The position numbers were made by a program, and so were the translations under genes. The notes beneath the pieces were generated by a model. It saw only the letters and a program-made list of their open reading frames with translations, was not told where the DNA came from and did not search any database. Below are positions 1-64,000 of a stretch of DNA of 64,000 nt, one piece after another. Every line of letters begins with the position of its first letter. Within the stretch, counting starts at the first letter, position 1. Location of the stretch: the NCBI RefSeq assembly GCF_003610235.1, contig NZ_RAPR01000001.1, positions 6,138,001 to 6,202,000 on the forward strand, read 5' to 3'. Source of the DNA: Catellatospora citrea. GTDB lineage: Bacteria > Actinomycetota > Actinomycetes > Mycobacteriales > Micromonosporaceae.

Positions 1-90
1 CGCTAGGATCTATGACCGCGGAGTGTTCGCGCCAACGCGCAGTGTGCGCAGCGGACCCAGTTCTGTCGCATGCCCGGCCCAGCCAGCGGC

Positions 91-134
91 GTTCAGTCGT
101 CGTCAAGTAATCCTCCACTGATCGTGACTAACGT
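91..134 (+). promoter_or_regulatory. SARP-type operator/promoter of SARP gene 1
   Basis: Three heptamers, GTTCAGT (91-97), GTCAAGT (102-108) and CTCCACT (113-119), are separated by 4 nt each, and a -10-like TAACGT (129-134) follows the last one after exactly 9 nt. Direct heptamers at 11-bp spacing just upstream of the -10 are the known layout of SARP-activated promoters. Transcription would start near 141, leaving a leader of about 180 nt before the GTG at 320, in which I see no other gene. The site is almost the same as the one before SARP gene 2 (39886-39929). Confidence 0.8.
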
Positions 135-319
135 TGTCAGGTATTGACCTGATGAAGCTGGTTGCCGTGCTCGGTTCGAGCGTGTCGGTGCCAGCTCGCA
201 GCAGACGACGCCTACCGGCGGATCTGTGTGGAGGACTCGTGTGATCCGTACGGAATCGGTCGGCGGCCGAATCCGCGATCCGTGGGAGCGCTACCGCCGA
301 CCGACATGAAGGAATCTGT

Positions 320-3300
320 GTGACCCCAGCCGTCCAGCGTTCCCCGACCAGTGCTGAGTTAGACACCGACGGCACGGTCCGCCTGCAGATCATGGGTCCA
401 CTGCGGGTATGGCGGGGCCGCGTCGAACTGGACACCGGTCCGCGTCAGCAGCGACGCCTGCTGGCGCTGCTGACGGCACGGGTCGGGCAGACGATCAGCA
501 TGGCGGACCTGGTGGACTCGCTGTGGGGCGACGACTGCCCGCCCAGCGCGATCAACGTCATCCACAAGTACATCGGGGCGCTGCGCCGGGTACTGGAGCC
601 GGCACTGCCCGCGCGGACCTCCGGGTCATACCTGGTGCGCAGCGGCAGCGGGTACCGGTTCACGGCCGGTCCGCAGACACTGGACCTGGTGGCGTTCCGC
701 CAACATGTCACCGAGGCCGAGGCAAACGTGCGCCAGAACCAGCCACGGGAGGCGCTGGCCTCCTATGTCGAGGCGCTGCGGCTGTGCCAGGGCAAGGCGG
801 GTGACGGGCTGGCCGACAGCGCCACGGTCAATGCCGTGTTCGCGGGCCTGAACGGGGAGTTCTTCGACGCGGTGGTCGACGCCGCGGACATCGCCGTCCC
901 GCTGGGCGAGCCCGCCCGGGTCCTGTCGTCGCTGCGGCTGGCCGCGGAGATGGACCCGTTTCACGAGCTCGTCCACGCGTGCCTGGTCACCGCCCTGGCC
1001 GCGGCCGGTCAGCAGGCCGAGGCGCTGACGGTGTTCCAGACGGTCCGTCAGCGCCTGGCCGAGGACCTGGGCATCGATCCGGGACACGCGCTGCAGGAGG
1101 CGCAGCGCCGAGTGCTGACCCAGACGGCGGCACGGCCCGCCCCCAATCCGACCGCTGCCGCGGCGCCGCTGGTCGCGGGGGCGCCGCTGGTACGTCCGGC
1201 GCAGCTGCCGCCGGACCTGTCGTGGTTCGTCGGCCGTTCGGCAGAGCTGGCGCTCCTGCAGGGACTGGTGGCGGGGATGCATGACGGTGAGCGCGGCGGG
1301 CCGCTCGTGGTAGCCGTCGACGGCATGGGCGGGGTGGGCAAGTCGACGCTGGCGGTTCACTTCGCACGGCAGGTCGCCGACCGGTTCCCCGACGGCCAGC
1401 TGTACCTCGACCTGCAAGGCGACCAGAACGACGGGACAGTCCACGCCGCCGATGCGCTGCGATCACTGCTGTTCGCCCTCGGCGCGCCCGCCGCGCATCT
1501 GCCCGACACCTTCGACGCCCTCGTCGGCAAGTATCGCAGCATGACCGCGGGCAAACGGTTTCTCGTCCTGCTCGACAACGTGCGGGACTCGGCCCAGGTC
1601 CGGCCACTGCTGCCCAACTGCGCCGACAGCCTTGTCCTGCTCACCAGCCGACGTCCCCTGCTCGGACTGGCGGCCTTCGACGGAGCCCACCTGTTCCGGC
1701 TCGCAGTGCCCAACCTGCATACCGCCCGCCAACTCCTTGAGCGGCGACTGCCCACCTCGGCCGGCGACACCGCGCTCGCCGACGAAATCATCGAACTCTG
1801 CGGCCGGCTGCCGCTGGCGCTGGCGGTGCTGGGTGCCCGCCTCACCGCCCGTCCCGCGCTGTCGCTGGCCGCCGTCGCCGCCGACCTGCGCGACGGCGCG
1901 CGACGGCTGGAAGCCTTCCCCGGCGACGCGGGCACCCGCGATCCGCGTACTGCGTTCTCGTGGTCCTACCACCAACTCAGCCCCGGTGCCGCGCGCATGT
2001 TCCGGCTGCTGTCAGTGTCGTTGACCGCCGGAATCACGGTGGCGGCCTGCGTCAGCCTCTCCGGGCTGGATCCGATGCGCACGCGCGCTGAACTCGACGA
2101 ACTCACCGAGGCCGCGCTCATCACCGAACAGGAAGAGGGCCGGTTCAGCTCCCACGTCCTGGTGAAGTCCTACGCCGGCGAGCTGTTCGGTGAGATCGAC
2201 CCGCCGCACGAGCAGCGTGCGGCAATCACCCGCCTGCTGGAGCACTATCTGCACAGCGGCTTCAACGCCCAGACCGTGTACACGCCGCACCGTCTGTCCA
2301 TCCCGCCTCCGCCACCCCAACCGGGCGTCACCCCCGAGCAGCCCGCCACCTTCGAGCAGGCCGGGGCCTGGTTCTCGGCCCATCACGAAGTTCTCGTCGA
2401 GGCCGTCCGCCTCGCGGCCGATGTCGACCATGGTGTCGCCCCTTGGCGGTTCGCCCTGATCATGCAGCACTATCTGCAGTGGGCTGGCTACTTCCAGGAC
2501 TGGGAGGACGTCACGCGCTGGGCGGTACGCGCCGCCCGTGCCACCGGCGACGAGATCGGCCAGGGACATGCTCTGCGCAGCCTCGCCGGTGCCCGATGGT
2601 CGCTTCGCGCCAACGACGAGGCCCTCCGCCTGCTCCACGCCGCACAGGAGATCTTCCACAAGCACGGCATGCTGCTGGAGCAGGCAGTGACCCACGTGAA
2701 CATGCACTGGGTCCACGAAGCACTGGGTCAGGACGAGCAGGCGCTGGCCCATGGCCGCCAGGCGCTGGACCTATACCGCGGCCTCGACCACCGCCGAGGT
2801 GTCAGCTTCAGCCTCATGTCCAGCGGCCGGTCGCTGTCGCGGCTCGGTCGGCTCGACGAGTCGGCCGAGCTCCTGAACCAGGTACTCGAGATCGTCGACC
2901 AGCTCCGCAGCGAACCGAACGCCGATACGGACATCCAGCGGATCGCGCTGGAAGCCGAGACCCGCATGGCTGTCGCGGCGAACCTCATCCGGCAGGGCCG
3001 CGCCGCCGACGCGGCCGCACAACTCGAACTGTCGGCGCGGTTGTCGGACCAGGTCAACCAGCGGACCAACCAGTTCGAAGCACTGCGCCAGCTCGCCGAA
3101 GTACGGGCGTCGACAGGAGACACGGCGGGTGCCGTCGAGGCGCTCGACAGCGCCCGGATGGTGCTGGACAGGTTCCCCGACGGTGGGCCCGACCATCTGC
3201 GTGCGCGGTTCGTCCGCCTGGCCGAGGAGTTGTCGGAGATTACCGCCGACACACAGGGTGATGATCCGCCAAAGTCCCCGAATGATCCCGGCACCGCTAC

Positions 3301-3325
3301 CGATGAGTTGCGGCCGCGCCGGTGA
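320..3325 (+). CDS. SARP-family regulator with NB-ARC and TPR domains (SARP 1)
   Basis: A 1001-residue transcriptional activator of the AfsR type. An OmpR-like winged helix spans about residues 28-112 and a bacterial transcriptional activation domain about 119-265. An NB-ARC ATPase follows, with Walker A GMGGVGKST near 335, Walker B FLVLLDN near 414 and a GRLPLAL motif near 496. TPR-like helices fill about 720-975. Proteins of this family bind heptameric direct repeats and recruit RNA polymerase, usually at secondary-metabolite genes. GTG 320 is chosen because AAGGAA lies at 309-314. Its own promoter carries such repeats, so autoregulation is likely. A paralogue, colinear along its whole length, lies at 40109-43048. 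No biosynthetic cluster is visible, so its targets are inferred only from operator sites. Confidence 0.93.
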   Translation: MTPAVQRSPTSAELDTDGTVRLQIMGPLRVWRGRVELDTGPRQQRRLLALLTARVGQTISMADLVDSLWGDDCPPSAINVIHKYIGALRRVLEPALPARTSGSYLVRSGSGYRFTAGPQTLDLVAFRQHVTEAEANVRQNQPREALASYVEALRLCQGKAGDGLADSATVNAVFAGLNGEFFDAVVDAADIAVPLGEPARVLSSLRLAAEMDPFHELVHACLVTALAAAGQQAEALTVFQTVRQRLAEDLGIDPGHALQEAQRRVLTQTAARPAPNPTAAAAPLVAGAPLVRPAQLPPDLSWFVGRSAELALLQGLVAGMHDGERGGPLVVAVDGMGGVGKSTLAVHFARQVADRFPDGQLYLDLQGDQNDGTVHAADALRSLLFALGAPAAHLPDTFDALVGKYRSMTAGKRFLVLLDNVRDSAQVRPLLPNCADSLVLLTSRRPLLGLAAFDGAHLFRLAVPNLHTARQLLERRLPTSAGDTALADEIIELCGRLPLALAVLGARLTARPALSLAAVAADLRDGARRLEAFPGDAGTRDPRTAFSWSYHQLSPGAARMFRLLSVSLTAGITVAACVSLSGLDPMRTRAELDELTEAALITEQEEGRFSSHVLVKSYAGELFGEIDPPHEQRAAITRLLEHYLHSGFNAQTVYTPHRLSIPPPPPQPGVTPEQPATFEQAGAWFSAHHEVLVEAVRLAADVDHGVAPWRFALIMQHYLQWAGYFQDWEDVTRWAVRAARATGDEIGQGHALRSLAGARWSLRANDEALRLLHAAQEIFHKHGMLLEQAVTHVNMHWVHEALGQDEQALAHGRQALDLYRGLDHRRGVSFSLMSSGRSLSRLGRLDESAELLNQVLEIVDQLRSEPNADTDIQRIALEAETRMAVAANLIRQGRAADAAAQLELSARLSDQVNQRTNQFEALRQLAEVRASTGDTAGAVEALDSARMVLDRFPDGGPDHLRARFVRLAEELSEITADTQGDDPPKSPNDPGTATDELRPRR

Positions 3326-3424
3326 TGGCTCGCGCCGACCGGCGTGCTCCTGCCGTGCGGTGACGCGACCGAAAGACGTCCAGGTCGGACGACTGTATGA
3401 CACCCGGACGGTATCGGGTCAGCG

Positions 3425-3457
3425 AGGAAGTGTCTGTCAAGTCGCCTTGCCTAGCGT
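3425..3457 (+). promoter_or_regulatory. SARP-type operator/promoter before KARI-like gene
   Basis: AGGAAGT (3425-3431), 4 nt, GTCAAGT (3436-3442), 9 nt, then the hexamer TAGCGT (3452-3457). It is nearly the same as the site before the hemerythrin gene (21109-21141), including the sequence just around the heptamers. The predicted start is near 3464, giving a leader of about 125 nt. It would serve the 3589-5853 gene group. Confidence 0.8.
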
Positions 3458-3588
3458 GATCTTTGCCAGCGCAGCGAGGCGCTGCTACCACAACGACACC
3501 GCCCGGCGGCCGCGAGCGCCAGCAGTCAGCGCGCATGTCGCTCTCGCCCGCGTCGAGCCTTCCCGAACTACGAGGTGAACACACCATC

Positions 3589-4302
3589 GTGTCCATCAGG
3601 GTCTACTACGACAACGACGCTGAGCTGTCCTTCATCCGGTCACGGAGGATCGCGGTGATCGGCTTTGGCGAGCAGGGCCAGGCCCACGCATTGTCACTCA
3701 GGGACTCGGGCGTCGAGGTGACGGTTGGGCTGCGGCCGGGCTCGCCCAGCCGGTCCCGGGCCCAGGATTGCGGGCTGGATGTGCGCGACCCCGCGGTGGC
3801 GGCGGCATGGGCAGACGTGATCATGGTGCTGGTACCCGACGTCGCGCATCGCGCCCTGCATGCACAATCGATCGCGCCGCACCTCACTCCCGGCAAGATG
3901 CTGCTGATAGGCAACACCCTCGCCGCACGGTACGGACTGATCAAAGTCCCGCCGCAGGTGACACTGGCACTGATCGCCCCGAACGGCCCGGGGAACCTGG
4001 TCCGCGAGCAGTATCTGGCCGGAGGCGGGGTGCCGTGCCTTGTCTCCATCGGGCACAACCCCACCGGTGACGGCCTCGCACTCGCTCTGTCGTATGCGAA
4101 GGCGATCGGGGCCACCCGCTCCGGCGTCGTCGAGGTCGACTTCAGGGACGCGATAATGATCGGCCTGTACGGTGAGCGAGTGCAGGCCGCAGGTGGCACC
4201 GCGGCACTGGTGCGTTCGAAATTCGCATTGCTGAACCACACCGCCGCTTCGGCCGACTGGACCTGTGACCGCAAGCCGCCCGGCGACCAGATCCGCCAAT
4301 GA
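3589..4302 (+). CDS. Truncated ketol-acid reductoisomerase-like protein, probably non-catalytic
   Basis: The 237 residues align closely with the first two thirds of the intact IlvC in this window (55331-56341, 336 aa). The NADPH-binding GFGEQG motif and the Rossmann fold region are kept. The catalytic loop GHGFN of IlvC is IGNTL here, so the His is lost. In the metal site TDLFGEQ becomes IGLYGER, losing the Asp but keeping the Glu. The knotted C-terminal domain, normally about 140 residues, is missing after a short unrelated tail. GTG 3589 matches the IlvC start. An upstream in-frame start at 3463 lies at the predicted transcription start and is less likely. The ATGA overlap with the next gene implies translational coupling. 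It is probably a repurposed NAD(P)-binding protein; decay is also possible, although the frame is open and regulated. Confidence 0.85.
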   Translation: MSIRVYYDNDAELSFIRSRRIAVIGFGEQGQAHALSLRDSGVEVTVGLRPGSPSRSRAQDCGLDVRDPAVAAAWADVIMVLVPDVAHRALHAQSIAPHLTPGKMLLIGNTLAARYGLIKVPPQVTLALIAPNGPGNLVREQYLAGGGVPCLVSIGHNPTGDGLALALSYAKAIGATRSGVVEVDFRDAIMIGLYGERVQAAGGTAALVRSKFALLNHTAASADWTCDRKPPGDQIRQ

Positions 4303-5009
4303 GCGCACACGCCGCGGGCCTGGCGCCCTCCACGACGCAACGGCCAGATCAGGGCGTGCAGATACGCCCCTGGCTACCGCGCGATGTCGATCTGCTGAGG
4401 CAGGCTCATCACCGGCTGTCCCCGCAGACCATCTGGCAGAGGTTCGGGCTGGGCGGATCGACACTGCCCCGCGCCTACCTGCGCATGATCTGCCGACAGT
4501 CCACGGAGCTGGACGCCCCGCGGAACTGGTCGATGATGGTGGCCCACCACGACGACGTGCTCGTCGGCTGGGCAGAGGCCCGGCCGAATCGCCACGGCCA
4601 ACACGAACTCGCGGTGGTCGTCGTCGACGCCTGGCAGGGCCGGGGTGTGGGGTCACGTCTGGCCAATGCCATCCTGGCCGAATGCGTGCGGTCCGGTGCC
4701 GCCGTATACGCCTGCATCCATCCGGGCAATGTCGCGGCACACCGTCTCGTCGTCGCCGCGGCCCGGGGCGTATCCGAACGCACGCTGCGGCACGAGATTC
4801 AGGACGGCCTGGTGCATTACGTCCTTGACAGGTCGGCCGACACCCCGTCTTCGGCGGGCGTTGCGCTCCGGAACGCGCCAGATCTGAGCGCCGGTGTTGG
4901 CCCGGACCCGAAGCCGCGGCCCGTCGGCCCCCTGCCGGCACTTCTCGGCGACCTCGCGGCCGTCATCGGCTTGATAACCGAAAGTCGGCGGATGAAGCGC
5001 CGCCAGTAG
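4299..5009 (+). CDS. GNAT-family N-acetyltransferase
   Basis: A 236-residue protein with a single GNAT fold. The acetyl-CoA loop reads WQGRGVGSRL near residue 113, preceded by the usual beta-4 strand LAVVVVD. The ATG overlaps the stop of the KARI-like gene (ATGA), so the two are translationally coupled. The C-terminal 60 residues are Pro/Arg-rich and look disordered. The substrate is unknown. It belongs to the group driven by the SARP-type site at 3425-3457. Confidence 0.85.
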   Translation: MSAHAAGLAPSTTQRPDQGVQIRPWLPRDVDLLRQAHHRLSPQTIWQRFGLGGSTLPRAYLRMICRQSTELDAPRNWSMMVAHHDDVLVGWAEARPNRHGQHELAVVVVDAWQGRGVGSRLANAILAECVRSGAAVYACIHPGNVAAHRLVVAAARGVSERTLRHEIQDGLVHYVLDRSADTPSSAGVALRNAPDLSAGVGPDPKPRPVGPLPALLGDLAAVIGLITESRRMKRRQ

Positions 5010-5091
5010 CAGGCGGGCCAGGACCCGGCCGAGCGCAACCAGCGGATCCCGTAGCGGGCTCCGACCTCACGAACAGGAGCGACTGAACACC

Positions 5092-5853
5092 ATGCCCATC
5101 AACGTCGACATGATCTGCAATGCTTGGTCGCACGCGTTCTACCGCGTCTGCGAAGCGACGCCCGACGGCTGGTGCGCCAAGCGGGGCGAGGTCAGGGCGG
5201 GCGTGACCAGGGTCCCGACTTCGTCACTCAACGTGGCGTGGAGCATGGCCCCTGATCCCGACCTTGCGGCGCTGGACGAGCTGGCCACCCGCGTCAGTGA
5301 GTTCGGCGTGCCGTGGTCGATCATCGTTCGAGGCTCGGCAGGCGGGGCCGTCGCCGACCTGGCTGCCCGGCACGGCCTGACCACGCGCGGGGAGAGGCCG
5401 TTCATGGTCTGCCCGGCCGACGACGCGGTGTTGCGCGCCGACGATTCGCGGCAGGCGCTGATCCGGCCGGTCGGGGCGCAGTCGGCCGACTCCTATACGG
5501 CTGCCCTGACCACGGGCTTCGAGGTGCCCGATGGCTTCTTCGGTTCGCTGATGGGCGGGGGAGTGCTCGATGCGCCGGACATGACCGGTTACCTGGCCGA
5601 AGAGGCGGGCGAACTGGTCGCGACCGGCTTCGGCATACGCGGTGGCGGCGGGTTGGCCGTATTCAACATCGCCGTGGTGCCACCTGTCCGCGGCCGAGGT
5701 CTCGGCCGGGCGATGACCGCGCGGGTGGTTGCCGACGGCTTCGCCGCCGGCGCCGAGGCTGCGTATCTGAATCCGTCGGCAGCCGCGCAGCCGCTGTATG
5801 AGTCGATGGGCTTTCGCGTAGTCGAGTCATGGGCAGTGTTCACGGCGTCCTGA
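5092..5853 (+). CDS. GNAT-family N-acetyltransferase, paralogue of 34933-35700
   Basis: A 253-residue protein with a C-terminal GNAT domain. The acetyl-CoA loop RGRGLGRA near residue 199 follows the strand FNIAVVP, and a typical C-terminal YESMGF motif is present. The N-terminal 120 residues form a second, divergent half. It is similar along its whole length to the protein at 34933-35700, including SLN near residue 45, PDLAALDELAT and the end YESMGFR. It starts 82 nt after the previous stop with a GGAG ribosome site, and it is probably cotranscribed with the KARI-like gene. A strong hairpin follows it. The substrate is unknown. Confidence 0.88.
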   Translation: MPINVDMICNAWSHAFYRVCEATPDGWCAKRGEVRAGVTRVPTSSLNVAWSMAPDPDLAALDELATRVSEFGVPWSIIVRGSAGGAVADLAARHGLTTRGERPFMVCPADDAVLRADDSRQALIRPVGAQSADSYTAALTTGFEVPDGFFGSLMGGGVLDAPDMTGYLAEEAGELVATGFGIRGGGGLAVFNIAVVPPVRGRGLGRAMTARVVADGFAAGAEAAYLNPSAAAQPLYESMGFRVVESWAVFTAS

Positions 5854-5866
5854 CCATCCGACAGAG

Positions 5867-5895
5867 GTCTGCCCGGCGGGCCGCGCCGGGCAGAC
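5867..5895 (+). terminator. Rho-independent-like hairpin
   Basis: An 11-bp perfect stem (GTCTGCCCGGC with GCCGGGCAGAC) and a 7-nt loop lie 14 nt after the acetyltransferase stop. There is no U-tract, as is usual in actinomycetes. It would end the 3464-5853 transcript before the GGDEF gene. Confidence 0.7.
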
Positions 5896-6128
5896 AACGC
5901 GGGATCGCCCGGTTTCGAAAATATTTGTCCCTAAAATGACATTTGTGCCCACTGGGCAGTTGATCTCTACGCGATCGATGCTCTCTGGCACCGGCCCGGC
6001 TCCTGAGGATTAAGGTGATTCTGGAGCCGCGTTTGCGCCGCTCGGAGGGTCGGAGTCGGGCCGGCGCCCGTTTCGGGCGATGCCGAGCTGCCACGCTCAT
6101 CACGTCCCGCCCCGGAAGGTGGACGCCG

Positions 6129-8015
6129 ATGTCGAGCATGCCTCCAGCAGGGTCCGCGAAGGAGCATCGGTCCGCGTGGACCGTCGTACTGGCCACAGCT
6201 GTGTTCACGGCCGCCGCGGCTTTGCTCGTCGGGCTCGGCCCGCGCCCGCGCCTGGCGATGTACGAGACCCTCTGCGTGCTGTATGGGCTGTACACCGTGG
6301 GCGCGTTGCGGGAGGCGCGCCGTGGTTCGCCGAAGGAGCCGCGTACCCGATCCTTCTGGCGCTGGGCGACGGTCGGTGGCGTTCTCCTGGTGGCCGGATC
6401 CCTCGTGCAGGTGGTGGCCGGGGTGGGCGCATGGCCCGCTGCGGCATCGCCAATGATGATCACCAAAACGCTGGCTGTCGCGGCGTTCGCGACCATCACC
6501 TGGCCCATGCTGGCCTGGCCGCTGAACGTGGCCGGACGCCAGCGGTTACGAGTGCTCCTGGATGCCGCCACGGTGGTGTGCGGCGTGGGGGTCTTCACCT
6601 GGGTGCTGGCACACGACAACGGCGCGAGACCGGTCAACGAGCTCGACCTGCTGCTGACACTGCTGGCCAGCGGTGTACTGGTGGCCACGGCGTTCGCGAT
6701 GGTGCGCCTGATCCTCAGCGGGTCCGCGCCGTTCAGTCCCGCGACCGCTGCCACCGGCACGTCGGCGCTCCTGCTGCTGGCCATCGGTATCGCCACCGAT
6801 GGGCTGACCGGCCCCCAGCCTGACGCGCGGCTGCTGTTCACGTCGAAGCTGCTGTCCGGGGCACTGCTGGCGGTCACCCCTCAGGTTGAGCGGATCACCC
6901 ACAAGGCCCGCGACGCCGTAGTGCCGCCTCGGCGGATCAGCGGCACGCTGCCCTACCTCGCCGTGGCGGCCGCGCAGGTGTTGCTGATCGTGCAGTTGGG
7001 CAAGCACGGCCTCACCGTCGCGACCTGGGGCGTCATCGTGGGGATGGCGCTGATCACGGCGCTGGTGACGGTGCGGCAGAAGGTCACCGCAACCGACAAC
7101 GACCGCCTGATCGACCGGCTCGACGCCACCCTGGCCACGCTCAGCGCGCAGGAACGGCGCTTCCGTTCGCTGGTGCAGAACGCCACTGACGTGACTCTGG
7201 TCGTCGACCGCGCTGGTGACATCGTCTACGCCAGTCCGTCGCTGGGGACCGTGCTGGGAGTGTCGCCGCAGGACGCGGTCGGCAGGGCCGCGTGCCAGGC
7301 CCTGCCGGCCAACCTGCCCACTGGTGCCCGGCGCTGGGCGGAGCAGCTGTCGAGCCATGCCACGCACCGCGACGAACTGCATCTGCGCCAGCGCGACGGC
7401 ACCCTCAAGTACCTCGAGCTGATCTCCACGAACCTGCTGGACGACCCGGCAGTGAACGGCGTCGTGATCAACTTGCGGGACGTCACCGAGGCCAAGGATC
7501 TGCAACGCCGGCTGCGCCACGAGGCAACCCATGACGCCCTGACCGGCCTGGCCAACCGTGCGCTGCTCAACGAGCAGCTCTCCGCCGGGCGCGCCCGGGG
7601 TGACAGCGCCGTGCTGCTGCTCGATCTCGACGGCTTCAAGGAGGTCAACGACCAGTTCGGCCACCATGTGGGCGACCAGCTGCTGGTCGTGGTCGCTCGG
7701 CGACTACGGCACATGGTGAGGCCCGTCGACATGGTGGCGAGGTTGGGCGGCGACGAGTTCGTGGTGCTGTTGCGCCATGAAAGCGCCGAGGCCGCCATGG
7801 TCACGGCTAGGCGCATTCTGCAGAGGCTGGCCGGCAACGCGTACGTCGACGGCAGGAACCTGCAGGTCCAGACCAGCATCGGTGTCGCGGTCGGCACCGA
7901 CGTCGAGTTCGACACCCTGTTGCGACACGCGGACGAAGCGATGTACCAGGCCAAGCGCAGCGGTTGCGGGGTAGCCCTGCACAGCGGGATGAACACCGAA
8001 CCCGCGGCCGCCTGA
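6129..8015 (+). CDS. Membrane diguanylate cyclase (multi-TM, PAS, GGDEF)
   Basis: A 628-residue membrane protein. About nine hydrophobic helices fill residues 15-325, a PAS domain covers about 344-457 and a GGDEF domain about 465-620. The active-site GGDEF is intact at about 540-544. The inhibitory RxxD site (RPVD) lies exactly five residues before it, so a c-di-GMP-producing, product-inhibited enzyme is expected. There is no EAL domain. ATG 6129 is chosen because GGAAGGTGGA precedes it by 6 nt and hydrophobic helices start soon after. An in-frame start at 6015 has no such support. The 5896-6128 upstream stretch is AT-richer (5917-5950) and probably holds its promoter. The input signal is unknown. 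Confidence 0.92.
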   Translation: MSSMPPAGSAKEHRSAWTVVLATAVFTAAAALLVGLGPRPRLAMYETLCVLYGLYTVGALREARRGSPKEPRTRSFWRWATVGGVLLVAGSLVQVVAGVGAWPAAASPMMITKTLAVAAFATITWPMLAWPLNVAGRQRLRVLLDAATVVCGVGVFTWVLAHDNGARPVNELDLLLTLLASGVLVATAFAMVRLILSGSAPFSPATAATGTSALLLLAIGIATDGLTGPQPDARLLFTSKLLSGALLAVTPQVERITHKARDAVVPPRRISGTLPYLAVAAAQVLLIVQLGKHGLTVATWGVIVGMALITALVTVRQKVTATDNDRLIDRLDATLATLSAQERRFRSLVQNATDVTLVVDRAGDIVYASPSLGTVLGVSPQDAVGRAACQALPANLPTGARRWAEQLSSHATHRDELHLRQRDGTLKYLELISTNLLDDPAVNGVVINLRDVTEAKDLQRRLRHEATHDALTGLANRALLNEQLSAGRARGDSAVLLLDLDGFKEVNDQFGHHVGDQLLVVVARRLRHMVRPVDMVARLGGDEFVVLLRHESAEAAMVTARRILQRLAGNAYVDGRNLQVQTSIGVAVGTDVEFDTLLRHADEAMYQAKRSGCGVALHSGMNTEPAAA

Positions 8016-8029
8016 CCGGGCCGGTGGTC

Positions 8030-8749
8030 TCAGCCGCCGACCCCGTCACACGGATCGAGCAGCCAGCCCCGGGCACACTGATCGGCGAAACCCGCCGGTC
8101 CGAGCACCGCCAGCGTCGTGTCACGTACGGCGGCCAGGTCGGCCACGGCATCGGGGTCGGGTACGTGCCCCAGCGCGGCAAAAGCGCTCTCCGCGGCGCC
8201 GGTCATCCGTGCGGCCCTGACGTGGTCGCCCGCCGCCGACGCCAACGCGGCGTCAGCCACACAGACGTAGGGCACGAGGTCGTCCCAGCCGTTGCGGAAC
8301 ACCCCCTCGCGGCAGGCCGCGAACAGCTCCTTCGCTGCGTCGAGATTGCCAAGTCCCAGTTCGCAGAAGGCCAGATCGTGGTACTCGGAGTGCACGCCCT
8401 TGATCTGGTTGAGGGCCTCGTTGAGGGCGATGTTCTCCCGGTACAGCTCACGGGCCCGGGTCAGGTCGCCCGAGATGCGCGCTACGCTGGCCAGCACATG
8501 CCGGGGCCGTTCCTCCAGGCCGCGGTCGCCCGCCCGCAGTGCGACGGCGAGCCCGTGGCGTGCCTGGTTTGCGGCGGCGCGCAGGTCGCCGCGGCGCAGG
8601 GCGACCCGGGCCAGGTTGTAACGGGCAGAGACCTCGCCGTGCGCGTCGCCGACGGCACCTGCCCTGACGATCTCCGCCTTGCTCATGGTCACCACGGCCT
8701 CGGTTTCACCCCGCCGGAATGCCAGGTGCACCTTCTCGCTGAAACTCAT
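8030..8749 (-). CDS. Orphan TPR protein 1
   Basis: A 239-residue, all-helical protein of TPR-like repeats without a DNA-binding or enzymatic domain. Paralogues lie at 43166-43894 and 54007-54795. All three share a RPRHVLA/RPRLVLA helix, YHDLAFCELGLGN-like and GWDDLVPY motifs, and an end of the form AARM..A..AFAALG followed by PDP. That end resembles the C-terminal TPR segments of large ATPase regulators (LAL/SARP), so it may be a detached sensory or partner module; this is inference. The ATG at 8749 is preceded by GAGGA. The gene has its own SARP-type promoter (8815-8847). Confidence 0.8.
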   Translation of the reverse strand: MSFSEKVHLAFRRGETEAVVTMSKAEIVRAGAVGDAHGEVSARYNLARVALRRGDLRAAANQARHGLAVALRAGDRGLEERPRHVLASVARISGDLTRARELYRENIALNEALNQIKGVHSEYHDLAFCELGLGNLDAAKELFAACREGVFRNGWDDLVPYVCVADAALASAAGDHVRAARMTGAAESAFAALGHVPDPDAVADLAAVRDTTLAVLGPAGFADQCARGWLLDPCDGVGG

Positions 8750-8814
8750 GTGGGTTGTCCTCGCATCCCTGCTCCACGCTGCCGTCGGTCGCTTCCGATC
8801 GAACAGGCGCGGCG

Positions 8815-8847
8815 AACCTATCCCGGACAAGTTGACAAACTCTTCCT
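8815..8847 (-). promoter_or_regulatory. SARP-type operator/promoter of TPR gene 1
   Basis: On the minus strand: AGGAAGA (8847-8841), 4 nt, GTCAACT (8836-8830), 9 nt, TAGGTT (8820-8815). The spacing is the same as at the other sites. The predicted start is near 8808 and the leader about 60 nt. It lies back to back with the sigma-gene site at 8892-8935. Confidence 0.75.
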
Positions 8848-8891
8848 CGGTTGTCTGACCGCCTGCGAGCCACACCTCTCCGCTGCCACGG

Positions 8892-8935
8892 CTTACTTCG
8901 GCGTCAAGAAAAACTTCCTTGGCCTCGCCTAACTT
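8892..8935 (+). promoter_or_regulatory. SARP-type operator/leaderless promoter of sigma gene
   Basis: CTTACTT (8892-8898), 4 nt, GTCAAGA (8903-8909), 4 nt, CTTCCTT (8914-8920), 9 nt, TAACTT (8930-8935). The hexamer ends 7 nt before the ATG at 8943, so transcription should start at or next to that ATG and give a leaderless mRNA. The heptamers are more degenerate than in the SARP genes, but spacing and hexamer agree. Confidence 0.7.
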
Positions 8936-8942
8936 GCACAAC

Positions 8943-9890
8943 ATGCCGTTGATCAAGCCCGCGCCCGCCTGTCCGGTCGGCGAGAACGAACGGATCATCC
9001 GGGCCGCCCAGCGAGGCGACCCGGACGGGTTCGCCGCGTTGTTCGCGCACCACTACGACGGAATGCGGGCGGTCGCCAGCAAGATCATGGGCCCCGGTCC
9101 GGATGCCGAGGACGCCTGCCAGAACGCCGCGGTCGCGGCGCTGCGCCGGATCGGCGAACTACGTGATCCCGCCGCGGTGCGGCCATGGCTGCACGCGATC
9201 GTGCGCAACAACTGCCGGATGGCCCTGCGCTCGAACAGGCCCATGCCCGTCGACCTCGACGACGTCGAACTGCCCGCATCCGACGCGGTCGACCCGCTCG
9301 AGCACGTCGAGCGCGGCGCCCGCCGCGATTGGGTGTGGCACGCCGTGGGCCGCCTGTCGCCGACCCTGCGGCCGGTGACGATGCTGCGCTACTACACCCA
9401 GGGCGCCACATACGAGCAGATGGCGACGTTGTGCGACATCCCGGTCGGCACCGTGCGCAGCCGCCTGAGCGAGGCCCGGCGCCATCTCGCCACGGTCCTG
9501 CCTCGCGCACTCGACGACCGGCACGGCGACGCCGCCGCACTATCCGACCGGCGCCGAGCCGAAGCCACGGCGATCCTGTCCGCGCTCGCCGACGGCACGG
9601 CCCCACAGGCGGCATTCAGGCGCTGGAGGCACGACGTGGCCGTCGTATGGCCCGACGGACGGCGCACGGCGGGGCTCGACTCGCTGATCATGACGATCGA
9701 GCGTGACTTCGCTGCCGGCCCGTCACATCAACTTGCCTCGGTGGCCGCCAGACCCGAATTCACCATCTGGGAAATAGAGTTCAACTGGCCGCAGGGCAGC
9801 CCGGAGCACCGTCCGCGGTCGGGGATCTGGCTCCTGCACGAACGCAACGGGATGGTGCACGAGGCCCGGTTGGCCTACGCCGAACACTGA
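8943..9890 (+). CDS. ECF-type sigma factor with SnoaL/NTF2-like C-terminal domain
   Basis: A 315-residue sigma factor. Region 2 spans about residues 15-85 (IIRAAQRGDPDGF start, DAEDACQNA motif) and region 4 about 130-185 (LSPTLRPVTMLRYY, TYEQMA, GTVRSRLSEAR). A further 110 residues resemble an NTF2/SnoaL fold (WPDGRRTAG, GIWLLHERNG). Such fused tails are known in ECF41/SigJ-like groups, where they tune activity without a classical anti-sigma factor. ATG 8943 agrees with the predicted leaderless promoter; the in-frame TTG 8919 lies inside the operator. It ends 42 nt from the convergent acetyltransferase, whose promoter looks ECF-like. Confidence 0.9.
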   Translation: MPLIKPAPACPVGENERIIRAAQRGDPDGFAALFAHHYDGMRAVASKIMGPGPDAEDACQNAAVAALRRIGELRDPAAVRPWLHAIVRNNCRMALRSNRPMPVDLDDVELPASDAVDPLEHVERGARRDWVWHAVGRLSPTLRPVTMLRYYTQGATYEQMATLCDIPVGTVRSRLSEARRHLATVLPRALDDRHGDAAALSDRRRAEATAILSALADGTAPQAAFRRWRHDVAVVWPDGRRTAGLDSLIMTIERDFAAGPSHQLASVAARPEFTIWEIEFNWPQGSPEHRPRSGIWLLHERNGMVHEARLAYAEH

Positions 9891-9894
9891 ATCC

Positions 9895-9927
9895 GTGGGG
9901 AGGACCGCCGGCGGCGGCCCTCCCCAC
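9895..9927. terminator. Bidirectional hairpin between convergent genes
   Basis: A 9-bp perfect stem (GTGGGGAGG with CCTCCCCAC) encloses a GC-rich loop in the 41 nt between the convergent sigma and acetyltransferase genes. It can serve both strands. Confidence 0.7.
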
Positions 9928-9931
9928 CCGA

Positions 9932-10687
9932 TCAGGCCGGAAGTGCGAACAGCCGGTAGCGCGACACGGTCTCGAACCCCAGACGCCGGTACACCGGCTC
10001 GCCGTCGCTGCTCGCCTGCAGCGTGGCGACCGTCCGGCCACTCTGCCGGGCGATGCGCAAAGCCTCCAGGGTCAACGCCGTGGCGATGCCGCGACGCCGG
10101 TACTCGGGAGCGGTGGCGACGCAGAAGATCCCGGCTACGTCGGTGCCCAGCGACAGGGCGCAGGTGGCGACGGTCCCCCCGTCGACGATGCCCGCCAGCC
10201 GGACCACGTCGAGGTAGCCGAAGTCGAGCTCCCGCTCGACCACGGGTTTGAGGTCGTCAGGGTCGAACCCCAGCGGCTCGGCGTACGCCTGGACGTACTC
10301 CTCCATCTCAGCCCGGCCGCCCACCGTCCTGATCTTCAGATCGGCCGGTGTGACGGGGTCCGTGAATGTCGTGATGTCGATGGCCATCACCGGCAGATCG
10401 GCGACTTGCTGGGCACCGTGTGCCAGCAGTCCTTCGGCAGTGCCGTGGTCGCTGTCGGCGCCGACCCACCAGAGCCACTGGGTGCCGTCGAGCCGACGCT
10501 TCGCGTCCTTGATCGCGGCGTCCAGCGGCTGGTTGCGGACCCGCAGGACCCCGTTGAGCATGCCGTGAGCGACGTTGGAGCGGTAGAGCGTCAGATCGGC
10601 GGTGGGATCCGCGCCCGCCCAGCCTGTCCAGTACCGGCGGTTCGCCGCGAGCTGCGGTTCCAGTTCGTGGAGGGATTCTGCTGTCAT
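9932..10687 (-). CDS. GNAT-family N-acetyltransferase, paralogue of 35870-36622
   Basis: A 251-residue protein with a C-terminal GNAT domain whose acetyl-CoA loop reads YRRRGIATAL near residue 193. It is highly similar to the protein at 35870-36622 over its full length, sharing AANR.YW.GWAGADP, HGMLNGVLRVR, WWVGADSD, YAEPLGFD and SSDGEPVYRR. ATG 10687 matches the start of the paralogue and abuts a conserved promoter, suggesting leaderless translation. The N-terminal half is typical of a two-lobed GNAT-like family of actinomycetes. The substrate is unknown. Confidence 0.9.
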   Translation of the reverse strand: MTAESLHELEPQLAANRRYWTGWAGADPTADLTLYRSNVAHGMLNGVLRVRNQPLDAAIKDAKRRLDGTQWLWWVGADSDHGTAEGLLAHGAQQVADLPVMAIDITTFTDPVTPADLKIRTVGGRAEMEEYVQAYAEPLGFDPDDLKPVVERELDFGYLDVVRLAGIVDGGTVATCALSLGTDVAGIFCVATAPEYRRRGIATALTLEALRIARQSGRTVATLQASSDGEPVYRRLGFETVSRYRLFALPA

Positions 10688-10695
10688 ACCTACAA

Positions 10696-10723
10696 GACTG
10701 TGCCGACCTGGCAGAAGTTCGAT
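10696..10723 (-). promoter_or_regulatory. ECF-like leaderless promoter of acetyltransferase gene
   Basis: On the minus strand ATCGAACTTC (10723-10714) contains GAACTT, which is followed after 16 nt by GTC (10698-10696); the ATG lies 8 nt further on. The paralogue at 35870 has the identical ATCGAACTTC exactly 26 nt before its ATG. GAAC-type -35 and GTC-type -10 elements with 16-nt spacing fit ECF sigma factors. Assignment to the neighbouring sigma factor is inference. Confidence 0.55.
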
Positions 10724-10887
10724 CCTGCCGCGGGATGGGTTCGCTGTGCGTGCCAGGCCGTCGAGGCGGTGGTCAGCCCGGTGACGAAAGTTCGTGAACT
10801 GCCGACTGGGCTGCCGGCGCGTGATCCACACTTGGGGCAGGCGCGGTCGTACGCCGTCGAGGTCGGTCCGACAACGGGGACCGAGCC

Positions 10888-11904
10888 ATGAGTCTCGACA
10901 AGATTCTTCCTGACCGCATTGGCTTCGGCACGGCGCCGATGGGAAACATGTTCCGTGCCGTGTCGGACGAAGAAGTCGCTTCCACCCTCAACGCCGCCTG
11001 GGACCAGGGTATCCGGTTCTACGACACCGCTCCGCTGTACGGGGCGGGGCTGGCGGAGATCAGGTTGGGTGGGCTGCTGTCCAGCAAGCCCCGGGACGAG
11101 TACGTACTCTCGACCAAGGTCGGCAGGGTCATCCTCGACGAGCACGAGTCCGGCACCCGCGGTCTCGGCGCCCAGGCGGCGGGCAGCCTGTTCGCGCACG
11201 GCTTGCCGAACAAGGTCGTGCACGAATGGACCGCCGACGCCACTGAACGGTCGCTCGAGGGCAGCCTGAACCGTCTGGGTGTGGACCGGCTGGACATCGT
11301 CTGGGTGCACGACATCGCGCAGGACTTCTACGGCGACCTGTGGCTGAGCAAATTCGAGGAAGCTCGCACCGGCGCCTTCCGGGTCCTGTCACGGCTGCGT
11401 GCGGAAGGCGTCATCAAGGCGTGGGGGCTGGGCGTCAACCGGACCGAGCCGATCGAGCTGGCCTTGGCCCTGGACGAGCCGCAGCCCGACGCCTTCCTCC
11501 TGGCCGGCCGATACACGCTGCTGGACCACGAACATGCGCTGCAGCGGCTGCTGCCGATGGCCCAGGAGCAGGGGGTCGGCATGGTGGTCGGCGGACCGTA
11601 CAGCTCCGGCATCCTGGCAGGCGGCAAGCACTTCGAGTACCAGGACGCGCCGCCGGAGATCGTCGACAGGGTACGACGCATCAAGGATGTCTGCGCGCGG
11701 CACGAGGTGAGCACCAAAGCCGCCGCTCAGCATTTCTGCCTGGCCCATCCCGTAACGAATGCGATCATTCCCGGTGCGACCAAGCCCAGCCGCATCACCG
11801 AGGACCTCGCCGCCCTCAACGAGCACATCCCGGATGCCTTCTGGCACGACCTGCGCGAGGACCGGCTGGTAAGCCCACTGGCACCACTGCCCCGCGGGGT
11901 ATGA
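10888..11904 (+). CDS. Aldo/keto reductase
   Basis: A 338-residue NAD(P)H-dependent oxidoreductase with a TIM-barrel fold. The catalytic tetrad is visible: Asp and Tyr in FYDTAPLYG, Lys in STKVG and His in WVHDI. The closest known type is the L-fucose/D-threo-aldose dehydrogenase branch, but the substrate cannot be fixed from sequence. ATG 10888 follows GGGGACCGAGCC, a weak ribosome site. The gene diverges from the acetyltransferase (gap 200 nt) and is followed by a strong hairpin. Confidence 0.88.
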   Translation: MSLDKILPDRIGFGTAPMGNMFRAVSDEEVASTLNAAWDQGIRFYDTAPLYGAGLAEIRLGGLLSSKPRDEYVLSTKVGRVILDEHESGTRGLGAQAAGSLFAHGLPNKVVHEWTADATERSLEGSLNRLGVDRLDIVWVHDIAQDFYGDLWLSKFEEARTGAFRVLSRLRAEGVIKAWGLGVNRTEPIELALALDEPQPDAFLLAGRYTLLDHEHALQRLLPMAQEQGVGMVVGGPYSSGILAGGKHFEYQDAPPEIVDRVRRIKDVCARHEVSTKAAAQHFCLAHPVTNAIIPGATKPSRITEDLAALNEHIPDAFWHDLREDRLVSPLAPLPRGV

Positions 11905-11941
11905 GCGCCCTGCGGGCTGTCCGACAACTCTACAGCCTGTA

Positions 11942-11983
11942 GGGCGGGTCCGGCAACAACGGGGGAGGCCGCCGGACCCGCCC
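11942..11983 (+). terminator. Strong hairpin after aldo/keto reductase gene
   Basis: A 13-bp perfect stem (GGGCGGGTCCGGC at 11942-11954 with GCCGGACCCGCCC at 11971-11983) and a 16-nt loop begin 37 nt after the stop. The remaining 11984-12194 stretch holds nothing I can name. Confidence 0.75.
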
Positions 11984-12194
11984 ACCTCGCGCGACCCAAC
12001 TCGGACGAGGTACGGCCAGCCCAGCGATGGTTGACTGCCCTGCTGGGCTGGCCGGGGAGCGCGCACTGCCTGAGCGCCCTTGCGCATCGATCCCACCCTG
12101 CATGACGACGGGTGGGCCCTGCCGGTTCAACCGAGCCACCAGAATCACATGCAGGTTGCCCCCGGTTGAGCGTGGCCCGACGGTGCCCTGCCTC

Positions 12195-13901
12195 CTATCG
12201 GAGGTAAAGGGCATCGATCTCGGCGGCGTACTTGCTGAGGATCGCGGCCCGGCGCGGCTTCAACGTGGGGGTGAGCTCCTCGCCGCCGGGCGCCCACACC
12301 TGGTCGAGGATCTTGTAGCGCTTGATCTGCTCGACGCGGGACAGTGCGGCATTGCCCGCGGCGATACCGGATGCGACGGCGGCGGGCAGGCTGTCGGCAC
12401 CGTGGCGGGCGTTGTGCGCGGCGACTGCTTCCGGGTCGAGGACGAGCAGCGCCACGTTGTACGGACGCCCGTCGCCGACGACGACCATCGAGGACAGCAG
12501 CGGGCACGCCGCCTTGACCTCCCCTTCGATGTTGGTCGGGGACATGTTCTTGCCGGAGGCGTTGATGATCAGTTCTTTCTTGCGGTCCACGATGCGCAGA
12601 TAGCCGTCGGCATCCATGGTCGCCACGTCGCCGGTGCGCAGCCAGCTGTCGTCGAACGCGGCGGCGGTGTGCGCAGGGTCGCGATGGTAGCCGCGAGTGA
12701 CGACCGGGCCGCGAACCAGAAGTTCGCCGTCGTCGGCCAGGCGGACCTCGACGCCTGGAGCGGCGATGCCCACGGTGCCGGGGCGGATCGCGGCAGGCGG
12801 GTTGAAGACGACAGGCCCGCATGTCTCGGACATGCCCCAGGCTTCGCACACCGGCAGTCCGAGGTCGAGGAAGAACTCCAGCACGGGCACGCTGATCGCG
12901 GCCGCACCACAGATCACCCAGCGCATCCGGTCCAGGCCGAGCTGTCGGCGTACCTTCGCCAGCACCAGCCGATCAGCGAGGCGCGCGACGACCCGGTACA
13001 CCGGTCCGGCGCCGCGTCGCCGTGCCAGGCGGAGGGCCAGGTTGAACATCATGCGGCGCGGCGCGGGCGCGTAGGCCAGTGCCTCGTGCATACGGGTGCG
13101 CATCTTCTCGAACACCCGCGGAACCGCCGCCAGGTATGTCGGTCGCACCTTGGCCAACGCTCCGGCCAGCTCGCGGATGTCGGCCAGGCAGGTGAGCCGG
13201 GAGCCGTAGAGCATCTGCAGGTAGTGGCTGGCGACCCGGTCGGCGATGTGCGCCGACGGCAGGTACGACAGGCCGTGGTCGGTGCGGTCGAAGTCGAACA
13301 TCGCGGCGAAGGACTCGGCCTCGGCCAGCAGGTTCGCGTGGGTCAGCTCGACGCCCTTCGGCGGACCGGTGGTGCCTGAGGTGTAGATGAGGGTCAGCAG
13401 GTCATCGGGCTGGACCGCCCGCCAGGCGGCCTCGAAGTCGAAGGCTGGGTCGCCGAACGCGCCCAGGTCGTCGAAGGCGATCATGTCGGTGCGGCGGGCA
13501 TCCACGCAGACCAGGTGGTCGATCGGCGCGCCGCTGGCGCGGATCTGGTCGGCATACTGCTCCTCGCAGATGACGACGCGGGCCTGGGCGCTGGTCAGCA
13601 GGTGTGCGATCTGCGCCGGAGTGGAGGTGTTGTAAATCGAGAACGGCACAGCCCCTACGTGGATCGCGGCGGCGTCGGCGATGTGAAACTCGGGCCGGTT
13701 GGTCACCATCAGTGCCACCGTCGTGCCGCGGCCGACGCCCAGCGCAACCAGTCCGGCCGCGGTCCAGCGCACCGCATCGGCGTACTCACGCCAGGTCAGC
13801 ACAGTGTCTGTGCCGTACGCGTCGAGCGCGACGCCGTCGGGGTCGAGAGCGGCGGTCGCCTGGAAGGACTCGCAGAGAGTGCGGTAGGGGAACGTGGGCA
13901 C
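12195..13901 (-). CDS. AMP-dependent long-chain acyl-CoA synthetase
   Basis: A 568-residue adenylate-forming enzyme that activates a carboxylic acid with ATP and then CoA. The phosphate-binding loop reads YTSGTTGPPKG near residue 175, followed by A5 WGMSETCG near 355 and A8 DGYLRIVDRKKE near 435, with the catalytic Lys region close to the end. Length and motifs fit FadD15-type long-chain ligases. GTG 13901 is chosen because AAAGGA lies 6 nt upstream and the protein start fits the family; an upstream start at 13970 lacks a ribosome site. The gene diverges from the LAL regulator. I see no SARP-type site in the 257-nt gap. Confidence 0.92.
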   Translation of the reverse strand: MPTFPYRTLCESFQATAALDPDGVALDAYGTDTVLTWREYADAVRWTAAGLVALGVGRGTTVALMVTNRPEFHIADAAAIHVGAVPFSIYNTSTPAQIAHLLTSAQARVVICEEQYADQIRASGAPIDHLVCVDARRTDMIAFDDLGAFGDPAFDFEAAWRAVQPDDLLTLIYTSGTTGPPKGVELTHANLLAEAESFAAMFDFDRTDHGLSYLPSAHIADRVASHYLQMLYGSRLTCLADIRELAGALAKVRPTYLAAVPRVFEKMRTRMHEALAYAPAPRRMMFNLALRLARRRGAGPVYRVVARLADRLVLAKVRRQLGLDRMRWVICGAAAISVPVLEFFLDLGLPVCEAWGMSETCGPVVFNPPAAIRPGTVGIAAPGVEVRLADDGELLVRGPVVTRGYHRDPAHTAAAFDDSWLRTGDVATMDADGYLRIVDRKKELIINASGKNMSPTNIEGEVKAACPLLSSMVVVGDGRPYNVALLVLDPEAVAAHNARHGADSLPAAVASGIAAGNAALSRVEQIKRYKILDQVWAPGGEELTPTLKPRRAAILSKYAAEIDALYLR

Positions 13902-14158
13902 GGAGATCCTTTCTTGAACACTGTCGCGGGTGGCGGCAGGAACACCTTTGATCGCACGGCCGCGGTGCACACCGCGATGCCCGCGGTCGCACCAGACCGG
14001 CCTACCAGTGCTACGACATGCGACGTGCCGAGGTTCAACGGCTCACAGCAGTCATGGAGAGAACCGCAGTACGGTGAAAAGGCACGCAAAGGTGTTTCTC
14101 GGCCACAGTGCGGCCAGATGAGACCACGGTGGCGCCGGCACCGTGACGGTGACCTGGC

Positions 14159-17100
14159 ATGCTTGATCGTGTGGTGGGCATACCGGTCAACTCCGTCTTC
14201 GTGGGCCGGGTGGCGGAGCTGGCAGAGTTGATCAACGCCGCCCAGGTTGCGGACAGCGGCACCACGCAAGCACTCCTCATCCGGGGAGAGGCGGGCGTGG
14301 GCAAGACCCGATTGGTCGAGGAACTGCTGCGTACGCTGCCAGAGGAGCGAACCGTGGCAGCGGTGGGGGAGTGCGTGGAGGTCGGCGACGGTCTGCCGTT
14401 CGCCCCCTTCTCGGCCGCGATGCGCACGCTCTACCGGCTGTTGCCCGACGAGGTGCGCGCCGCGAGCGCGGGCCATGAGGACCTGCTCGCCCGAATCCTG
14501 CCGGAACTCGAGGCCGGTGGGCCCGTCGAGCGGCGGCATGACGACACGGCGCAGGTGTTCGAGCTGATCACCCGGATCGTCGACCGGCTCGCCGCACACC
14601 GCCTGGTGGTCCTGGTAATCGAAGATCTTCACTGGGCCGATCTGGCCACCCGCCATCTGCTCGGGTACCTGTTCCGGACCAGGCACCATGGGCGGCTGCT
14701 GCTCATCGGCACCTATCGCTCCGACGACGTCCACCGCCGACACCCGCTGCGCCAGTTCTTGGCCGAAGCCGACCGCCTGCGGGCGGTGCGGCGCATCGCA
14801 CTCTCCCGCTTCGACCGGGTCGAGGTGACAAAACAGCTCAGCGGCCTGCTCGGAGTTCCGCCGGAGCCGGCCGTCCTCAACGAGATCTTCATCCGTTCCG
14901 ACGGCAACGCATTCTTCGTCGAAGAACTCGCCCGTGCTTACCGAGACCAGGCGGGCCTCGGACTGGACGATCTGCGTGATCTGCTGCTGTCGCGGCTGGA
15001 GGCACTACCGGAGACCAGCCAACGCATCGTGCGCATCGCCGCGGAAGGCGGCGCCGTGGTCGGATACCGGCTGCTCAAGGCGGTGACCGGGCTACCCGAG
15101 CCGGACCTCATCGAAGGGCTGCGCGCGGCCGTGCTCGCCCAGATCCTCATCCCCGACCCGGACGGCTCGGACTACCGGTTCCGGCACTCCCTGGTGCAGG
15201 AGGCCGTCAGTGGCAGCCTGCTGCCAGGTGAGCTTTCACTGATCAACCGGCAATACGCCGAGGCGATGCAGACCGACACCACGCTGGTTCGGGCCGAGGA
15301 ACTGAGCGGCCGCCTCGCCCGGCACTGGTACGCCGCGCACAACGACGTAGAGGCGTTCCGGATGAGCGTCATCGCCGCTGACGAGGCGCGAGACCGCTAC
15401 GCCTACGCCGAGCAGCTGTGGCTGCTGGAACGAGCGCTGCAACTGTGGGACCGGATGCCCGACGAGGTACACGCCACCCTGCCCGTACTGCGCCTGCCCG
15501 ACCACTATCCGCGCTGTGCGCGCAGGCAGGTCCACGCAGGCCCCGACTACCTCGACCTGCTCGCCACCGCGACCATCGCCGCCCAGCTCAGCGGAGACCT
15601 GGACCGCGCGCTGCGGCTGGCCCGCGGCGCGCTCGAACTCCTCCACGACAAGAAGGACGGGTACCAGCTGCTCGCCGCATGGTTCTGGACGCGGCGCTCA
15701 CTGCTCGTGCAGGACCTGAACCGCGGGGACGGACGGCAGGAACTGCAGACCGCGCACGACCTCGTCGGCGACCTGCCGCCGTCGGCGGTGCTCGCGGACG
15801 TCCTGGTGAACATCGCCAACTGGGGGGCGCGGCACCGGCCCGGGCCCGACAGCCGCATTGCCGCCGAGCAGGCAGTGGATTACGCCGTGCGCGTCGGCGC
15901 CGAGGACCTGGAGCTCAACGCCCGCATCACCCGGTGCTGGCTGGACACCGAAACCGATCTTGACGGCACCAGCCTCGCCGAGTTGTACGACGTGCGCCGG
16001 CGGGCCGAGAAGCTGGGCCAGGTCGACATCATCGGCCGGGTCAACCACAACCTGCCGTCACTGCTGGAGGCTATGGGGCGCTCGCAGGAGGCGATCGTCG
16101 CGGCGGGACACAGCCTGCACGTGTGCCGGTCGTTGGGACTCACCGTCACCGAGGGATGGGTCCAGGCCAACCTGTCTGCGTCGCTGTTCTCGCTGGGCCG
16201 GTGGCCGGACGCGGAAGCGGCACTCGACGAGGCCGCGGCGGTGGCCCAGTCGTACAAACTGCGCGCCGTCATCGCGGGCCGCCGCGCGTACAGCCGGCTG
16301 GTCCTGGGCGATCTCGCCCAGGCTGCCGATCAACTGGCGTTGGCACGCGGGCTGCTCGGTACCGACGACATACAGCCGCAGCTGCTGATTCCGCTCGCCC
16401 ACTACGCCGTGGAGATGGCGACGAGGCAGGATCGGATCGCAGCCGGGCGGACCGAGTTCCTCAGCGCCCATGATGCCGGGCTGACCACGGGACCGATCCG
16501 GTATTCGCTGCCGCTGTTGTGTGCTGCCGCGGCGATGGAGGCCGGTGCTGCCCAGGCCGCCGGCGGGCAGTCTCCGGCGGTCCTGGCGGCCATACGCCAG
16601 GCCGCCGCGCAGCTGAGGGCTGTATTTCCCATCTCGCAGGCGTTCGAGCGCCTGCTGCAGGCACAGTTGCGGCAGGCTGAGGGAAGCGACGACCCTGAAT
16701 CGTGGGCCGCCGCGGTGGCGGCCTTCGAGCCGTTGGACCGGCCCTACGAGCTCGCGGTCGCGCTGCTGGGCCAGGGGCGTGCGCTGTTGGGCACCCACCG
16801 CCGCGGTGCTGCGGCGGGCGGACTGGCCCGAGCGCAACGAATCGCCACCCGGCTGGGTGCGGGGCCGATCCAAGCCCACCTCGACGAGCTGGCGCGCCGG
16901 GCCGGGGGTTCGGCAGGTGCCGCGTCGGCGGGCCGGACGGCGCTGATCAGTCAGACCGACTCGTCGGTGTCATCCGGGCTCACGCCGCGCGAACTTGAGG
17001 TGCTTGCCCTGATCGCACGGGGGTATCGCAACCAGCGTATCGCCGAGGAGCTCTACATCTCGCAGAAGACCGCCAGCGCGCACGTATCGAACATCCTCGC

Positions 17101-17173
17101 CAAACTCGGCGCCGCCAGCCGCACCGAGGCCACCGCGATCGCGCACCGGCGAGGCCTCATCGTGCCGGAGTGA
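14159..17173 (+). CDS. LuxR-family ATP-binding (LAL) regulator
   Basis: A 1004-residue regulator. An AAA ATPase begins at residue 15 (FVGR), with Walker [11 protein letters not shown] near 42 and Walker [11 protein letters not shown] near 149. A long helical TPR-like middle follows, and a LuxR-type helix-turn-helix spans about 940-1000 ([35 protein letters not shown]). LAL proteins act as signal-responsive activators such as MalT. ATG 14159 has a poor ribosome site; GTG 14171 is an alternative. The C-terminus before the DNA-binding domain resembles the orphan TPR proteins only generally. The genes controlled are unknown. Confidence 0.92.
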
Positions 17174-17381
17174 GGCTCCGTCGGCGGTGACCCAGGCTTA
17201 CCGGCGGGTGTACCGGGCAGTAGTAAGAAATTCTCCCCCCTCCGGGTCGGCCGCGGTCCGGCGCTCGACCGGCTGCGCGTCGCAAGATGAGAACTTGTTC
17301 CGATGGCGGCGGTGGCACACCGAGCAAACATCGGTGGAGCGTCTTGCACCCATCGCCTTTCGAACCGTCTGGAACATCGTC

Positions 17382-19013
17382 ATGCCTGCGACCAAGAAAT
17401 CAGGAACACGGCTCAGCCCGTCCGGCCCCATGCCTGTCGAGGATCTCGACGCCGGCCCGGACGACGGTTTCACGGTCGGGCACTACGGTCAACTGTTCAG
17501 CTCGTTCAACGTTGACGACCGGGGGACGATCTCCGCTGCCGAGCTGGGCACCCGCCTGCGGGAGTCGGGCATCTCGGAGACCGACCCGCGGGCGGCCGAG
17601 GTGTGGGCCGGGCTCCGCCGCGACGGCGATGCCGACGGGCACACCCGGATCGATCTTGATCGCTTCGTGGACCTGTGCCGCAGGAGTGGCGGTGTCGTCG
17701 AGAAGTCCATCCGCGGCGACTTCGTCATCCCGGACTTCGCGGCGCTGAAGGCGGAAGTCGCCGCCAGCTACGAGGGACTCAAGGGCGTCGACGCGGGGCA
17801 CGTCGCCGACTACATCCCGCAGCTGGGCCGCGTCGACCCGGAAAAGCTCGGGGTCGCGCTGTGCACCACCGACGGCCAGCGCTACGCCCTCGGCGACGCC
17901 GACGTCATGTTCTGCGTCCAGTCGATCTGCAAGCCGATCAACTACTGCCTGACGCTGGAGGAGCACGGCACCGAGATCGTGCACCGGCATGTGGGCCGTG
18001 AACCCAGCGGCCGGGGGTTCAACGAGCTGACCCTCAACGGCGACGGGCTTCCCCACAACCCGATGATCAACTCTGGTGCGATCATGTGCTGCTCGCTGGT
18101 CCGCCCGGCCTGGGAGATGGCCGACCGCTTCGACCACGTGGCCGAAACCTGGCGCAGGCTCGCCGGGGGAGGGGCCGTCGGGTTCAACAACGCCGTCTAC
18201 CTGTCCGAGCGCCGCACCGCCGACCGCAACTTCGCGCTGGGCTACTTCATGCGCGAGCATCGCTCGTTCCCCGACAACACCGATCTCACCGAGACGCTGG
18301 AGTTCTACTTCCAGTGCTGCTCGATCGAGGTCGATGCGCGGTCCTTGTCGATCGTGGCCGCGTCGTTGGCCAACGGAGGCGTCAACCCGCTCACCGGTGA
18401 TCGGGTCTTCTCCGCCGACACGGTACGCAAATGCCTGTCCCTGATGTCCTCGTGCGGGATGTACGACTACTCGGGGGAGTTCGCGTTCACGATCGGACTG
18501 CCCGCCAAGAGCGGCGTGTCCGGCGGGCTCATGATCGTTGTTCCCGGCGTCATGGGCATCTGCGTCTGGTCACCCCGCCTGGACGCGGTCGGCAACTCCG
18601 TACGCGGCGTCGCCTTCTGCAAAGACCTGGTCAACCGGTTCAACTTCCACGTCTACGACTCCTTCGCCGCCGGCGAGGTGTCCGGCAAGCGCGACCCGCG
18701 ACGCGGCCGCAATGAGGAGAAGGCCGCCTCGACGATGCGGTTGTTGTGGGCTGCCAGCCAGGGTGACCTCGACGCGATGCGGATCTCGCTGGCCTCGGGC
18801 AAGGACGCCAACGCCACCGACTATGACCGAAGGACCGCACTGCACCTGGCCGCCGCCGAGGGACACCTCGACGTCGTGCGGTACCTGCTCGACCACGGCG
18901 CCGACCCCGGGGCACGGGACCGCTGGGGCGGCACGCCGATTTCCGACGCCGAACGAGCCGCACACGACGAGGTCGTGGCGCTGCTACGGGCGGCCCAGAC
19001 CGTCGGGGTCTAG
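17382..19013 (+). CDS. Glutaminase with EF-hand and ankyrin domains
   Basis: A 543-residue enzyme hydrolysing glutamine to glutamate and ammonia. Two EF-hand-like loops occur at the N-terminus (NVDDRGTISAAE and DGDADGHTRID). The serine-dependent glutaminase domain spans about residues 125-430, with the SxxK motif QSICKP, NPMINSGAI and SGEFAF. Ankyrin repeats fill about 455-540 (DRRTALHLAAAEGHLDVVRYLL, DHGADPGARD). This EF-hand/glutaminase/ankyrin order resembles animal kidney-type glutaminase. ATG 17382 has a weak GGAA upstream; ATG 17430 is an alternative. The next gene, 112 nt on, makes glutamine, so the pair forms both arms of a glutamine/glutamate cycle. Calcium control is possible but unproven. 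Confidence 0.92.
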   Translation: MPATKKSGTRLSPSGPMPVEDLDAGPDDGFTVGHYGQLFSSFNVDDRGTISAAELGTRLRESGISETDPRAAEVWAGLRRDGDADGHTRIDLDRFVDLCRRSGGVVEKSIRGDFVIPDFAALKAEVAASYEGLKGVDAGHVADYIPQLGRVDPEKLGVALCTTDGQRYALGDADVMFCVQSICKPINYCLTLEEHGTEIVHRHVGREPSGRGFNELTLNGDGLPHNPMINSGAIMCCSLVRPAWEMADRFDHVAETWRRLAGGGAVGFNNAVYLSERRTADRNFALGYFMREHRSFPDNTDLTETLEFYFQCCSIEVDARSLSIVAASLANGGVNPLTGDRVFSADTVRKCLSLMSSCGMYDYSGEFAFTIGLPAKSGVSGGLMIVVPGVMGICVWSPRLDAVGNSVRGVAFCKDLVNRFNFHVYDSFAAGEVSGKRDPRRGRNEEKAASTMRLLWAASQGDLDAMRISLASGKDANATDYDRRTALHLAAAEGHLDVVRYLLDHGADPGARDRWGGTPISDAERAAHDEVVALLRAAQTVGV

Positions 19014-19125
19014 GCACTGACCGCCAGGCCCCGCATTAGCCGAGTCGCCACTGGCGTCGACTCGGTCCGCTGGTCAGAACATCAATCCCAGGCCGACTTC
19101 GGCCGACCCGCAGAAGAAGAGAGTC

Positions 19126-20145
19126 ATGTCGTACAAGGCTGAGTACATCTGGATCGACGGCACCGCGCCGACCGCGAAGCTGCGCTCCAAGACCAAGATC
19201 ATTGCCGATGGCGTCGAACCGGGCATCTGGGGCTTCGACGGCTCCAGCACCAACCAGGCCGAGGGCCACAGCTCGGACCGTGTCCTGCGGCCGGTGGCCA
19301 CCTACCGCGACCCGATCCGCGGCGGTGCCGACCTGTTAGTGCTGTGCGAGGTCCTCAACATCGACGGCACGCCGCACGAGTCGAACACCCGCGCCCTGCT
19401 GCGCCCGGTGGCCGACCGGTTCGCCGCCCAGCAGCCGCTGTTCGGCATCGAGCAGGAGTACACCTTCTTCCAGGGCGCCCGCCCGCTCGGCTTCCCCGAG
19501 GGCGGCTTTCCCGCGCCGCAGGGCGGCTACTACTGCGGCGTGGGCGCCGACGAGATCTTCGGTCGCGCCGTGGTCGAGAAGCACCTGGACAACTGCCTCG
19601 CCGCCGGCCTGACCCTCTCCGGCATCAACGCCGAGGTCATGCCCGGCCAGTGGGAGTTCCAGGTCGGTCCGCTGTCCCCGTTGGAGGTCGCCGACCAGCT
19701 CTGGGTCGCCCGCTGGCTGCTGCACCGTACGGCGGAGGACTTCGGTGTCTCGGTCACGCTGGACCCGAAGCCGGCCAAGGGCGACTGGAACGGTGCGGGC
19801 GCGCACACCAACTTCTCCACCCAGGCCATGCGCCAGGGCTACGAGGCGATCATCGAGGCCTGCGAGGCGCTCGGCCGCGACGACAAGCCGGTCGAGCACG
19901 TCCGCAACTACGGCGCCGGTGTCGAGGACCGCCTGACCGGTGCGCACGAAACCGCACCGTGGAACCGATACAGCTACGGTGTCTCCGACCGCGGCGCCTC
20001 GGTTCGCATCCCGTGGCAGGTCGAGGTCGACCAGAAGGGCTACATCGAGGACCGGCGGCCGAACGCCAACGTCGACCCGTACACCGTCACCCGCCTCATC
20101 GTGGACACCTGCTGCACCGCGTTGGAGAAGGCCGACCTCGTCTGA
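19126..20145 (+). CDS. glnII: Glutamine synthetase, type II (eukaryotic-like)
   Basis: A 339-residue enzyme making glutamine from glutamate, ammonia and ATP. The short length and motifs WGFDGSST near residue 37, GIEQEYTFF near 108, NGAGAHTNFS near 224 and DRGASVRIP near 289 identify the GSII family, found in eukaryotes and in actinomycetes and rhizobia. GSII enzymes lack the adenylylation control of GSI. The start has GAAGAGAG upstream. It lies downstream of the glutaminase in the same direction; a GC-rich palindrome sits in the 112-nt gap, so it may have its own promoter. Confidence 0.95.
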   Translation: MSYKAEYIWIDGTAPTAKLRSKTKIIADGVEPGIWGFDGSSTNQAEGHSSDRVLRPVATYRDPIRGGADLLVLCEVLNIDGTPHESNTRALLRPVADRFAAQQPLFGIEQEYTFFQGARPLGFPEGGFPAPQGGYYCGVGADEIFGRAVVEKHLDNCLAAGLTLSGINAEVMPGQWEFQVGPLSPLEVADQLWVARWLLHRTAEDFGVSVTLDPKPAKGDWNGAGAHTNFSTQAMRQGYEAIIEACEALGRDDKPVEHVRNYGAGVEDRLTGAHETAPWNRYSYGVSDRGASVRIPWQVEVDQKGYIEDRRPNANVDPYTVTRLIVDTCCTALEKADLV

Positions 20146-20168
20146 GCCCTCGCCTGGAACAGCGCACT

Positions 20169-20205
20169 CCGGCCGTCGCCGCGTATTCGTCGCGGTGGCG
20201 GCCGG
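20169..20205 (+). terminator. Hairpin after glnII
   Basis: A 15-nt arm starting CCGGCCG (20169-20183) pairs with 20191-20205 with two mismatches around a 7-nt loop. It begins 24 nt after the glnII stop. Confidence 0.6.
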
Positions 20206-20629
20206 GGTCATCGAGACTGCCCATTCGTGCGCGATTGCAGCGGCTATTCACCGCGTACCGGCGAGCCGCCGATGTCGGCTTAACCTAGCTCGGGTGAACG
20301 GGAGATGAACTCATTTCGGTTCGGTTTCGCGGCAGTGATGATCTTCACGCGACGCCGCTTTGCAATGGTGATTCCACGTCGCTTAAATAGTAATATGAAG
20401 TTCCTCAGTTCCATCACCGGTCGGACCCGGACCGCCGAACAGATCCACCTCGAACGCGTGAACCTCAAGCCGGCTGTGCGGCTGCGAGGCGCGAACGAAT
20501 CGCGATGCCGACTCATCATCGGCTGGGTGCGCTGAGCGAGGACTGCCGTGAGCGCCCGGCCGGGGGAAGGGCCGTCGGGCGCAGCAGCTCAGGCGACTTC
20601 TCGCGATCGAGGATCGCCTGTCGAGGATC
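20206..20629. other. Intergenic region without a supported gene
   Basis: An AT-richer stretch near 20380-20400 stands out from the surrounding GC-rich DNA. A 76-codon open frame (20305-20535) has no ribosome site, no recognisable features and basic composition, so I do not call it. The region ends at the SARP-type operator of the next gene. Confidence 0.5.
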
Positions 20630-20673
20630 GTCCACTAATCATCAAGTATGCGTTCAGTCGCACGCGATAAGTT
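20630..20673 (+). promoter_or_regulatory. SARP-type operator/promoter of small secreted protein gene
   Basis: GTCCACT (20630-20636), 4 nt, ATCAAGT (20641-20647), 4 nt, GTTCAGT (20652-20658), 9 nt, TAAGTT (20668-20673). These are the heptamers of the SARP gene promoters in a different order. A fourth, weaker TGTCGAG (20619-20625) continues the 11-bp register. The predicted start is near 20680, about 70 nt before the ATG. Confidence 0.8.
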
Positions 20674-20748
20674 CTCGCTGGAAGAGTGGCCGGTGGTAAC
20701 CGAACGGCTATCGCCGCCAGATATCCGCGCGAGAGCGGGAGCGATTTG

Positions 20749-21150
20749 ATGGAGCGACGTTTCCTTCTCAAAGGCGCGGCCGCCATGGCCGTTGCGGGTG
20801 CGCTGACCCTAATTCCTTCGGCCGCTCAGGCGGCACCGTTGAGGTGTCAGCCGGGCTATGTGTGCATCCGCGAAAACCTGAACCTCCGGAAAAGCGTTAC
20901 CGTCCTGCCGAACGGCTCCGCGTCTTCTGTGATCAACCTGACCGACGAGACCGTCTGGTTCCACGAACACGGGGACTACAACAGGACCACATCCGGTCGC
21001 GCGCACGGGGTCAGCCCCGGCCGTCGGGCCAATTGCGGTGAGTTCGAGGGCCTCCAGTTGCCATCAGTGCTCGTCGGGTGCCTGACGAGCGGATTTCCGC
21101 TGCTGGCGAGGAAGTTTCTGTCAAGTCGCCCGGCTTACCTTGGTGCCTGA
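20749..21150 (+). CDS. Small secreted Cys-containing protein (peptidase-inhibitor I36-like)
   Basis: A 133-residue precursor. Residues 1-28 form a Sec signal peptide (MERRF, hydrophobic core, AQA cleavage near 27). The mature part starts with CQPGYVCIRENLNL, which resembles secreted actinomycete proteins of the I36 inhibitor family, and it has four Cys in all. ATG 20749 is chosen for the signal peptide; GGGAG precedes it. The last 14 codons overlap the next operator (21109-21141), so the C-terminus may have been altered when that site arose. Its own promoter carries three SARP-type heptamers. The function is unknown beyond the family resemblance. Confidence 0.75.
   Translation: MERRFLLKGAAAMAVAGALTLIPSAAQAAPLRCQPGYVCIRENLNLRKSVTVLPNGSASSVINLTDETVWFHEHGDYNRTTSGRAHGVSPGRRANCGEFEGLQLPSVLVGCLTSGFPLLARKFLSSRPAYLGA
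21109..21141 (+). promoter_or_regulatory. SARP-type operator/promoter of hemerythrin-like gene
   Basis: AGGAAGT (21109-21115), 4 nt, GTCAAGT (21120-21126), 9 nt, TACCTT (21136-21141). It is close to the site at 3425-3457. It lies inside the 3' end of the secreted-protein gene. The predicted start is near 21148, about 100 nt before the ATG at 21252. Confidence 0.8.
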
Positions 21151-21190
21151 CGGTCCACCCCGCCCCGCCGACACCTCCCTGTGCATACCG

Positions 21191-21234
21191 GTGGGCCTGC
21201 CTCCGCCCGCTTCTTCGCGCAGAGGCAGGCCCAC
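21191..21234 (+). terminator. Strong leader hairpin (terminator or attenuator)
   Basis: A 13-bp perfect stem (GTGGGCCTGCCTC with GAGGCAGGCCCAC) and an 18-nt loop lie between the predicted transcription start near 21148 and the hemerythrin start. It can end the upstream transcript. Because the promoter lies before it, it would also sit in the leader of the hemerythrin mRNA and could attenuate it. The ribosome site (GAAAGG) follows directly. Confidence 0.7.
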
Positions 21235-21251
21235 CTCCCCGAAAGGCGATC

Positions 21252-21944
21252 ATGAACCACCCCACCAGCCAGCCGATGGCCGACGTCCGTGACATGTACA
21301 TGGTGCACACCTTTTTGAGCCGAGAGTTCGGACTGCTGCCGCAGTTGGTCCGCGATGTCGCGCCCGGCGACACCGCGCGCGCCGAGGTCGTCGGCTCCCA
21401 CGCCGCCCTGCTCTGCTCAATCCTGCACAAGCACCACGAAGGCGAGGACCTGCACCTGTGGCCGCGGCTTCAGGAGCGCGCCGCAGCCCAGGCCGCGGCA
21501 ATCGTGCCGCGTATGGAGGCACAGCACCACGCGATCGAGGCGGTCAACACGGTGATCCTCGCACTGCTGCCCCAATGGCGTCGCACGGCACACAACGGCG
21601 ATGGGCTCGCCGACGCGTTGGAGCAGCTGCACTCCGTGCTGATGGAGCACATGGCGCTGGAGGAGCAGGAGATCCTGCCGCTGGCCGCGTCGCACCTCAC
21701 CGCCGCGGAGTGGAAGCTGCTCGGCGAGCACAGCATGAGCGACACCCCGAAAAAGCATCTGCCGGTGGCCTTCGGCATGGCGATGTACGAGGCCGACCCC
21801 GACGTGATCAAGACGGTGCTCGCCGGCGCGCCGCTGCCCGCCCGGCTGCTCATGCCGTTCATCGGGCCCCGTGTGTACGCGGCTCACGCCAAGCGCGTCC
21901 ACGGGACCGCCACGCCGCCGACCGTCGGTCGCCGGCACCCCTGA
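21252..21944 (+). CDS. Hemerythrin-like domain protein 1
   Basis: A 230-residue protein with a four-helix HHE domain. Candidate iron ligands are His in HTFLSRE, HKHHEGED with LHLW, HHAIE, and the HMALEEQEI motif, giving the H-HxxxE-H-HxxxE-like pattern of bacterial hemerythrins. These proteins bind O2, NO or sense redox state. ATG 21252 has GAAAGG 6 nt upstream; the longer open frame reaches back into the operator and is rejected. A second, related gene follows after 65 nt. It has a SARP-type promoter and a leader hairpin. Confidence 0.85.
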   Translation: MNHPTSQPMADVRDMYMVHTFLSREFGLLPQLVRDVAPGDTARAEVVGSHAALLCSILHKHHEGEDLHLWPRLQERAAAQAAAIVPRMEAQHHAIEAVNTVILALLPQWRRTAHNGDGLADALEQLHSVLMEHMALEEQEILPLAASHLTAAEWKLLGEHSMSDTPKKHLPVAFGMAMYEADPDVIKTVLAGAPLPARLLMPFIGPRVYAAHAKRVHGTATPPTVGRRHP

Positions 21945-21958
21945 GCACGAGAACTCCT

Positions 21959-21982
21959 GGGGTCCGGCCACGGCGGGACCCC
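21959..21982 (+). terminator. Hairpin between the two hemerythrin-like genes
   Basis: GGGGTCC (21959-21965) pairs with GGACCCC (21976-21982) around a 10-nt loop, 14 nt after the stop of the first gene. It may lower readthrough into the second gene. Confidence 0.55.
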
Positions 21983-22009
21983 ACGTAGTGACACGAAAGG
22001 TAGTGGGCA

Positions 22010-22723
22010 GTGCGGATAGCTGATGGGAGACCGGTGAATCAGGATTTCGAACTGTTCGCCGACGTGCGTGACATGTTCGCGCTCCACGCCATGCTGCGCC
22101 GTGAATTCACGTCGGTGTCGAACCTCGTCCGGCGGGTCGACGACGGTGACCGCCTCCAAGCCGAGGCGGTGGCGGGTCATCTCGACCTGATAGGCGCACT
22201 TCTCGACCAACATCACTCGCGTGAGGACGAGCATGTCTGGCCTCGCCTGCAAGAACGAGTGACTGCGGAGACCGCCCCGCTCAGTAGCGTGACAGAAGCT
22301 CTTCGCGAGGACCTTCACCACCGCTACGAGCAGGTGAGCGCGGCGCTCGACGACTGGCGCGCCGGCTGGTCGACCGCCGGGCGAGACGCGCTTGCCGGCG
22401 CGCTCGAAGGGTTGTCGCCTGTTCTGGAGCAGTGTTTGGCTCAGGAGGAGGAGCACGTCGTGCCCCTCGTCGAGAAGTACATCAGCGCGGCCGAATGTCG
22501 ACTCCTGGCAGGCACGTACAGGGAGCAGACGGCACCCGAGCTACTACCGATGATCTTCGGAATGCTGATGTTCGACGGAGTTCCGGATGTCGGCGAGGAC
22601 ATCCTCGCCGAGATGCCTCAGCAGGTCCAGTCAGGGATCCGGCAGCTCGTGTCACAAGCCCGCGCCGACCACGTCGACAAGCTCAGCGGAACTCCGGCGC
22701 CGCCGCAGGTGACGGTGGTCTGA
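22010..22723 (+). CDS. Hemerythrin-like domain protein 2
   Basis: A 237-residue protein aligned with the preceding gene product over most of its length (FADVRDMF with MADVRDMY, QHHSREDEHVWPRLQER with KHHEGEDLHLWPRLQER, EEEHVVPL with EEQEILPL). The middle His pair (HHAIE) is HHRYE here, so iron ligands are largely kept. GTG 22010 has AAAGG 9 nt upstream; GTG 22034 is an alternative that matches the shorter start of protein 1. The two genes are probably cotranscribed, modulated by the hairpin in the gap. Confidence 0.8.
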   Translation: MRIADGRPVNQDFELFADVRDMFALHAMLRREFTSVSNLVRRVDDGDRLQAEAVAGHLDLIGALLDQHHSREDEHVWPRLQERVTAETAPLSSVTEALREDLHHRYEQVSAALDDWRAGWSTAGRDALAGALEGLSPVLEQCLAQEEEHVVPLVEKYISAAECRLLAGTYREQTAPELLPMIFGMLMFDGVPDVGEDILAEMPQQVQSGIRQLVSQARADHVDKLSGTPAPPQVTVV

Positions 22724-22951
22724 CCGTGATGGGGTAGGCGCGTTCAGCCGGACCCGCCTGATGCTGCGGCCCCAGCTGCGCACCCATCGTGTCGGCAACG
22801 ATCGGGCCACTCGTTGAACCGCTGCGTCTTCCGAGCCGTTGTCCTTGCGGAGTCGCTGCTGGGCTCCGAGGTTGCGGAGGCCACCACCGGCCGAGGACGG
22901 CCAGGTGGAGGTCATGGTGGCAGGCTGTGGGGCGGGGAGGAGGCTCCTGAG

Positions 22952-25177
22952 GTGAACGAGGCAAGACCTCGATGGTGCGGGCACACCCTGGTGATCGGCC
23001 ACGACGACCAGCTTCCCTCAGGTCTCGTCGCGCAACTGCCGCGGGAGCGGAACCGCCACACCGTGCTGCTGGTCGGCACGGCCGCCCAGTCCCCGGACAC
23101 CGTCGCCGACCACATCCGGGAGGAGCTGCCCAACATCGGGTCGATTCGTCTCGCCTCATCAGGCCCGGGCATCGCCGACCTCGCCCAGCGCCTGTGTGAA
23201 CTACTCGGCATCGAGGTCGTGGCACCGACGGGTCGGATCATGCTGGTGGCGCCGGGAACGCTGTTCGTCGTCAATCCGAAAGGCGCGAAGCCCTGGCGGA
23301 TCCATCAGCCGGGAAAGTCGCCCAAGTTCACCGGCGCGGCACGCCATCCCGCTCCAGCGTGGCAGGTTCCACTACCCCGTCAATCACAGTGGGCCACCGG
23401 CGGCTTGGTCGCGCACGAGCTGCCCGCCGGCTTCTGGGTGCACCGGCCGCAGCGCGTGCCGCCGCCGCTGGACGACCCCGCCTACGCGATCGACGTCGAC
23501 GGCGAACAGGTCGTGGTCCTGGTCGGTCGTCCCGGCGGGCCGCCACCCTCACCGCAAGGGCTGTACCGGTGGCTCGCGGACCTGCCGTTGACCGCGCTGA
23601 GCCGGCTGCTCCTCATCCCCTACGGGCCGCACGCGGCGATGCTCGACACGGTCGCCGCCCGCCTCAGCACCGACCTGCACGTGATCGTCCGCCGCACCGC
23701 CGGGCTCCCCGTCCGGGTTCGGGACGAAACCCACTACGCCGCGGTGGATGCCGCAGGACGGATCGGCGCCCGCCCCGCGGCTCAGGCGATGTCCTACATC
23801 GCCAACGACCCGGCACCACGGGTGGAGTCGTGGATCAGCCCGACGACCGGCCGGCTCGAGGCGGGCCCACCCATCGAGCAGCTGGACGGCCGCTGGGTGC
23901 TCGAAGTCGTCCGCTCCGGTTACTGGCTGCGCGAATCCGGCACTGCTGCCGGCGACGACGTGCGGCTACGCCCTGCCGCCGACCATGACGCTTTCCTGAT
24001 CGGTGCACCAGGCTCCGAGCCGCATGAGGCCGCTCGCGCGATTGCGGCGGGTCTACCTGCCGACATGCGCGCCGGATTGCAGTTTCAACGGGTGGAGGCG
24101 GGACCACCCGTCAGGTCGGACCTGTCTGAATGGGACGTCGTCGATCAACCAGCCGCGCTGTCGACGGCCACGGGCTGGATGGTGGAGCCCTGGTCCGTAC
24201 GACCGGCAGCCGCGACGTTGGCGGCTGAGTCCATGTTGCTCAGCTCGACCGGCCATTCGGATGCGGCCGGCGCGCCGCACGACAGCGGTGCCGGGAGCTC
24301 CGCCGCGACGGCGGGTACTGCCAGGGTTGACCAGGTCCCGTTCGGCCAAGGAAGGGCGATCGGACGTGCCAAGGTTCCGGGCGCCTCCTTGCTGAGGCCG
24401 CCCGCCGGCGCGCAGGCGTCAACGCCGGAGCTGCAACCGCCGGTTCCCGTACGATCGGCCGACGAGCCTGTCGCGGCGGTCAGGGCGGTGGCCGTACCGG
24501 ACGAGCCCTCCGTGAAGCAGGAGCCCGGGCCGACGTGGACGGTGCCGCTGCGGCGGCAGCGAATCGCGGCGCCGCTGCGCGCCGCTCGGCGCAGCACGGT
24601 CGACGAGCAGTCGCGCATTCGCACCCGACTCGGTGCCGAGTACGACAACCACGTCCACGACGTCGCCCGGCTACTGGGGCGGCTGCCCGAAGTCCGCCCC
24701 GCCGTGCACGAGTCTCCCGACGCGCTGGAGGCGGACCTGGTCGCCGTCGCCGCAGCGCTGAGAACGGATCGCTTCGACGCGACGGACCGCGCGCTGCGCG
24801 CCTGCCTGCTCAGCGGACTGAGCCGCCTGCCCGCCGTCACCGGCCCGGTCAGCGCCGTCATCCCCGCCGATCCGACGCCGTACCGGCAGGGGGACCTGCT
24901 GGTGGCGGACGGACTGCTGCGCGCCGACAGCCGGTCGTCGTTTGCCGGACGGGTCGACCTGCTCACCCTCTACTCGCACACCGGCCGCCGTCCCGGTGCG
25001 CTTTCCGACCGAGATGAGGTGTTGTTCGCGCCGGGCACCGTCTTCAGCGTCATGGATTCCACGACGGGCCCCGACGGCGTCCGCCATGTGCTGCTGCGCG
25101 AACTGGCCGACACCGGCACCGCCGGACCGTCCGACGAGCAGGTGTTGGGCGACCTGCGCGCCGGCGTCCGGCACTGA
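22952..25177 (+). CDS. Large protein with degenerate ADP-ribosyltransferase-like C-terminus
   Basis: A 741-residue soluble protein. The first 370 residues contain two Rossmann-like stretches (HTLVIGHDDQLP; VVVLVGRPGGPPPS, LLLIPYGPHAAML) that I cannot assign. A Pro/Ala-rich linker spans about 410-560. Residues about 609-733 follow the ART fold: LRACLLSGLSRLP, a hydrophobic strand FAGRVDLLTLYSHTGR, then DEVLFAPGTVFSV and VLLREL. The Arg of the first motif and a clear E-x-E pair are missing, so catalysis is doubtful. GTG 22952 follows GGGGAGGAGG, whereas the upstream in-frame start at 22814 lacks this. The next gene starts 37 nt on, suggesting an operon. It may be a surface or conflict-related protein, but this is unproven. 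Confidence 0.6.
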   Translation: MNEARPRWCGHTLVIGHDDQLPSGLVAQLPRERNRHTVLLVGTAAQSPDTVADHIREELPNIGSIRLASSGPGIADLAQRLCELLGIEVVAPTGRIMLVAPGTLFVVNPKGAKPWRIHQPGKSPKFTGAARHPAPAWQVPLPRQSQWATGGLVAHELPAGFWVHRPQRVPPPLDDPAYAIDVDGEQVVVLVGRPGGPPPSPQGLYRWLADLPLTALSRLLLIPYGPHAAMLDTVAARLSTDLHVIVRRTAGLPVRVRDETHYAAVDAAGRIGARPAAQAMSYIANDPAPRVESWISPTTGRLEAGPPIEQLDGRWVLEVVRSGYWLRESGTAAGDDVRLRPAADHDAFLIGAPGSEPHEAARAIAAGLPADMRAGLQFQRVEAGPPVRSDLSEWDVVDQPAALSTATGWMVEPWSVRPAAATLAAESMLLSSTGHSDAAGAPHDSGAGSSAATAGTARVDQVPFGQGRAIGRAKVPGASLLRPPAGAQASTPELQPPVPVRSADEPVAAVRAVAVPDEPSVKQEPGPTWTVPLRRQRIAAPLRAARRSTVDEQSRIRTRLGAEYDNHVHDVARLLGRLPEVRPAVHESPDALEADLVAVAAALRTDRFDATDRALRACLLSGLSRLPAVTGPVSAVIPADPTPYRQGDLLVADGLLRADSRSSFAGRVDLLTLYSHTGRRPGALSDRDEVLFAPGTVFSVMDSTTGPDGVRHVLLRELADTGTAGPSDEQVLGDLRAGVRH

Positions 25178-25214
25178 CCTCACGCATCAGTCCCTCCCGA
25201 GCCTAGGAAGACCA

Positions 25215-26066
25215 GTGACCGAACCGTACGCCGCCGACCAGGACACCCCGGCCGCCGCGAACCGCCCCTACCTGCTGCCGGAAGTCGACGCCGACCATGA
25301 GGCGGTGCCTTCCGACCGCCCGAGCCGGCTGAAGCTCATGCTCGTGGCCGGACTCGGCGTGGTGCTGCTCGGGATCTCCGCAGTGATGATCATGAACAGC
25401 ATGAGGGGGCCAACGCCGAACGATCAGGCACTGTCCCCACCATCTGCGGTGGACCCCGACGGCGGTTTGCCCGGCGACCTGCCGTTCCCGGAACTTTCTC
25501 CCAGCCAGGTGGAGCCTTCACCGACGACGGAGGATACGCAGCCGCCCACCTCGCCGGCTCCGTCGCCCACGGAGACTGACGGAGCACCGACGCCGACAGC
25601 CGGGCCGCGGCCGCAGACCGGTGGTGCCAACCCTTCGCCTACGAGGCCGAACAACCCGGTGCCCCCGGTGGCCGCAGCGCCCACCGGACGGCCGATCACC
25701 AGCCATGCCACAGGCAAGTGCCTGCAGGCCGACGTCCGGCACGGCGCACCGGTGCAATTGTGGTCCTGTACCGGCTCGGTCCAGCAGCAATGGACCGTCC
25801 TGTCCGACCGCACGGTGCGGATCGGCGGCTTCTGTCTCGACCTTTCCCAGGACCAGACCAGTAACGGCGCACTGGTTCAGATCGCGCACTGCGATGGCGG
25901 CGATTCGCAGAGGTTCAATCTCAACACATCTCATGACCTGGTCTCATTGGCCGCTCGAAGGTGTGTGGACGTCCGCGAGAACGGCACGGCGAACGGGACG
26001 GCCATCCAACTGTGGACCTGCAACGGCAATCGCAACCAGAAGTGGACTCTGGCGCAAGCTCCGTGA
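25215..26066 (+). CDS. Membrane-anchored ricin B-type lectin protein
   Basis: A 283-residue protein. About 45 cytoplasmic residues lead into one transmembrane helix (about 47-66, LMLVAGLGVVLLGISAVMIM), followed by a Pro/Thr-rich extracellular linker (about 70-155) and a ricin-type beta-trefoil (about 160-283). The three trefoil repeats are visible by CLQA...QLWSC...QQW, CLDL...VQIAHC and CVDV...IQLWTC...NQKW. Such domains bind sugars. GTG 25215 has AGGAAG upstream. It lies 37 nt after the ART-like gene and is probably cotranscribed, which suggests that the two proteins act together at the cell surface. Confidence 0.88.
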   Translation: MTEPYAADQDTPAAANRPYLLPEVDADHEAVPSDRPSRLKLMLVAGLGVVLLGISAVMIMNSMRGPTPNDQALSPPSAVDPDGGLPGDLPFPELSPSQVEPSPTTEDTQPPTSPAPSPTETDGAPTPTAGPRPQTGGANPSPTRPNNPVPPVAAAPTGRPITSHATGKCLQADVRHGAPVQLWSCTGSVQQQWTVLSDRTVRIGGFCLDLSQDQTSNGALVQIAHCDGGDSQRFNLNTSHDLVSLAARRCVDVRENGTANGTAIQLWTCNGNRNQKWTLAQAP

Positions 26067-26219
26067 CAGCACCTGTCGGGCCGGAGACGGATCGGGCCGC
26101 CTGGTGCGGAGGTTCACACGCACCGGGCGGCCCGGTCGGGAAGGCAGGGAGTCGTACACGGCGGAGCGACGTTGGCCCTCGAAGGCACCAGCCCGCCCGG
26201 CACAGCAGACTCTGCGTTG

Positions 26220-27068
26220 TCACATCTGGTCGCGGCGCACGGCGGTCAGCGAGCTACGGCGGTTCGGTGCGGTCTGCCCGATGACGGCGGTCTGTTCACG
26301 GGCGGCCTGCACGCGGTCGAGATACTCGCGAGCGGATATGTCCTCGGCGGTCGGGGTGGCGCCGATCGCGTAGACCAGACCGCCGATCACCAGCAGTACC
26401 AGCACCCCGATCGGCACCAGCAGGCTTGCCGCGGAGGTGCCGGTCATCGCGGATGAGGGGCTGGTGGCGCGAACCGACATCGCCGCCATGCCCGTGTAGT
26501 GCATACCGCACACCGCCACACCCATCAGCAGCGATGCGCCCGCGATCGCGGCAGGGCGCTTCAGCACGACGGTGAACCAGAATGCCACGGTCGCGGCGAC
26601 CGCGGCGATTAGCACCGAGGCCACGACGAGGCCGATGTCGTAGGAGACCACGCCGTCCAGGCGCATCGCGTACATGCCCAGGTAGTGCATGCCCGCCACG
26701 CCGACACCGGTGAACAGGCCGCCGGTGATGATGCGGCCGGTGTGTGGCTGCCCGAACCCCACGATGAACAGGCCCAGGCAGACCGCGGCGATGGCGACGA
26801 CGGCGCTCAGGGCGGTGGAGGTGATCTCGTAGCGGATCGTGGTGCCGGTCACCGAGAACCCCAGCATGGCCATGAAGTGCATGGCCCAGATTCCCGTGCC
26901 GCCCAGTGCCCAGGCGGCGAGCATCAGCCACCAGAAGCGCTGCCGGGCTATGCCGGCGGCACGCATTCGCGCCGTGCAGATCAGGCAGAGTGAGGACCCC
27001 AGGATCGACAGCGCGTACGCGACGCCGGGGGAGACCAGACCGTGAGCGAAGTGTTGTACGTCGGCCAT
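26220..27068 (-). CDS. MHYT-domain integral membrane sensor protein
   Basis: A 282-residue protein with about seven transmembrane helices. Three MHYT-type motifs at helix ends are visible: MHFMAML near residue 63, MHYLGMYAM near 127 and MHYTGMAAM near 190. The domain is proposed to bind copper and sense O2, CO or NO. Here there is no attached GGDEF, EAL or kinase domain, only a 45-residue cytoplasmic tail, so it may work with a separate partner. It converges on the lectin gene (gap 153 nt). Confidence 0.9.
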   Translation of the reverse strand: MADVQHFAHGLVSPGVAYALSILGSSLCLICTARMRAAGIARQRFWWLMLAAWALGGTGIWAMHFMAMLGFSVTGTTIRYEITSTALSAVVAIAAVCLGLFIVGFGQPHTGRIITGGLFTGVGVAGMHYLGMYAMRLDGVVSYDIGLVVASVLIAAVAATVAFWFTVVLKRPAAIAGASLLMGVAVCGMHYTGMAAMSVRATSPSSAMTGTSAASLLVPIGVLVLLVIGGLVYAIGATPTAEDISAREYLDRVQAAREQTAVIGQTAPNRRSSLTAVRRDQM

Positions 27069-27266
27069 GCTTCGTTCGGCCCTTTCCGGTCATGCAAGCT
27101 GATCAACGTTCCCTCCGGTGAATGGTTCCGGGAGGTCCTGGTGGCGTCATCGGACCCTTGGGTTGAGATATGACCCACTTTCCGTGAACCGTCCCGACTT
27201 CGCTGAGTCCAATGTGTGTCCGTGTGCCTATTTATCTGTCAGGCCGGACGGTGTGGAAGCGGGATT

Positions 27267-27345
27267 GAGCTGGTCGGCCCGATGACGATCGTGCCGACCA
27301 GCTCCAGCGGCAGTGCTCGCACACGGGGTGCCGTGCGCGAGCACT
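27267..27345 (-). terminator. Two tandem hairpins at the end of the ABC operon
   Basis: One perfect 12-bp stem pairs 27267-27278 with 27293-27304 (GAGCTGGTCGGC with its complement). The second pairs AGTGCTCGC plus CACGG at 27312-27326 with CCGTG plus GCGAGCACT at 27331-27345, with one bulge pair. Both lie at or just beyond the permease stop. The rest of the 27069-27344 gap shows nothing else. Confidence 0.7.
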
Positions 27346-28634
27346 CACGGCGCGGCGAGGGCCTCCGTCGGAGTGAGCCGGGACGCCCGGATCGATGGGT
27401 AGACACCGGCCGCGACACCGACGAGCACCGCCCCGCCGACGCCACCCGCCACCGAGCCCGGTGGGATGACCGTGGGCCAGCCCTGCGACACCGCGTACCC
27501 GACGGTGGCCAGCACGCCGAGCACCGTGCCGGCCAACCCGCCCAGTGCCGACAGCAGCACCGACTCGGTGAGGAACTGCCAGCGGATGTGCCCCCGGGAC
27601 GCGCCGAGCGCCCGGCGCAGGCCGATCTCCCGGCGGCGTTCGAGCACGGAGATGACCATGGTGTTGGCCACGCCGATGCCACCGACGAGCAGCGCGACCC
27701 CGGCCAGGCCCAGGAAGAGCCCGGAGAACGTCTGCTCGGTGGCGCGTTTGGCCGCGAGCGCGTCGGAGGGTCTGCTGACCTGGACCAAGCCGGGAAGCTG
27801 CGGGTTGAGGGTGGCCGCCAGGACGGCTCGTACGTCTTCGATGGCCTGTTCCTCGGCCTGGACGTAGACCACCGTGGGCCGGCCGTCGAAGCGGAGTTCG
27901 GTGCGGGCCGCCTCCCAGCCGACGAGCACCGAGCGTTCGATGTCGGGTGACAATGGCATAGGGTCGAGGATGCCGATGACGGTGAACCACTGCTCGCCGA
28001 TGTACACCATGGGGGGCTCGCCGCCCGCCGGCAGCCGGTTGATGCCGAGGCGGCCGGCGGCGATGTAGCCGAGCACCACGGTCGGGAACCCCTCGGTCGA
28101 GGAGTCCAGGAAGCGGCCTGCCCGGACGTGGCCGTTGATCGCGTCGAGCAGATCGGAACGGCTGGCCAGCACCGTCAGGCCCGAGCTGTCGAACGCGTCG
28201 ATCCGGTCGGTGCGGCGCACCACGGCGTGGGTGTTGGCGACCGCACTGGCTTTGGTCACCGGCCCGATCCGAGCGGCCATGGCGGCCGACTCCGGCGGCA
28301 GCTGCACCGGCGGCTTCTGGTCGGCCACCGCCTGGGCACGCAGCATGTTTGTCCCGAGTTCAGCGAGCTGGTCCATCAGGTCCTGCCTGCTGGACGCCGG
28401 AATGCCGGTCACGATGATCATCGTGGCGATGCCGATCGAGATGCCGAGCGCGGACAACGCCGCCCGGATCCGGCGGGTGCGGATGCCCAACATGCCCAGC
28501 CGTAGTACGTCGCCGCCGGTGAGGCGCACGGGACGGTCGCCGGAGCCTGCTGCGATCGGACGGTCGAGCCGGTCGTCCCGATGCGGCCGGGTGGGTTCGC
28601 CTGCGGTGGTGCGAGTGGTCACGCCGCTGGTCAT
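27345..28634 (-). CDS. ABC transporter permease (MacB/FtsX type)
   Basis: A 429-residue MacB-like permease. One N-terminal transmembrane helix (about residues 55-75, [18 protein letters not shown]) is followed by an extracytoplasmic core of about 210 residues and three C-terminal helices in an FtsX domain (about 305-425). The FtsX signature [14 protein letters not shown] is present. This type drives mechanotransmission export across the membrane rather than import. The start overlaps the stop of the ATPase gene by 4 nt. It is the last gene of the lipoprotein-adaptor-ATPase-permease operon. Confidence 0.92.
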
Positions 28635-29353
28635 GCGCTGCTCCCGGAGTGCGTGTCGGCGACGATGCGGCCGTCGCGGATCTCCACGCGCCGCGGCAAC
28701 CGGGCCGCGATGTCCCGGTCGTGGGTGATCACGGCGATGGTGGTGCCCTCCTGGTTGAGCCTGGTGAGCAGCGTGAGGACCGCTTCGCCGTTGGCGGAGT
28801 CCAGGGCGCCGGTGGGCTCGTCGGCCAGCACCAGCGCCGGATTGTTCACCAGGGCGCGCGCGATGGCCACGCGCTGGCGCTCGCCGCCGGAGAGCTGGTG
28901 CGGCAGGTGGCCCACCCGGTGCTCCAGCCCCACCCGGGCCAGCGCGTCGAGGGCCAGCGGCAGTCGCTGCCGACGCGGCACGCCCGCGTAGAGCAGGCCC
29001 GTGCTCACGTTCTCGGCCGCGGTGAGCCCGTCGGTGAGGTGGAACTGCTGGAAGACGAAACCGAGCCAGCGGCTGCGCAGGGTGGACAGCGCATCGTCGG
29101 ACAGGGCGGCGACGTCCTGCCCGCCGACCTCCACGCTGCCGCTGGTCGGCAGGTCCAGCGTGCCCATGAGATTGAGCAGCGTGGACTTGCCCGACCCGGA
29201 CGGACCGAGAATCGCCAGCAGCTCACCCGCGTGGACGGTGAGCGACACTTCGTCGAGTGCGGTGACCCCACCCGGGTAGGTCTTGCTGGCCCGGGTCACC
29301 GCCAGGACGGGCTCCGCCCGTGCATGGCCGGGTGGGGCCGTGCGCGTGGTCAT
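28631..29353 (-). CDS. ABC transporter ATPase (MacB/LolD type)
   Basis: A 240-residue ATPase. Walker A is GPSGSGKST near residue 51, the Q-loop is FVFQQFHL near 94, the signature is [15 protein letters not shown] near 149 and Walker B is [13 protein letters not shown] near 170, with the switch His in VITHD. It fits the family that pairs with FtsX-type permeases. It overlaps the adaptor and permease genes by 4 nt on each side, so the operon is tightly coupled. Confidence 0.95.
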
Positions 29354-30444
29354 GAGGTCGTCACCACTTCCAGCCCTTCGGCGAGGCCGTTTCCGCTGAC
29401 CTCGACCATGCCCTTGGCGAACATGCCGGTCTCGACCGCGATCAGCGCGCCGTCCGAACGCTGCACGGCGTAGCCGCCCTCACGCAGCGCGAGCAGCGCG
29501 CCGACCGGCACCGCGAGCACCCCGGCATGCGTGGTGGTGGTGAAGGCGACCTGCACCGACGCGGCGTCGAGGGCCGCCACGTCGGCGACCTTGTCCGGGG
29601 TGACCGTCACATCGACCTTCGGCGCGCTGTTCCCGCCGGAATTGGCGCTGTCGACCACGACGTGGCTGACCGCGGTGACCGTGGCGGGGATCTCCGCGGC
29701 CGTGGGCAGGGTGACCTTGACCTTGGCCCCGACAGCGATGGCTCCGACCTCGGTGGCCCCCACCGCTACCGTGATCACCTTTGTGCTGGCGGTGACCGTC
29801 AGCAGGTCTCCGGCGGCAGCATCGCCGGGGTGGGCGGTGAGGGTGCCGACCCGGCCGGGACCGGGCAGCACCGCGACCTGGCCGGGTTCGAGCGTGCCGG
29901 TCACCGCCAGTCCGACGTCCTTCTGCCACTTCTTCAGTGCCACCAGCAGCGACCAGGTAAGGGTCGCCGCGGGCGGGGCGCCGTTCCTCGCGCTCGGCGC
30001 GGGCTGGACGCCGGTCGGATAGCCGAGGGCTTTTAGGTTGTCCAGCAGAACCTTCACGTCGCTGCCGTGCAGGCCGGTGGTGTTCAACGGGCGGTACAGT
30101 GGGGTGTCGCCGAACAGAACCGGCACCGGCTGGTCGTTGACCCAGTACAGCGGCTTGCCACGGACTGCTTTGTCGCCCACGGCGGGCAGCTTGGTGACCA
30201 GGCCGTCGCCGCTGCCCTTGACGGTCACCGGAGTTCCGAAACCGAGCTCGCCGCCGAGCGTGCGATTGTCCGACAGATCCATCTTGGTCACCGCCACCGT
30301 CTGCACCTGCGGTTCGCCGGCGTCCTGGTCGGCCGAGGTGCCTCGCATCGTGTACACGACCACGCCCGCGGCGACGAGTGCGGTCGCGGCCACGCCAGCG
30401 GCGATGAGCCTGCCACGGCGCGGCGCGGACTCACTTCTTTCCAC
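29350..30444 (-). CDS. Efflux adaptor (HlyD/MacA-like) with peptidoglycan-binding-like insert
   Basis: A 364-residue protein with an N-terminal transmembrane anchor (about residues 13-32). A peptidoglycan-binding-like segment spans about 110-180 ([27 protein letters not shown]). Beta-barrel and lipoyl-like segments common to membrane-fusion adaptors follow (VTALSHV and KVDVTVTP regions). Actinomycete adaptors of this kind pair with MacB-like transporters. The gene overlaps the ATPase gene by 4 nt and the lipoprotein gene by 14 nt. Confidence 0.82.
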
Positions 30445-31054
30445 CGAAGGCCTCCATCGTGCAGTCCTTTTCGACCTTGACCTCCTGGTCGAAGCTCAGC
30501 CCGGGGTCTTTGGCGTTGTCGTCGAACTCGGCATTGCCGGGGGAGGTCACGTGCAGCATGATGCCGTGCCTGCGCAGGCACTCGACGTGCTCGTTCCACT
30601 GCTCGGCGTACTGAGGGTTGCGGTCCGGGTCCAGCTCCGGCGGTTGAAGCGGAAGCTTCTTCTCACACGCGACGTAAGCCGCCTTGGGCTCGCCGCTGCT
30701 CAGATCCAGGATGAGCCCGGGGTCCTCCCCGTGCGCCGCGACGGCGTCGGTGCGCTCCTGGTTCACCTTCACCCCGTGGTCCCTGAGACAGAGTTTGTAG
30801 GTCATCCACAGCCGGTCCTGCTCCTCCTTGGTCATGTCCAGACGGAGCTGCGGACGACCTGCTTCGGGGTTGCCGGCAGCGGAGGGCTGGCCGGCGGCCG
30901 GAGTGGACAGGGTCGCCACCTCCTGGTCACCGGTGGCGGCCTGCGGGCTGTCGCAGGCGGCCAGGGCCGCGGTGCAGGCGGCCAGTACGGCCAGGGCGGT
31001 GATGCGAACGAACGGAATCGGGCGCTGGACAGGCCCGAGGGAAACTGGTGACAT
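30431..31054 (-). CDS. Secreted lipoprotein of the ABC operon
   Basis: A 207-residue protein. Its signal sequence ends in a lipobox (LAAC) with Cys34, so it should be lipid-anchored outside the membrane. The remainder is acidic and Lys/Glu-rich with four further Cys, including LCLRDHG and ECLRRHGI, two similar segments that suggest an internal repeat. It is the first gene of the export operon and diverges from the response regulator. It is probably a substrate-binding or sensory partner; no known family is recognised. Confidence 0.75.
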   Translation of the reverse strand: MSPVSLGPVQRPIPFVRITALAVLAACTAALAACDSPQAATGDQEVATLSTPAAGQPSAAGNPEAGRPQLRLDMTKEEQDRLWMTYKLCLRDHGVKVNQERTDAVAAHGEDPGLILDLSSGEPKAAYVACEKKLPLQPPELDPDRNPQYAEQWNEHVECLRRHGIMLHVTSPGNAEFDDNAKDPGLSFDQEVKVEKDCTMEAFGGKK

Positions 31055-31076
31055 GGCGGCGATGCTGCCGAGCATT

Positions 31077-31094
31077 TGTCAGGGACCTGTCAGG
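31077..31094. promoter_or_regulatory. Direct-repeat operator in the divergent promoter region
   Basis: TGTCAGG occurs twice (31077-31083 and 31088-31094) with a 4-nt spacer, an 11-bp period. It lies between the ABC operon (minus) and the two-component genes (plus). OmpR-family response regulators often bind such tandem repeats, so the regulator at 31167 is the likely ligand. It is unlike the SARP heptamers in sequence. Confidence 0.6.
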
Positions 31095-31130
31095 AACCCT
31101 TGGCGGTCCTGTGGTCGTGCGCACGAAGCG

Positions 31131-31159
31131 TTCGAATGCGCTGCTCCGGACCATAGACT
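31131..31159 (+). promoter_or_regulatory. Predicted leaderless promoter of response regulator gene
   Basis: TTCGAA (31131-31136), a 17-nt spacer and TAGACT (31154-31159) lie 7 nt before the ATG at 31167. This fits a housekeeping-type promoter giving a leaderless transcript, which agrees with the lack of a ribosome site. Confidence 0.5.
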
Positions 31160-31166
31160 CGCCGCC

Positions 31167-31883
31167 ATGGGCGCACGGGTCTTGGTTGCCGAAGACGACG
31201 AGAAGCAGGCCGAGCTGGCCCGCCGCTACCTGGAACGCGAGGGTCATCAGGTCGTCGTCGTGCACGACGGGCGCAGCGCGCTGGACCTGATCCGCGGCGA
31301 CCCGCCGGACCTGCTGGTCTTGGACCTGATGATGCCCAAAGTGGATGGCTGGGACGTGTGCCGGGTGCTGCGCCGCGAATCCGACCTGCCCGTGCTGATG
31401 CTGACCGCCCGCTCCACCGAGGACGACCTGCTGCTCGGTCTAGATCTCGGTGCCGACGACTACATGACCAAGCCCTACAGTCCCCGCGAGCTGGTGGCCC
31501 GGGTGCGTACGCTGCTGCGGCGGCGGCGGGCGCCCGACGAGCCCGATCCGGTGCTGCGCGTCGGCGGGCTCGCCGTGGATCCGGTGCGGCACGAGGTAAC
31601 CCGTGACGGCCGGCTGGTCGGCTGCACGCCGGGAGAGTTCCAGCTGCTGCGGGTGATGTGCGAGCACCCGGGCCGCGTCTTCACCCGTGAGCAGCTGCTG
31701 GGACACCTGCACGGCTTCGACCGGTACATCACCAACCGCACGGTCGATGTGCACGTCATGAACCTACGCAAGAAGATCGAGGCTGACCCCCGCCGTCCCG
31801 CCTACCTGACCACCGTCTACGGCGTCGGCTACAAGATCACCTGCCCTGGCCCCGGCACGGGCGGTTCGCGGCATGGCGCGTGA
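31167..31883 (+). CDS. OmpR-family response regulator
   Basis: A 238-residue regulator. The receiver domain has the acidic pocket EDD at 9-11, phospho-acceptor Asp53 in LLVLDLMMPK, Thr in LMLTARS and Lys in MTKPYSP. A winged-helix DNA-binding domain occupies about 135-230 (TPGEFQLLRVM, VDVHVMNLRKKIE, TVYGVGYK). Its stop lies 11 nt inside the kinase gene. Divergence from the ABC export operon suggests control of that operon through the TGTCAGG repeats. Confidence 0.95.
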   Translation: MGARVLVAEDDEKQAELARRYLEREGHQVVVVHDGRSALDLIRGDPPDLLVLDLMMPKVDGWDVCRVLRRESDLPVLMLTARSTEDDLLLGLDLGADDYMTKPYSPRELVARVRTLLRRRRAPDEPDPVLRVGGLAVDPVRHEVTRDGRLVGCTPGEFQLLRVMCEHPGRVFTREQLLGHLHGFDRYITNRTVDVHVMNLRKKIEADPRRPAYLTTVYGVGYKITCPGPGTGGSRHGA

Positions 31884-33735
31884 CGTGCCGCTGCGCCGCA
31901 GCCTGCTGGTCCGGTTGCTCGTGCTGGCGGCGACCGTGTCCGTCGGTTCCGTCGTGGCCACGGCCTGGCTGGTGAACCGCACCACCACCGTCGCGATCCA
32001 GCAGGCGCAGGGCCAGGCGCTCACCGATGACGCCCGGATCTACGACGAGCTGCTCGGCTACGCCGCCACCCAGCACGACTGGCGCGGCGCCGCGCAGACG
32101 GTGAACCGGCTGGCACGCGACACCGGACGTCGCATCACGATCACGACACCGCAGCGCGAGCCGATCCTCGACTCAGGGGCCGGCGCCCCGCCGGCAAAAG
32201 CCTCGGCCACGATCGATCCACTTGCTCTCGACGCGGCCCTGGCCCCGACCGACGCGCTCGACCGCATCGACCCCCGCGCGGTCGGCCCCTTCAACCTGCC
32301 AGGTGCCGAGCGGACCCGGTTGCGCGCCGCCGCGCAGGCCGTGGTCACCTGCCTGCACGACCGGTTCGGATACGGAGCCAGCATCATCGACCAGCCCAGC
32401 GGTCGGCCACTGGTCCGGATGCCCAACACGGAGCTGTCCATGCGGCAGGTCTGCATCACCCAACGCAGCGCCCTGCGCGAGCTCACCCCCACCGAGGCCG
32501 CGGCGCTGGGCGGGCTCAACGAGCTGGTGAACGAATGCCTCGCGCTGCGACGGCTGCCACCGGTCGACCTCAATCTCGACCACACCTGGACCAGCCGCGA
32601 AATTCCCCCATCGGGACGAACAGGTGCAAGCAGGCGGTCCGCCCCTCCGTACTCCGACACGGATCCGCACGTCACCGGGTGCATCACCGACAGCCGCCGG
32701 GAGCAGCTCACCCCGTACACAGCGCCGGCGGCACTGCTGTTCGTCAGCGCGCCCGGCGCTCGCGGACACGCCGGATACGACCTGTCGCCGGCCAGCCGCA
32801 ACCGCATCGCCGCCGTCATTGGGCTGGTCGTCCTGCTCACGGTAGCCGTCACCGTGCTGGCCGGGGTGCGCCTGGTACGGCCGCTCAACGCGCTCACCAG
32901 AGCCGCCCAGCGGATGCGCGACGGCGACGGGTCAGCGCGGGTCGACGTCAACGGAGGCGATGAGATCGCCCGGCTCGCCGTGGTCTTCAACGACATGTCG
33001 GCCCACCTCGAACACCTGGAAGAGCTACGTCGGGAGCTGGTCGGCGACGTCGCCCACGAGATGCGGACTCCGGTCAGCAACATCCGGGGCTGGCTGGAAG
33101 CCGCCGAGGACGGTGTCGTCCCGGTCGACCCCAGCCTGGTGTCCTTGCTGCTGGAGGAGGCGATGCTGCTGCAGCACGTCATCAACGACCTGCAGGACCT
33201 CGCCGCAGCGGATGCGGGCGAACTGCGGCTGCACCCGCAGCCGATCGGGCTGTCCGAGCTCATCGCCCAGGTCGCCGGGACGCACCAGGCCCGTGCCGAC
33301 AGCGCCGGCGTCGCGCTGACCACCGGAGCGGACGAGGATCTGGTGCTGGTCGCCGACCCGGTGCGCCTGCGGCAGGCGGTGGCGAATCTCGTCGCCAACG
33401 CGATCCGGCACACGCCCGCGGGCGGCACTGTCGCCCTCGGCGCCCGAACCGAGCAGGAGCAGGTCGTCATCTCGGTCGGCGACACCGGCAGCGGTATCAG
33501 CGCCGAGAACCTTCCCCGGGTGTTCGACCGATTCTGGCGTGGCGAGAAGTCACGCAACCGGCACACCGGCGGCAGCGGTCTCGGACTGGCCATCGTTCGC
33601 AAGATCGCCGAGGCGCACGGCGGCTGTGCCGAGGCCACTAGCATCCCGGGTGTGGGCTCGGTGTTCACCGTGAGACTGCCGCACGGCCTGCCCGATCTCA
33701 GTCTGGTCGGCCAGGGCGGGTGCCCGGAGAGCTGA
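31873..33735 (+). CDS. Sensor histidine kinase
   Basis: A 620-residue kinase. Transmembrane helices lie at about residues 13-35 and 315-335, enclosing an unusually large extracellular sensor of about 280 residues with several Cys. HAMP follows (about 336-388), then the H-box DVAHEMRTPVSN (His near 395), N-box NLVANAIRHTP near 504, G1 DTGSGIS and G2 GGSGLGLAIV. It is translationally coupled to the response regulator. Context points to sensing of an antimicrobial or envelope signal that induces the MacB-like exporter, but the ligand is unknown. Confidence 0.95.
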   Translation: MARDVPLRRSLLVRLLVLAATVSVGSVVATAWLVNRTTTVAIQQAQGQALTDDARIYDELLGYAATQHDWRGAAQTVNRLARDTGRRITITTPQREPILDSGAGAPPAKASATIDPLALDAALAPTDALDRIDPRAVGPFNLPGAERTRLRAAAQAVVTCLHDRFGYGASIIDQPSGRPLVRMPNTELSMRQVCITQRSALRELTPTEAAALGGLNELVNECLALRRLPPVDLNLDHTWTSREIPPSGRTGASRRSAPPYSDTDPHVTGCITDSRREQLTPYTAPAALLFVSAPGARGHAGYDLSPASRNRIAAVIGLVVLLTVAVTVLAGVRLVRPLNALTRAAQRMRDGDGSARVDVNGGDEIARLAVVFNDMSAHLEHLEELRRELVGDVAHEMRTPVSNIRGWLEAAEDGVVPVDPSLVSLLLEEAMLLQHVINDLQDLAAADAGELRLHPQPIGLSELIAQVAGTHQARADSAGVALTTGADEDLVLVADPVRLRQAVANLVANAIRHTPAGGTVALGARTEQEQVVISVGDTGSGISAENLPRVFDRFWRGEKSRNRHTGGSGLGLAIVRKIAEAHGGCAEATSIPGVGSVFTVRLPHGLPDLSLVGQGGCPES

Positions 33736-33752
33736 TGCCGTCAGGTCGAGCG

Positions 33753-33787
33753 GGCCGGCCCAGGCTCGCCTGCGCGCCGGGCCGGCC
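33753..33787. terminator. Bidirectional hairpin between convergent genes
   Basis: GGCCGGCCC (33753-33761) pairs with GGGCCGGCC (33779-33787) between the kinase gene and the convergent hydrolase gene (gap 61 nt). Confidence 0.65.
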
Positions 33788-33796
33788 GAAAGGTGC

Positions 33797-34642
33797 TCAG
33801 TCGCGCAGGAGCGAGGTCACAGCCTCGATGTAGGCGTCCGGTTCCTCGAACTGGGCGAAGTGGCCGCTGTTCTCGAAGATCACGAGCCGTGAACCGGGAA
33901 TGCCCTCGTGCAGCATCTGCGCCCAGACCGGCCCGCAGATGAAGTCGTGCCGACCGGTGAACACCACGGTGCGTGCGCTGATCGAGGGCAGCTCCGGGCG
34001 GTAGTCGATCTCAGTGTCCTCGAAGTCCGTGAGCCAGGACCGGATGCCGGCACGCAGCGGCTCGAACTCGGCCCGCCTGCCCCAGAAGTCGGCGAAGTAC
34101 AGCGGCAGAGCCCTCTGCAGGGCCGTGGTCTTCTCCTCGTGGGTTTCTGCCTTGCCCCAGGAATCCGGCGACATGGCCTGGGCCTCCGGGACGTCCGGGT
34201 GACGCTGCGGGTGGGCGGCCGCCGCGTCGTTCGCGGCCTTGGCGAACTCGGGGCCGGTCGTCGGCGAGCTGCTGTACAGGGCCAGTCCGGCGACCCGGTC
34301 AGGGTGGTCGAGCGCGTATCGCTGCGCCACGAAACCGCCGTGCGAGTGGCCCAGCAGGTAGACCTTCGGCACCCCCAGATGATCGACCAGGGCCGCCAGG
34401 AAGTCGGCGTAGGTGTCCACGTAGCGCGCGCCGTCCGGCAGCGGCCCCGAGTCGCCGGTGCCGACCGGCTCGAGATACACCATGGTGAAGTGCTCTTCCA
34501 GCCGCGAGGAGCGCAGGTAGTCGTAGCCCGCACCGGGACCGCCGGAGTGGGCGATGAGAACCGGGCCGTTGCCGGCTACGTGGTAAACCTGCCGGGTTCC
34601 GTCCACGGAGACACTGTGCATGCCGGGACTGAGACTGCTCAT
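33797..34642 (-). CDS. Alpha/beta hydrolase (proline iminopeptidase-like)
   Basis: A 281-residue hydrolase. The oxyanion region is HSGGPGAGYDY, typical of prolyl iminopeptidase-like enzymes. The nucleophile is Ser in GHSHGG near residue 108, the acid is Asp in FTGRHD near 225 and the catalytic His lies in NSGHF near 259. Family members cleave N-terminal residues or small amides and esters; the substrate is not deducible. ATG 34642 is chosen over the upstream GTG because of family start and AGGGAG nearby. It has a SARP-type promoter with three heptamers. Confidence 0.88.
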   Translation of the reverse strand: MSSLSPGMHSVSVDGTRQVYHVAGNGPVLIAHSGGPGAGYDYLRSSRLEEHFTMVYLEPVGTGDSGPLPDGARYVDTYADFLAALVDHLGVPKVYLLGHSHGGFVAQRYALDHPDRVAGLALYSSSPTTGPEFAKAANDAAAAHPQRHPDVPEAQAMSPDSWGKAETHEEKTTALQRALPLYFADFWGRRAEFEPLRAGIRSWLTDFEDTEIDYRPELPSISARTVVFTGRHDFICGPVWAQMLHEGIPGSRLVIFENSGHFAQFEEPDAYIEAVTSLLRD

Positions 34643-34701
34643 GAACGAGACTCCCTGAGATGGCCGACCGCACTGGTCGACGGTCGGCAACGATGCGCCC
34701 G

Positions 34702-34745
34702 ACCGTAGCTAGGGGGAGTGGACGCCCGCTTGATCGATGGTTGAA
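34702..34745 (-). promoter_or_regulatory. SARP-type operator/promoter of hydrolase gene
   Basis: On the minus strand: TTCAACC (34745-34739), 4 nt, ATCAAGC (34734-34728), 4 nt, GTCCACT (34723-34717), 9 nt, TACGGT (34707-34702). The heptamers match the order seen at the SARP gene promoters. The predicted start is near 34695 with a 50-nt leader. Confidence 0.7.
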
Positions 34746-34805
34746 TCCGCCGATCCTTGACACGCCTGCCAGGAGGCCGGCACTCGGCCGATCGCCGGTG
34801 CCGCC

Positions 34806-34838
34806 GTCAACTGTTCGTCAACAAGACGTCCGCATCAT
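34806..34838 (+). promoter_or_regulatory. Candidate SARP-type operator before acetyltransferase gene
   Basis: GTCAACT (34806-34812), 4 nt, GTCAACA (34817-34823), 9 nt, CATCAT (34833-34838). The heptamers are strong but the hexamer is a poor -10. It points to the acetyltransferase at 34933 and lies back to back with the hydrolase site. Confidence 0.5.
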
Positions 34839-34932
34839 CGACACGGTCGGCGGCCCGTCGCGGTGACGATGTCGCGGTGCGGCCGCCATTCATCGATCAG
34901 AACTCCGATCCGTCTTGACCAGGGAGCGCCAG

Positions 34933-35700
34933 ATGGCTATGGCCGTTGACACCGAGATGCTGGCCGCCGCGTGGTCTGACATGGTCCGCGACCTCTGCGG
35001 GGTGACCCCGCAGGGGTGGTACGTCGAGCGGGGCAATGTGCGGGCGAGCGCCACCTACGCCGACGCGGCCTCGCTCAACGCCGTGTCGAGCATGTCCCTC
35101 GACCCGGATCTGGCGGCGCTGGACGAGCTGGCGACCGAGTTGGGCGAGCGGGGCCTGCCCTGGTCGATCATCGTACGGGCGGCGGCGGCTGACGCGGTCG
35201 CCGATGTGGCGGCCCGGCACGGCCTGTTCAACCGTCATGGTGTGCCGTTGATGGCCTGCACCAAGCAGGATGCGGTGCTCGACGCGGCGGAGGGGCCACG
35301 GTCGGCGGTGCGCCAGGTCGGTTCGGCCGCCAGTGATGTCTACAGCGACGTCTTGACGGTGGGCTTCGAAGCGCGTCAGGGCTTCTTCGGCACCCTGATG
35401 GGCGGCCGGGTGCTCGACGCGCCCGGGTTTTCCGGGTACCTGGCCGAGGAGTCCGGGGTGCCCGTCGGAACCGGGCTGGTGATCCGCAACCGTGGCGCGG
35501 CGGGAGTGTTCAACATCGCGGTGGTGCCCGCTGCCCGCGGTCGCGGCCTGGGCCGGGCGTTGACCGCGAGGGTGATGACGGATGCCTTCGCCGCCGGCGA
35601 CGAGGTGGCCTACCTGAACCCGTCGACCGACGGCTGGAAACTGTACGAGTCGATGGGCTTTCGACTGGTCGAGACGTGGGCCATGTTCACCGCTCCGTGA
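34933..35700 (+). CDS. GNAT-family N-acetyltransferase, paralogue of 5092-5853
   Basis: A 255-residue protein with a C-terminal GNAT domain, acetyl-CoA loop RGRGLGRA near residue 200 after the strand FNIAVVP, and YESMGF near the end. It is similar over its full length to the product of 5092-5853, so the two arose by duplication. ATG 34933 has AGGGAG 7 nt upstream; the in-frame start at 34915 is less well placed. It is followed after 169 nt by a second acetyltransferase, whose own paralogue lies near the first copy. The substrate is unknown. Confidence 0.9.
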   Translation: MAMAVDTEMLAAAWSDMVRDLCGVTPQGWYVERGNVRASATYADAASLNAVSSMSLDPDLAALDELATELGERGLPWSIIVRAAAADAVADVAARHGLFNRHGVPLMACTKQDAVLDAAEGPRSAVRQVGSAASDVYSDVLTVGFEARQGFFGTLMGGRVLDAPGFSGYLAEESGVPVGTGLVIRNRGAAGVFNIAVVPAARGRGLGRALTARVMTDAFAAGDEVAYLNPSTDGWKLYESMGFRLVETWAMFTAP

Positions 35701-35833
35701 GCGGCCTCCGCCTTTCGGCTCAAGCCCTCGATCTGGTCGCGACCCCGCACCGCGCCCCGGTGACCGCACGATCGAAGCTCATCACCGATGAGGGATTCAC
35801 CACAGGGGCGCGGCACGATTGTCTGCCGCGACG

Positions 35834-35861
35834 ATCGAACTTCCCCGCGCCGCACACAATC
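35834..35861 (+). promoter_or_regulatory. ECF-like leaderless promoter of acetyltransferase gene
   Basis: ATCGAACTTC (35834-35843) contains GAACTT, followed after 16 nt by ATC (35859-35861). The ATG at 35870 starts 8 nt later. Element positions relative to the ATG are identical to those before the paralogue (10696-10723), while the spacer between them is not conserved. Confidence 0.55.
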
Positions 35862-35869
35862 GTGTAGTC

Positions 35870-36622
35870 ATGGCACAAACTCTGCATGATCTGGGGTTGC
35901 AGCTCGCGGCGAACCGCCAGTACTGGGCTGGCTGGGCGGGCGCGGACCCAGACGCGGACCTCGCTGTCTATCGATCAGACATCCGCCACGGCATGCTCAA
36001 CGGCGTGCTCCGGGTCCGTGACCGGCCGCTGGACGAGGCGATCACGGAGGCCAGGCAGCGGCTGGCTGGCTCGCGGTGGGTCTGGTGGGTCGGTGCCGAC
36101 AGCGACGAGGGCACGGCCGAAGGCCTGCTCGCGGCGGGCGCCCGGCAGGTCAGCGGCCCTCCGGTGATGGCGGTCGACGTGACGACCGTTGCGAATGTCG
36201 AGGCGCCTGCCGACCTCAAGATCGTCACGGTGGCCGAACGGGCGCAGATGTCGGAGTACGTGGCGGCATACGCCGAGCCGCTGGGGTTCGACCTCGACGG
36301 TCTAGAGCCCGTGATCGAGCGTGAGCTCGACTTCGGTTACCCCGACGTGATCCGGCTGGCCGGCATCGTCGACGGCCGGACTGTCGCCACGTGCGCCCTG
36401 TTGCTGGGTGCCGAGGTCGGTGGGCTCTTCTGCGTCGCCACCGACCGGGCATACCGGGGGCGCGGGATCGCGACGGCACTCACCCTGGATGCGCTGCGGA
36501 TCGTCCGGGAGTCCGGGCGCCGCGTCGCCACCCTGCAGGCCAGCAGCGACGGCGAGCCGGTGTATAGGCGCATCGGGTTCGAGACTGTCTCCCATTATCG
36601 GATGTTTCGCCTGCCGGAGTGA
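35870..36622 (+). CDS. GNAT-family N-acetyltransferase, paralogue of 9932-10687
   Basis: A 250-residue protein. The acetyl-CoA loop reads YRGRGIATAL near residue 194 and the end is GEPVYRRIGFETVSHYR. It is highly similar to the 9932-10687 product along its whole length. ATG 35870 is chosen because it matches the start of that paralogue and the shared promoter; the frame extends upstream to 35819 but without a ribosome site. It is probably leaderless. Confidence 0.9.
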   Translation: MAQTLHDLGLQLAANRQYWAGWAGADPDADLAVYRSDIRHGMLNGVLRVRDRPLDEAITEARQRLAGSRWVWWVGADSDEGTAEGLLAAGARQVSGPPVMAVDVTTVANVEAPADLKIVTVAERAQMSEYVAAYAEPLGFDLDGLEPVIERELDFGYPDVIRLAGIVDGRTVATCALLLGAEVGGLFCVATDRAYRGRGIATALTLDALRIVRESGRRVATLQASSDGEPVYRRIGFETVSHYRMFRLPE

Positions 36623-36724
36623 CGGGCCGGGGCCGTGCGGGGACGGTAGGACGCCGGTGCTCGACCTCATTCGTCGGCCGGACCCGAATTAGCGAGTTCA
36701 TGCGTGCTTGTCTACGGGAGAATC

Positions 36725-37897
36725 ATGCGAGCGGGACCGAGCCAGGAGGAGATCCGGCGGCAGAACCTCGGCGCGTTGCTGCGGTTCGTGCACGTGCGCG
36801 GCTCTATCTCCCGTGCCGAGCTCACCTCCGAACTCGGTCTCAACCGCTCCACCATCGGCGCCCTCACCGCTGACCTGGCCGCTGTCGGCCTGGTCAGCGA
36901 GGAGGCGCCGCGGGAGACCGGCCGCGCCGGCCGCCCGTCTCCGGTGGTGCGCCCGTCCTCCGAACTGGTCTACTCCTACGCCGCGAGCGTGGAGGTGGAC
37001 CGGGTCCGGGTGGCCCGGGTCGGGCTGGGCGGCGTCATCCTCGACCAGCGGGAGGCGCCGCGCCCGCGCGGCGAGGCCATCGAGGCGGTACGCCCCGTCG
37101 CGGAGTTCGTCGCGCAGATGGCCGAGACCGTCAAGCCGCAGGCCCGGTGCATCGGGGCCGGCATCGCCGTGTGCGGGCTGGTCCGCCGCGAGGACGGCCT
37201 GGTCCGGCTCGGCCCGCACCTGGGCTGGCTGGACGAGCCGCTCGGGCATGCCCTGCAGGACCGGCTGCCGGACCTGCTGCCGCAGGTCGCCGTCGGCAAC
37301 GTGGCGGACCTGTGCGCGCTGGCCGAGCACACCCGCGGCGTCGCCGTGGGCTGCGACAACATCATCTACATGTACGGCGACGTCGGCGTCGGCGCGGGCA
37401 TCATCGCCGGCGGTCGCCGGGTCACCGGGCACGGCGGATACGGCGGCGAGGTCGGCCACATGGTGGTCAACCCGCACGGCCGCCCCTGCGGCTGCGGCTC
37501 CCGCGGCTGCTGGGAGACCGAGATCGGCGAGCACGCGCTGCTGCACGCCGCCGGTCGCGACACCGCGCAGGGCAGCGACGCGGTGCTGGCCGTGGTCGAC
37601 GCGGCCGCACGCGGCGACGCCACCGCCCAGGTCGCGGTGCGCCAGGTCGGCGACTGGCTCGGCTTCGGCGTGGCCAACCTGGTCAACATCTTCAACCCGG
37701 AACTGGTCATCTTCGGCGGCACGCTGCGCGATGTGTACCTGGCCGCGGCGGCACAGGTGCGCAGCCGCCTGAACAGCATCGGCCTGCCCGCCACCCGCGA
37801 CCGCCTCCGGCTGCGAGCGCCGAAGCTGGGCGACGCGGCCCTGCTGGGCGCGGCGGAACTCGCCTTCGAGCAGTTGCTGGCCGACCCGCTGGGGTGA
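36725..37897 (+). CDS. ROK-family transcriptional regulator/sugar kinase-like protein
   Basis: A 390-residue protein. An N-terminal winged helix-turn-helix (about residues 15-70: GSISRAELTSELGLNRSTIGALTADL) precedes a ROK domain. The ROK zinc motif is visible as GHMVVNPHGRPCGCGSRGCWE near 250. The ATP site has DVGVGAGIIAGG near 220, and FGGT occurs near 333. ROK repressors typically respond to sugars or sugar phosphates. ATG 36725 has GGGAGA upstream; GTG 36704 is an alternative. I see no SARP-type site before it. A hairpin follows. Confidence 0.93.
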   Translation: MRAGPSQEEIRRQNLGALLRFVHVRGSISRAELTSELGLNRSTIGALTADLAAVGLVSEEAPRETGRAGRPSPVVRPSSELVYSYAASVEVDRVRVARVGLGGVILDQREAPRPRGEAIEAVRPVAEFVAQMAETVKPQARCIGAGIAVCGLVRREDGLVRLGPHLGWLDEPLGHALQDRLPDLLPQVAVGNVADLCALAEHTRGVAVGCDNIIYMYGDVGVGAGIIAGGRRVTGHGGYGGEVGHMVVNPHGRPCGCGSRGCWETEIGEHALLHAAGRDTAQGSDAVLAVVDAAARGDATAQVAVRQVGDWLGFGVANLVNIFNPELVIFGGTLRDVYLAAAAQVRSRLNSIGLPATRDRLRLRAPKLGDAALLGAAELAFEQLLADPLG

Positions 37898-38065
37898 CCA
37901 CTGGGGCTGGGGCGGGTGGCCTACCGGCCAGATCGCCCGCAGTTGGCGTACGTCCGGTCTGGCACAGGCCGGTCTGGCAGATGACCCATGCGCCGACGGG
38001 CTACTCCGGCGAACGTCCAGGGCCGGGGAGGAAGTCCCCACCCGGCCCCAGCGCGTGTCGTATGT

Positions 38066-38097
38066 CACCGTCCCGTCCCGCCGGTGGCGGGACGGTG
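38066..38097. terminator. Bidirectional hairpin between convergent genes
   Basis: CACCGTCCCG (38066-38075) pairs with CGGGACGGTG (38088-38097) around a 12-nt loop. It lies next to the stop of the acyl-AMP ligase gene and downstream of the ROK gene. Confidence 0.75.
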
Positions 38098-38098
38098 C

Positions 38099-39733
38099 TC
38101 ATCCGTGCGACGCGAGGTACGACGCGCGGGTTTTGGCCCGCTGCACCTTGCCGCTCGTCGTCACCGGGATGGTCCCGGTCGGCAGCAGGAGGATCTGCGC
38201 GAGTTCGACGCCGTGCTCGATACGGACGATCTTGCGGATCGCGAACTCGATCATCTCCTGCCGTTCCGGGTCCAGGGGCAGGGGCAGCCGCACCTCGACA
38301 ACCGCGGCGAGACCCTTGGCCTCATGGCCATCAGGGAACACGGCGCAGCGGCGGCCGTGCAGAACGGGAATGCTGCGTTCGATGGTGTATTCGACGTCCT
38401 CGGGGTGCAGCATGCGGCCGTCGATCTCGATCGCGTCGGCGGCTCGCCCGGTGACGAACAGCTCGCCTTCCCACAGGAATCCCAGGTCACCCGTGCGTAG
38501 GTAGTGGCGCTCGTCGAAGCCGTCGAGCTGGGCGTGGAATGCGTCGGGCGCGCTGTCGTGCTGCGCGTAGCCCTTGGCGACGCTGGGTCCGTGTATCCAG
38601 ATCTCTCCGATCTGGTTCGGCCCGCACTCGACCAGGGTCTGCGGGTCGACGATGCGGACAGACAGCCCCTCGGGCCGCCGGCCGCATCCGACCAGCAGCC
38701 TGCCGACCCTGTGCTCCTCGACGGCGATGCCGATCTGCAGAGCCTGCCGGTCGAAACGGACGGTGCGCGGCGATCCGCCGTGCCGCACCCCGCTGACGAA
38801 GACGGTGCCCTCGGCCAGCCCGTAGCAGGGAGCGAAGGCGTTGGTGCTCAGCCCGGCGGGCCCGAAGTGGCGCGCGAACCGGTTCAGGGTGTCGGCGCGG
38901 ACGGGTTCGGCGGCGTTGAGCATGACCGCCATCGAGGTCAGGTCCAGCTCGGCCACCTCGGGCACGGAGACCTTGCTCGTGCACAGGTCGAAGGCGAAGT
39001 TGGGCGCCCCGGTCACATTGCCCCGGACCGCGCTGATCGTACGCAGCCACACGCCCGGATCCTTCAGGAACGCCAGCGGCGGAATGATGGTCGAAGTCCC
39101 GGAGCGCCAGGTCGCGAACAGGATCAGGACCAGGCCCATGTCGTGGAACTGCGGCAGCCAGCTGACCACCTGGGTCTGGTCGATCTGCGGTCCGATCGAC
39201 CAGACGAACTCGTCGAGCATGCGCAGGTTGTGCATGTAGTTGGCGTGGGTCACCAGCACGGCCTTGGGTGTACCGGTGGAGCCCGAGGTGTACTGGACGA
39301 CCGCCACCTCGTGCTCGGCTTTCACGGGCGCCGCGCTCAGCCCGGCGACGACGGCGCCCTCGACGGTGATGCACCGGTCCGGGAAGTGGCCGGTGAAGTC
39401 ATCGGTTGTCACGACCACAGCGGGGCGGGCGTCGCTGATCGCCCGTTCCCCGTGCCGGCCGGGCGGCACGGGAACCGCCACCATTCCGGCATACCAGCAG
39501 CCGAACAGCGCCGGCAGGAAGTCCGCGTCGGTCCCGAACACCAGGGCGATCCGGTCGCCGGGTGAGGCGGACTTGAGGAGCGAGCCGGCCACGGCCTGCG
39601 CCCGGCGGTCCACCTCGTGCCAGCTGAGCCCCCGCTGTCCGGTGATGCGAATCGCGATGCGGTCGGGGTTCTGCTCTGCGTTGCGCTGAAGTACCTGAAC
39701 GAGATCGACGGGACGACTGGGGACTTGTGACAC
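38099..39733 (-). CDS. Fatty acyl-AMP ligase-like AMP-dependent synthetase
   Basis: A 544-residue adenylate-forming enzyme. The phosphate loop is YTSGSTGTPKAV near residue 149, with THANYMHNL after it, A5 CYGLAEGTV near 305, an A8-like RTGDLGFLWEGELFVTGR near 418 and a C-terminal SGKVQRAK with the likely catalytic Lys. YGLAE and the overall pattern fit fatty acyl-AMP ligases, which load acyl chains onto carrier proteins rather than CoA. No carrier protein, PKS or NRPS is present in the window, so the acceptor is unknown. GTG 39733 has GGAGAAGAG upstream. Its promoter carries SARP-type heptamers. Confidence 0.88.
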   Translation of the reverse strand: MSQVPSRPVDLVQVLQRNAEQNPDRIAIRITGQRGLSWHEVDRRAQAVAGSLLKSASPGDRIALVFGTDADFLPALFGCWYAGMVAVPVPPGRHGERAISDARPAVVVTTDDFTGHFPDRCITVEGAVVAGLSAAPVKAEHEVAVVQYTSGSTGTPKAVLVTHANYMHNLRMLDEFVWSIGPQIDQTQVVSWLPQFHDMGLVLILFATWRSGTSTIIPPLAFLKDPGVWLRTISAVRGNVTGAPNFAFDLCTSKVSVPEVAELDLTSMAVMLNAAEPVRADTLNRFARHFGPAGLSTNAFAPCYGLAEGTVFVSGVRHGGSPRTVRFDRQALQIGIAVEEHRVGRLLVGCGRRPEGLSVRIVDPQTLVECGPNQIGEIWIHGPSVAKGYAQHDSAPDAFHAQLDGFDERHYLRTGDLGFLWEGELFVTGRAADAIEIDGRMLHPEDVEYTIERSIPVLHGRRCAVFPDGHEAKGLAAVVEVRLPLPLDPERQEMIEFAIRKIVRIEHGVELAQILLLPTGTIPVTTSGKVQRAKTRASYLASHG

Positions 39734-39797
39734 AGCTCTTCTCCTTATATCGCGAGATACCGCGAGTCAGTGAAGAAGAGTAGGAACAGGCGGTGAA

Positions 39798-39830
39798 AAG
39801 GTACTTGACGCGACTTTACAGACACTTATG
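39798..39830 (-). promoter_or_regulatory. SARP-type operator/promoter of acyl-AMP ligase gene
   Basis: On the minus strand: CATAAGT (39830-39824), 4 nt, GTAAAGT (39819-39813), 9 nt, TACCTT (39803-39798). The predicted start is near 39791, about 58 nt before the GTG. It faces the SARP 2 site 55 bp away. Confidence 0.75.
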
Positions 39831-39885
39831 TGGGCACCGTTATTACGTCCAGGCCGTTGTCGCTCGTCGGGCCACTGCCTAGCAT

Positions 39886-39929
39886 GTTCAGTCGTTGTCA
39901 AGTCGTCATCCACTGGCCGCCGCTAGCGT
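39886..39929 (+). promoter_or_regulatory. SARP-type operator/promoter of SARP gene 2
   Basis: GTTCAGT (39886-39892), 4 nt, GTCAAGT (39897-39903), 4 nt, ATCCACT (39908-39914), 9 nt, TAGCGT (39924-39929). The first two heptamers are identical to those before SARP gene 1, and the third differs by one base. The predicted start is near 39936, with a leader of about 170 nt of similar length to that of SARP 1. Confidence 0.82.
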
Positions 39930-40108
39930 CCTCAATGGACTTCTGCTGACCGGGGCGCACCCACGAGGACTGGCGGTTAGGGCTCTCCGTTGCGACCGGG
40001 AGGCGCGTTTCCCTGCGCCATTCGGGAACGCAACACGTGTGCGTGCCGGCGGACGGGACCCGTTCTCCACCAGTACGCACCAGGTGGAACGACCCTAAGG
40101 AACATGGT

Positions 40109-43048
40109 GTGACCGCAGCAGCCCGCCAATACCCGGCCGGTGCCGATCCGGGGCCGCAGAATCCTCACTTGCTCCGCATGCAGATCATGGGCCCGCTGCG
40201 AGTCTGGCGGGGCGAGGCAGAACTCGATACGGGTCCTCGGCAGCAGCGCTGCCTGCTGGCGCTGCTGATGGCGCGCGTGGGACAGCCCGTCAGCATGACC
40301 GACCTGATCGCCCTGCTCTGGGGCCAAGACTCCCCGGCGAGCGCGGCCAACGTCATACAGAAGTACATCGGCGCGCTGCGCCGCGTCCTCGAGCCTGGTC
40401 TGCCGGTGCGAACCTCGGGGTCCTACCTGCTGCTCGACGGTAGCGGCTATCGGTTCACCGCCGGCCTGAACACCCTCGACCTCATCGCGTTCCGCCATCA
40501 CGTCACGGCGGCGACGGCGAGCGCAGACCGGGAAGAACTCCGGCAGGCGCTGAACCACTACATCGACGCCCTGCGGCTGTGCCGCGGCACCGCGGGGGAC
40601 ACACTGGCCGACAGCCCCGCCGCGATCGCGGTTTTCGCCGCCATCGACGAGGAGTTCCTCGAAGCGGCCGTCAACGCCACCGAGATCGCCATTCGACTGC
40701 GTGAGCCGACCTCAGTCCTGTCTCCGCTGCGGCTGGCAGCAGAGATGAACCCGTTCCACGAACGGGTCCACGCGAGCCTGGTAGCCGCGCTGGCCGCGTC
40801 CGGCCAGCAAGCCGAGGCGCTAACGGCGTACCGGAGGATCCGAGAGCGTCTCGTCGACGAGTTGGGCATCGATCCCGGCCATGCCTTGCAGCGTGCCTTC
40901 CGGCAGGTGCTGGCCCAGCACGACATCGAATCGCCGAGCGCGGTCGCGGCGACGGTCGACGAGTCCGAGGTTCCCGGGGTCCGGCCGGCGCAGCTGCCGC
41001 CGGACCTGTCGCTGTTCGTCGGGCGTTCGGCCGAGCTGGCTGCGCTCAGTGACCTGGTCGCCGGTATGCGCGACGGCGAGCGGGGCGGCCCGCTGGTGGT
41101 GGCGATCGACGGCATGGGCGGGGTGGGCAAGTCGACCCTGGCAGTTCACTTCGCGCGCCTGGCCGGAGACGAGTTCACCGACGGCCAGCTCTACCTCGAC
41201 CTCCACAGCGATCACGGCGACAGCGAGAGCGGCCGGGTCGGCGAGGCTCTACGGTCCCTGTTGTTGGCGCTGGGCGTGCCTTCCTCCACCCTGCCTGACA
41301 CTTTCGACGCCCGCATGGGCAAGTACCGCAGCCTGACCGCCGGCAGGCGAATCCTGGTGCTGCTGGACAATGTCCGCAACTCCGCGCAGGTGCGCCCGCT
41401 GCTGCCGAACTCCGCGCAAAGCCTGGTGCTGGTAACCAGCCGGCGGCCGCTGCTCGGGCTGGCCGCCTTCGACGGCGCGCACCTCCTGCGCGTGCAGGTG
41501 CCAGACCTCCCCTCGGCACGGCAGCTGCTGGAGCGTCGGCTCGCCGGGGCGGTACACCGGACCATCATCACCCCCGACAGCGCGGCTCTCGTGGACGAGA
41601 TCGTCGAGCTGTGCGGCCGACTGCCGCTGGCCCTGGCGGTGCTGGCGGCACAGCTGGCCGTCCGGCCCACGCTCACCTTGGCCTCGGTCGCCGCCGACCT
41701 GCGTGACGGCGCACGCCGGCTGCAGGCGTTTCCCGGCGGCACGGACACCCCCGATCCGCGCACCGCCTTCTCCTGGTCGTACCAGCAGCTGACGACCAGC
41801 GCGGCCAGACTGTTCCGGCTGTTGTCGGTGTCGCTGGGCCCGGGCATCACCGTGGCGGCCTGCGCCAGCCTCTCCGGCAGCGACGCCGCCGCCACCCGTG
41901 CGGAGCTCGACGAGCTGATCGAGGCTGCGCTCGTCACCGAGCACGAGCATGGCCGCATCACCTCCCACATGCTGGTCAAGGCGTACGCGCACGAACTGTT
42001 CATCGACACCGAGCCGCTCCACGAGCAACGCGACGCCGTCAGCCGGCTACTCCAGTACTACCTGCACGGCAGCTTCCACGCCCAGGCGGTGCTCGCCCCT
42101 CACCAGCTGCCGTTCAAGCCTGCGCCGCCGCTGCCGGGCGTCGTGCCCGACCAGCCGGCCACTTTCGAGCAGGCTGTCTGCTGGTTCTCCGGTCAGCGCG
42201 AGGCGCTCATCGACGCGGTCCGGGTCGCCGCCGAACTCGGGTTCGGAATCGTGCCATGGCAGCTGGCCGTCACCATGCAGCAGTACTTGCAATGGTCAGG
42301 CTATTTCGAAGACTGGGAAGACGCCATGCGCCATGCGCTGCGGTCCGCCCGGGACAGCGACGATGAGATCGGTCAGGCCCACGTCCTGCACAGCCTCGGC
42401 GGAGCCCGCAGGTCACTGGGTGCCGACGACGAGGCACTCGACCTGCTCACCGCCGCATTGCACATCTTCGACAGCCACACCATGCGTCTGGAACAGGCGC
42501 TGGTCCACAGCGACCTGCACGCGGTGCACGAGGCGCTCGGCGACGACCACCAGGCCCTCGCCCACAGCCAGGAAGCGTTGACGCTGTACCGGGCGCTCGA
42601 CTACCGCCAGGGCGTCCCGCTCGGCCTCATGTCCAGTGGCAGGTCGCTGGCCCGCCTCGGCCGGCTGGAAGAGTCGGCCGAGCTGCTCAACCTGGCGCTC
42701 GAGCTGCACGCGCAGACCTCCGGCTCGGACGCCACGTCGATCGCGGCGGAGGCCGAGATCCGGATCGCCGTCGCCGCCGACCTCGCTCGGCTCGGCCGCA
42801 TCCGCGAATCAGCTGAGCAGCTCGAACTGTCAGCACAGCTGGCAGGGCAGACCGGACACCGGCCCCACCGATTCGAAGCGCTACGCCAACTGACCGAGCT
42901 GTTGCTCGCAGCCGGGGACCTGGCCGGCGCAAGTGAGGCGCTGAGCAGGACGCGGGTGGCGCTCGCGGCCTTTCCCGACGGAGGGGCGGCCCACCTGCGG
43001 GCGGAACTCGCCGACCTGACCGCGAAAGTATCTCCCCGCCGGCGATGA
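40109..43048 (+). CDS. SARP-family regulator with NB-ARC and TPR domains (SARP 2)
   Basis: A 979-residue regulator, colinear with and highly similar to SARP 1 (320-3325) over winged helix, BTAD, NB-ARC and TPR parts. Walker A GMGGVGKST lies near residue 335, Walker B ILVLLDN near 412 and GRLPLAL near 500. In the DNA-binding domain GPRQQRCLLALLMARVGQPVS is close to its counterpart in SARP 1, so both may read the same operator. GTG 40109 follows AAGGAA and matches the SARP 1 start. The orphan TPR gene 2 follows after 117 nt. Autoregulation is implied by its promoter. Confidence 0.94.
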   Translation: MTAAARQYPAGADPGPQNPHLLRMQIMGPLRVWRGEAELDTGPRQQRCLLALLMARVGQPVSMTDLIALLWGQDSPASAANVIQKYIGALRRVLEPGLPVRTSGSYLLLDGSGYRFTAGLNTLDLIAFRHHVTAATASADREELRQALNHYIDALRLCRGTAGDTLADSPAAIAVFAAIDEEFLEAAVNATEIAIRLREPTSVLSPLRLAAEMNPFHERVHASLVAALAASGQQAEALTAYRRIRERLVDELGIDPGHALQRAFRQVLAQHDIESPSAVAATVDESEVPGVRPAQLPPDLSLFVGRSAELAALSDLVAGMRDGERGGPLVVAIDGMGGVGKSTLAVHFARLAGDEFTDGQLYLDLHSDHGDSESGRVGEALRSLLLALGVPSSTLPDTFDARMGKYRSLTAGRRILVLLDNVRNSAQVRPLLPNSAQSLVLVTSRRPLLGLAAFDGAHLLRVQVPDLPSARQLLERRLAGAVHRTIITPDSAALVDEIVELCGRLPLALAVLAAQLAVRPTLTLASVAADLRDGARRLQAFPGGTDTPDPRTAFSWSYQQLTTSAARLFRLLSVSLGPGITVAACASLSGSDAAATRAELDELIEAALVTEHEHGRITSHMLVKAYAHELFIDTEPLHEQRDAVSRLLQYYLHGSFHAQAVLAPHQLPFKPAPPLPGVVPDQPATFEQAVCWFSGQREALIDAVRVAAELGFGIVPWQLAVTMQQYLQWSGYFEDWEDAMRHALRSARDSDDEIGQAHVLHSLGGARRSLGADDEALDLLTAALHIFDSHTMRLEQALVHSDLHAVHEALGDDHQALAHSQEALTLYRALDYRQGVPLGLMSSGRSLARLGRLEESAELLNLALELHAQTSGSDATSIAAEAEIRIAVAADLARLGRIRESAEQLELSAQLAGQTGHRPHRFEALRQLTELLLAAGDLAGASEALSRTRVALAAFPDGGAAHLRAELADLTAKVSPRRR

Positions 43049-43055
43049 CGAGCGG

Positions 43056-43088
43056 ATTGAGGGCCCGTCACGACGTGCGGGCTAGCGC
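43056..43088 (+). promoter_or_regulatory. Weak candidate SARP-type operator before TPR gene 2
   Basis: ATTGAGG (43056-43062), 4 nt, GTCACGA (43067-43073), 9 nt, TAGCGC (43083-43088). Spacing agrees, but the heptamers are poor matches. TPR gene 2 may instead be read through from SARP gene 2. Confidence 0.35.
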
Positions 43089-43165
43089 CAAGCGATGCGG
43101 CCGCCCGGCTAACGCGATCGCTGCACAGATGAGAACGAGACGACACGGATGAAGGAAGTGCCCAG

Positions 43166-43894
43166 ATGAGTTTCAGGGAGAAGGTGCGCTTGGCCTTCAG
43201 CAGAGGCGACAACGATGTCGTGGTGCGGTTGAGCGAGGCCGCGATCGACAGAGCGCGGGCGACCGGAAACCTGGCGGACGAGGTGGAGGCCCACTACAAC
43301 CTTGCCCGCGTCGCGCTGCGCGATGACGACCTGCCCCGTGCCACAGCCCTGGCCCGGGAGGGGCTCGCGGTCGCCCTGCGCTCAGACGACAGGGGTCTGC
43401 AGGAACGGCCGAGGCACGTGCTCGCCGCAGTGGCCCGGATGTCGGGAGACCTTGCCCGCTCCCGGACTCTCTACCAGGAGCTCATCCTCCTCAACGAGGC
43501 ACTTGAACAGCCGAAACTCGCCCACACCAACTATCACAACCTCGCCTTCTGCGAGGTGGGGCTGGGCAATCTCGACGTTGCTCGGACGCTGTTCGCCGCG
43601 TGCCGCGAGCGTGTGTTCCGCCACGGCTGGGACGACCTGGTGCCGTACGTCTACATGGCCGCCGCCGCCGTCGCGTCGGCCGAGGGTGACCACCCGAAGG
43701 CGGCCCGCATGATCGGCACGGCGAACGAGGCGTTCGCGGCGCTGGGCCAGGTGCCCGATCCCGATGACGCGGCGGACCTCGACACCGTGCGTGACGCGGC
43801 GATCCGGGCGCTCGGTCCGGCAGGCTTCGCCGACCAGTGTTCACAGGGCCAGCTTCACCACTCCGACACGGCATTCGACAACGGCGTTCGCTGA
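43166..43894 (+). CDS. Orphan TPR protein 2
   Basis: A 242-residue helical TPR protein, paralogue of those at 8030-8749 and 54007-54795. It shares MSF.EKV.LAF at the start with protein 1, then ARVALR, RPRHVLA.VARMSGDL, NLAFCE.GLGNLD, FRHGWDDLVPYVYMA and the end LGPAGFADQC. There is no catalytic or DNA-binding motif. AAGGAAG lies upstream of ATG 43166. It is placed directly after a SARP gene, supporting a role as a partner of these regulators (inference). Confidence 0.82.
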   Translation: MSFREKVRLAFSRGDNDVVVRLSEAAIDRARATGNLADEVEAHYNLARVALRDDDLPRATALAREGLAVALRSDDRGLQERPRHVLAAVARMSGDLARSRTLYQELILLNEALEQPKLAHTNYHNLAFCEVGLGNLDVARTLFAACRERVFRHGWDDLVPYVYMAAAAVASAEGDHPKAARMIGTANEAFAALGQVPDPDDAADLDTVRDAAIRALGPAGFADQCSQGQLHHSDTAFDNGVR

Positions 43895-43904
43895 CCCGAG
43901 TGAT

Positions 43905-43947
43905 CAGGGCATGGCCGTGGCCGCGCCTGGCTATCGGCCATGTCCTG
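43905..43947 (+). terminator. Hairpin after TPR gene 2
   Basis: CAGGGCATGGCCG (43905-43917) pairs with CGGCCATGTCCTG (43935-43947), with one mismatch, around a 17-nt loop. Confidence 0.65.
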
Positions 43948-44289
43948 GGGGTCGCGAGCTGCCGACGTCGGCTCCGTCGGCGACTTGACCTGCCGATACG
44001 TGACGCCCCCGTACGGTAAACAAAATTTCATGTTCCGTTAAGGAGACTTCTTCTGCCACGATAACCACCGTCACGTTTAGTCATATGCGCTGGCCGCCGT
44101 GCTGATCAGAGCCGAGGCACGACTCGCAGGGAAGCGCTCCTAACGTGAACCGATCGCAGGCGGTACGAGGTCGCCGCGCGCCCATCGCATCGATGGCGCC
44201 GCCGGGACGCTGTGACCGTCCGCCGGTTCGACGCGAACAGGAAGCAGCCCTGCCACCCGGATGCCGGGTCGGCGGGAAAGTCATGACAA
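43948..44289 (+). other. Upstream region of the giant gene
   Basis: This 342-nt stretch holds no supported gene. Its AT-richest part (44015-44095, with TTCATGTTCCGTTAAGG and GATAACC) is the likely promoter region. I tested TAACGT at 44141-44146 for SARP-type heptamers and found only weak ones. Confidence 0.45.
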
Positions 44290-47200
44290 GTGGCCATTGA
44301 GGCGTCCGACGACGTCGCATGGCTGCTGGAGTTGCTGACGGGTGAGAAACCTCCGTCCACGAACGAGGACCTGCTCTTCGCCTTGGCGGCCGCGACGGCT
44401 GCGGCGGGCGACGCGATCGATGCCGCCAAGCCTCTGCTGGTGGGCGGGATCAGCGTGTATGCCGGGGCGGTCGAGGGCGATGCGCGGGACGCGATGCTGC
44501 GGTCACTGGCGCAGTACGTCAACGATTCTCCGGGTTTGCTGAGCCTCGCCGCGAAGCGTGTGCACCGCATGGCCGACGGTTATCGCGGTCTGGGCACACA
44601 GGTCGAATATGGCAAACTCATGGCCTACGCGGCAGTGGCCGAGCTGCTGGGGCAACTGATCTTCGTGATCGTGATGGAGTACGCCTTCCCCGGGGCGCTG
44701 GCGTCGTTTTTCGCGTCGGCGCGCGCGTTCCTGGAGCTGCTGATGCACCGGCTGCTCGCACGGGTGGCGGTGGCGGCTGCGGCCAGCGAGATCTCGGGTG
44801 TGTCGCTGCAGGTCGTGATGGATGCTCTGGTGCAGCGGTATCAGCTCGACCATGGCACCCGGGATGCCTGGGATCCTTCGCTGACGCGACAGGCAGCCGA
44901 GGTCGGAGCGTTGGGCGGGGCAATCGGTCTGGCGCTGGGCGGTGCCGCGACGGCATTGTCACGGCGGTTCCCGAGCGGGTGGGTGACGGCGAGGGGCGCG
45001 GGTACGACCACCTTCCTGCACCCGGGCGGCGAGAGATGGTCGCCGGGCGGGATGAAGCACTCCAGCGACCCCGGTGTTCGGCCGGTTGGCGGACCTGCCG
45101 GCGAGGGATTCTGGACCGGCGCGGCGGTCCAGACGAGTTCGGAGTATCTGACCGAGGGCGCCTACAGCTATCTGAAGGAAGGGCGGTGGCAGGTCGGGTG
45201 GGGCGCCCCGATATCGGGGTTCGTGTCCCACCTCGCCGAGTGGGGCGGCTCCCGGATCGGGACTCTGCTGCGGGAGCGCTTTCCGCCACTGAGCACTGCC
45301 GCACGTGCGAAAGCCGTTTGGGTGTCGTTGACCACCGGTGCTTCCCAGGCTCTCGCTGTCGCCAGCGGACCCATCAGCCCCCTCAACTCGGCCAACACCG
45401 GCAGCCGATTCCCGGCGGCAAGCCCGGCGCAGACCATGTTCCCAGGCGGCGACCATATGGGCCCGCCTGTGCGCGGCGGCTTGTCGGCTGGGCCGGCCGC
45501 CGCCGCGGGCGACGCTTCCCGCATCCCGACGTCACTGGCTGCCCCCACCCGTGTGGCCGCACCCGACGAAGGGCCGGCATACCGGCATCCCGGAGCACCG
45601 GCCGCGCTGGCCGGCGAAGAACAGCATGTCGTCGCTGCGGGCCAAAGCCGTGTCACCACCGCGTACCAGATCCCGGCAGGGGCCGTCGGCACTGCCACCG
45701 GGCCCAGCGGTGACAGGATCCAGCCCGCGCATCTTCCGGAGCCGCGGGCCGCTTCACCGCGAGACGTCTCGCCCGCGACGCCGCCAGCATCGGCGAAGGG
45801 GGGCGAGTGGGCGAGGCCGGCAGGCTCTTGGGCCGTATCGGACAGCGGCGACGAGCCGACAGCGCCTGTCGCCAGTCCCGGCGTCCCCCGGTCGGTGACC
45901 TCTGCCGCGACGTCAGCGGCGGGGCAGAGGTCACCGTCAGCGATCGGCGACGTGGTGAGCGAACTCAGCGCCGCGCCAGCGGTGGCATCGCACATCTTCA
46001 CTGTGGAGCACGACCACAGTGGCGTCGTCTTCCTGGACGGCCAGACGGGCAACCAGCCTATGGCGCCCGCCGATCCCGGCCGGATCCGATTCGTGGCCGC
46101 GACGGCAGACGGCGAAGCGCCCACCACAGGCCGGGCCCACCCGGAGTACAAACCTGTCGACATCGACGCTCGGCTGAAGGCGGCAACCACGCAGTTGGCG
46201 CGCCTTGAACAGAACCTGCGCCGCACCGAGCCGCGCGCCCGAGCGGTTCCGGCATCGCCGAACGGCCGTGGCCGTCTGGCCGAGCAGACCGCCAAGTACC
46301 GGCAACGGGTGGGGCAACTGCGGAAAATCGCCACCGGCGGGGCGATGCGGGGGCTGGCCGGGTCCGCCGCAGGCCCCATGTCAGCCCCGCCCACCCCGCC
46401 GCAGCCGGTGGAGCCGCCTGTTTCGGCACCGCCTGCAGTCCCGGTGGTCCCGACACTCGCCGACGTCGAGTGGGCGATGCGGATGTATCCGCTCATACGC
46501 GAGTTCCGAGATCTGGCGAGCGGCACCGCGAACTCACCAGACCAGCGGGACCGGCTGAGACAACTCGATGATGCGATCGGGGAGATGCGCCGCCAGCTCG
46601 CCAGGATGAGAGAAGAAGACACCGGCATGCCGCTCTCGCAACGGCTGGCCACCATGACTCCACAAGAGCTGTCCTACGCCCGCGGGTATGCTGGGGTGCA
46701 GCGCGCCATGCTCACCGACCACAACGTTCATCGGCGAGCCTGGAAGGCGGCGTTCTTCACTTCCTACCCAGAGATCGCCTGGCTTCAGCGGACCAGCGGA
46801 CGGTCACAGGAGGATCAAAAACTGCTGCCCCTGGTGCGAGACGTTTTCGACGCCACGCACCGTACGGTCACGCTGAACGACCTGTCGAGGCTGGACACCT
46901 ACGCCCAGTTGTTGAGTCAGGCCGGCGAGAAGGTGGACTTGGACGGCCTGCGCCGCCAGCATGCCTACAGCGAGCTGGACCGTACATTAGCTGGACGCGA
47001 CGCGGCGCCAGAGAGCACGCCGCAGATGCGCGATTGGATCGAAGCGGCGGTCGACGCCTTGGGCCTGCTCGGTGTCGCCCGCGACCGCCGCGTCGCCGAA
47101 CTGCGAAACCTGACCGATTCGCAGTCGGCCCCGCTACAGGCGTCCTGGAACCAGGACTCGGTCCGCGCGCTGGCCAGCGTGGTGCATTTGGCACATCGTC

Positions 47201-50200
47201 ACTATCGGCACAACAATCACGGCCAGTCGCCGCCAGGCCCGATTACCGTCGATCATCTGCAAGCTCTCGTGAGGCACCGGCTCGGGGCGGCCGTCCCATT
47301 CGCGTGGCAGACGCTGGCCACGATCGCGGAGCCGGTCGCGGGCACCGGCCACTGGCGGAGGATGCGCCGTACGGTCGCCAAGTCGGTGCGGAGGATCGGC
47401 GCCGTGCGCTGGACCCGTACGGTGGTGCACTCGACGCGGACCTACCAGCACGTGGCGGCATGGCGGCAGCGGCAGGCCCAGCGTCAGGTCGAGCGACCCG
47501 ACTCCGTCCTCGCCCGGGCGGTCGAGCGAAAGTTCGTGTGGGATCTGATCAAAGGTGTGGCGACCACGTCGGGCGCCGGCCGAGCCGAGGTACACGATCC
47601 GGCGACCGGGACGGCCGACACGCTCAGTGTCACCGACGTTGCGGCACTGGTGTGGGTACGCCGCAAGGCGTACGCCGACGGCCGATACCGCAAGTTCGCC
47701 GGAACCGGCGACTACGGGCCGATGCTGCTGGAGCAGCTGGGATCGAGCGGCACCCCGTCCGCACACGACCTCGCGAGGCTGGCCGTCATCGCACGCAGGG
47801 TCCGCGAGCGCTACCAGCACCGGTTCATGGCCGATGCCGACACGCTGCGCGCCCTCCTGGCCGAGCATGCGCTGGGCCGATGGAACGACGACAAGCCCCC
47901 CGCACACCTGGCCGGCGACGACCACAGCCGGCTGGTCACCGCCTTCCACGCGATCACCGCCCTCGACCAGGCCGGCGACCTGGCTAACTGGCTCAACGCC
48001 GCGGTGCCGGGCGGCGGGGGCAAGCTGACCCGCGGCGACGTCGAGCGTGCGCTGAAGGCGAACTTCGGCAAGGCCCTGGACGACGGCGTCGAGTTCGTCG
48101 TCACCAGCGGCGGCAGAACGTTCGACATACGCCTGTGGCCGACGGCGACCGGAGCGCCGAAGGTCACGGCGGAGCCGACCTTTCCCGGCAAGCTGGAGAA
48201 CCGCACCTACGGCTACGCACAGCGGGCCGCGACCACGGCGGATGCTCGCGGTGTCAGCGGCGACGTGACGGCGACGTACCGGTTCGGCGACGAGGATGGC
48301 GCCGCGGCGGAGGTCTCGGCGTCGGTGGGTGGTTCCCGGACTGCCGGGCACCGCAATGTGCGTTCCATCGCCGCGTCGGTGTACTCGTTCCTGCGTGCCA
48401 AGGAAGACCTGGGCTGGGTCGAGCTGCCGGTGCAGTGGCAGGCGCACTTCGAGGAACGTGACACCGGCCGCTGGCGCCGTGCCACTCTCCACGACTCGGC
48501 GGGGGCGCCCGGCACCCCGCTGGCCGACACGGTGCGCTATGCCGTGCCGAAGTTCATGCTGCCGCACACCAGGCAGGAGGTCGCCCAGCTGCCGCCGGCC
48601 GAGCGCGACCTCTACGACACCGACTACGGACAGGAGCCCGTGCCAGTCGCCGACCGCGAGCACTTCCCGCTGTGGGATCTGCCGCACGGGGTCACCCGGC
48701 TCGCCGTCGCGGACAAGGTGATGGCCGAACTGCGCCGGATCCTCAGCCGCGACGACTACGCGTTCTGGAAACCGGTCGTGGAAGCCCACCTGACGAACGA
48801 CCAGCTGGCGATCAGGCTCGGCGATCTGCTGCGGCCGCTGGACCAGGCCGAGTTCCAGCAGGTGTTCCGGCACACCCTGCAGTCGCAGGGCCGGCACCTG
48901 AGCTTCAGCCTCACCCCGCGCGACGCCGCCAAGCCCATCTCGAAGGTGGCGCGGATCAGCCAGATCAGCCGCAGTGGTGAGACGCGCTTCGACCGGATCG
49001 TCACGGTTCTCGCCGGCACGGTGCGGGGCGGCGACGTCAATCGGGCGGTCAAATTCTCGGCGTCCGTGGCGGGGAAGTTCTTCAAGAAGATGCTCTCGAC
49101 CATGTTCAAGGTCAACTACACACATCGTCGCAACGCGCAGCGCCTGCACAGCAACCGCGCTTGGCTCACCCGGGCCAAGCGCCTGGTCGGCCCGGAGCAG
49201 GTTGTCCAGGTCGACTTCGGGCTGCGCTTGGACGTGCAGGAGACCACGGCCGACGGGACGTTGCGCAACCATGGCCACGGTGACGTCGACGGGTATGCCC
49301 ACGTCCTGGTCAGCTACGACGCGCTGCACGCGAATCTGCGCCCCCCGGCCGCCCCGGTGCCGCTGGGCACCCGGCGGCCGAAGGACAACAAACCGCCGAA
49401 GAGCCGTGCGCAGGCGCAGCTCGTCGACGATGAGTTCGAGCAGAAGAAGGCCGCCGAAGCGGTCCCCGACAAGGACGTGAAGTGGTGGAACATCGGTTCG
49501 GAGTACGGCCTGTCGCTGGACTTCGTCGAGCGGCTGGAAGGCCGGGACCGGCTGTACAACGAGATCGTTCCAGTCCTGGTCGAGCGGGGCTACCTGCCCC
49601 GAGAGGCCCTCGGCGATGCCGTCCCCACACCGATCGCGGCGGACGGGACGGGTGCCACGGAAGCGGCATCCACCCCCTGGCAGCACCTGACGTCGCTGCA
49701 CATGACCGGGTCAGACGTCAACCGGCCAGGGCAGGCCTACCAGAACTGGCGCGACCTGATCGACCAGCTGTCGTTGGCGTCGCTGCAGGCGCGCTCGGAT
49801 GACCTGCCGGGTGCGGGTGACGATCAACCGGGCATCACGATGGTGTTCCGGCATCCGGACCACCCCGACGACGCGCCGTTCACGGTCGGGCTCTGGGCGG
49901 AGTTCCAGGAGTCCACGCATCGGGGCACCACACCCTTCCAGCTCCAGTTCGGCCATACCAACGTGGATGCCCTGGCGGAGAAGAAGCAGCACGCGCATGG
50001 CTGGGACCTGCTGTTGCAAGGCGCGTTCGACAAGTTCTTCAGATTGTTCGGCGGCGGGCAGTGGACCCGCCAGTGGTCCGTCAAGGCCGGACGAGCCCAG
50101 TCGAACGCGCTCACCTCCGACACCGACGGCCAGCGCCTGCCGAGCGCTCGCTATGACGTCGACATGACCTGGCGGTGGTTCGGCATGGTCGGCCAGGACC

Positions 50201-53200
50201 GCGTCGCCCCGCCGCGCGGCGGCACGATGGAGATCGGTGCGAGGGCGACCATCCTGCAGCCGCGCGAACTCGCGACGACCCCCCTGGCGGCTAAGCCCGC
50301 ACCGCTCGACCGCAGCACCCGATCGGTACTGCGCGACATGACGACCGGGATCTACACGGTGCTGGGTGTCAAAGGCCTTGGTGACCTGCAGAACGGCCTG
50401 ATGGCGACTGACACAGCGCTGTCCGGGGCGGATGTCTGGCACAGCCTGAGCCCGAGCTACTACCGCAGCCAGACGATGCGGGCGATGGCGACCGGCGCGG
50501 CCATCCCGATCGGCACCACCGAGGTGCGGCTGGACACCGTGCCGGTCGGCCGGCCGCAGATCCTCAAGGTCTGGCATCCGTACACCCAGCAGATCGCCGA
50601 AGGGCAGGTCGGGCTCGAATCGTTCCACGACGAGGCAACGCTGACCGGCTGGAACGCGACCGTCGGGGGCGGCGGAGGCGGGGGTGGTGACGTCAGCGGC
50701 GCGGCTGCCGCCGACCTCGGCGCCACGAAAGTCCAAGGTGACCTCGATGCCGCGTTGAGCCTGCACACCGAGGGCAGCTACCGGGGCATCTACGAGGACA
50801 AGAAGATGGCGGTGATCCGGACCGCGGTGACGAACAAGGTCACCCTGCCGGACGGCTCGATCGTCGTACGCCCAGGCGAGTTGCTCCTGAATGTGCTGCT
50901 CAGCGATGTCCTCACCCATCGTCACGGATTCACCGACCAGTATGGACTGCTGACGCCGGAGTCGCTGGAACTCGACGTGCTTCCGGAGCCGGCTGCCGAG
51001 TGGAGGCCGTTCAGCGCGCTCTCCTCCACGGTGCACGCCCCCGCCAGCGTCGAGGACGGCCACTTCTGGCAACCGGCCTGGCCGGTGACCTTCCCCGGCG
51101 CGGCAGGCGACCCCCACGCGGCCCACCTGCGCGACACCCTGGAACAGCTGAGCCTGGAATTCGGGGACCAGGAACTCGCCAACGCCACCGGGCCGCTGGC
51201 AAGCTGGGCGGGCCCGCTGCTGCCGCAGATGCGCGACGGCGGCGCGGCGTGGCGGGTGACGACGGGGAAGTCCGCATACGAGGTCGCGATCACGGCTGAG
51301 CCACTCGGCCCGCCGCGCAACGGCCGTCCGAGCGCGACCGGCACGAAGCTCTACACCCGCGCCAACGACTACCAGGACAGAACAGCCGCAGGGGTCACCT
51401 CCGTGACGTCGACGGCGGCATTGCCGGTCTCGGGCACCAACCCGGAACACGGAGCGGCGGTGACACCCTCGGTGGCGGCGACGCACCGTAGCCAGGATGA
51501 GCGGACTCGCGGCACGAATCTGCTGTCCATGGGCGGGCTGAGGGCCAACGGCTCCTACGACTTCGACCGGGCCGTGCGATACCGGGTGCGGATCAAGGAC
51601 CTGTCGCTGAACGGCGCCACCAGGCACCGTACGGTCGTGCAGGACCATGTGGCGACGGTGCCCGGCGAAGGGACGCGCCCGTTCGGCAAACGCGAACGGA
51701 CCTACGACTTCAGCCTCGCGCCGACCGTGCCCAACGGCGATTCCCGCATCCTCGGTGTGACCGGTCTACAGGCTGTCTACGATGCCGTCGCCTCGTCAGG
51801 GATCGTGACACCGTTGGCCCTGACGGACGAGGCGCCGCGGCCAGACCCGGTCGTGCCGGACCGGTTGACCAACCAGTCCCTGGCGGCCAACCTGCGGCAG
51901 ATGCTGACTCCGCAGGGTGCGAGCTTCGGCTCGGTCGCCACGGCTACCGACGTCGTCGACGCCGGGCCCGACCGCATTCGCGTCAAGGCCCGGTTCGGGC
52001 AGGTACGTCAGATCTTCCGGATGTCCAAGGCGGAGTTCGAAAGCTACAACCACCTGACCGACCAGGCGATTCAGTCGCAGGTCGACATCACGCGAGTCTC
52101 GGCGGGGGTCTCGGCCGGCAGCAGCGGCCAGGGCAACTTCGAGATCGGCGACGGTCTGCACTCGGTCGCGGTCAAGGTGAGCGCCGCCCACGAGTCTGTG
52201 AAGTCCCGCATACGCGCGTCACAGGATTGGATCGAGAAACGCTCGTGGCTGCGCGCGGACAGTCCCGTCTACTTCGTCTACACCACCGTCGACTACACCG
52301 TCGAGGCCTACGACTGGTCCGGGCACCCGAAGACGACGCACGTCACCGGCACCGTCGAACTCGTCGTGACCGACGACGGCGCGCAGGAGCTCGGTATTCC
52401 GGACATCGTGCGGAGGGATCTGGTCGCAGACGGGCACCTCGACAGCCTCGCTGAGGCCGGGCGCGCCGAAGCGGCGCCTCAGGTCAACCTCGTCAGGGCG
52501 TTCGGGAACGCCTCGCGCGTGCTCGCCGGCATCCACGCGTTCGACGCCTCGGTGTACGGGCGGCCGCGGGAGCAGGACGCCCTGAACGCGATCGCGACGT
52601 ACGACACTGAGCTGCGCAAGCGGCGTCGTGATTGGGACGCGGCCGCCACCGCGCACGAAACGGGCGGGGACTCCGCCACGCGGGAGGCGGTGCACCGTGC
52701 CGCCATGCTGCTCGATCCCCGCGACGAGAGCCTGCGGAGATTGCGTGATGCCGCCGAGGCGGCGGTGCACGGGCTGGCCGGTGATGTGTCGCGGGATCCT
52801 GGCGCGGCGTCCGAGCCGGCCGTCAGCACGGAGCGGGCCTCCTATCTCACCGCGAGTGCCGCCCTGCAGTCTGTTCGCCAGACAGACCCGGCCCCGCTGC
52901 GGGCCGCCCACAACGTGCTCGTCGCGCTGGACACCCCGGCTGGTCGAGCAGCACTCGAGCGGTCCGAGGATGCTCTCGCCGCCGCGGAGGCGGCGGCGCA
53001 GGAGGCGAACGCACGTCACGGCCGGTGGCTCGAGGCGATCGCCTCCGGGCATTCGACCGTCATCGGCCATGCGGCCGCCCTCGCCGCCGCGGCGCGCGGT
53101 GCGTCGGGGGTCCTCGACGAGTTGGACGCTTCCGTCCGTGAGATCCGCAAGAAGCTGGGCGTCATCGGGGAGTCTCGCATTGGCGTCGCCAAGTTCGCCA

Positions 53201-53769
53201 CGGTCGGGGCCGGTCTGATCCCGGGAGCTCCGAAATCTAGATCGGTGCCTGCCGACACTGCCGTCGAGAGAGCCGCCAGTAGTGTCGAAGTAGCGGTGAA
53301 TGCCTGGGAGCACGCCCGCAAGACGTTGCACGACGCGATCACCGCACGAGAACCCGACGTGGTCGTCGCCCGGAAGGCGCTGGACGACCTTGGCAACGCC
53401 GACCGTGAGGTCCAGGCATCGGTGACACTCCTCGCCCGCGCGGCGGAAGACGTGTCACCCTGGACGGGTGAGGGACCGTCGTTGACCCTGGCGCGCAGCG
53501 CCGCCATCCTCCAGTTGGTCAAGGCGACGAAGCTGCTGGTCGCTCAATCGTCGCGGCTGTCAGCGGGTCTTTCGCTCGCAGAGCTGGCGATCGTGATGAA
53601 ACGGTATGCCGAATTGACGGCGGCTGAGCCGAACCCGATGACGATCGAAGCGGAACAACTCGCTGCCGCCAGTCGCGCTCACCACGATGACCCGCTTCGC
53701 AACGCGATCGAAACGTGGGAGCAGGCCTTTGCCCGCCTGTTCGAGGAACTGCAGCACCTGGCACGCTGA
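44290..53769 (+). CDS. Giant (3159 aa) protein with CpnT/WXG-like N-terminus and repeated beta-rich segments
   Basis: Residues 1-215 are helical with hydrophobic stretches (LIFVIVMEYAFPGALASFF; GALGGAIGLALGGAATAL), resembling the N-terminal domain of CpnT-like type-VII-linked proteins. A Pro/Ala-rich linker spans about 250-600 and helical segments about 600-1265. Four to six beta-rich segments lie at about 1267-1400, 1535-1680, 1847-1960, 2117-2200 (with a run of eight Gly), 2331-2455 and 2557-2695. Each has alternating polar/apolar strands. The last 400 residues are predicted long helices. No toxin, protease or adhesin motif is recognised. GTG 44290 has GGGAAAG upstream. It lies between two TPR genes of the SARP-linked set. 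Export and a surface role are plausible but inferred. Confidence 0.7.
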   Translation: MAIEASDDVAWLLELLTGEKPPSTNEDLLFALAAATAAAGDAIDAAKPLLVGGISVYAGAVEGDARDAMLRSLAQYVNDSPGLLSLAAKRVHRMADGYRGLGTQVEYGKLMAYAAVAELLGQLIFVIVMEYAFPGALASFFASARAFLELLMHRLLARVAVAAAASEISGVSLQVVMDALVQRYQLDHGTRDAWDPSLTRQAAEVGALGGAIGLALGGAATALSRRFPSGWVTARGAGTTTFLHPGGERWSPGGMKHSSDPGVRPVGGPAGEGFWTGAAVQTSSEYLTEGAYSYLKEGRWQVGWGAPISGFVSHLAEWGGSRIGTLLRERFPPLSTAARAKAVWVSLTTGASQALAVASGPISPLNSANTGSRFPAASPAQTMFPGGDHMGPPVRGGLSAGPAAAAGDASRIPTSLAAPTRVAAPDEGPAYRHPGAPAALAGEEQHVVAAGQSRVTTAYQIPAGAVGTATGPSGDRIQPAHLPEPRAASPRDVSPATPPASAKGGEWARPAGSWAVSDSGDEPTAPVASPGVPRSVTSAATSAAGQRSPSAIGDVVSELSAAPAVASHIFTVEHDHSGVVFLDGQTGNQPMAPADPGRIRFVAATADGEAPTTGRAHPEYKPVDIDARLKAATTQLARLEQNLRRTEPRARAVPASPNGRGRLAEQTAKYRQRVGQLRKIATGGAMRGLAGSAAGPMSAPPTPPQPVEPPVSAPPAVPVVPTLADVEWAMRMYPLIREFRDLASGTANSPDQRDRLRQLDDAIGEMRRQLARMREEDTGMPLSQRLATMTPQELSYARGYAGVQRAMLTDHNVHRRAWKAAFFTSYPEIAWLQRTSGRSQEDQKLLPLVRDVFDATHRTVTLNDLSRLDTYAQLLSQAGEKVDLDGLRRQHAYSELDRTLAGRDAAPESTPQMRDWIEAAVDALGLLGVARDRRVAELRNLTDSQSAPLQASWNQDSVRALASVVHLAHRHYRHNNHGQSPPGPITVDHLQALVRHRLGAAVPFAWQTLATIAEPVAGTGHWRRMRRTVAKSVRRIGAVRWTRTVVHSTRTYQHVAAWRQRQAQRQVERPDSVLARAVERKFVWDLIKGVATTSGAGRAEVHDPATGTADTLSVTDVAALVWVRRKAYADGRYRKFAGTGDYGPMLLEQLGSSGTPSAHDLARLAVIARRVRERYQHRFMADADTLRALLAEHALGRWNDDKPPAHLAGDDHSRLVTAFHAITALDQAGDLANWLNAAVPGGGGKLTRGDVERALKANFGKALDDGVEFVVTSGGRTFDIRLWPTATGAPKVTAEPTFPGKLENRTYGYAQRAATTADARGVSGDVTATYRFGDEDGAAAEVSASVGGSRTAGHRNVRSIAASVYSFLRAKEDLGWVELPVQWQAHFEERDTGRWRRATLHDSAGAPGTPLADTVRYAVPKFMLPHTRQEVAQLPPAERDLYDTDYGQEPVPVADREHFPLWDLPHGVTRLAVADKVMAELRRILSRDDYAFWKPVVEAHLTNDQLAIRLGDLLRPLDQAEFQQVFRHTLQSQGRHLSFSLTPRDAAKPISKVARISQISRSGETRFDRIVTVLAGTVRGGDVNRAVKFSASVAGKFFKKMLSTMFKVNYTHRRNAQRLHSNRAWLTRAKRLVGPEQVVQVDFGLRLDVQETTADGTLRNHGHGDVDGYAHVLVSYDALHANLRPPAAPVPLGTRRPKDNKPPKSRAQAQLVDDEFEQKKAAEAVPDKDVKWWNIGSEYGLSLDFVERLEGRDRLYNEIVPVLVERGYLPREALGDAVPTPIAADGTGATEAASTPWQHLTSLHMTGSDVNRPGQAYQNWRDLIDQLSLASLQARSDDLPGAGDDQPGITMVFRHPDHPDDAPFTVGLWAEFQESTHRGTTPFQLQFGHTNVDALAEKKQHAHGWDLLLQGAFDKFFRLFGGGQWTRQWSVKAGRAQSNALTSDTDGQRLPSARYDVDMTWRWFGMVGQDRVAPPRGGTMEIGARATILQPRELATTPLAAKPAPLDRSTRSVLRDMTTGIYTVLGVKGLGDLQNGLMATDTALSGADVWHSLSPSYYRSQTMRAMATGAAIPIGTTEVRLDTVPVGRPQILKVWHPYTQQIAEGQVGLESFHDEATLTGWNATVGGGGGGGGDVSGAAAADLGATKVQGDLDAALSLHTEGSYRGIYEDKKMAVIRTAVTNKVTLPDGSIVVRPGELLLNVLLSDVLTHRHGFTDQYGLLTPESLELDVLPEPAAEWRPFSALSSTVHAPASVEDGHFWQPAWPVTFPGAAGDPHAAHLRDTLEQLSLEFGDQELANATGPLASWAGPLLPQMRDGGAAWRVTTGKSAYEVAITAEPLGPPRNGRPSATGTKLYTRANDYQDRTAAGVTSVTSTAALPVSGTNPEHGAAVTPSVAATHRSQDERTRGTNLLSMGGLRANGSYDFDRAVRYRVRIKDLSLNGATRHRTVVQDHVATVPGEGTRPFGKRERTYDFSLAPTVPNGDSRILGVTGLQAVYDAVASSGIVTPLALTDEAPRPDPVVPDRLTNQSLAANLRQMLTPQGASFGSVATATDVVDAGPDRIRVKARFGQVRQIFRMSKAEFESYNHLTDQAIQSQVDITRVSAGVSAGSSGQGNFEIGDGLHSVAVKVSAAHESVKSRIRASQDWIEKRSWLRADSPVYFVYTTVDYTVEAYDWSGHPKTTHVTGTVELVVTDDGAQELGIPDIVRRDLVADGHLDSLAEAGRAEAAPQVNLVRAFGNASRVLAGIHAFDASVYGRPREQDALNAIATYDTELRKRRRDWDAAATAHETGGDSATREAVHRAAMLLDPRDESLRRLRDAAEAAVHGLAGDVSRDPGAASEPAVSTERASYLTASAALQSVRQTDPAPLRAAHNVLVALDTPAGRAALERSEDALAAAEAAAQEANARHGRWLEAIASGHSTVIGHAAALAAAARGASGVLDELDASVREIRKKLGVIGESRIGVAKFATVGAGLIPGAPKSRSVPADTAVERAASSVEVAVNAWEHARKTLHDAITAREPDVVVARKALDDLGNADREVQASVTLLARAAEDVSPWTGEGPSLTLARSAAILQLVKATKLLVAQSSRLSAGLSLAELAIVMKRYAELTAAEPNPMTIEAEQLAAASRAHHDDPLRNAIETWEQAFARLFEELQHLAR

Positions 53770-53820
53770 ATCGGCTGGTCTGCCCTCTGTAGGCGAAGGT
53801 GAAACCTCCGGTCTGCCTGG

Positions 53821-53853
53821 GGTAAGAATCTGTAAAGTCATCTGTCTTAACGT
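53821..53853 (+). promoter_or_regulatory. SARP-type operator/promoter of TPR gene 3
   Basis: GGTAAGA (53821-53827), 4 nt, GTAAAGT (53832-53838), 9 nt, TAACGT (53848-53853). It resembles the sites at 8815-8847 and 39798-39830. The predicted start is near 53860, with a leader of about 145 nt. Confidence 0.75.
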
Positions 53854-54006
53854 GGCCGCGGTTGCCGCCCCAAAGGGAAAGGCATCCGCTGTGCCCGGTC
53901 ATCGCGGCCCCGGGTGCGCGGCGTCAGCATCGACAACTCCAGAAGGATGAGCAGTACATCCACTGCGTCCCGATGAAGCGTCACGACCCGGTGAAGGGAT
54001 GCACTC

Positions 54007-54795
54007 ATGAATTATGCCGAGAGGGTGGATGCGGCCTACCGCAGAGGCGAAATCGACGTCGTGGTGCGCATGAGCCAGGCCGAGATCGAGCGGACGCAGC
54101 AGGAAAGCGACCCGACGAGACGCGTCATCGCACTGTTTTCCCTGGCCAGGGTCGCCTTGCGCGACGGCGACCTGCAAGGCGCAGCGGATCGGGCTGAGGA
54201 AGCACTCGCGGTCGCCCGACAGTGCGCGGATCGGAGTCTGGAGGAGCGGCCCCGGCTCGTGCTGGCCGCGGTGGCGCGGATGACGGGCGACCTGGCCCGC
54301 GCCCGAACCCTGTTCTGGGAGTGCATCGCGTACAACCAGGGACGCGGCCGGCCCAAACTCGTCTACGCGCAGTATCACAACCTCGCGTTCTGCGAACTCG
54401 GTCTCGGTGACGTGGACTTGGCGCGATCACTGTTCGCCGAAAACCGCCTGCGGGTGTTCCAACAGGGCTGGGACGACCTCGTGCCGTATGTCTGTGTCGC
54501 CGACGCCGCCCTCGCCTGCGCTGAGGGCGACTACCTGCGGGCGGCGCGTATGGTCGGCGCGGCGGACAGCGCGTTCGCGGCACTGGGCCATGTGCCCGAT
54601 CCCGACGACATGGTCGACCTGGCCGCCATTCGTGCGACAGCGGTCGCGGCGCTCGGCCTTCCCGACTTCAACGCCCACCGCGCCCAGGGCCACCTGCTGC
54701 ACCCGCGGACGATGTTCGATGTCGGTCGACGATTCGATGACGATCGACACGTTGACTTCCACCCCCCCGAGGCTCAAGTGTCGTCCCGCAGGTGA
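54007..54795 (+). CDS. Orphan TPR protein 3
   Basis: A 262-residue TPR protein, third paralogue of the set. It shares VVVRMSQAEIER, ARVALRDGDLQGAA, RPRLVLAAVARMTGDLARAR, YHNLAFCELGLGD and GWDDLVPYVCVADAAL with the proteins at 8030 and 43166, plus a 25-residue basic/acidic tail of its own. ATG 54007 follows GAAGGGATG. It has a SARP-type promoter and sits downstream of the giant gene. Confidence 0.82.
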   Translation: MNYAERVDAAYRRGEIDVVVRMSQAEIERTQQESDPTRRVIALFSLARVALRDGDLQGAADRAEEALAVARQCADRSLEERPRLVLAAVARMTGDLARARTLFWECIAYNQGRGRPKLVYAQYHNLAFCELGLGDVDLARSLFAENRLRVFQQGWDDLVPYVCVADAALACAEGDYLRAARMVGAADSAFAALGHVPDPDDMVDLAAIRATAVAALGLPDFNAHRAQGHLLHPRTMFDVGRRFDDDRHVDFHPPEAQVSSRR

Positions 54796-54836
54796 CTGCG
54801 GAGCCCGGGCAGCTGAACTGAACGGAGCAGACACGA

Positions 54837-55190
54837 ATGGATGAACCCGGTCGGCGACCCTCTCGCCTGAGCGGACTGTGGGCAGCGACGGTCGGCGGCG
54901 GCGCGGTGGTGCTACTCATGGTGCTGCTGCAGCCCCACTTGGACCCGGCGAAATGTCCTAACGCCGGCGGCAACGGCAACGCCAGTGCCTTCAGCGATCC
55001 GCAATGGGACTTCTACCTCATCGCAGTACTCGCCGGATGGCTCCTGTCGATCGTCGTCGAGCAGCTTCTGCCCGTGACCTGGCGTCACCGAGCCAGGTCC
55101 GATATCGCCGCGCGCGGGCTCGCGGCCGTGCTGTCGGCGACGGGAGCCTCCTGTGTCCTGATCTGCAGCGTGCTGACGGTGTGCCGGTGA
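54837..55190 (+). CDS. Small membrane protein of unknown function
   Basis: A 117-residue protein with three predicted transmembrane helices (about residues 15-33, 58-75 and 92-112). A Cys- and Asn/Gly-containing loop follows the first helix. I do not recognise a family. It starts 41 nt after TPR gene 3, with GGAGCAG upstream, and is probably cotranscribed with it. Confidence 0.6.
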   Translation: MDEPGRRPSRLSGLWAATVGGGAVVLLMVLLQPHLDPAKCPNAGGNGNASAFSDPQWDFYLIAVLAGWLLSIVVEQLLPVTWRHRARSDIAARGLAAVLSATGASCVLICSVLTVCR

Positions 55191-55240
55191 TCAGGTGGTG
55201 ACCTGGGCAACGTGACTCCTCGTCTGGCAGTGCTGACCAC

Positions 55241-55308
55241 AACCGGGCCGTGGCCAGGGATCGCCTGGGCACGGCCCGGTTAGCCCGGCCGCATGGTTGC
55301 GCGGCCGG
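55241..55308. terminator. Two hairpins between convergent genes
   Basis: AACCGGGCCGTG (55241-55252) pairs perfectly with CACGGCCCGGTT (55270-55281). A second stem, CCGGCCGC (55285-55292) with GCGGCCGG (55301-55308), follows. Together they separate the small membrane protein gene from convergent ilvC. Confidence 0.8.
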
Positions 55309-55330
55309 ACACCTATGGGAGAGGAAAGTC

Positions 55331-56551
<1,221 letters not shown>

Positions 56552-56692
56552 TCACCAGGCGGCGTAGCGGCAGCTGGAACCGCAGACGTGCGCCGACGGA
56601 GTCGGCTCCGACGCCGAACTCGTCGCGGCGAAGGCACCGGCGCCGATGAGCACGGCGACGGCGACGGCGGCAATCCTCTTGAAGACTCGCAT
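56552..56692 (-). CDS. Small secreted peptide precursor
   Basis: A 46-residue precursor. Residues 1-27 form a Sec signal peptide (MRVFKR, hydrophobic core, SSA-S). The mature part is about 18-19 residues with two Cys in the pattern VCGSSC and a Trp at the end. The ATG is preceded by an excellent ribosome site (GGGAGGGG), and a strong hairpin follows, so this looks like a real gene. It could be an extracellular signal, a small bacteriocin-like peptide or a structural peptide; nothing else in the sequence decides. Confidence 0.65.
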   Translation of the reverse strand: MRVFKRIAAVAVAVLIGAGAFAATSSASEPTPSAHVCGSSCRYAAW

Positions 56693-56828
56693 TGTTCCCC
56701 TCCCTTCTCGTGTAGACGAATGCAAGATGTGGCCTGAGCGCCCGAAGTTCGGGCACCAGGCGGAGAGCGTCATCACACGGTGTGGGCTGCGCCGCACCAT
56801 CCGAGCTGCGGCCTGACCACTGACCGGG

Positions 56829-57803
56829 TCATCCCGGCGCCTGTCCCGGGAGCACCAGTTCGGCGAAGACCGGCAGATGATCAGTGCCGTGGAGATCGAG
56901 TACGCGGAAGTCGGCGATGCCGACGCGCTGTTCGGCCAGCACCCGGTCCAGCGCCACCGGCGGAATGAGGTCCCCGCCGTACGGGCCCCAGGTCCCGACC
57001 AGTCCGTGGCCGGTCACATCAGCGGCGTCCCGGTAGCCGGAGCCGATCAGATCACGCAGCAGGTGGTGGTCGAGGGAGCTGTTGAAGTCACCGAGCAGCA
57101 CCCGCGCCGGCCCGCTGGGCCTGGCTGGCGGCTGGTTGCCGTATCCACCGGCCCACAAGGGCGTGCCGGCCTTCACCCACGGCGCCTGCAGGTGCACCGA
57201 CTCGACAAGGACGACGCCGCCGTCCGGCATGTCCAGGATGGCGCGAGCCTGCCGCCACCCGCCCGGGTTGATGCGCACCCCGTTGTTGCGCAGCGGCACC
57301 CGGGACAGCACCGCCGAACCCGAGGCGTCCGGCGTCGAATAATCGACCCGGTGCGGCAGCAGCTCCTTCAGCCCGGCCGCGTCGGCCTCGGCCAGGAACT
57401 CGGGGGACACCTCCTGCAGCGCCAACACGTCGATGCGGTGTTCGCGGACCAGCGCGACGAGTTCGCCGGACACTGCCGAACCTCGCCACACATTCGCCGT
57501 CAGCACCCGCAGCCGCGGTCCGGCGGCTCCCGCGAGCGGATCGGGGTCGGGGAGGCCGCGCGGCAGCACGACCGCGGCCAGCACCGCCACCGCCAACCCG
57601 GCCAAACACGCCGCAGCCCAGCGCCGCCACCACAACAGGGCGAGCAACGGCAGCATCCCGCCCAGGGTCATATACGGCGTGAAAGTGACCAACTGGGCGA
57701 CCGGATAGCGGGTGTCCCACCCGGCCAGCCGCACCAGCGCCCACGCTGCCGCAGGCAGGGCGGCCAGCCACGGCAACACCCATCGTCGCAGAACCTGACT
57801 CAT
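56829..57803 (-). CDS. Membrane-anchored endonuclease/exonuclease/phosphatase family protein
   Basis: A 324-residue protein with three N-terminal transmembrane helices (about residues 9-27, 37-58 and 62-82) followed by an EEP domain. Motifs TANVWRG near 101, LALQEVSPE near 129, LLGDFNSS near 235 and GTDHLPVFAEL near 307 supply the usual Asn, Glu, Asp and His of the metal-dependent active site. Substrates in the family range from DNA to phospholipids and inositol phosphates. ATG 57803 has GAAGAGGA upstream. The SARP-type promoter at 58070-58102 gives a leader of about 260 nt; the frame is open up to 58043, so a longer form is possible. Confidence 0.87.
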   Translation of the reverse strand: MSQVLRRWVLPWLAALPAAAWALVRLAGWDTRYPVAQLVTFTPYMTLGGMLPLLALLWWRRWAAACLAGLAVAVLAAVVLPRGLPDPDPLAGAAGPRLRVLTANVWRGSAVSGELVALVREHRIDVLALQEVSPEFLAEADAAGLKELLPHRVDYSTPDASGSAVLSRVPLRNNGVRINPGGWRQARAILDMPDGGVVLVESVHLQAPWVKAGTPLWAGGYGNQPPARPSGPARVLLGDFNSSLDHHLLRDLIGSGYRDAADVTGHGLVGTWGPYGGDLIPPVALDRVLAEQRVGIADFRVLDLHGTDHLPVFAELVLPGQAPG

Positions 57804-58069
57804 GAAATCCTCTTCCCGGGGACTGCCGGACCGTGCCGACGGCAAACCGCGCGTTCGGCTGCGGTCGAGAAACGTCACCGACAGTCGCCGACCCGAGATC
57901 AGGCGTCGTTCGTCAGGAAGCGTCACCGTAGCCCGCACAGGCGGTCGCAGTATCGGCCGCCCAGCAGTCCATGCCACCGGGAGAACCGAAATCCGCCGAG
58001 CGCAATCACCCTCCGGCGGAATGTGTGACCATCCGGCCGTCACCCGCGCATGCGTTCGATGACGGGGCC

Positions 58070-58102
58070 AACCTAGTCAGGGCCACTTTACGACGACTTG
58101 AT
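58070..58102 (-). promoter_or_regulatory. SARP-type operator/promoter of EEP gene
   Basis: On the minus strand: ATCAAGT (58102-58096), 4 nt, GTAAAGT (58091-58085), 9 nt, TAGGTT (58075-58070). Both heptamers occur at other sites in the window. The predicted start is near 58063. The rest of the 57804-58380 gap shows no gene. Confidence 0.75.
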
Positions 58103-58380
58103 CACTGTGCCCGCTCGGAAGATCACAGTTCCGGCACGGGGTGCCGCCGCCGGTCCCGGCAATTCTCGGTCCGAACGGTCGTCGCACACATCGCAGCAGC
58201 ACATCGGCACCGACGACGCACCTCAGCCCTTCGCTGTCGACCACGACTGAACCATGCGACAACCACGAGCGTAATCCGTGTGATGGCGCACAAGGCCAGC
58301 CTGGATCGGCGATCGCCGCCGTAGCCCGGTCCCGGTGCGGGACGTCGGGGCACCGTCGGCAGAAGGGAACACACACTGAC

Positions 58381-58773
58381 ATGAGCAAGTTCGTCAAACG
58401 GCTCGCGGTTGTGGCAAGCGCCTCGCTCACGACTTTGGCGATCCTTTGGGGCACCGGAGGCGCTCCCGCAGCGGCGAGCTGGGCAGGTGAAGTCGGGCTG
58501 TGCATCGGCGGAAACTATGCGGCCTATCTCCGATTCCCGCAGCGGGGCGGCTGGACCAGCCCACTCATCACCAATGGGTGCTGGTCGACCACGATGGGCA
58601 GCAGCGGAAACTTCGTCACTGCCGAGACCTTTGAAGTCCGCGGCGTCTGGAACACCCACCCCGACCAGTCGTTTCTGGTCTGCAGCGTGTATGTCAGTCC
58701 CGGCGTCGGCACCGCGTTGGTGATGACGAACGGCACCACTACCCAGCCGAAATGTCTCGCTGGGATCGGTTGA
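58381..58773 (+). CDS. Small secreted protein, unknown
   Basis: A 130-residue precursor. The signal peptide covers residues 1-32 (MSKFVKR, hydrophobic core, APAAA). The mature part of about 98 residues has four Cys, is Trp/Gly/Thr-rich and is likely beta-structured (LRFPQRGGWTSPL, FLVCSVYVSPG). Size and start resemble the secreted proteins at 60526-60936 and 61870-62283 (CIGGN with CSKGN, then a strand), so they may be distant relatives. GAAGGGAA lies upstream of ATG 58381. A perfect 12-bp hairpin follows. Confidence 0.72.
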   Translation: MSKFVKRLAVVASASLTTLAILWGTGGAPAAASWAGEVGLCIGGNYAAYLRFPQRGGWTSPLITNGCWSTTMGSSGNFVTAETFEVRGVWNTHPDQSFLVCSVYVSPGVGTALVMTNGTTTQPKCLAGIG

Positions 58774-58785
58774 GCCATGTGCGCA

Positions 58786-58815
58786 CGGCTGGGCGCGGAT
58801 GATCGCGCCCAGCCG
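58786..58815 (+). terminator. Hairpin after secreted protein gene
   Basis: CGGCTGGGCGCG (58786-58797) pairs perfectly with CGCGCCCAGCCG (58804-58815) around a 6-nt loop, 12 nt after the stop. Confidence 0.8.
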
Positions 58816-59048
58816 ATGAGGGAATCCGCCTGGCTTGTTCGGCGCCCCGGGGCGCGAACCCACGATGGCACTACCGCCTCCCATGGGGTCGGCGCGCGGC
58901 ACGTGGTGCCAGGATGTGAGTGGTGTCATGCCGTGAGGTCGAACTGCCGGCCGTCGGCGTCCGTCGGAACAGCTGTGGGCGCCGGGACTAGCACACCCGG
59001 TGCTCACAGCTGCGCACAGGTGCGCGGCGAGGATACAGAGGAGGACGT

Positions 59049-60077
59049 GTGTCGTTGAGTTCGCGACCGCTGCGGAAGCTGGGCTTCCTGACCATCGGGC
59101 TGTTCGACGAGGCGGATCCGCGCCGCGGCCACGAGTCGACTTTGGAGATCATTCAGCTGGGTGAGCAGCTCGGTTTCGACAGTGCGTGGCTGCGGCACCG
59201 ACACCTCCAGTTCGGGATCTCGTCGCCGGTCGCGGTGCTCGCGGCGGCGTCGCAGCGCACCAGCCGTATCGAGCTGGGCACTGCGGTCACGCCGTTGGGC
59301 TGGGAGAATCCGCTGCGGCTGGCAGAAGATCTGGCGACGGTCGACATCCTGTCGGGCGGCCGGCTGAATCCAGGAGTCAGCGTCGGCCAACCCATGCGGT
59401 ACGACGACCTCAAACACTCGCTGTACCCGGACACCGCCGACGCCGAGGACTTCAGCTACCAGCGAGTGCGGCGGCTGCTCGACCTCGTGCGCGGCGAAAC
59501 GGCCATGGACTTCAGTGGAACTGTGGGCTTCGAGGCGTTCTCCGCCCGAGTCCAGCCGCACTCACCGGGGCTGGCCAGCCGCATGTGGTACGGCGGCGGG
59601 AGCCTGCGTTCGGCGCAGTGGGCCGGCGAGCAGGGAATGAACTTCCTGACCAGCAGTGTCGTGAAGGCCGAGGAGTCGGAGGACTTCGTCGAGATCCAGC
59701 TGTCGCACATCCGAACGTTCCGCGCCCACCACCCCGACGGCGAGCGGGCCCGGGTGTCCCAAGGGCTGGTGGTCATCCCCACGGATGGCGCCTCACCGCG
59801 TCAGCGCGCGAAGTACGCGGAGTACGCGGCGAAGCGGACACCGCGTACCACCGCGCCGCAGGGGCCGGCGCGCATGATGGTGTCCACGGACTTCGTGGGG
59901 CCGTCGGCCGAGATCGCTGAACGGCTGCACGCCCACGCCGCGTTCCGGGAGGTCGACGAGGTCGCCTTCGCGCTGCCGTTCACCTTCGACCACGAGGACT
60001 ACGTGCAGATACTCACGGACATGGCCACCGTGCTTGGCCCCGCGCTCGGCTGGCACCGGACCGACCAGCCGTCCTGA
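59049..60077 (+). CDS. LLM-class flavin-dependent oxidoreductase
   Basis: A 342-residue luciferase-like monooxygenase family protein with a TIM barrel. It starts with the family strand LGFLTIGLFD and continues with LGFDSAWLRHRHL, IELGTAVTPLGWENPLRLAEDLATVDILSGGRL-type helices and GVSVG. Members use FMNH2 or F420; the absence of a clear F420 signature leaves the cofactor open. GTG 59049 has GAGGA 5 nt upstream. It stands alone and is closed by a strong hairpin. Confidence 0.88.
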   Translation: MSLSSRPLRKLGFLTIGLFDEADPRRGHESTLEIIQLGEQLGFDSAWLRHRHLQFGISSPVAVLAAASQRTSRIELGTAVTPLGWENPLRLAEDLATVDILSGGRLNPGVSVGQPMRYDDLKHSLYPDTADAEDFSYQRVRRLLDLVRGETAMDFSGTVGFEAFSARVQPHSPGLASRMWYGGGSLRSAQWAGEQGMNFLTSSVVKAEESEDFVEIQLSHIRTFRAHHPDGERARVSQGLVVIPTDGASPRQRAKYAEYAAKRTPRTTAPQGPARMMVSTDFVGPSAEIAERLHAHAAFREVDEVAFALPFTFDHEDYVQILTDMATVLGPALGWHRTDQPS

Positions 60078-60084
60078 CACCGAC

Positions 60085-60128
60085 CGCGGCCGGGCAGGAG
60101 GCGCGCGTGCGTCGCCTGCCCGGCCGCG
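60085..60128 (+). terminator. Strong hairpin after LLM oxidoreductase gene
   Basis: A 14-bp perfect stem (CGCGGCCGGGCAGG at 60085-60098 with CCTGCCCGGCCGCG at 60115-60128) begins 8 nt after the stop. Confidence 0.8.
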
Positions 60129-60146
60129 ACCGCACTGGGTAGGCCC

Positions 60147-60487
60147 GACAGCTACCGGACTCGTTGACGGCGACAAGGCGTGTTCCTCGCGGGCCGGCCG
60201 TGCGCTGCTGAGTTCGCGGAACATCGTCACGGTCATCCCGGAGCCCCACGACCGCTTACCGCAAGCGGCGCGGCCGGCACCGGTGGTAGACCACCGGACT
60301 TCGACCGCGCCGCCTACCGCAGACGCAACCAGGTAGAACGCGGGTTCAACCGGCGCAAGCACCGGGCGCAGGTTGGCCAGCCGCTTCGACACGCTGGCCA
60401 GCCACTACCAGGCCACACTCGATCTCGTCAGAGGCCTCGACTGGCTACGCGCCGTACCCGACGGAAATGATCCGCGAGACAGAACCT
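60147..60487 (+). pseudogene. 3' remnant of an IS5-family transposase
   Basis: This stretch matches the last third of the intact element at 62323-63242, from GGACTCGTTGAC through the arm encoding RNQVERGFNRRKH and DPRDRT to the terminal repeat (CGCGAGACAGAACCT). Small insertions and deletions break the frame, and the 5' two thirds are gone. It forms the left border of the inverted duplication. Confidence 0.85.
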
Positions 60488-61148
60488 GTGCCGACCCGAG
60501 AACTGCTGCCGTCACGGACGGGCTGTCACCTCTTGAAGTACCACGTATGTTTCTTCACAGTGCCATCCGTGAAGAACTTGAGGCCGGCTGCCTGGGTGCC
60601 ATCCTTGTTCAAGGGGAAAGCAAGAACCTCAGCCTTGTTGATCTGGAACGCTTTCCCGTCCTTGCCCCACCCGTGCACCGTGATCGTTTGGGCACCCTTT
60701 GCGACGTTGCCCTTCACGCACTTCCCCGGAAGGGCAGCGTACGAGAACCCGGGGCCACTCGTCGAGCCATGGAACTCCAGAACGGAAGTGAAGTTTCCCT
60801 TCGAGCAGAGCAGGTATCTGCCCACACCCATTTCGGCCATTGCCGGCGTTGCCGACCCTGCCATCGTTGTCACCGTCACCAGAAGCGCTCCCGCGATGCC
60901 CGCGGCGAGTCTCCCGGCCGATTTCTTGACTTTCACAGCTTGTCCCTTCCGGCACCTCAACACACGGTGCACATCCGAAGTTCTGGATGGGTCTGCCTGC
61001 GCTCGCCCTTGGTGCACGACGCCGGCCCGCATGGCCGTACGGCAAACCCTCGCAACCTGTCTACGGGCGTCGAATCCAGAGAGTTCACGCGACAGGCGTA
61101 CATCCTTTCCTGGCCCGGCTCGGCAAACGCCGTGTCTCAAGTGGCGGG
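60478..61148. repeat. Left arm of a 0.67-kb inverted repeat
   Basis: The segment is repeated in inverted orientation at 61658-62330. It holds one secreted-protein gene with its upstream region and ends outward in an IS5-type terminal repeat. The inner boundary is sharp (CAAGTGGCGGG at 61148). The coding parts differ by a moderate number of changes and short indels, while the upstream parts look almost identical. Confidence 0.9.
60526..60936 (-). CDS. Small secreted protein, inverted duplicate A
   Basis: A 136-residue precursor. The signal peptide (about residues 1-34, VKVKKSAGRLAAG, hydrophobic core, AMA) is the same as in copy B (61870-62283). The mature part has two Cys (LLCSKGNF, GKCVKG) and strands with HGWGKDGKAFQI and LKFFTDGTVKKHTWYFKR. 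GTG 60936 follows GGAAGGGA at the same distance as in copy B. It differs from copy B mainly in the middle loops. The function is unknown; a beta-rich secreted factor is likely. Confidence 0.78.
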   Translation of the reverse strand: MKVKKSAGRLAAGIAGALLVTVTTMAGSATPAMAEMGVGRYLLCSKGNFTSVLEFHGSTSGPGFSYAALPGKCVKGNVAKGAQTITVHGWGKDGKAFQINKAEVLAFPLNKDGTQAAGLKFFTDGTVKKHTWYFKR

Positions 61149-61156
61149 TGAGTAGG

Positions 61157-61324
61157 TCATCGACGGCCGCGGGTGCGGGCGATGCCGGCTGCGCCGTGGT
61201 GTAGGTCGTGCAGATGCTCGACCACGTCCGCGCGGGTGTCGTAGCGGACCGCGTCCGGGTCCCACACTGCTGCCTGCAGCAGCCGCTGCATCCGATCCGG
61301 CGTCGACTGCCCGGCCGAGAACGC
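61157..61324 (-). pseudogene. Fragment of an IS701-like transposase
   Basis: Read on the minus strand, this encodes STPDRMQRLLQAAVWDPDAV and then RYDTRADVVEHLHD, which match the N-terminal region typical of IS701-family transposases (T-P-D-x-MQRLL-x-x-AVWD-x-DAVR). It stops after about 55 codons and lacks all catalytic residues. It lies in the spacer of the inverted repeat. Confidence 0.6.
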
Positions 61325-61373
61325 TTGTCTTCCTGGCTTTGGGGCGAGGGTGTGTCTCGCGGATCAACGCGGC

Positions 61374-61425
61374 CTATGTTCTGTCCTGCAGATCATGAAC
61401 CTGGTTCGTCACACGGGCCTGGCCC
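61374..61425 (+). mobile_element. Left-end remnant of the IS5-family element
   Basis: TATGTTCTGTC then ATGAACCTGGTTCGT closely match the left end of the intact element (TAGGTTCTGTC, ATGAATCTGGTTCGT at 62322-62357). Nothing further of the transposase follows; the remaining spacer 61426-61657 is not recognisable. Confidence 0.65.
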
Positions 61426-61657
61426 ATGGACATCGTCGCCAGTTCTCGCCCCGGGCAATCGTGGCCACGTCGTTGTAGGAGCCCATGGGCCGGTGGCCGT
61501 GGCCGTCATGGACCGGAACTCAGGTGAGTTCGGTGGTGCCGCTGTGTTGCTAGATCGTCACGCCCGGCCCCAGTTGGTTCTACTGGTCGTACAGCGGTAC
61601 CACGGCGGGACCGGGAAGTGCCCTCGCGCAAGTGCTCCGTCGCCGGCGACGTTTTGG

Positions 61658-62330
61658 CCCGCCACTTGAGACACGGCGTTTGCCGAGCCGGGCCAGGAAA
61701 GGATGTACGCCTGTCGCGTGAACTCTCTGGATTCGACGCCCGTAGACAGGTTGCGAGGGTTTGCCGTACGGCCATGCGGGCCGGCGTCGTGCACCAAGGG
61801 CGAGCGCAGGCAGACCCATCCAGAACTTCGGATGTGCACCGTGTGTTGAGGTGCCGGAAGGGACAAGCTGTGAAAGTCAAGAAATCGGCCGGGAGACTCG
61901 CCGCGGGCATCGCGGGAGCGCTTCTGGTGACGGTGACAACGATGGCAGGGTCGGCAACGCCGGCAATGGCCGAAATGGGTGTGGGCAGATACCTGCTCTG
62001 CTCGAAGGGAAACTTCACTTCCGGTCTGCAGTTCCACGGCTCGGGAAGTGGCGGCCCCTGGGCTCTCTCACAGGCTGCCCTTCCGGGGAAGTGCGTGAAG
62101 GCATACGTCCCACAGGGTGTCCACACGATCACGGTGCACGGGTGGGGCAAGGACGGGAAAACGTTTCAGATCAACCATGGGGTTCTTGCTTTTCCCACGA
62201 AGCCAGATGGCACCCCGGTAGCCGGCCTCAAGTTCTTCACGGATGGCACCGTGAAGAAACATACGTGGTACTTCAAGAGGTGACAGCCCGTCCGTGACGG
62301 CAGCAGTTCTCGGGTTGCCATTAGGTTCTG
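61658..62330. repeat. Right arm of the 0.67-kb inverted repeat
   Basis: Reverse-complement copy of 60478-61148. It starts at CCCGCCACTTGAG and runs into the left terminal repeat of the intact IS5-family element. The 509-nt spacer between the arms holds transposase fragments only. Confidence 0.9.
61870..62283 (+). CDS. Small secreted protein, inverted duplicate B
   Basis: A 137-residue precursor with the same signal peptide as copy A and the same overall mature sequence. Differences cluster in two loops (SGGPWALSQ in B against SGPGFSY in A; HGVLAFPTKPDGTPV against AEVLAFPLNKDGTQA). Both Cys and the C-terminal GLKFFTDGTVKKHTWYFKR are kept. GTG 61870 has GGAAGGGA upstream; the longer frame to 61618 is not supported. 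Both copies look intact, so each may still be expressed. Confidence 0.8.
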   Translation: MKVKKSAGRLAAGIAGALLVTVTTMAGSATPAMAEMGVGRYLLCSKGNFTSGLQFHGSGSGGPWALSQAALPGKCVKAYVPQGVHTITVHGWGKDGKTFQINHGVLAFPTKPDGTPVAGLKFFTDGTVKKHTWYFKR

Positions 62331-63242
62331 TCTCTCGGGCCATGAATCTGGTTCGTTAGACGTGTATGGCCGGTGGAGACCTGAGCAACGCCGAGTGGGC
62401 TGTGCTGACACCCCTGCTGCCGGCGCGGCCCACTCATGGTGGTCAGCGGCTTGACCATCGGCAGGTCGTCAACGCGATCTGTTGGATCAAGCGCACCGGG
62501 TCGCCGTGGCGTGACCTGCCTGAACGGTACGGGCCGTCGAAGACCGCGTATCAGCGGTTCCGGCGCCGTGCCGCCGACGCTGCCTGGGCGATGCTTAAGA
62601 AGCAGGTTATCGCGTTGGCCGAAGCCGACATCGACTGGGACGCCCTGATCGACTACACGATCGTGCGGGTGCATCAGCACGCCGCCGGTGCTCGTAAAGG
62701 GGGCTCGACCGTGAGCAATCGCGGGCACGCCAGGGCATCGGACGTTCCCGCGGCAGGTTGACCACGAAGGTCCACGCCCTGCCCGACGGGCGTGGCCGGT
62801 CTCTGGCCACCACCCGGATCACCCCGGGTCAGGCCGTCGACATCCGCCAGCTGGCGGCACAGGTCGCGGTCCCGCGTCCGGTTGGCATTGGTCGGCCGCG
62901 TAAGCGCCCGGACTCGTTGACAGGCGACCTGGCGTACTCGTCGGGGGCCAACAGGGCGCTGCTGCGTTCGCGGGACATCACCACGGTCATCCCGGAGCCC
63001 AACGACCAGATCGCCAACCGGAAGCGGCGCGGCCGCACCGGTGGCAGGCCACCGAACTTCGACCGCGCCGAATACCGCAAACGCAACCAGGTAGAACGCG
63101 GGTTCAACCGGCGCAAGCACTGGCGCGGATTGGCCACCCGCATCAAACTGGCCAGCCAGTACCAAGCAACACTCGACCTCGTCGAAGCTCTCGACTGGCT
63201 ACGCGCGGTGCCCGACGGACAGGATCCGCGAGACAGAACCTA
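62323..63242 (+). mobile_element. Complete IS5-family insertion sequence (IS427-like)
   Basis: The ends form inverted repeats: AGGTTCTGTCTC at 62323-62334 and GAGACAGAACCT at 63230-63241, with TA on each outer side, suggesting a 2-bp TA duplication. The element is about 0.92 kb and codes for a two-frame transposase. It is inserted 1-2 nt from the stop of the cold-shock gene and abuts the right arm of the inverted repeat. Confidence 0.85.
62366..63240 (+). CDS. IS5-family transposase, two frames joined by a -1 shift
   Basis: The first frame (62366-62761) carries the N-terminal half with LSNAEWAVLTPLLP, WRDLPERYG and the first catalytic Asp in LIDYTIVRVHQHAAGARKGG. The second frame continues with GIGRSRGRLTTKVHALPDG, GDLAYSS (second Asp) and NQVERGFNRRKHWRG (Glu). 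The frames meet at AAAGGGGGC (62696-62704), where a -1 slip restores the family sequence. No stop codon lies inside the element; the second frame would run on to 63729 in flanking DNA. A programmed shift is normal in this family. Loss by mutation is the alternative. Confidence 0.85.
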
Positions 63243-63243
63243 T

Positions 63244-63663
63244 CTAGGCGCCGACGACCCAGCCTCTCGTGAAAGCCGATTTCATGAGGCGTTCGCGAAT
63301 CTGTTTGATCTGACCGCCCGTGAGCCCCGGCGCCACTTCCATGATGACCTCCGTGACCTCGCTCATGAACGCGTCAACGGTGATCACCTCCCAGTCGTCC
63401 TCATCCAGACCCTCGGCCGCTGCGACGGGTGTCTTGACGGATGCCGACGGGGCGAACGATGGCTCCTCGAACCTGATTCTGTGGGCTTTCAACCCTTTGG
63501 GTCCGTCCACGACTTCGTAGGAGACCCTGGTGCCGATGCTGCGCTCACCGACGGGCAGATCTACGTCCGCAACGTGGATGAACACGTCGTCGCTGCCGTC
63601 ATCGGGACCGATGAACCCATAACCCTTGCTGTCGCTGAACCGGATGATCTTTCCTGTCGGCAC
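63244..63663 (-). CDS. Cold-shock domain protein with C-terminal helical tail
   Basis: A 139-residue protein. The cold-shock domain (residues 1-65) has both RNA-binding motifs, KGYGFIGPDD (RNP1) and VFIHVAD (RNP2), and starts with PTGKIIRF. The rest is an acidic linker and a helical tail ending LTGGQIKQIRERLMKSAFTRGW, as in other long actinomycete cold-shock proteins. GTG 63663 is chosen for its family match and GAGGTGG upstream; GTG 63672 is an alternative. The IS element lies immediately after its stop and may remove its natural terminator. Confidence 0.88.
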   Translation of the reverse strand: MPTGKIIRFSDSKGYGFIGPDDGSDDVFIHVADVDLPVGERSIGTRVSYEVVDGPKGLKAHRIRFEEPSFAPSASVKTPVAAAEGLDEDDWEVITVDAFMSEVTEVIMEVAPGLTGGQIKQIRERLMKSAFTRGWVVGA

Positions 63664-64000
63664 CCACGCCACCTCAACCTTCAACCAGAACCAAACGCTC
63701 GCGGCGGACCGCGACGGCGACCATGCTAACCGACGCTCCGCCGCAGAGATCGCGTGCTCAACGTCACCACTGTGCGACCAGGCCGCGTCGTGTACATGAC
63801 GTGGCAGGCGCTGCCTCCCTGCCACCCGTGAGTAACGTTCCGTTCCCGCGCAAGGTTCAACCGGAGGGGCAAATGCCGTTCCTGCTCACCCGCTGAACCC
63901 GGCGGGCCCGCCGCTCGTCGTACCGAGGAGCCCTGTCGACGGCGGGTGATCTGGAGGTGGGGGCGTGAGGGTGCTGGCGCGCCGACGCACATGGGTCTGG
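63664..64000. other. Terminal intergenic region
   Basis: I see no supported gene here. It must hold the promoter of the minus-strand cold-shock gene. Nothing matches the SARP-type or ECF-like patterns found elsewhere in the window. Confidence 0.4.

Follow-up and report, generated by a model that had tools for sequence, protein, structure and literature searches.

In the soil actinomycete Catellatospora citrea, a putatively autoactivating subfamily of AfsR-like SARP regulators probably activates a recurrent set of genes through scattered promoters, and many of the resulting messages would apparently be leaderless. SARPs are taken as markers of antibiotic clusters and are used to find such clusters; a subfamily whose operator is precise, whose targets are scattered and whose relatives occur in four genera would mean another role for these regulators. 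The window, i.e., the whole stretch of DNA analyzed, comprises 64,000 nt (GCF_003610235.1, contig NZ_RAPR01000001.1, positions 6,138,001 to 6,202,000, forward strand). A sequence-only reading had proposed that it contains a dispersed SARP regulon defined by eleven operators of identical geometry, without PKS or NRPS genes. The protein family and the operator geometry both have precedents; what is new is a scattered regulon that lacks PKS/NRPS genes.

The eleven operators were borne out: all sites were found again at the proposed positions and strands, and each consists of a heptamer, 4 nt, a second heptamer, 9 nt and a hexamer TAnnnT. Four sites (91, 8892, 20630 and 39886) carry a third upstream heptamer in register. 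Two scoring matrices were used, one built from the window's own eleven sites (the window's matrix) and one from 62 sites of other genomes (the relatives' matrix). The leave-one-out scores of the eleven sites range from 15.8 to 35.6 bits, and the window's matrix yields 11 matches of at least 14 bits in the window, compared to 0.1 per shuffled window. The relatives' matrix scores the eleven promoters at 18.7–36.7 bits, compared to maxima of 6.0–16.1 bits in 20 shuffled windows, a recovery that is partly circular, since the 62 sites were first picked with the window's matrix. Two weaker sites had also been proposed: for the one at 34806, the relatives' matrix gives support (23.8 bits) that the window's matrix does not (7.6 bits), whereas the one at 43056 was rejected as an operator with both (7.8 bits with the window's matrix; absent among the relatives'-matrix matches of at least 9 bits).

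The gene of SARP1 (320..3325, +; 1001 aa) is preceded by a three-heptamer operator (91..134, +; GTTCAGT/GTCAAGT/CTCCACT, hexamer TAACGT), and so is that of SARP2 (40037..43048, +; 1003 aa; operator 39886..39929, +; GTTCAGT/GTCAAGT/ATCCACT, TAGCGT; 31.6 bits, here and below with the relatives' matrix unless stated). Between them, operators lead a KARI-like gene (3463..4302, +; start codon uncertain), which encodes the KARI N-domain only, without the KARI C domain (operator 3425..3457, +; AGGAAGT/GTCAAGT, TAGCGT; 32.2 bits), a TPR protein gene (8030..8749, -; operator 8815..8847, -; AGGAAGA/GTCAACT, TAGGTT; 26.3 bits) and an ECF-type sigma factor gene (8943..9890, +; longest ORF from 8919; operator 8892..8935, +; 18.7 bits). 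A further three-heptamer operator (20630..20673, +; GTCCACT/ATCAAGT/GTTCAGT, TAAGTT; 29.2 bits) lies before a doubtful 154-aa ORF without Pfam match (20686-21150, +), and another operator (21109..21141, +; AGGAAGT/GTCAAGT, TACCTT; 26.4 bits) before a hemerythrin-domain protein gene (21252..21944, +), whose longest ORF begins at 21078 and whose nearest start to the operator is 21252. The 21109 site overlaps the 3' end of the doubtful ORF. An alpha/beta hydrolase gene (33797..34690, -) has its operator at 34702..34734 (-; ATCAAGC/GTCCACT, TACGGT; 27.6 bits), and the weaker operator at 34806..34838 (+; GTCAACT/GTCAACA, CATCAT) lies before a GNAT type A gene (34915..35700, +). The operator region (39777..39830, -) of a fatty acyl-AMP ligase-like enzyme (38099..39733, -) contains two overlapping registers: the relatives' matrix favors GTCAAGT-4-TTTCACC-9-TACTCT (24.0 bits), 21 nt downstream of the originally proposed register (17.7 bits), whereas the window's matrix gives 9.5 bits for the downstream register and 31.8 bits for the original one. 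Relatives of this enzyme occur in loci L116 and L138, the latter with an operator of 21.4 bits. Downstream of SARP2, operators precede a TPR protein gene (54007..54795, +; operator 53821..53853, +; GGTAAGA/GTAAAGT, TAACGT; 20.3 bits) and a gene of the endonuclease/exonuclease/phosphatase family (56829..58043, -; operator 58070..58102, -; ATCAAGT/GTAAAGT, TAGGTT; 32.6 bits). No own operator was found for a GNAT type A gene at 5092..5853 (+), which has relatives in SARP loci of other genomes, for a GNAT type B gene at 9932..10831 (-), which adjoins the sigma gene in several relatives too, or for the TPR protein gene that follows SARP2 (43166..43894, +). Another GNAT type B gene (35819..36622, +) shares 70% identity with that at 9932-10831.

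Both window SARPs, which are 64% identical, contain an N-terminal OmpR-type winged helix followed by a BTAD (PF00486 and PF03704 above cut-off), as well as NB-ARC and TPR_12 matches above cut-off in the C-terminal part. The best PDB matches are AfsR and EmbR, and AfsR of Streptomyces coelicolor (PDB 8HVR, 8JKE, 8K60) is described as a large SARP with the same winged helix, BTAD, nucleotide-binding and TPR parts (PMC10936776, PMC10972967). Its afs box likewise consists of 11-bp direct repeats adjoining the -10 element, with the regulator gene afsS as known target (PMC10936776, PMC10972967). However, AfsR is a distant relative (phmmer E 2.5e-26 over the first 300 residues), and SARP2 misses the cut-off of the NCBIfam AfsR equivalog NF053617 (372.8 vs. 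1430 bits). The recognition helix, which is conserved across the SARP subfamily, differs from AfsR at the base-contacting residues T88 and R92, which align with K and A, respectively, in the window SARPs; the AfsR box reads CGTT(T/C)ATCGNN instead of a GTCAAGT-like heptamer, and its target is the adjacent afsS instead of many scattered promoters. PimR-type SARP-LAL operators also have three heptamers with 4-nt spacers (PMC10972967), but the gene that PimR switches on is the pathway regulator pimM, and the window SARPs have NB-ARC and TPR parts and no LAL part. Similarly, the consensus GTCAGSS of PapR2/RedD SARPs is built of heptamers starting with GTCA and 4-bp spacers (PMC7040171), whereas these proteins are described as activators of biosynthetic clusters (PMC7040171), of which none is seen in the window. 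SARP direct repeats are reported to be spaced 11 or 22 bp, with the 3' repeat about 8 bp from the -10 element (PMC10936776); the window operators have an 11-bp period, with 9 nt between the last heptamer and the hexamer, and the 1-nt difference depends on where the repeat is taken to end.

Conservation was assessed in SARP loci from 22 of 354 genomes of the same family (619,739 bp). The window's matrix finds 74 matches of at least 14 bits in these loci, compared to 1.6 in shuffles. With the spacers blanked, the 4/9 spacing yields 66 matches of at least 16 bits, and each of 24 other spacings at most 6. Contrary to what would be expected if the pattern were equally frequent in coding DNA, only 6 of 90 sites fall within called coding DNA and the other 84 outside it, though 74.5% of the DNA is called coding (binomial p 1.5e-42, on the assumption of independent sites, which does not hold for related genomes). 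An operator of at least 14 bits precedes 16 of 30 subfamily SARP genes, 0 of 26 other SARP genes and 0 of 431 shuffled intervals, and a three-heptamer form similar to that before SARP1 also occurs before the SARP genes of genomes G071, G033, G256 and G296. The remaining 14 subfamily genes, including that of a third C. citrea paralogue, SARP3 (5.6 bits), have no site of at least 14 bits. Of 16 close relatives of the sigma factor gene, the window gene itself counted, 9 carry a site of at least 13 bits (8 of the 16 one of at least 18 bits), compared to 0 of 14 distant relatives examined. Moreover, 13 of the 16 close sigma relatives fall in the 22 SARP-positive genomes of the 354 (p 1.5e-15). Several sigma and SARP promoters of genus g23 score low, and three of its sigma promoters retain TAGCGT with an ATG 6 nt on. 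In other genomes, none of the 29 TPR loci examined has an operator before the TPR gene. The target set in relatives often lies near the SARP and partly in one operon, in an arrangement that varies between genomes.

In C. citrea itself, the scan took in the window, its flanks (340 kb) and a sample of 680 kb from other parts, about 12% of the 9.33 Mb genome. Beyond the window, at distances of 6–93 kb, lie three further sites, which the window's matrix scores at 18.3, 28.9 and 28.8 bits. The clear sites span about 157 kb (6.138–6.295 Mb); two borderline sites are found upstream (6016413 and 6132091), and a flank site that falls outside these 157 kb scores 18.6 bits. The regulon can thus be called dispersed within limits, as no site above 15 bits occurs in the 680 kb sampled elsewhere. 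SARP3 is encoded about 116 kb beyond SARP2 and forms one clade with SARP1 and SARP2 (support 100/99). The proposal of a SARP regulon is thus strongly supported by the known geometry, the exact spacing, the mostly non-coding positions and the operators that precede both window SARPs and lie beside subfamily members from other genera; a third close SARP paralogue is encoded outside the window. Operators precede three of the six TPR gene copies of the genome and none precedes the distant copy in L149; a fourth candidate, upstream of the second TPR gene next to SARP3 (L019 14986-), was not retained as a clear operator (14.1 bits with the window's matrix, below 13 with the relatives').

On the model of AfsR, the SARP might line up as two or three adjoining molecules on the 11-bp-spaced heptamers, directly before the -10 hexamer where a good -35 box would otherwise lie, and from there recruit RNA polymerase. 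Transcription would begin about 7 nt past the hexamer, and many messages, e.g., that of the sigma factor, would then be leaderless. Among the 90 sites, 18 ATG starts lie 6–8 nt past the hexamer, compared to at most two at any other distance up to 59 nt, which fits the predicted transcription starts; GTG starts show no similar peak. The most plausible start of the sigma factor is the ATG at 8943, 7 nt past the hexamer, and that of the TPR protein is 8749 (239 aa), which places the sites 8815 and 8892 in a divergent intergenic region. The three-heptamer operators before the SARP1 and SARP2 genes suggest positive autoregulation. The presumptive targets form a recurrent set of ECF sigma factor, TPR and hydrolase-TPR proteins, fatty acyl-AMP ligase and KARI or KARI-like protein, with GNATs nearby, a set that in C. 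citrea is multiplied and spread over the 157 kb, many units with their own operator. The matrix provides gene-by-gene predictions of targets, start sites and leaderless messages.

What the regulon is for can be read in different ways. It is possible, albeit somewhat doubtful, that acyl-AMP ligase, KARI, hydrolase and GNATs, together with the glycosyltransferase and MFS exporter of relatives, make and export a small molecule as a scattered, unusual biosynthetic pathway, with the SARP as its pathway-specific activator. SARPs mostly regulate biosynthesis (PMC10972967), an acyl-AMP ligase is encoded in the window, and in relatives, genes for MFS transporters, for a glycosyltransferase and for another AMP ligase also have operators before them. 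However, no KS, condensation or carrier-protein domain was found among the 36 window proteins scanned for Pfam domains, which upholds the proposed absence of PKS and NRPS for these proteins, while genes beyond the window were only sampled. Moreover, operator-led genes also encode hemerythrin, phosphatase/nuclease-family and TPR proteins, several ECF sigma factors, a peptidase and a peptidase inhibitor, and the gene arrangement varies from genome to genome. A search of titles and abstract beginnings in the open-licence literature returned no dispersed SARP regulon and no such network in Actinoplanes or Micromonosporaceae, which agrees with the suggestion of an undescribed network. For genome miners, such SARPs should either not be mistaken for signs of hidden clusters, or else would be pointers to an unusual pathway. 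A more speculative and rather unlikely proposal is that this self-activating Micromonosporaceae subfamily runs a standing non-antibiotic regulon, which grows by co-duplication of SARPs and targets and by copies gaining operators of their own, with ECF sigma factors switched on as a second tier and induced free-standing TPR proteins feeding back on the SARP TPR sensor.

It is improbable that another OmpR- or PhoP-like regulator using 11-bp direct repeats, and not SARP1, SARP2 or SARP3, binds these sites. AfsR and PhoP use a common site at afsS (PMC10972967), and the genome contains 34 BTAD matches, but the sites cluster around SARPs that share one recognition helix and are absent before the 26 other SARPs and in far DNA, and the two SARPs are the only Trans_reg_C matches among the 36 window proteins. 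SARP-ATPase hybrids of relatives also carry a subfamily-like recognition helix, so that more than one protein could use such operators. That the repeats are ordinary -35/-10-like promoter sequence or compositional chance, as might be suspected of sites chosen by eye from one window with a hexamer resembling a -10 box, is barely credible given the counts in other genomes compared to shuffles and permuted matrices, the spacing specificity, the depletion in coding DNA and the lack of sites above 15 bits in the 680 kb elsewhere.

Two interpretations of individual genes were abandoned. A full-length KARI gene in the window (55331-56521), for which the window scan found no operator site, was considered as a self-resistance copy, but the genome has another copy with which it shares 97.9% identity, and this identity and the lack of an operator make it look like a recent duplicate. 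The orphan TPR proteins were considered as broken-off SARP tails, an idea set aside because in P. durhamensis a TPR protein is fused to a relative of the alpha/beta hydrolase.

Within the window (G000:C1:6138001-6202000 of the 9.33-Mb genome), all eleven operators that the sequence-only reading had claimed to share one geometry were found (11/11): heptamer, 4 nt, heptamer, 9 nt and TAnnnT, with an in-register third heptamer at sites 91, 8892, 20630 and 39886. In a 33-column matrix, their leave-one-out scores range from 15.8 to 35.6 bits, and the matrix built from all eleven (the window's matrix) finds 11 matches in the window at ≥14 bits vs. 0.1 in shuffles. Since these sites had been picked by eye, the stronger tests rely on DNA that was not seen in that reading.

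Such DNA is provided by related genomes. Relatives of SARP2 (40037..43048, +) occur at E ≤ 1e-180 in 22 of 354 genomes of the same family, across four genera; two candidates were scored per genome, so that SARP copies are undercounted and represent a lower bound, and SARP1 (320..3325, +) itself is absent from the list. This family (f1) contains G035, in which the SARP locus (C88:6380-9262) coincides with that of Paractinoplanes durhamensis NBRC 14914 (G011); as Paractinoplanes is a genus of the Micromonosporaceae, the host of the window belongs there too. In 32 loci around these SARPs (619,739 bp), the window's matrix yields 82, 74, 62, 43, 32, 22, and 14 matches at 12, 14, 16, 18, 20, 22, and 25 bits, compared to 4.8, 1.6, 0.6, 0.2, 0.2, 0.2, and 0 in shuffles, and to means of 4.6, 1.85, 1.0, and 0.1 at 12, 14, 16, and 18 bits for 20 column-permuted matrices. 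With spacer columns blanked, the 4/9 spacing gives 66 matches ≥16 bits, and each of 24 other spacings at most 6. An equal frequency of the pattern in coding DNA is contradicted: counted over the relatives' and own loci with ORF 5' ends trimmed, 6 of 90 sites ≥14 bits lie inside called coding DNA, which makes up 74.5% of the sequence (binomial p = 1.5e-42, treating sites as independent). Conversely, a matrix built from 62 sites in the relatives scores the eleven window promoters at 18.7-36.7 bits (maxima of 20 shuffled windows, 6.0-16.1), which shows consistency but is not independent evidence, because those 62 sites were obtained via the window's matrix. The site at 34806, previously listed as weaker, is supported at 23.8 bits by the relatives' matrix.

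The sites are also locally concentrated in the 1.08 Mb or so of this genome that was scanned (64 kb in the window, 340 kb in its flanks and 680 kb in far pieces). In the 120 kb downstream (L015-L020), the window's matrix detects 5 matches ≥14 bits (0.3 in shuffles), of which two score near 29 bits, and in the 160 kb upstream it detects one, at 14.4 bits. No match ≥14 bits occurs in the 60 kb beyond 6.322 Mb, in 160 kb surrounding eight places with other BTAD genes, in six other 20-kb pieces, or in twenty further ones. By the relatives' matrix, flank sites lie at 6207751 (20.8 bits; the start of a DUF885 protein follows after 7 nt), 6267671 (31.2 bits, TPR protein of a family other than the window's) and 6295091 (33.7 bits, TPR protein of the window's family). 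Borderline upstream sites are G000:C1:6016413 (L078 18413, +; 18.6 bits) and G000:C1:6132091 (L014 14091, +; 16.5 bits), the latter preceding a further BTAD gene; the 680 kb of far pieces hold no score above 15.0 bits.

Among 34 BTAD matches in the genome, SARP1, SARP2 and SARP3 (6297020-6299962, minus) are set apart as large SARPs with 64-69% mutual identity, forming one clade (support 100/99). The recognition helix of this subfamily is (H/Q)KY(I/V)GxLRR, with A or S replacing G in a few members; that of the sister group is VHRH(I/V)GxLRR, and other SARPs diverge further. Sites ≥14 bits precede 16 of 30 subfamily SARP genes (30 of the 34 known, i.e., 33 from the SARP2 search plus SARP1, were examined) vs. 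0 of 26 other SARP genes. A three-heptamer form resembling that of SARP1 recurs upstream of SARP genes in genomes G071, G033, G256, and G296; the SARP3 promoter has no site (best 5.6 bits). Around other SARPs of the genus (24 loci, 130,815 bp), 2 matches reach 14 bits vs. 0.1 in shuffles, with GTCCAGT-like repeats. Close to SARPs of another subfamily, GTCCAGT occurs three times at L042 1077 (-) and ATCCAGT/GTCCAGT at L037 4303 (+), both with the same 11-bp period, and perhaps represent the operator of that subfamily. A helix similar to that of the large SARPs is also present in SARP-ATPase hybrids near some of them; in several relatives (loci L121, L122, L123, L125, L126, and L129), the large SARPs are flanked by genes that encode a SARP part and, after it, a LAL-like ATPase part, and the L123 hybrid, the sole one checked by Pfam, has BTAD and AAA_16 with no LuxR domain listed.

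In the AfsR structure, SARPs sit side by side on 11-bp repeats, one per repeat, adjoining the -10 element (PMC10936776), and by analogy the same arrangement is likely here. The AfsR residues described as touching bases, T88 and R92 (PMC10936776), align with K and A of this subfamily. ATG starts (frame ≥80 codons) at 6, 7, and 8 nt after the hexamer number 3, 11, and 4, with at most 2 at other distances to 59 nt; GTG starts show no peak. As the ATG peak coincides with the expected +1, many operator-led messages would be leaderless, a type common in actinomycetes (22.2% in S. avermitilis; PMC8780764).

The putative targets include TPR genes. Six copies exist in this genome: operators of 28.8-35.9 bits precede those at 8030-8749, at 54007 and beside SARP3, a 14.1-bit site precedes a fourth, and the gene at 43166 and the distant copy at 56103 have no operator upstream. 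TPR genes within the SARP loci L138 and L140 have operators of 30.0 and 35.3 bits; 29 TPR loci of other genomes, all outside the analyzed SARP loci, have none (best 2.2 bits). On contig C13 of Paractinoplanes durhamensis, one operator is followed in succession by a SARP, an alpha/beta hydrolase-TPR fusion and a GNAT protein; thus, genes that are separate here, several with their own operator, sit together elsewhere. ORFs clustering with this fusion occur in 5 genomes (median 519 aa; fusion Pfam-checked in P. durhamensis only).

Relatives of the acyl-AMP ligase are found in L116 (59%; its called ORF begins about 440 nt downstream of a 28.1-bit site) and L138 (64%; site at 21.4 bits). KARI is present in four relatives' loci, with an operator at one; in the window, a strong operator precedes the gene of the KARI N-domain-only protein (3463), and the full-length copy has none. 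Sites ≥17 bits in the relatives also precede three further ECF sigma genes, MFS transporters, a glycosyltransferase, an AMP ligase, a small LuxR-type regulator, PNPOx-like proteins, an M36 peptidase, a peptidase inhibitor, and a cupin-like protein (score below the Pfam cut-off). Counting the window's own gene, the ECF sigma gene has 16 close relatives, bounded by a score gap from 287 to 254 bits; 9 of them have a site ≥13 bits, which reaches ≥18 bits in 8, and 14 more distant relatives (L188-L201) have no site (best 10.3 bits; Fisher p 0.0009, with the threshold chosen after the scores were seen). Thirteen of the 16 fall within the 22 SARP-positive genomes, and a fourteenth (G070) has a subfamily SARP at the edge of its locus L178. 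In several genomes, sigma and SARP genes are divergent neighbors with GNAT adjoining.

The protein family, the repeat spacing and the location beside the -10 element are already known. As far as our literature searches reach, the predicted operator of this subfamily, its scattered putative target set (with PKS/NRPS genes absent within the window), and the apparent conservation of operator and targets while gene order changes would be new.

Several other genes deserve mention. The full-length ketol-acid reductoisomerase gene (55331-56521, -) shares 97.9% identity with another copy in the genome, at G000:C1:5282182, and looks like a recent duplicate. For a 3159-aa open frame (44290-53769, +), the only match is N-terminal and WXG100-like, weak and below the cut-off; relatives of its N-terminal part occur in L016 and L017. 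Finally, a glutamine-synthetase-like protein of another genus (L138 73-1089, +), whose gene adjoins an ammonium transporter and lies near the SARP region, is 88% identical to that of window 19126-20145, an unusually high value.
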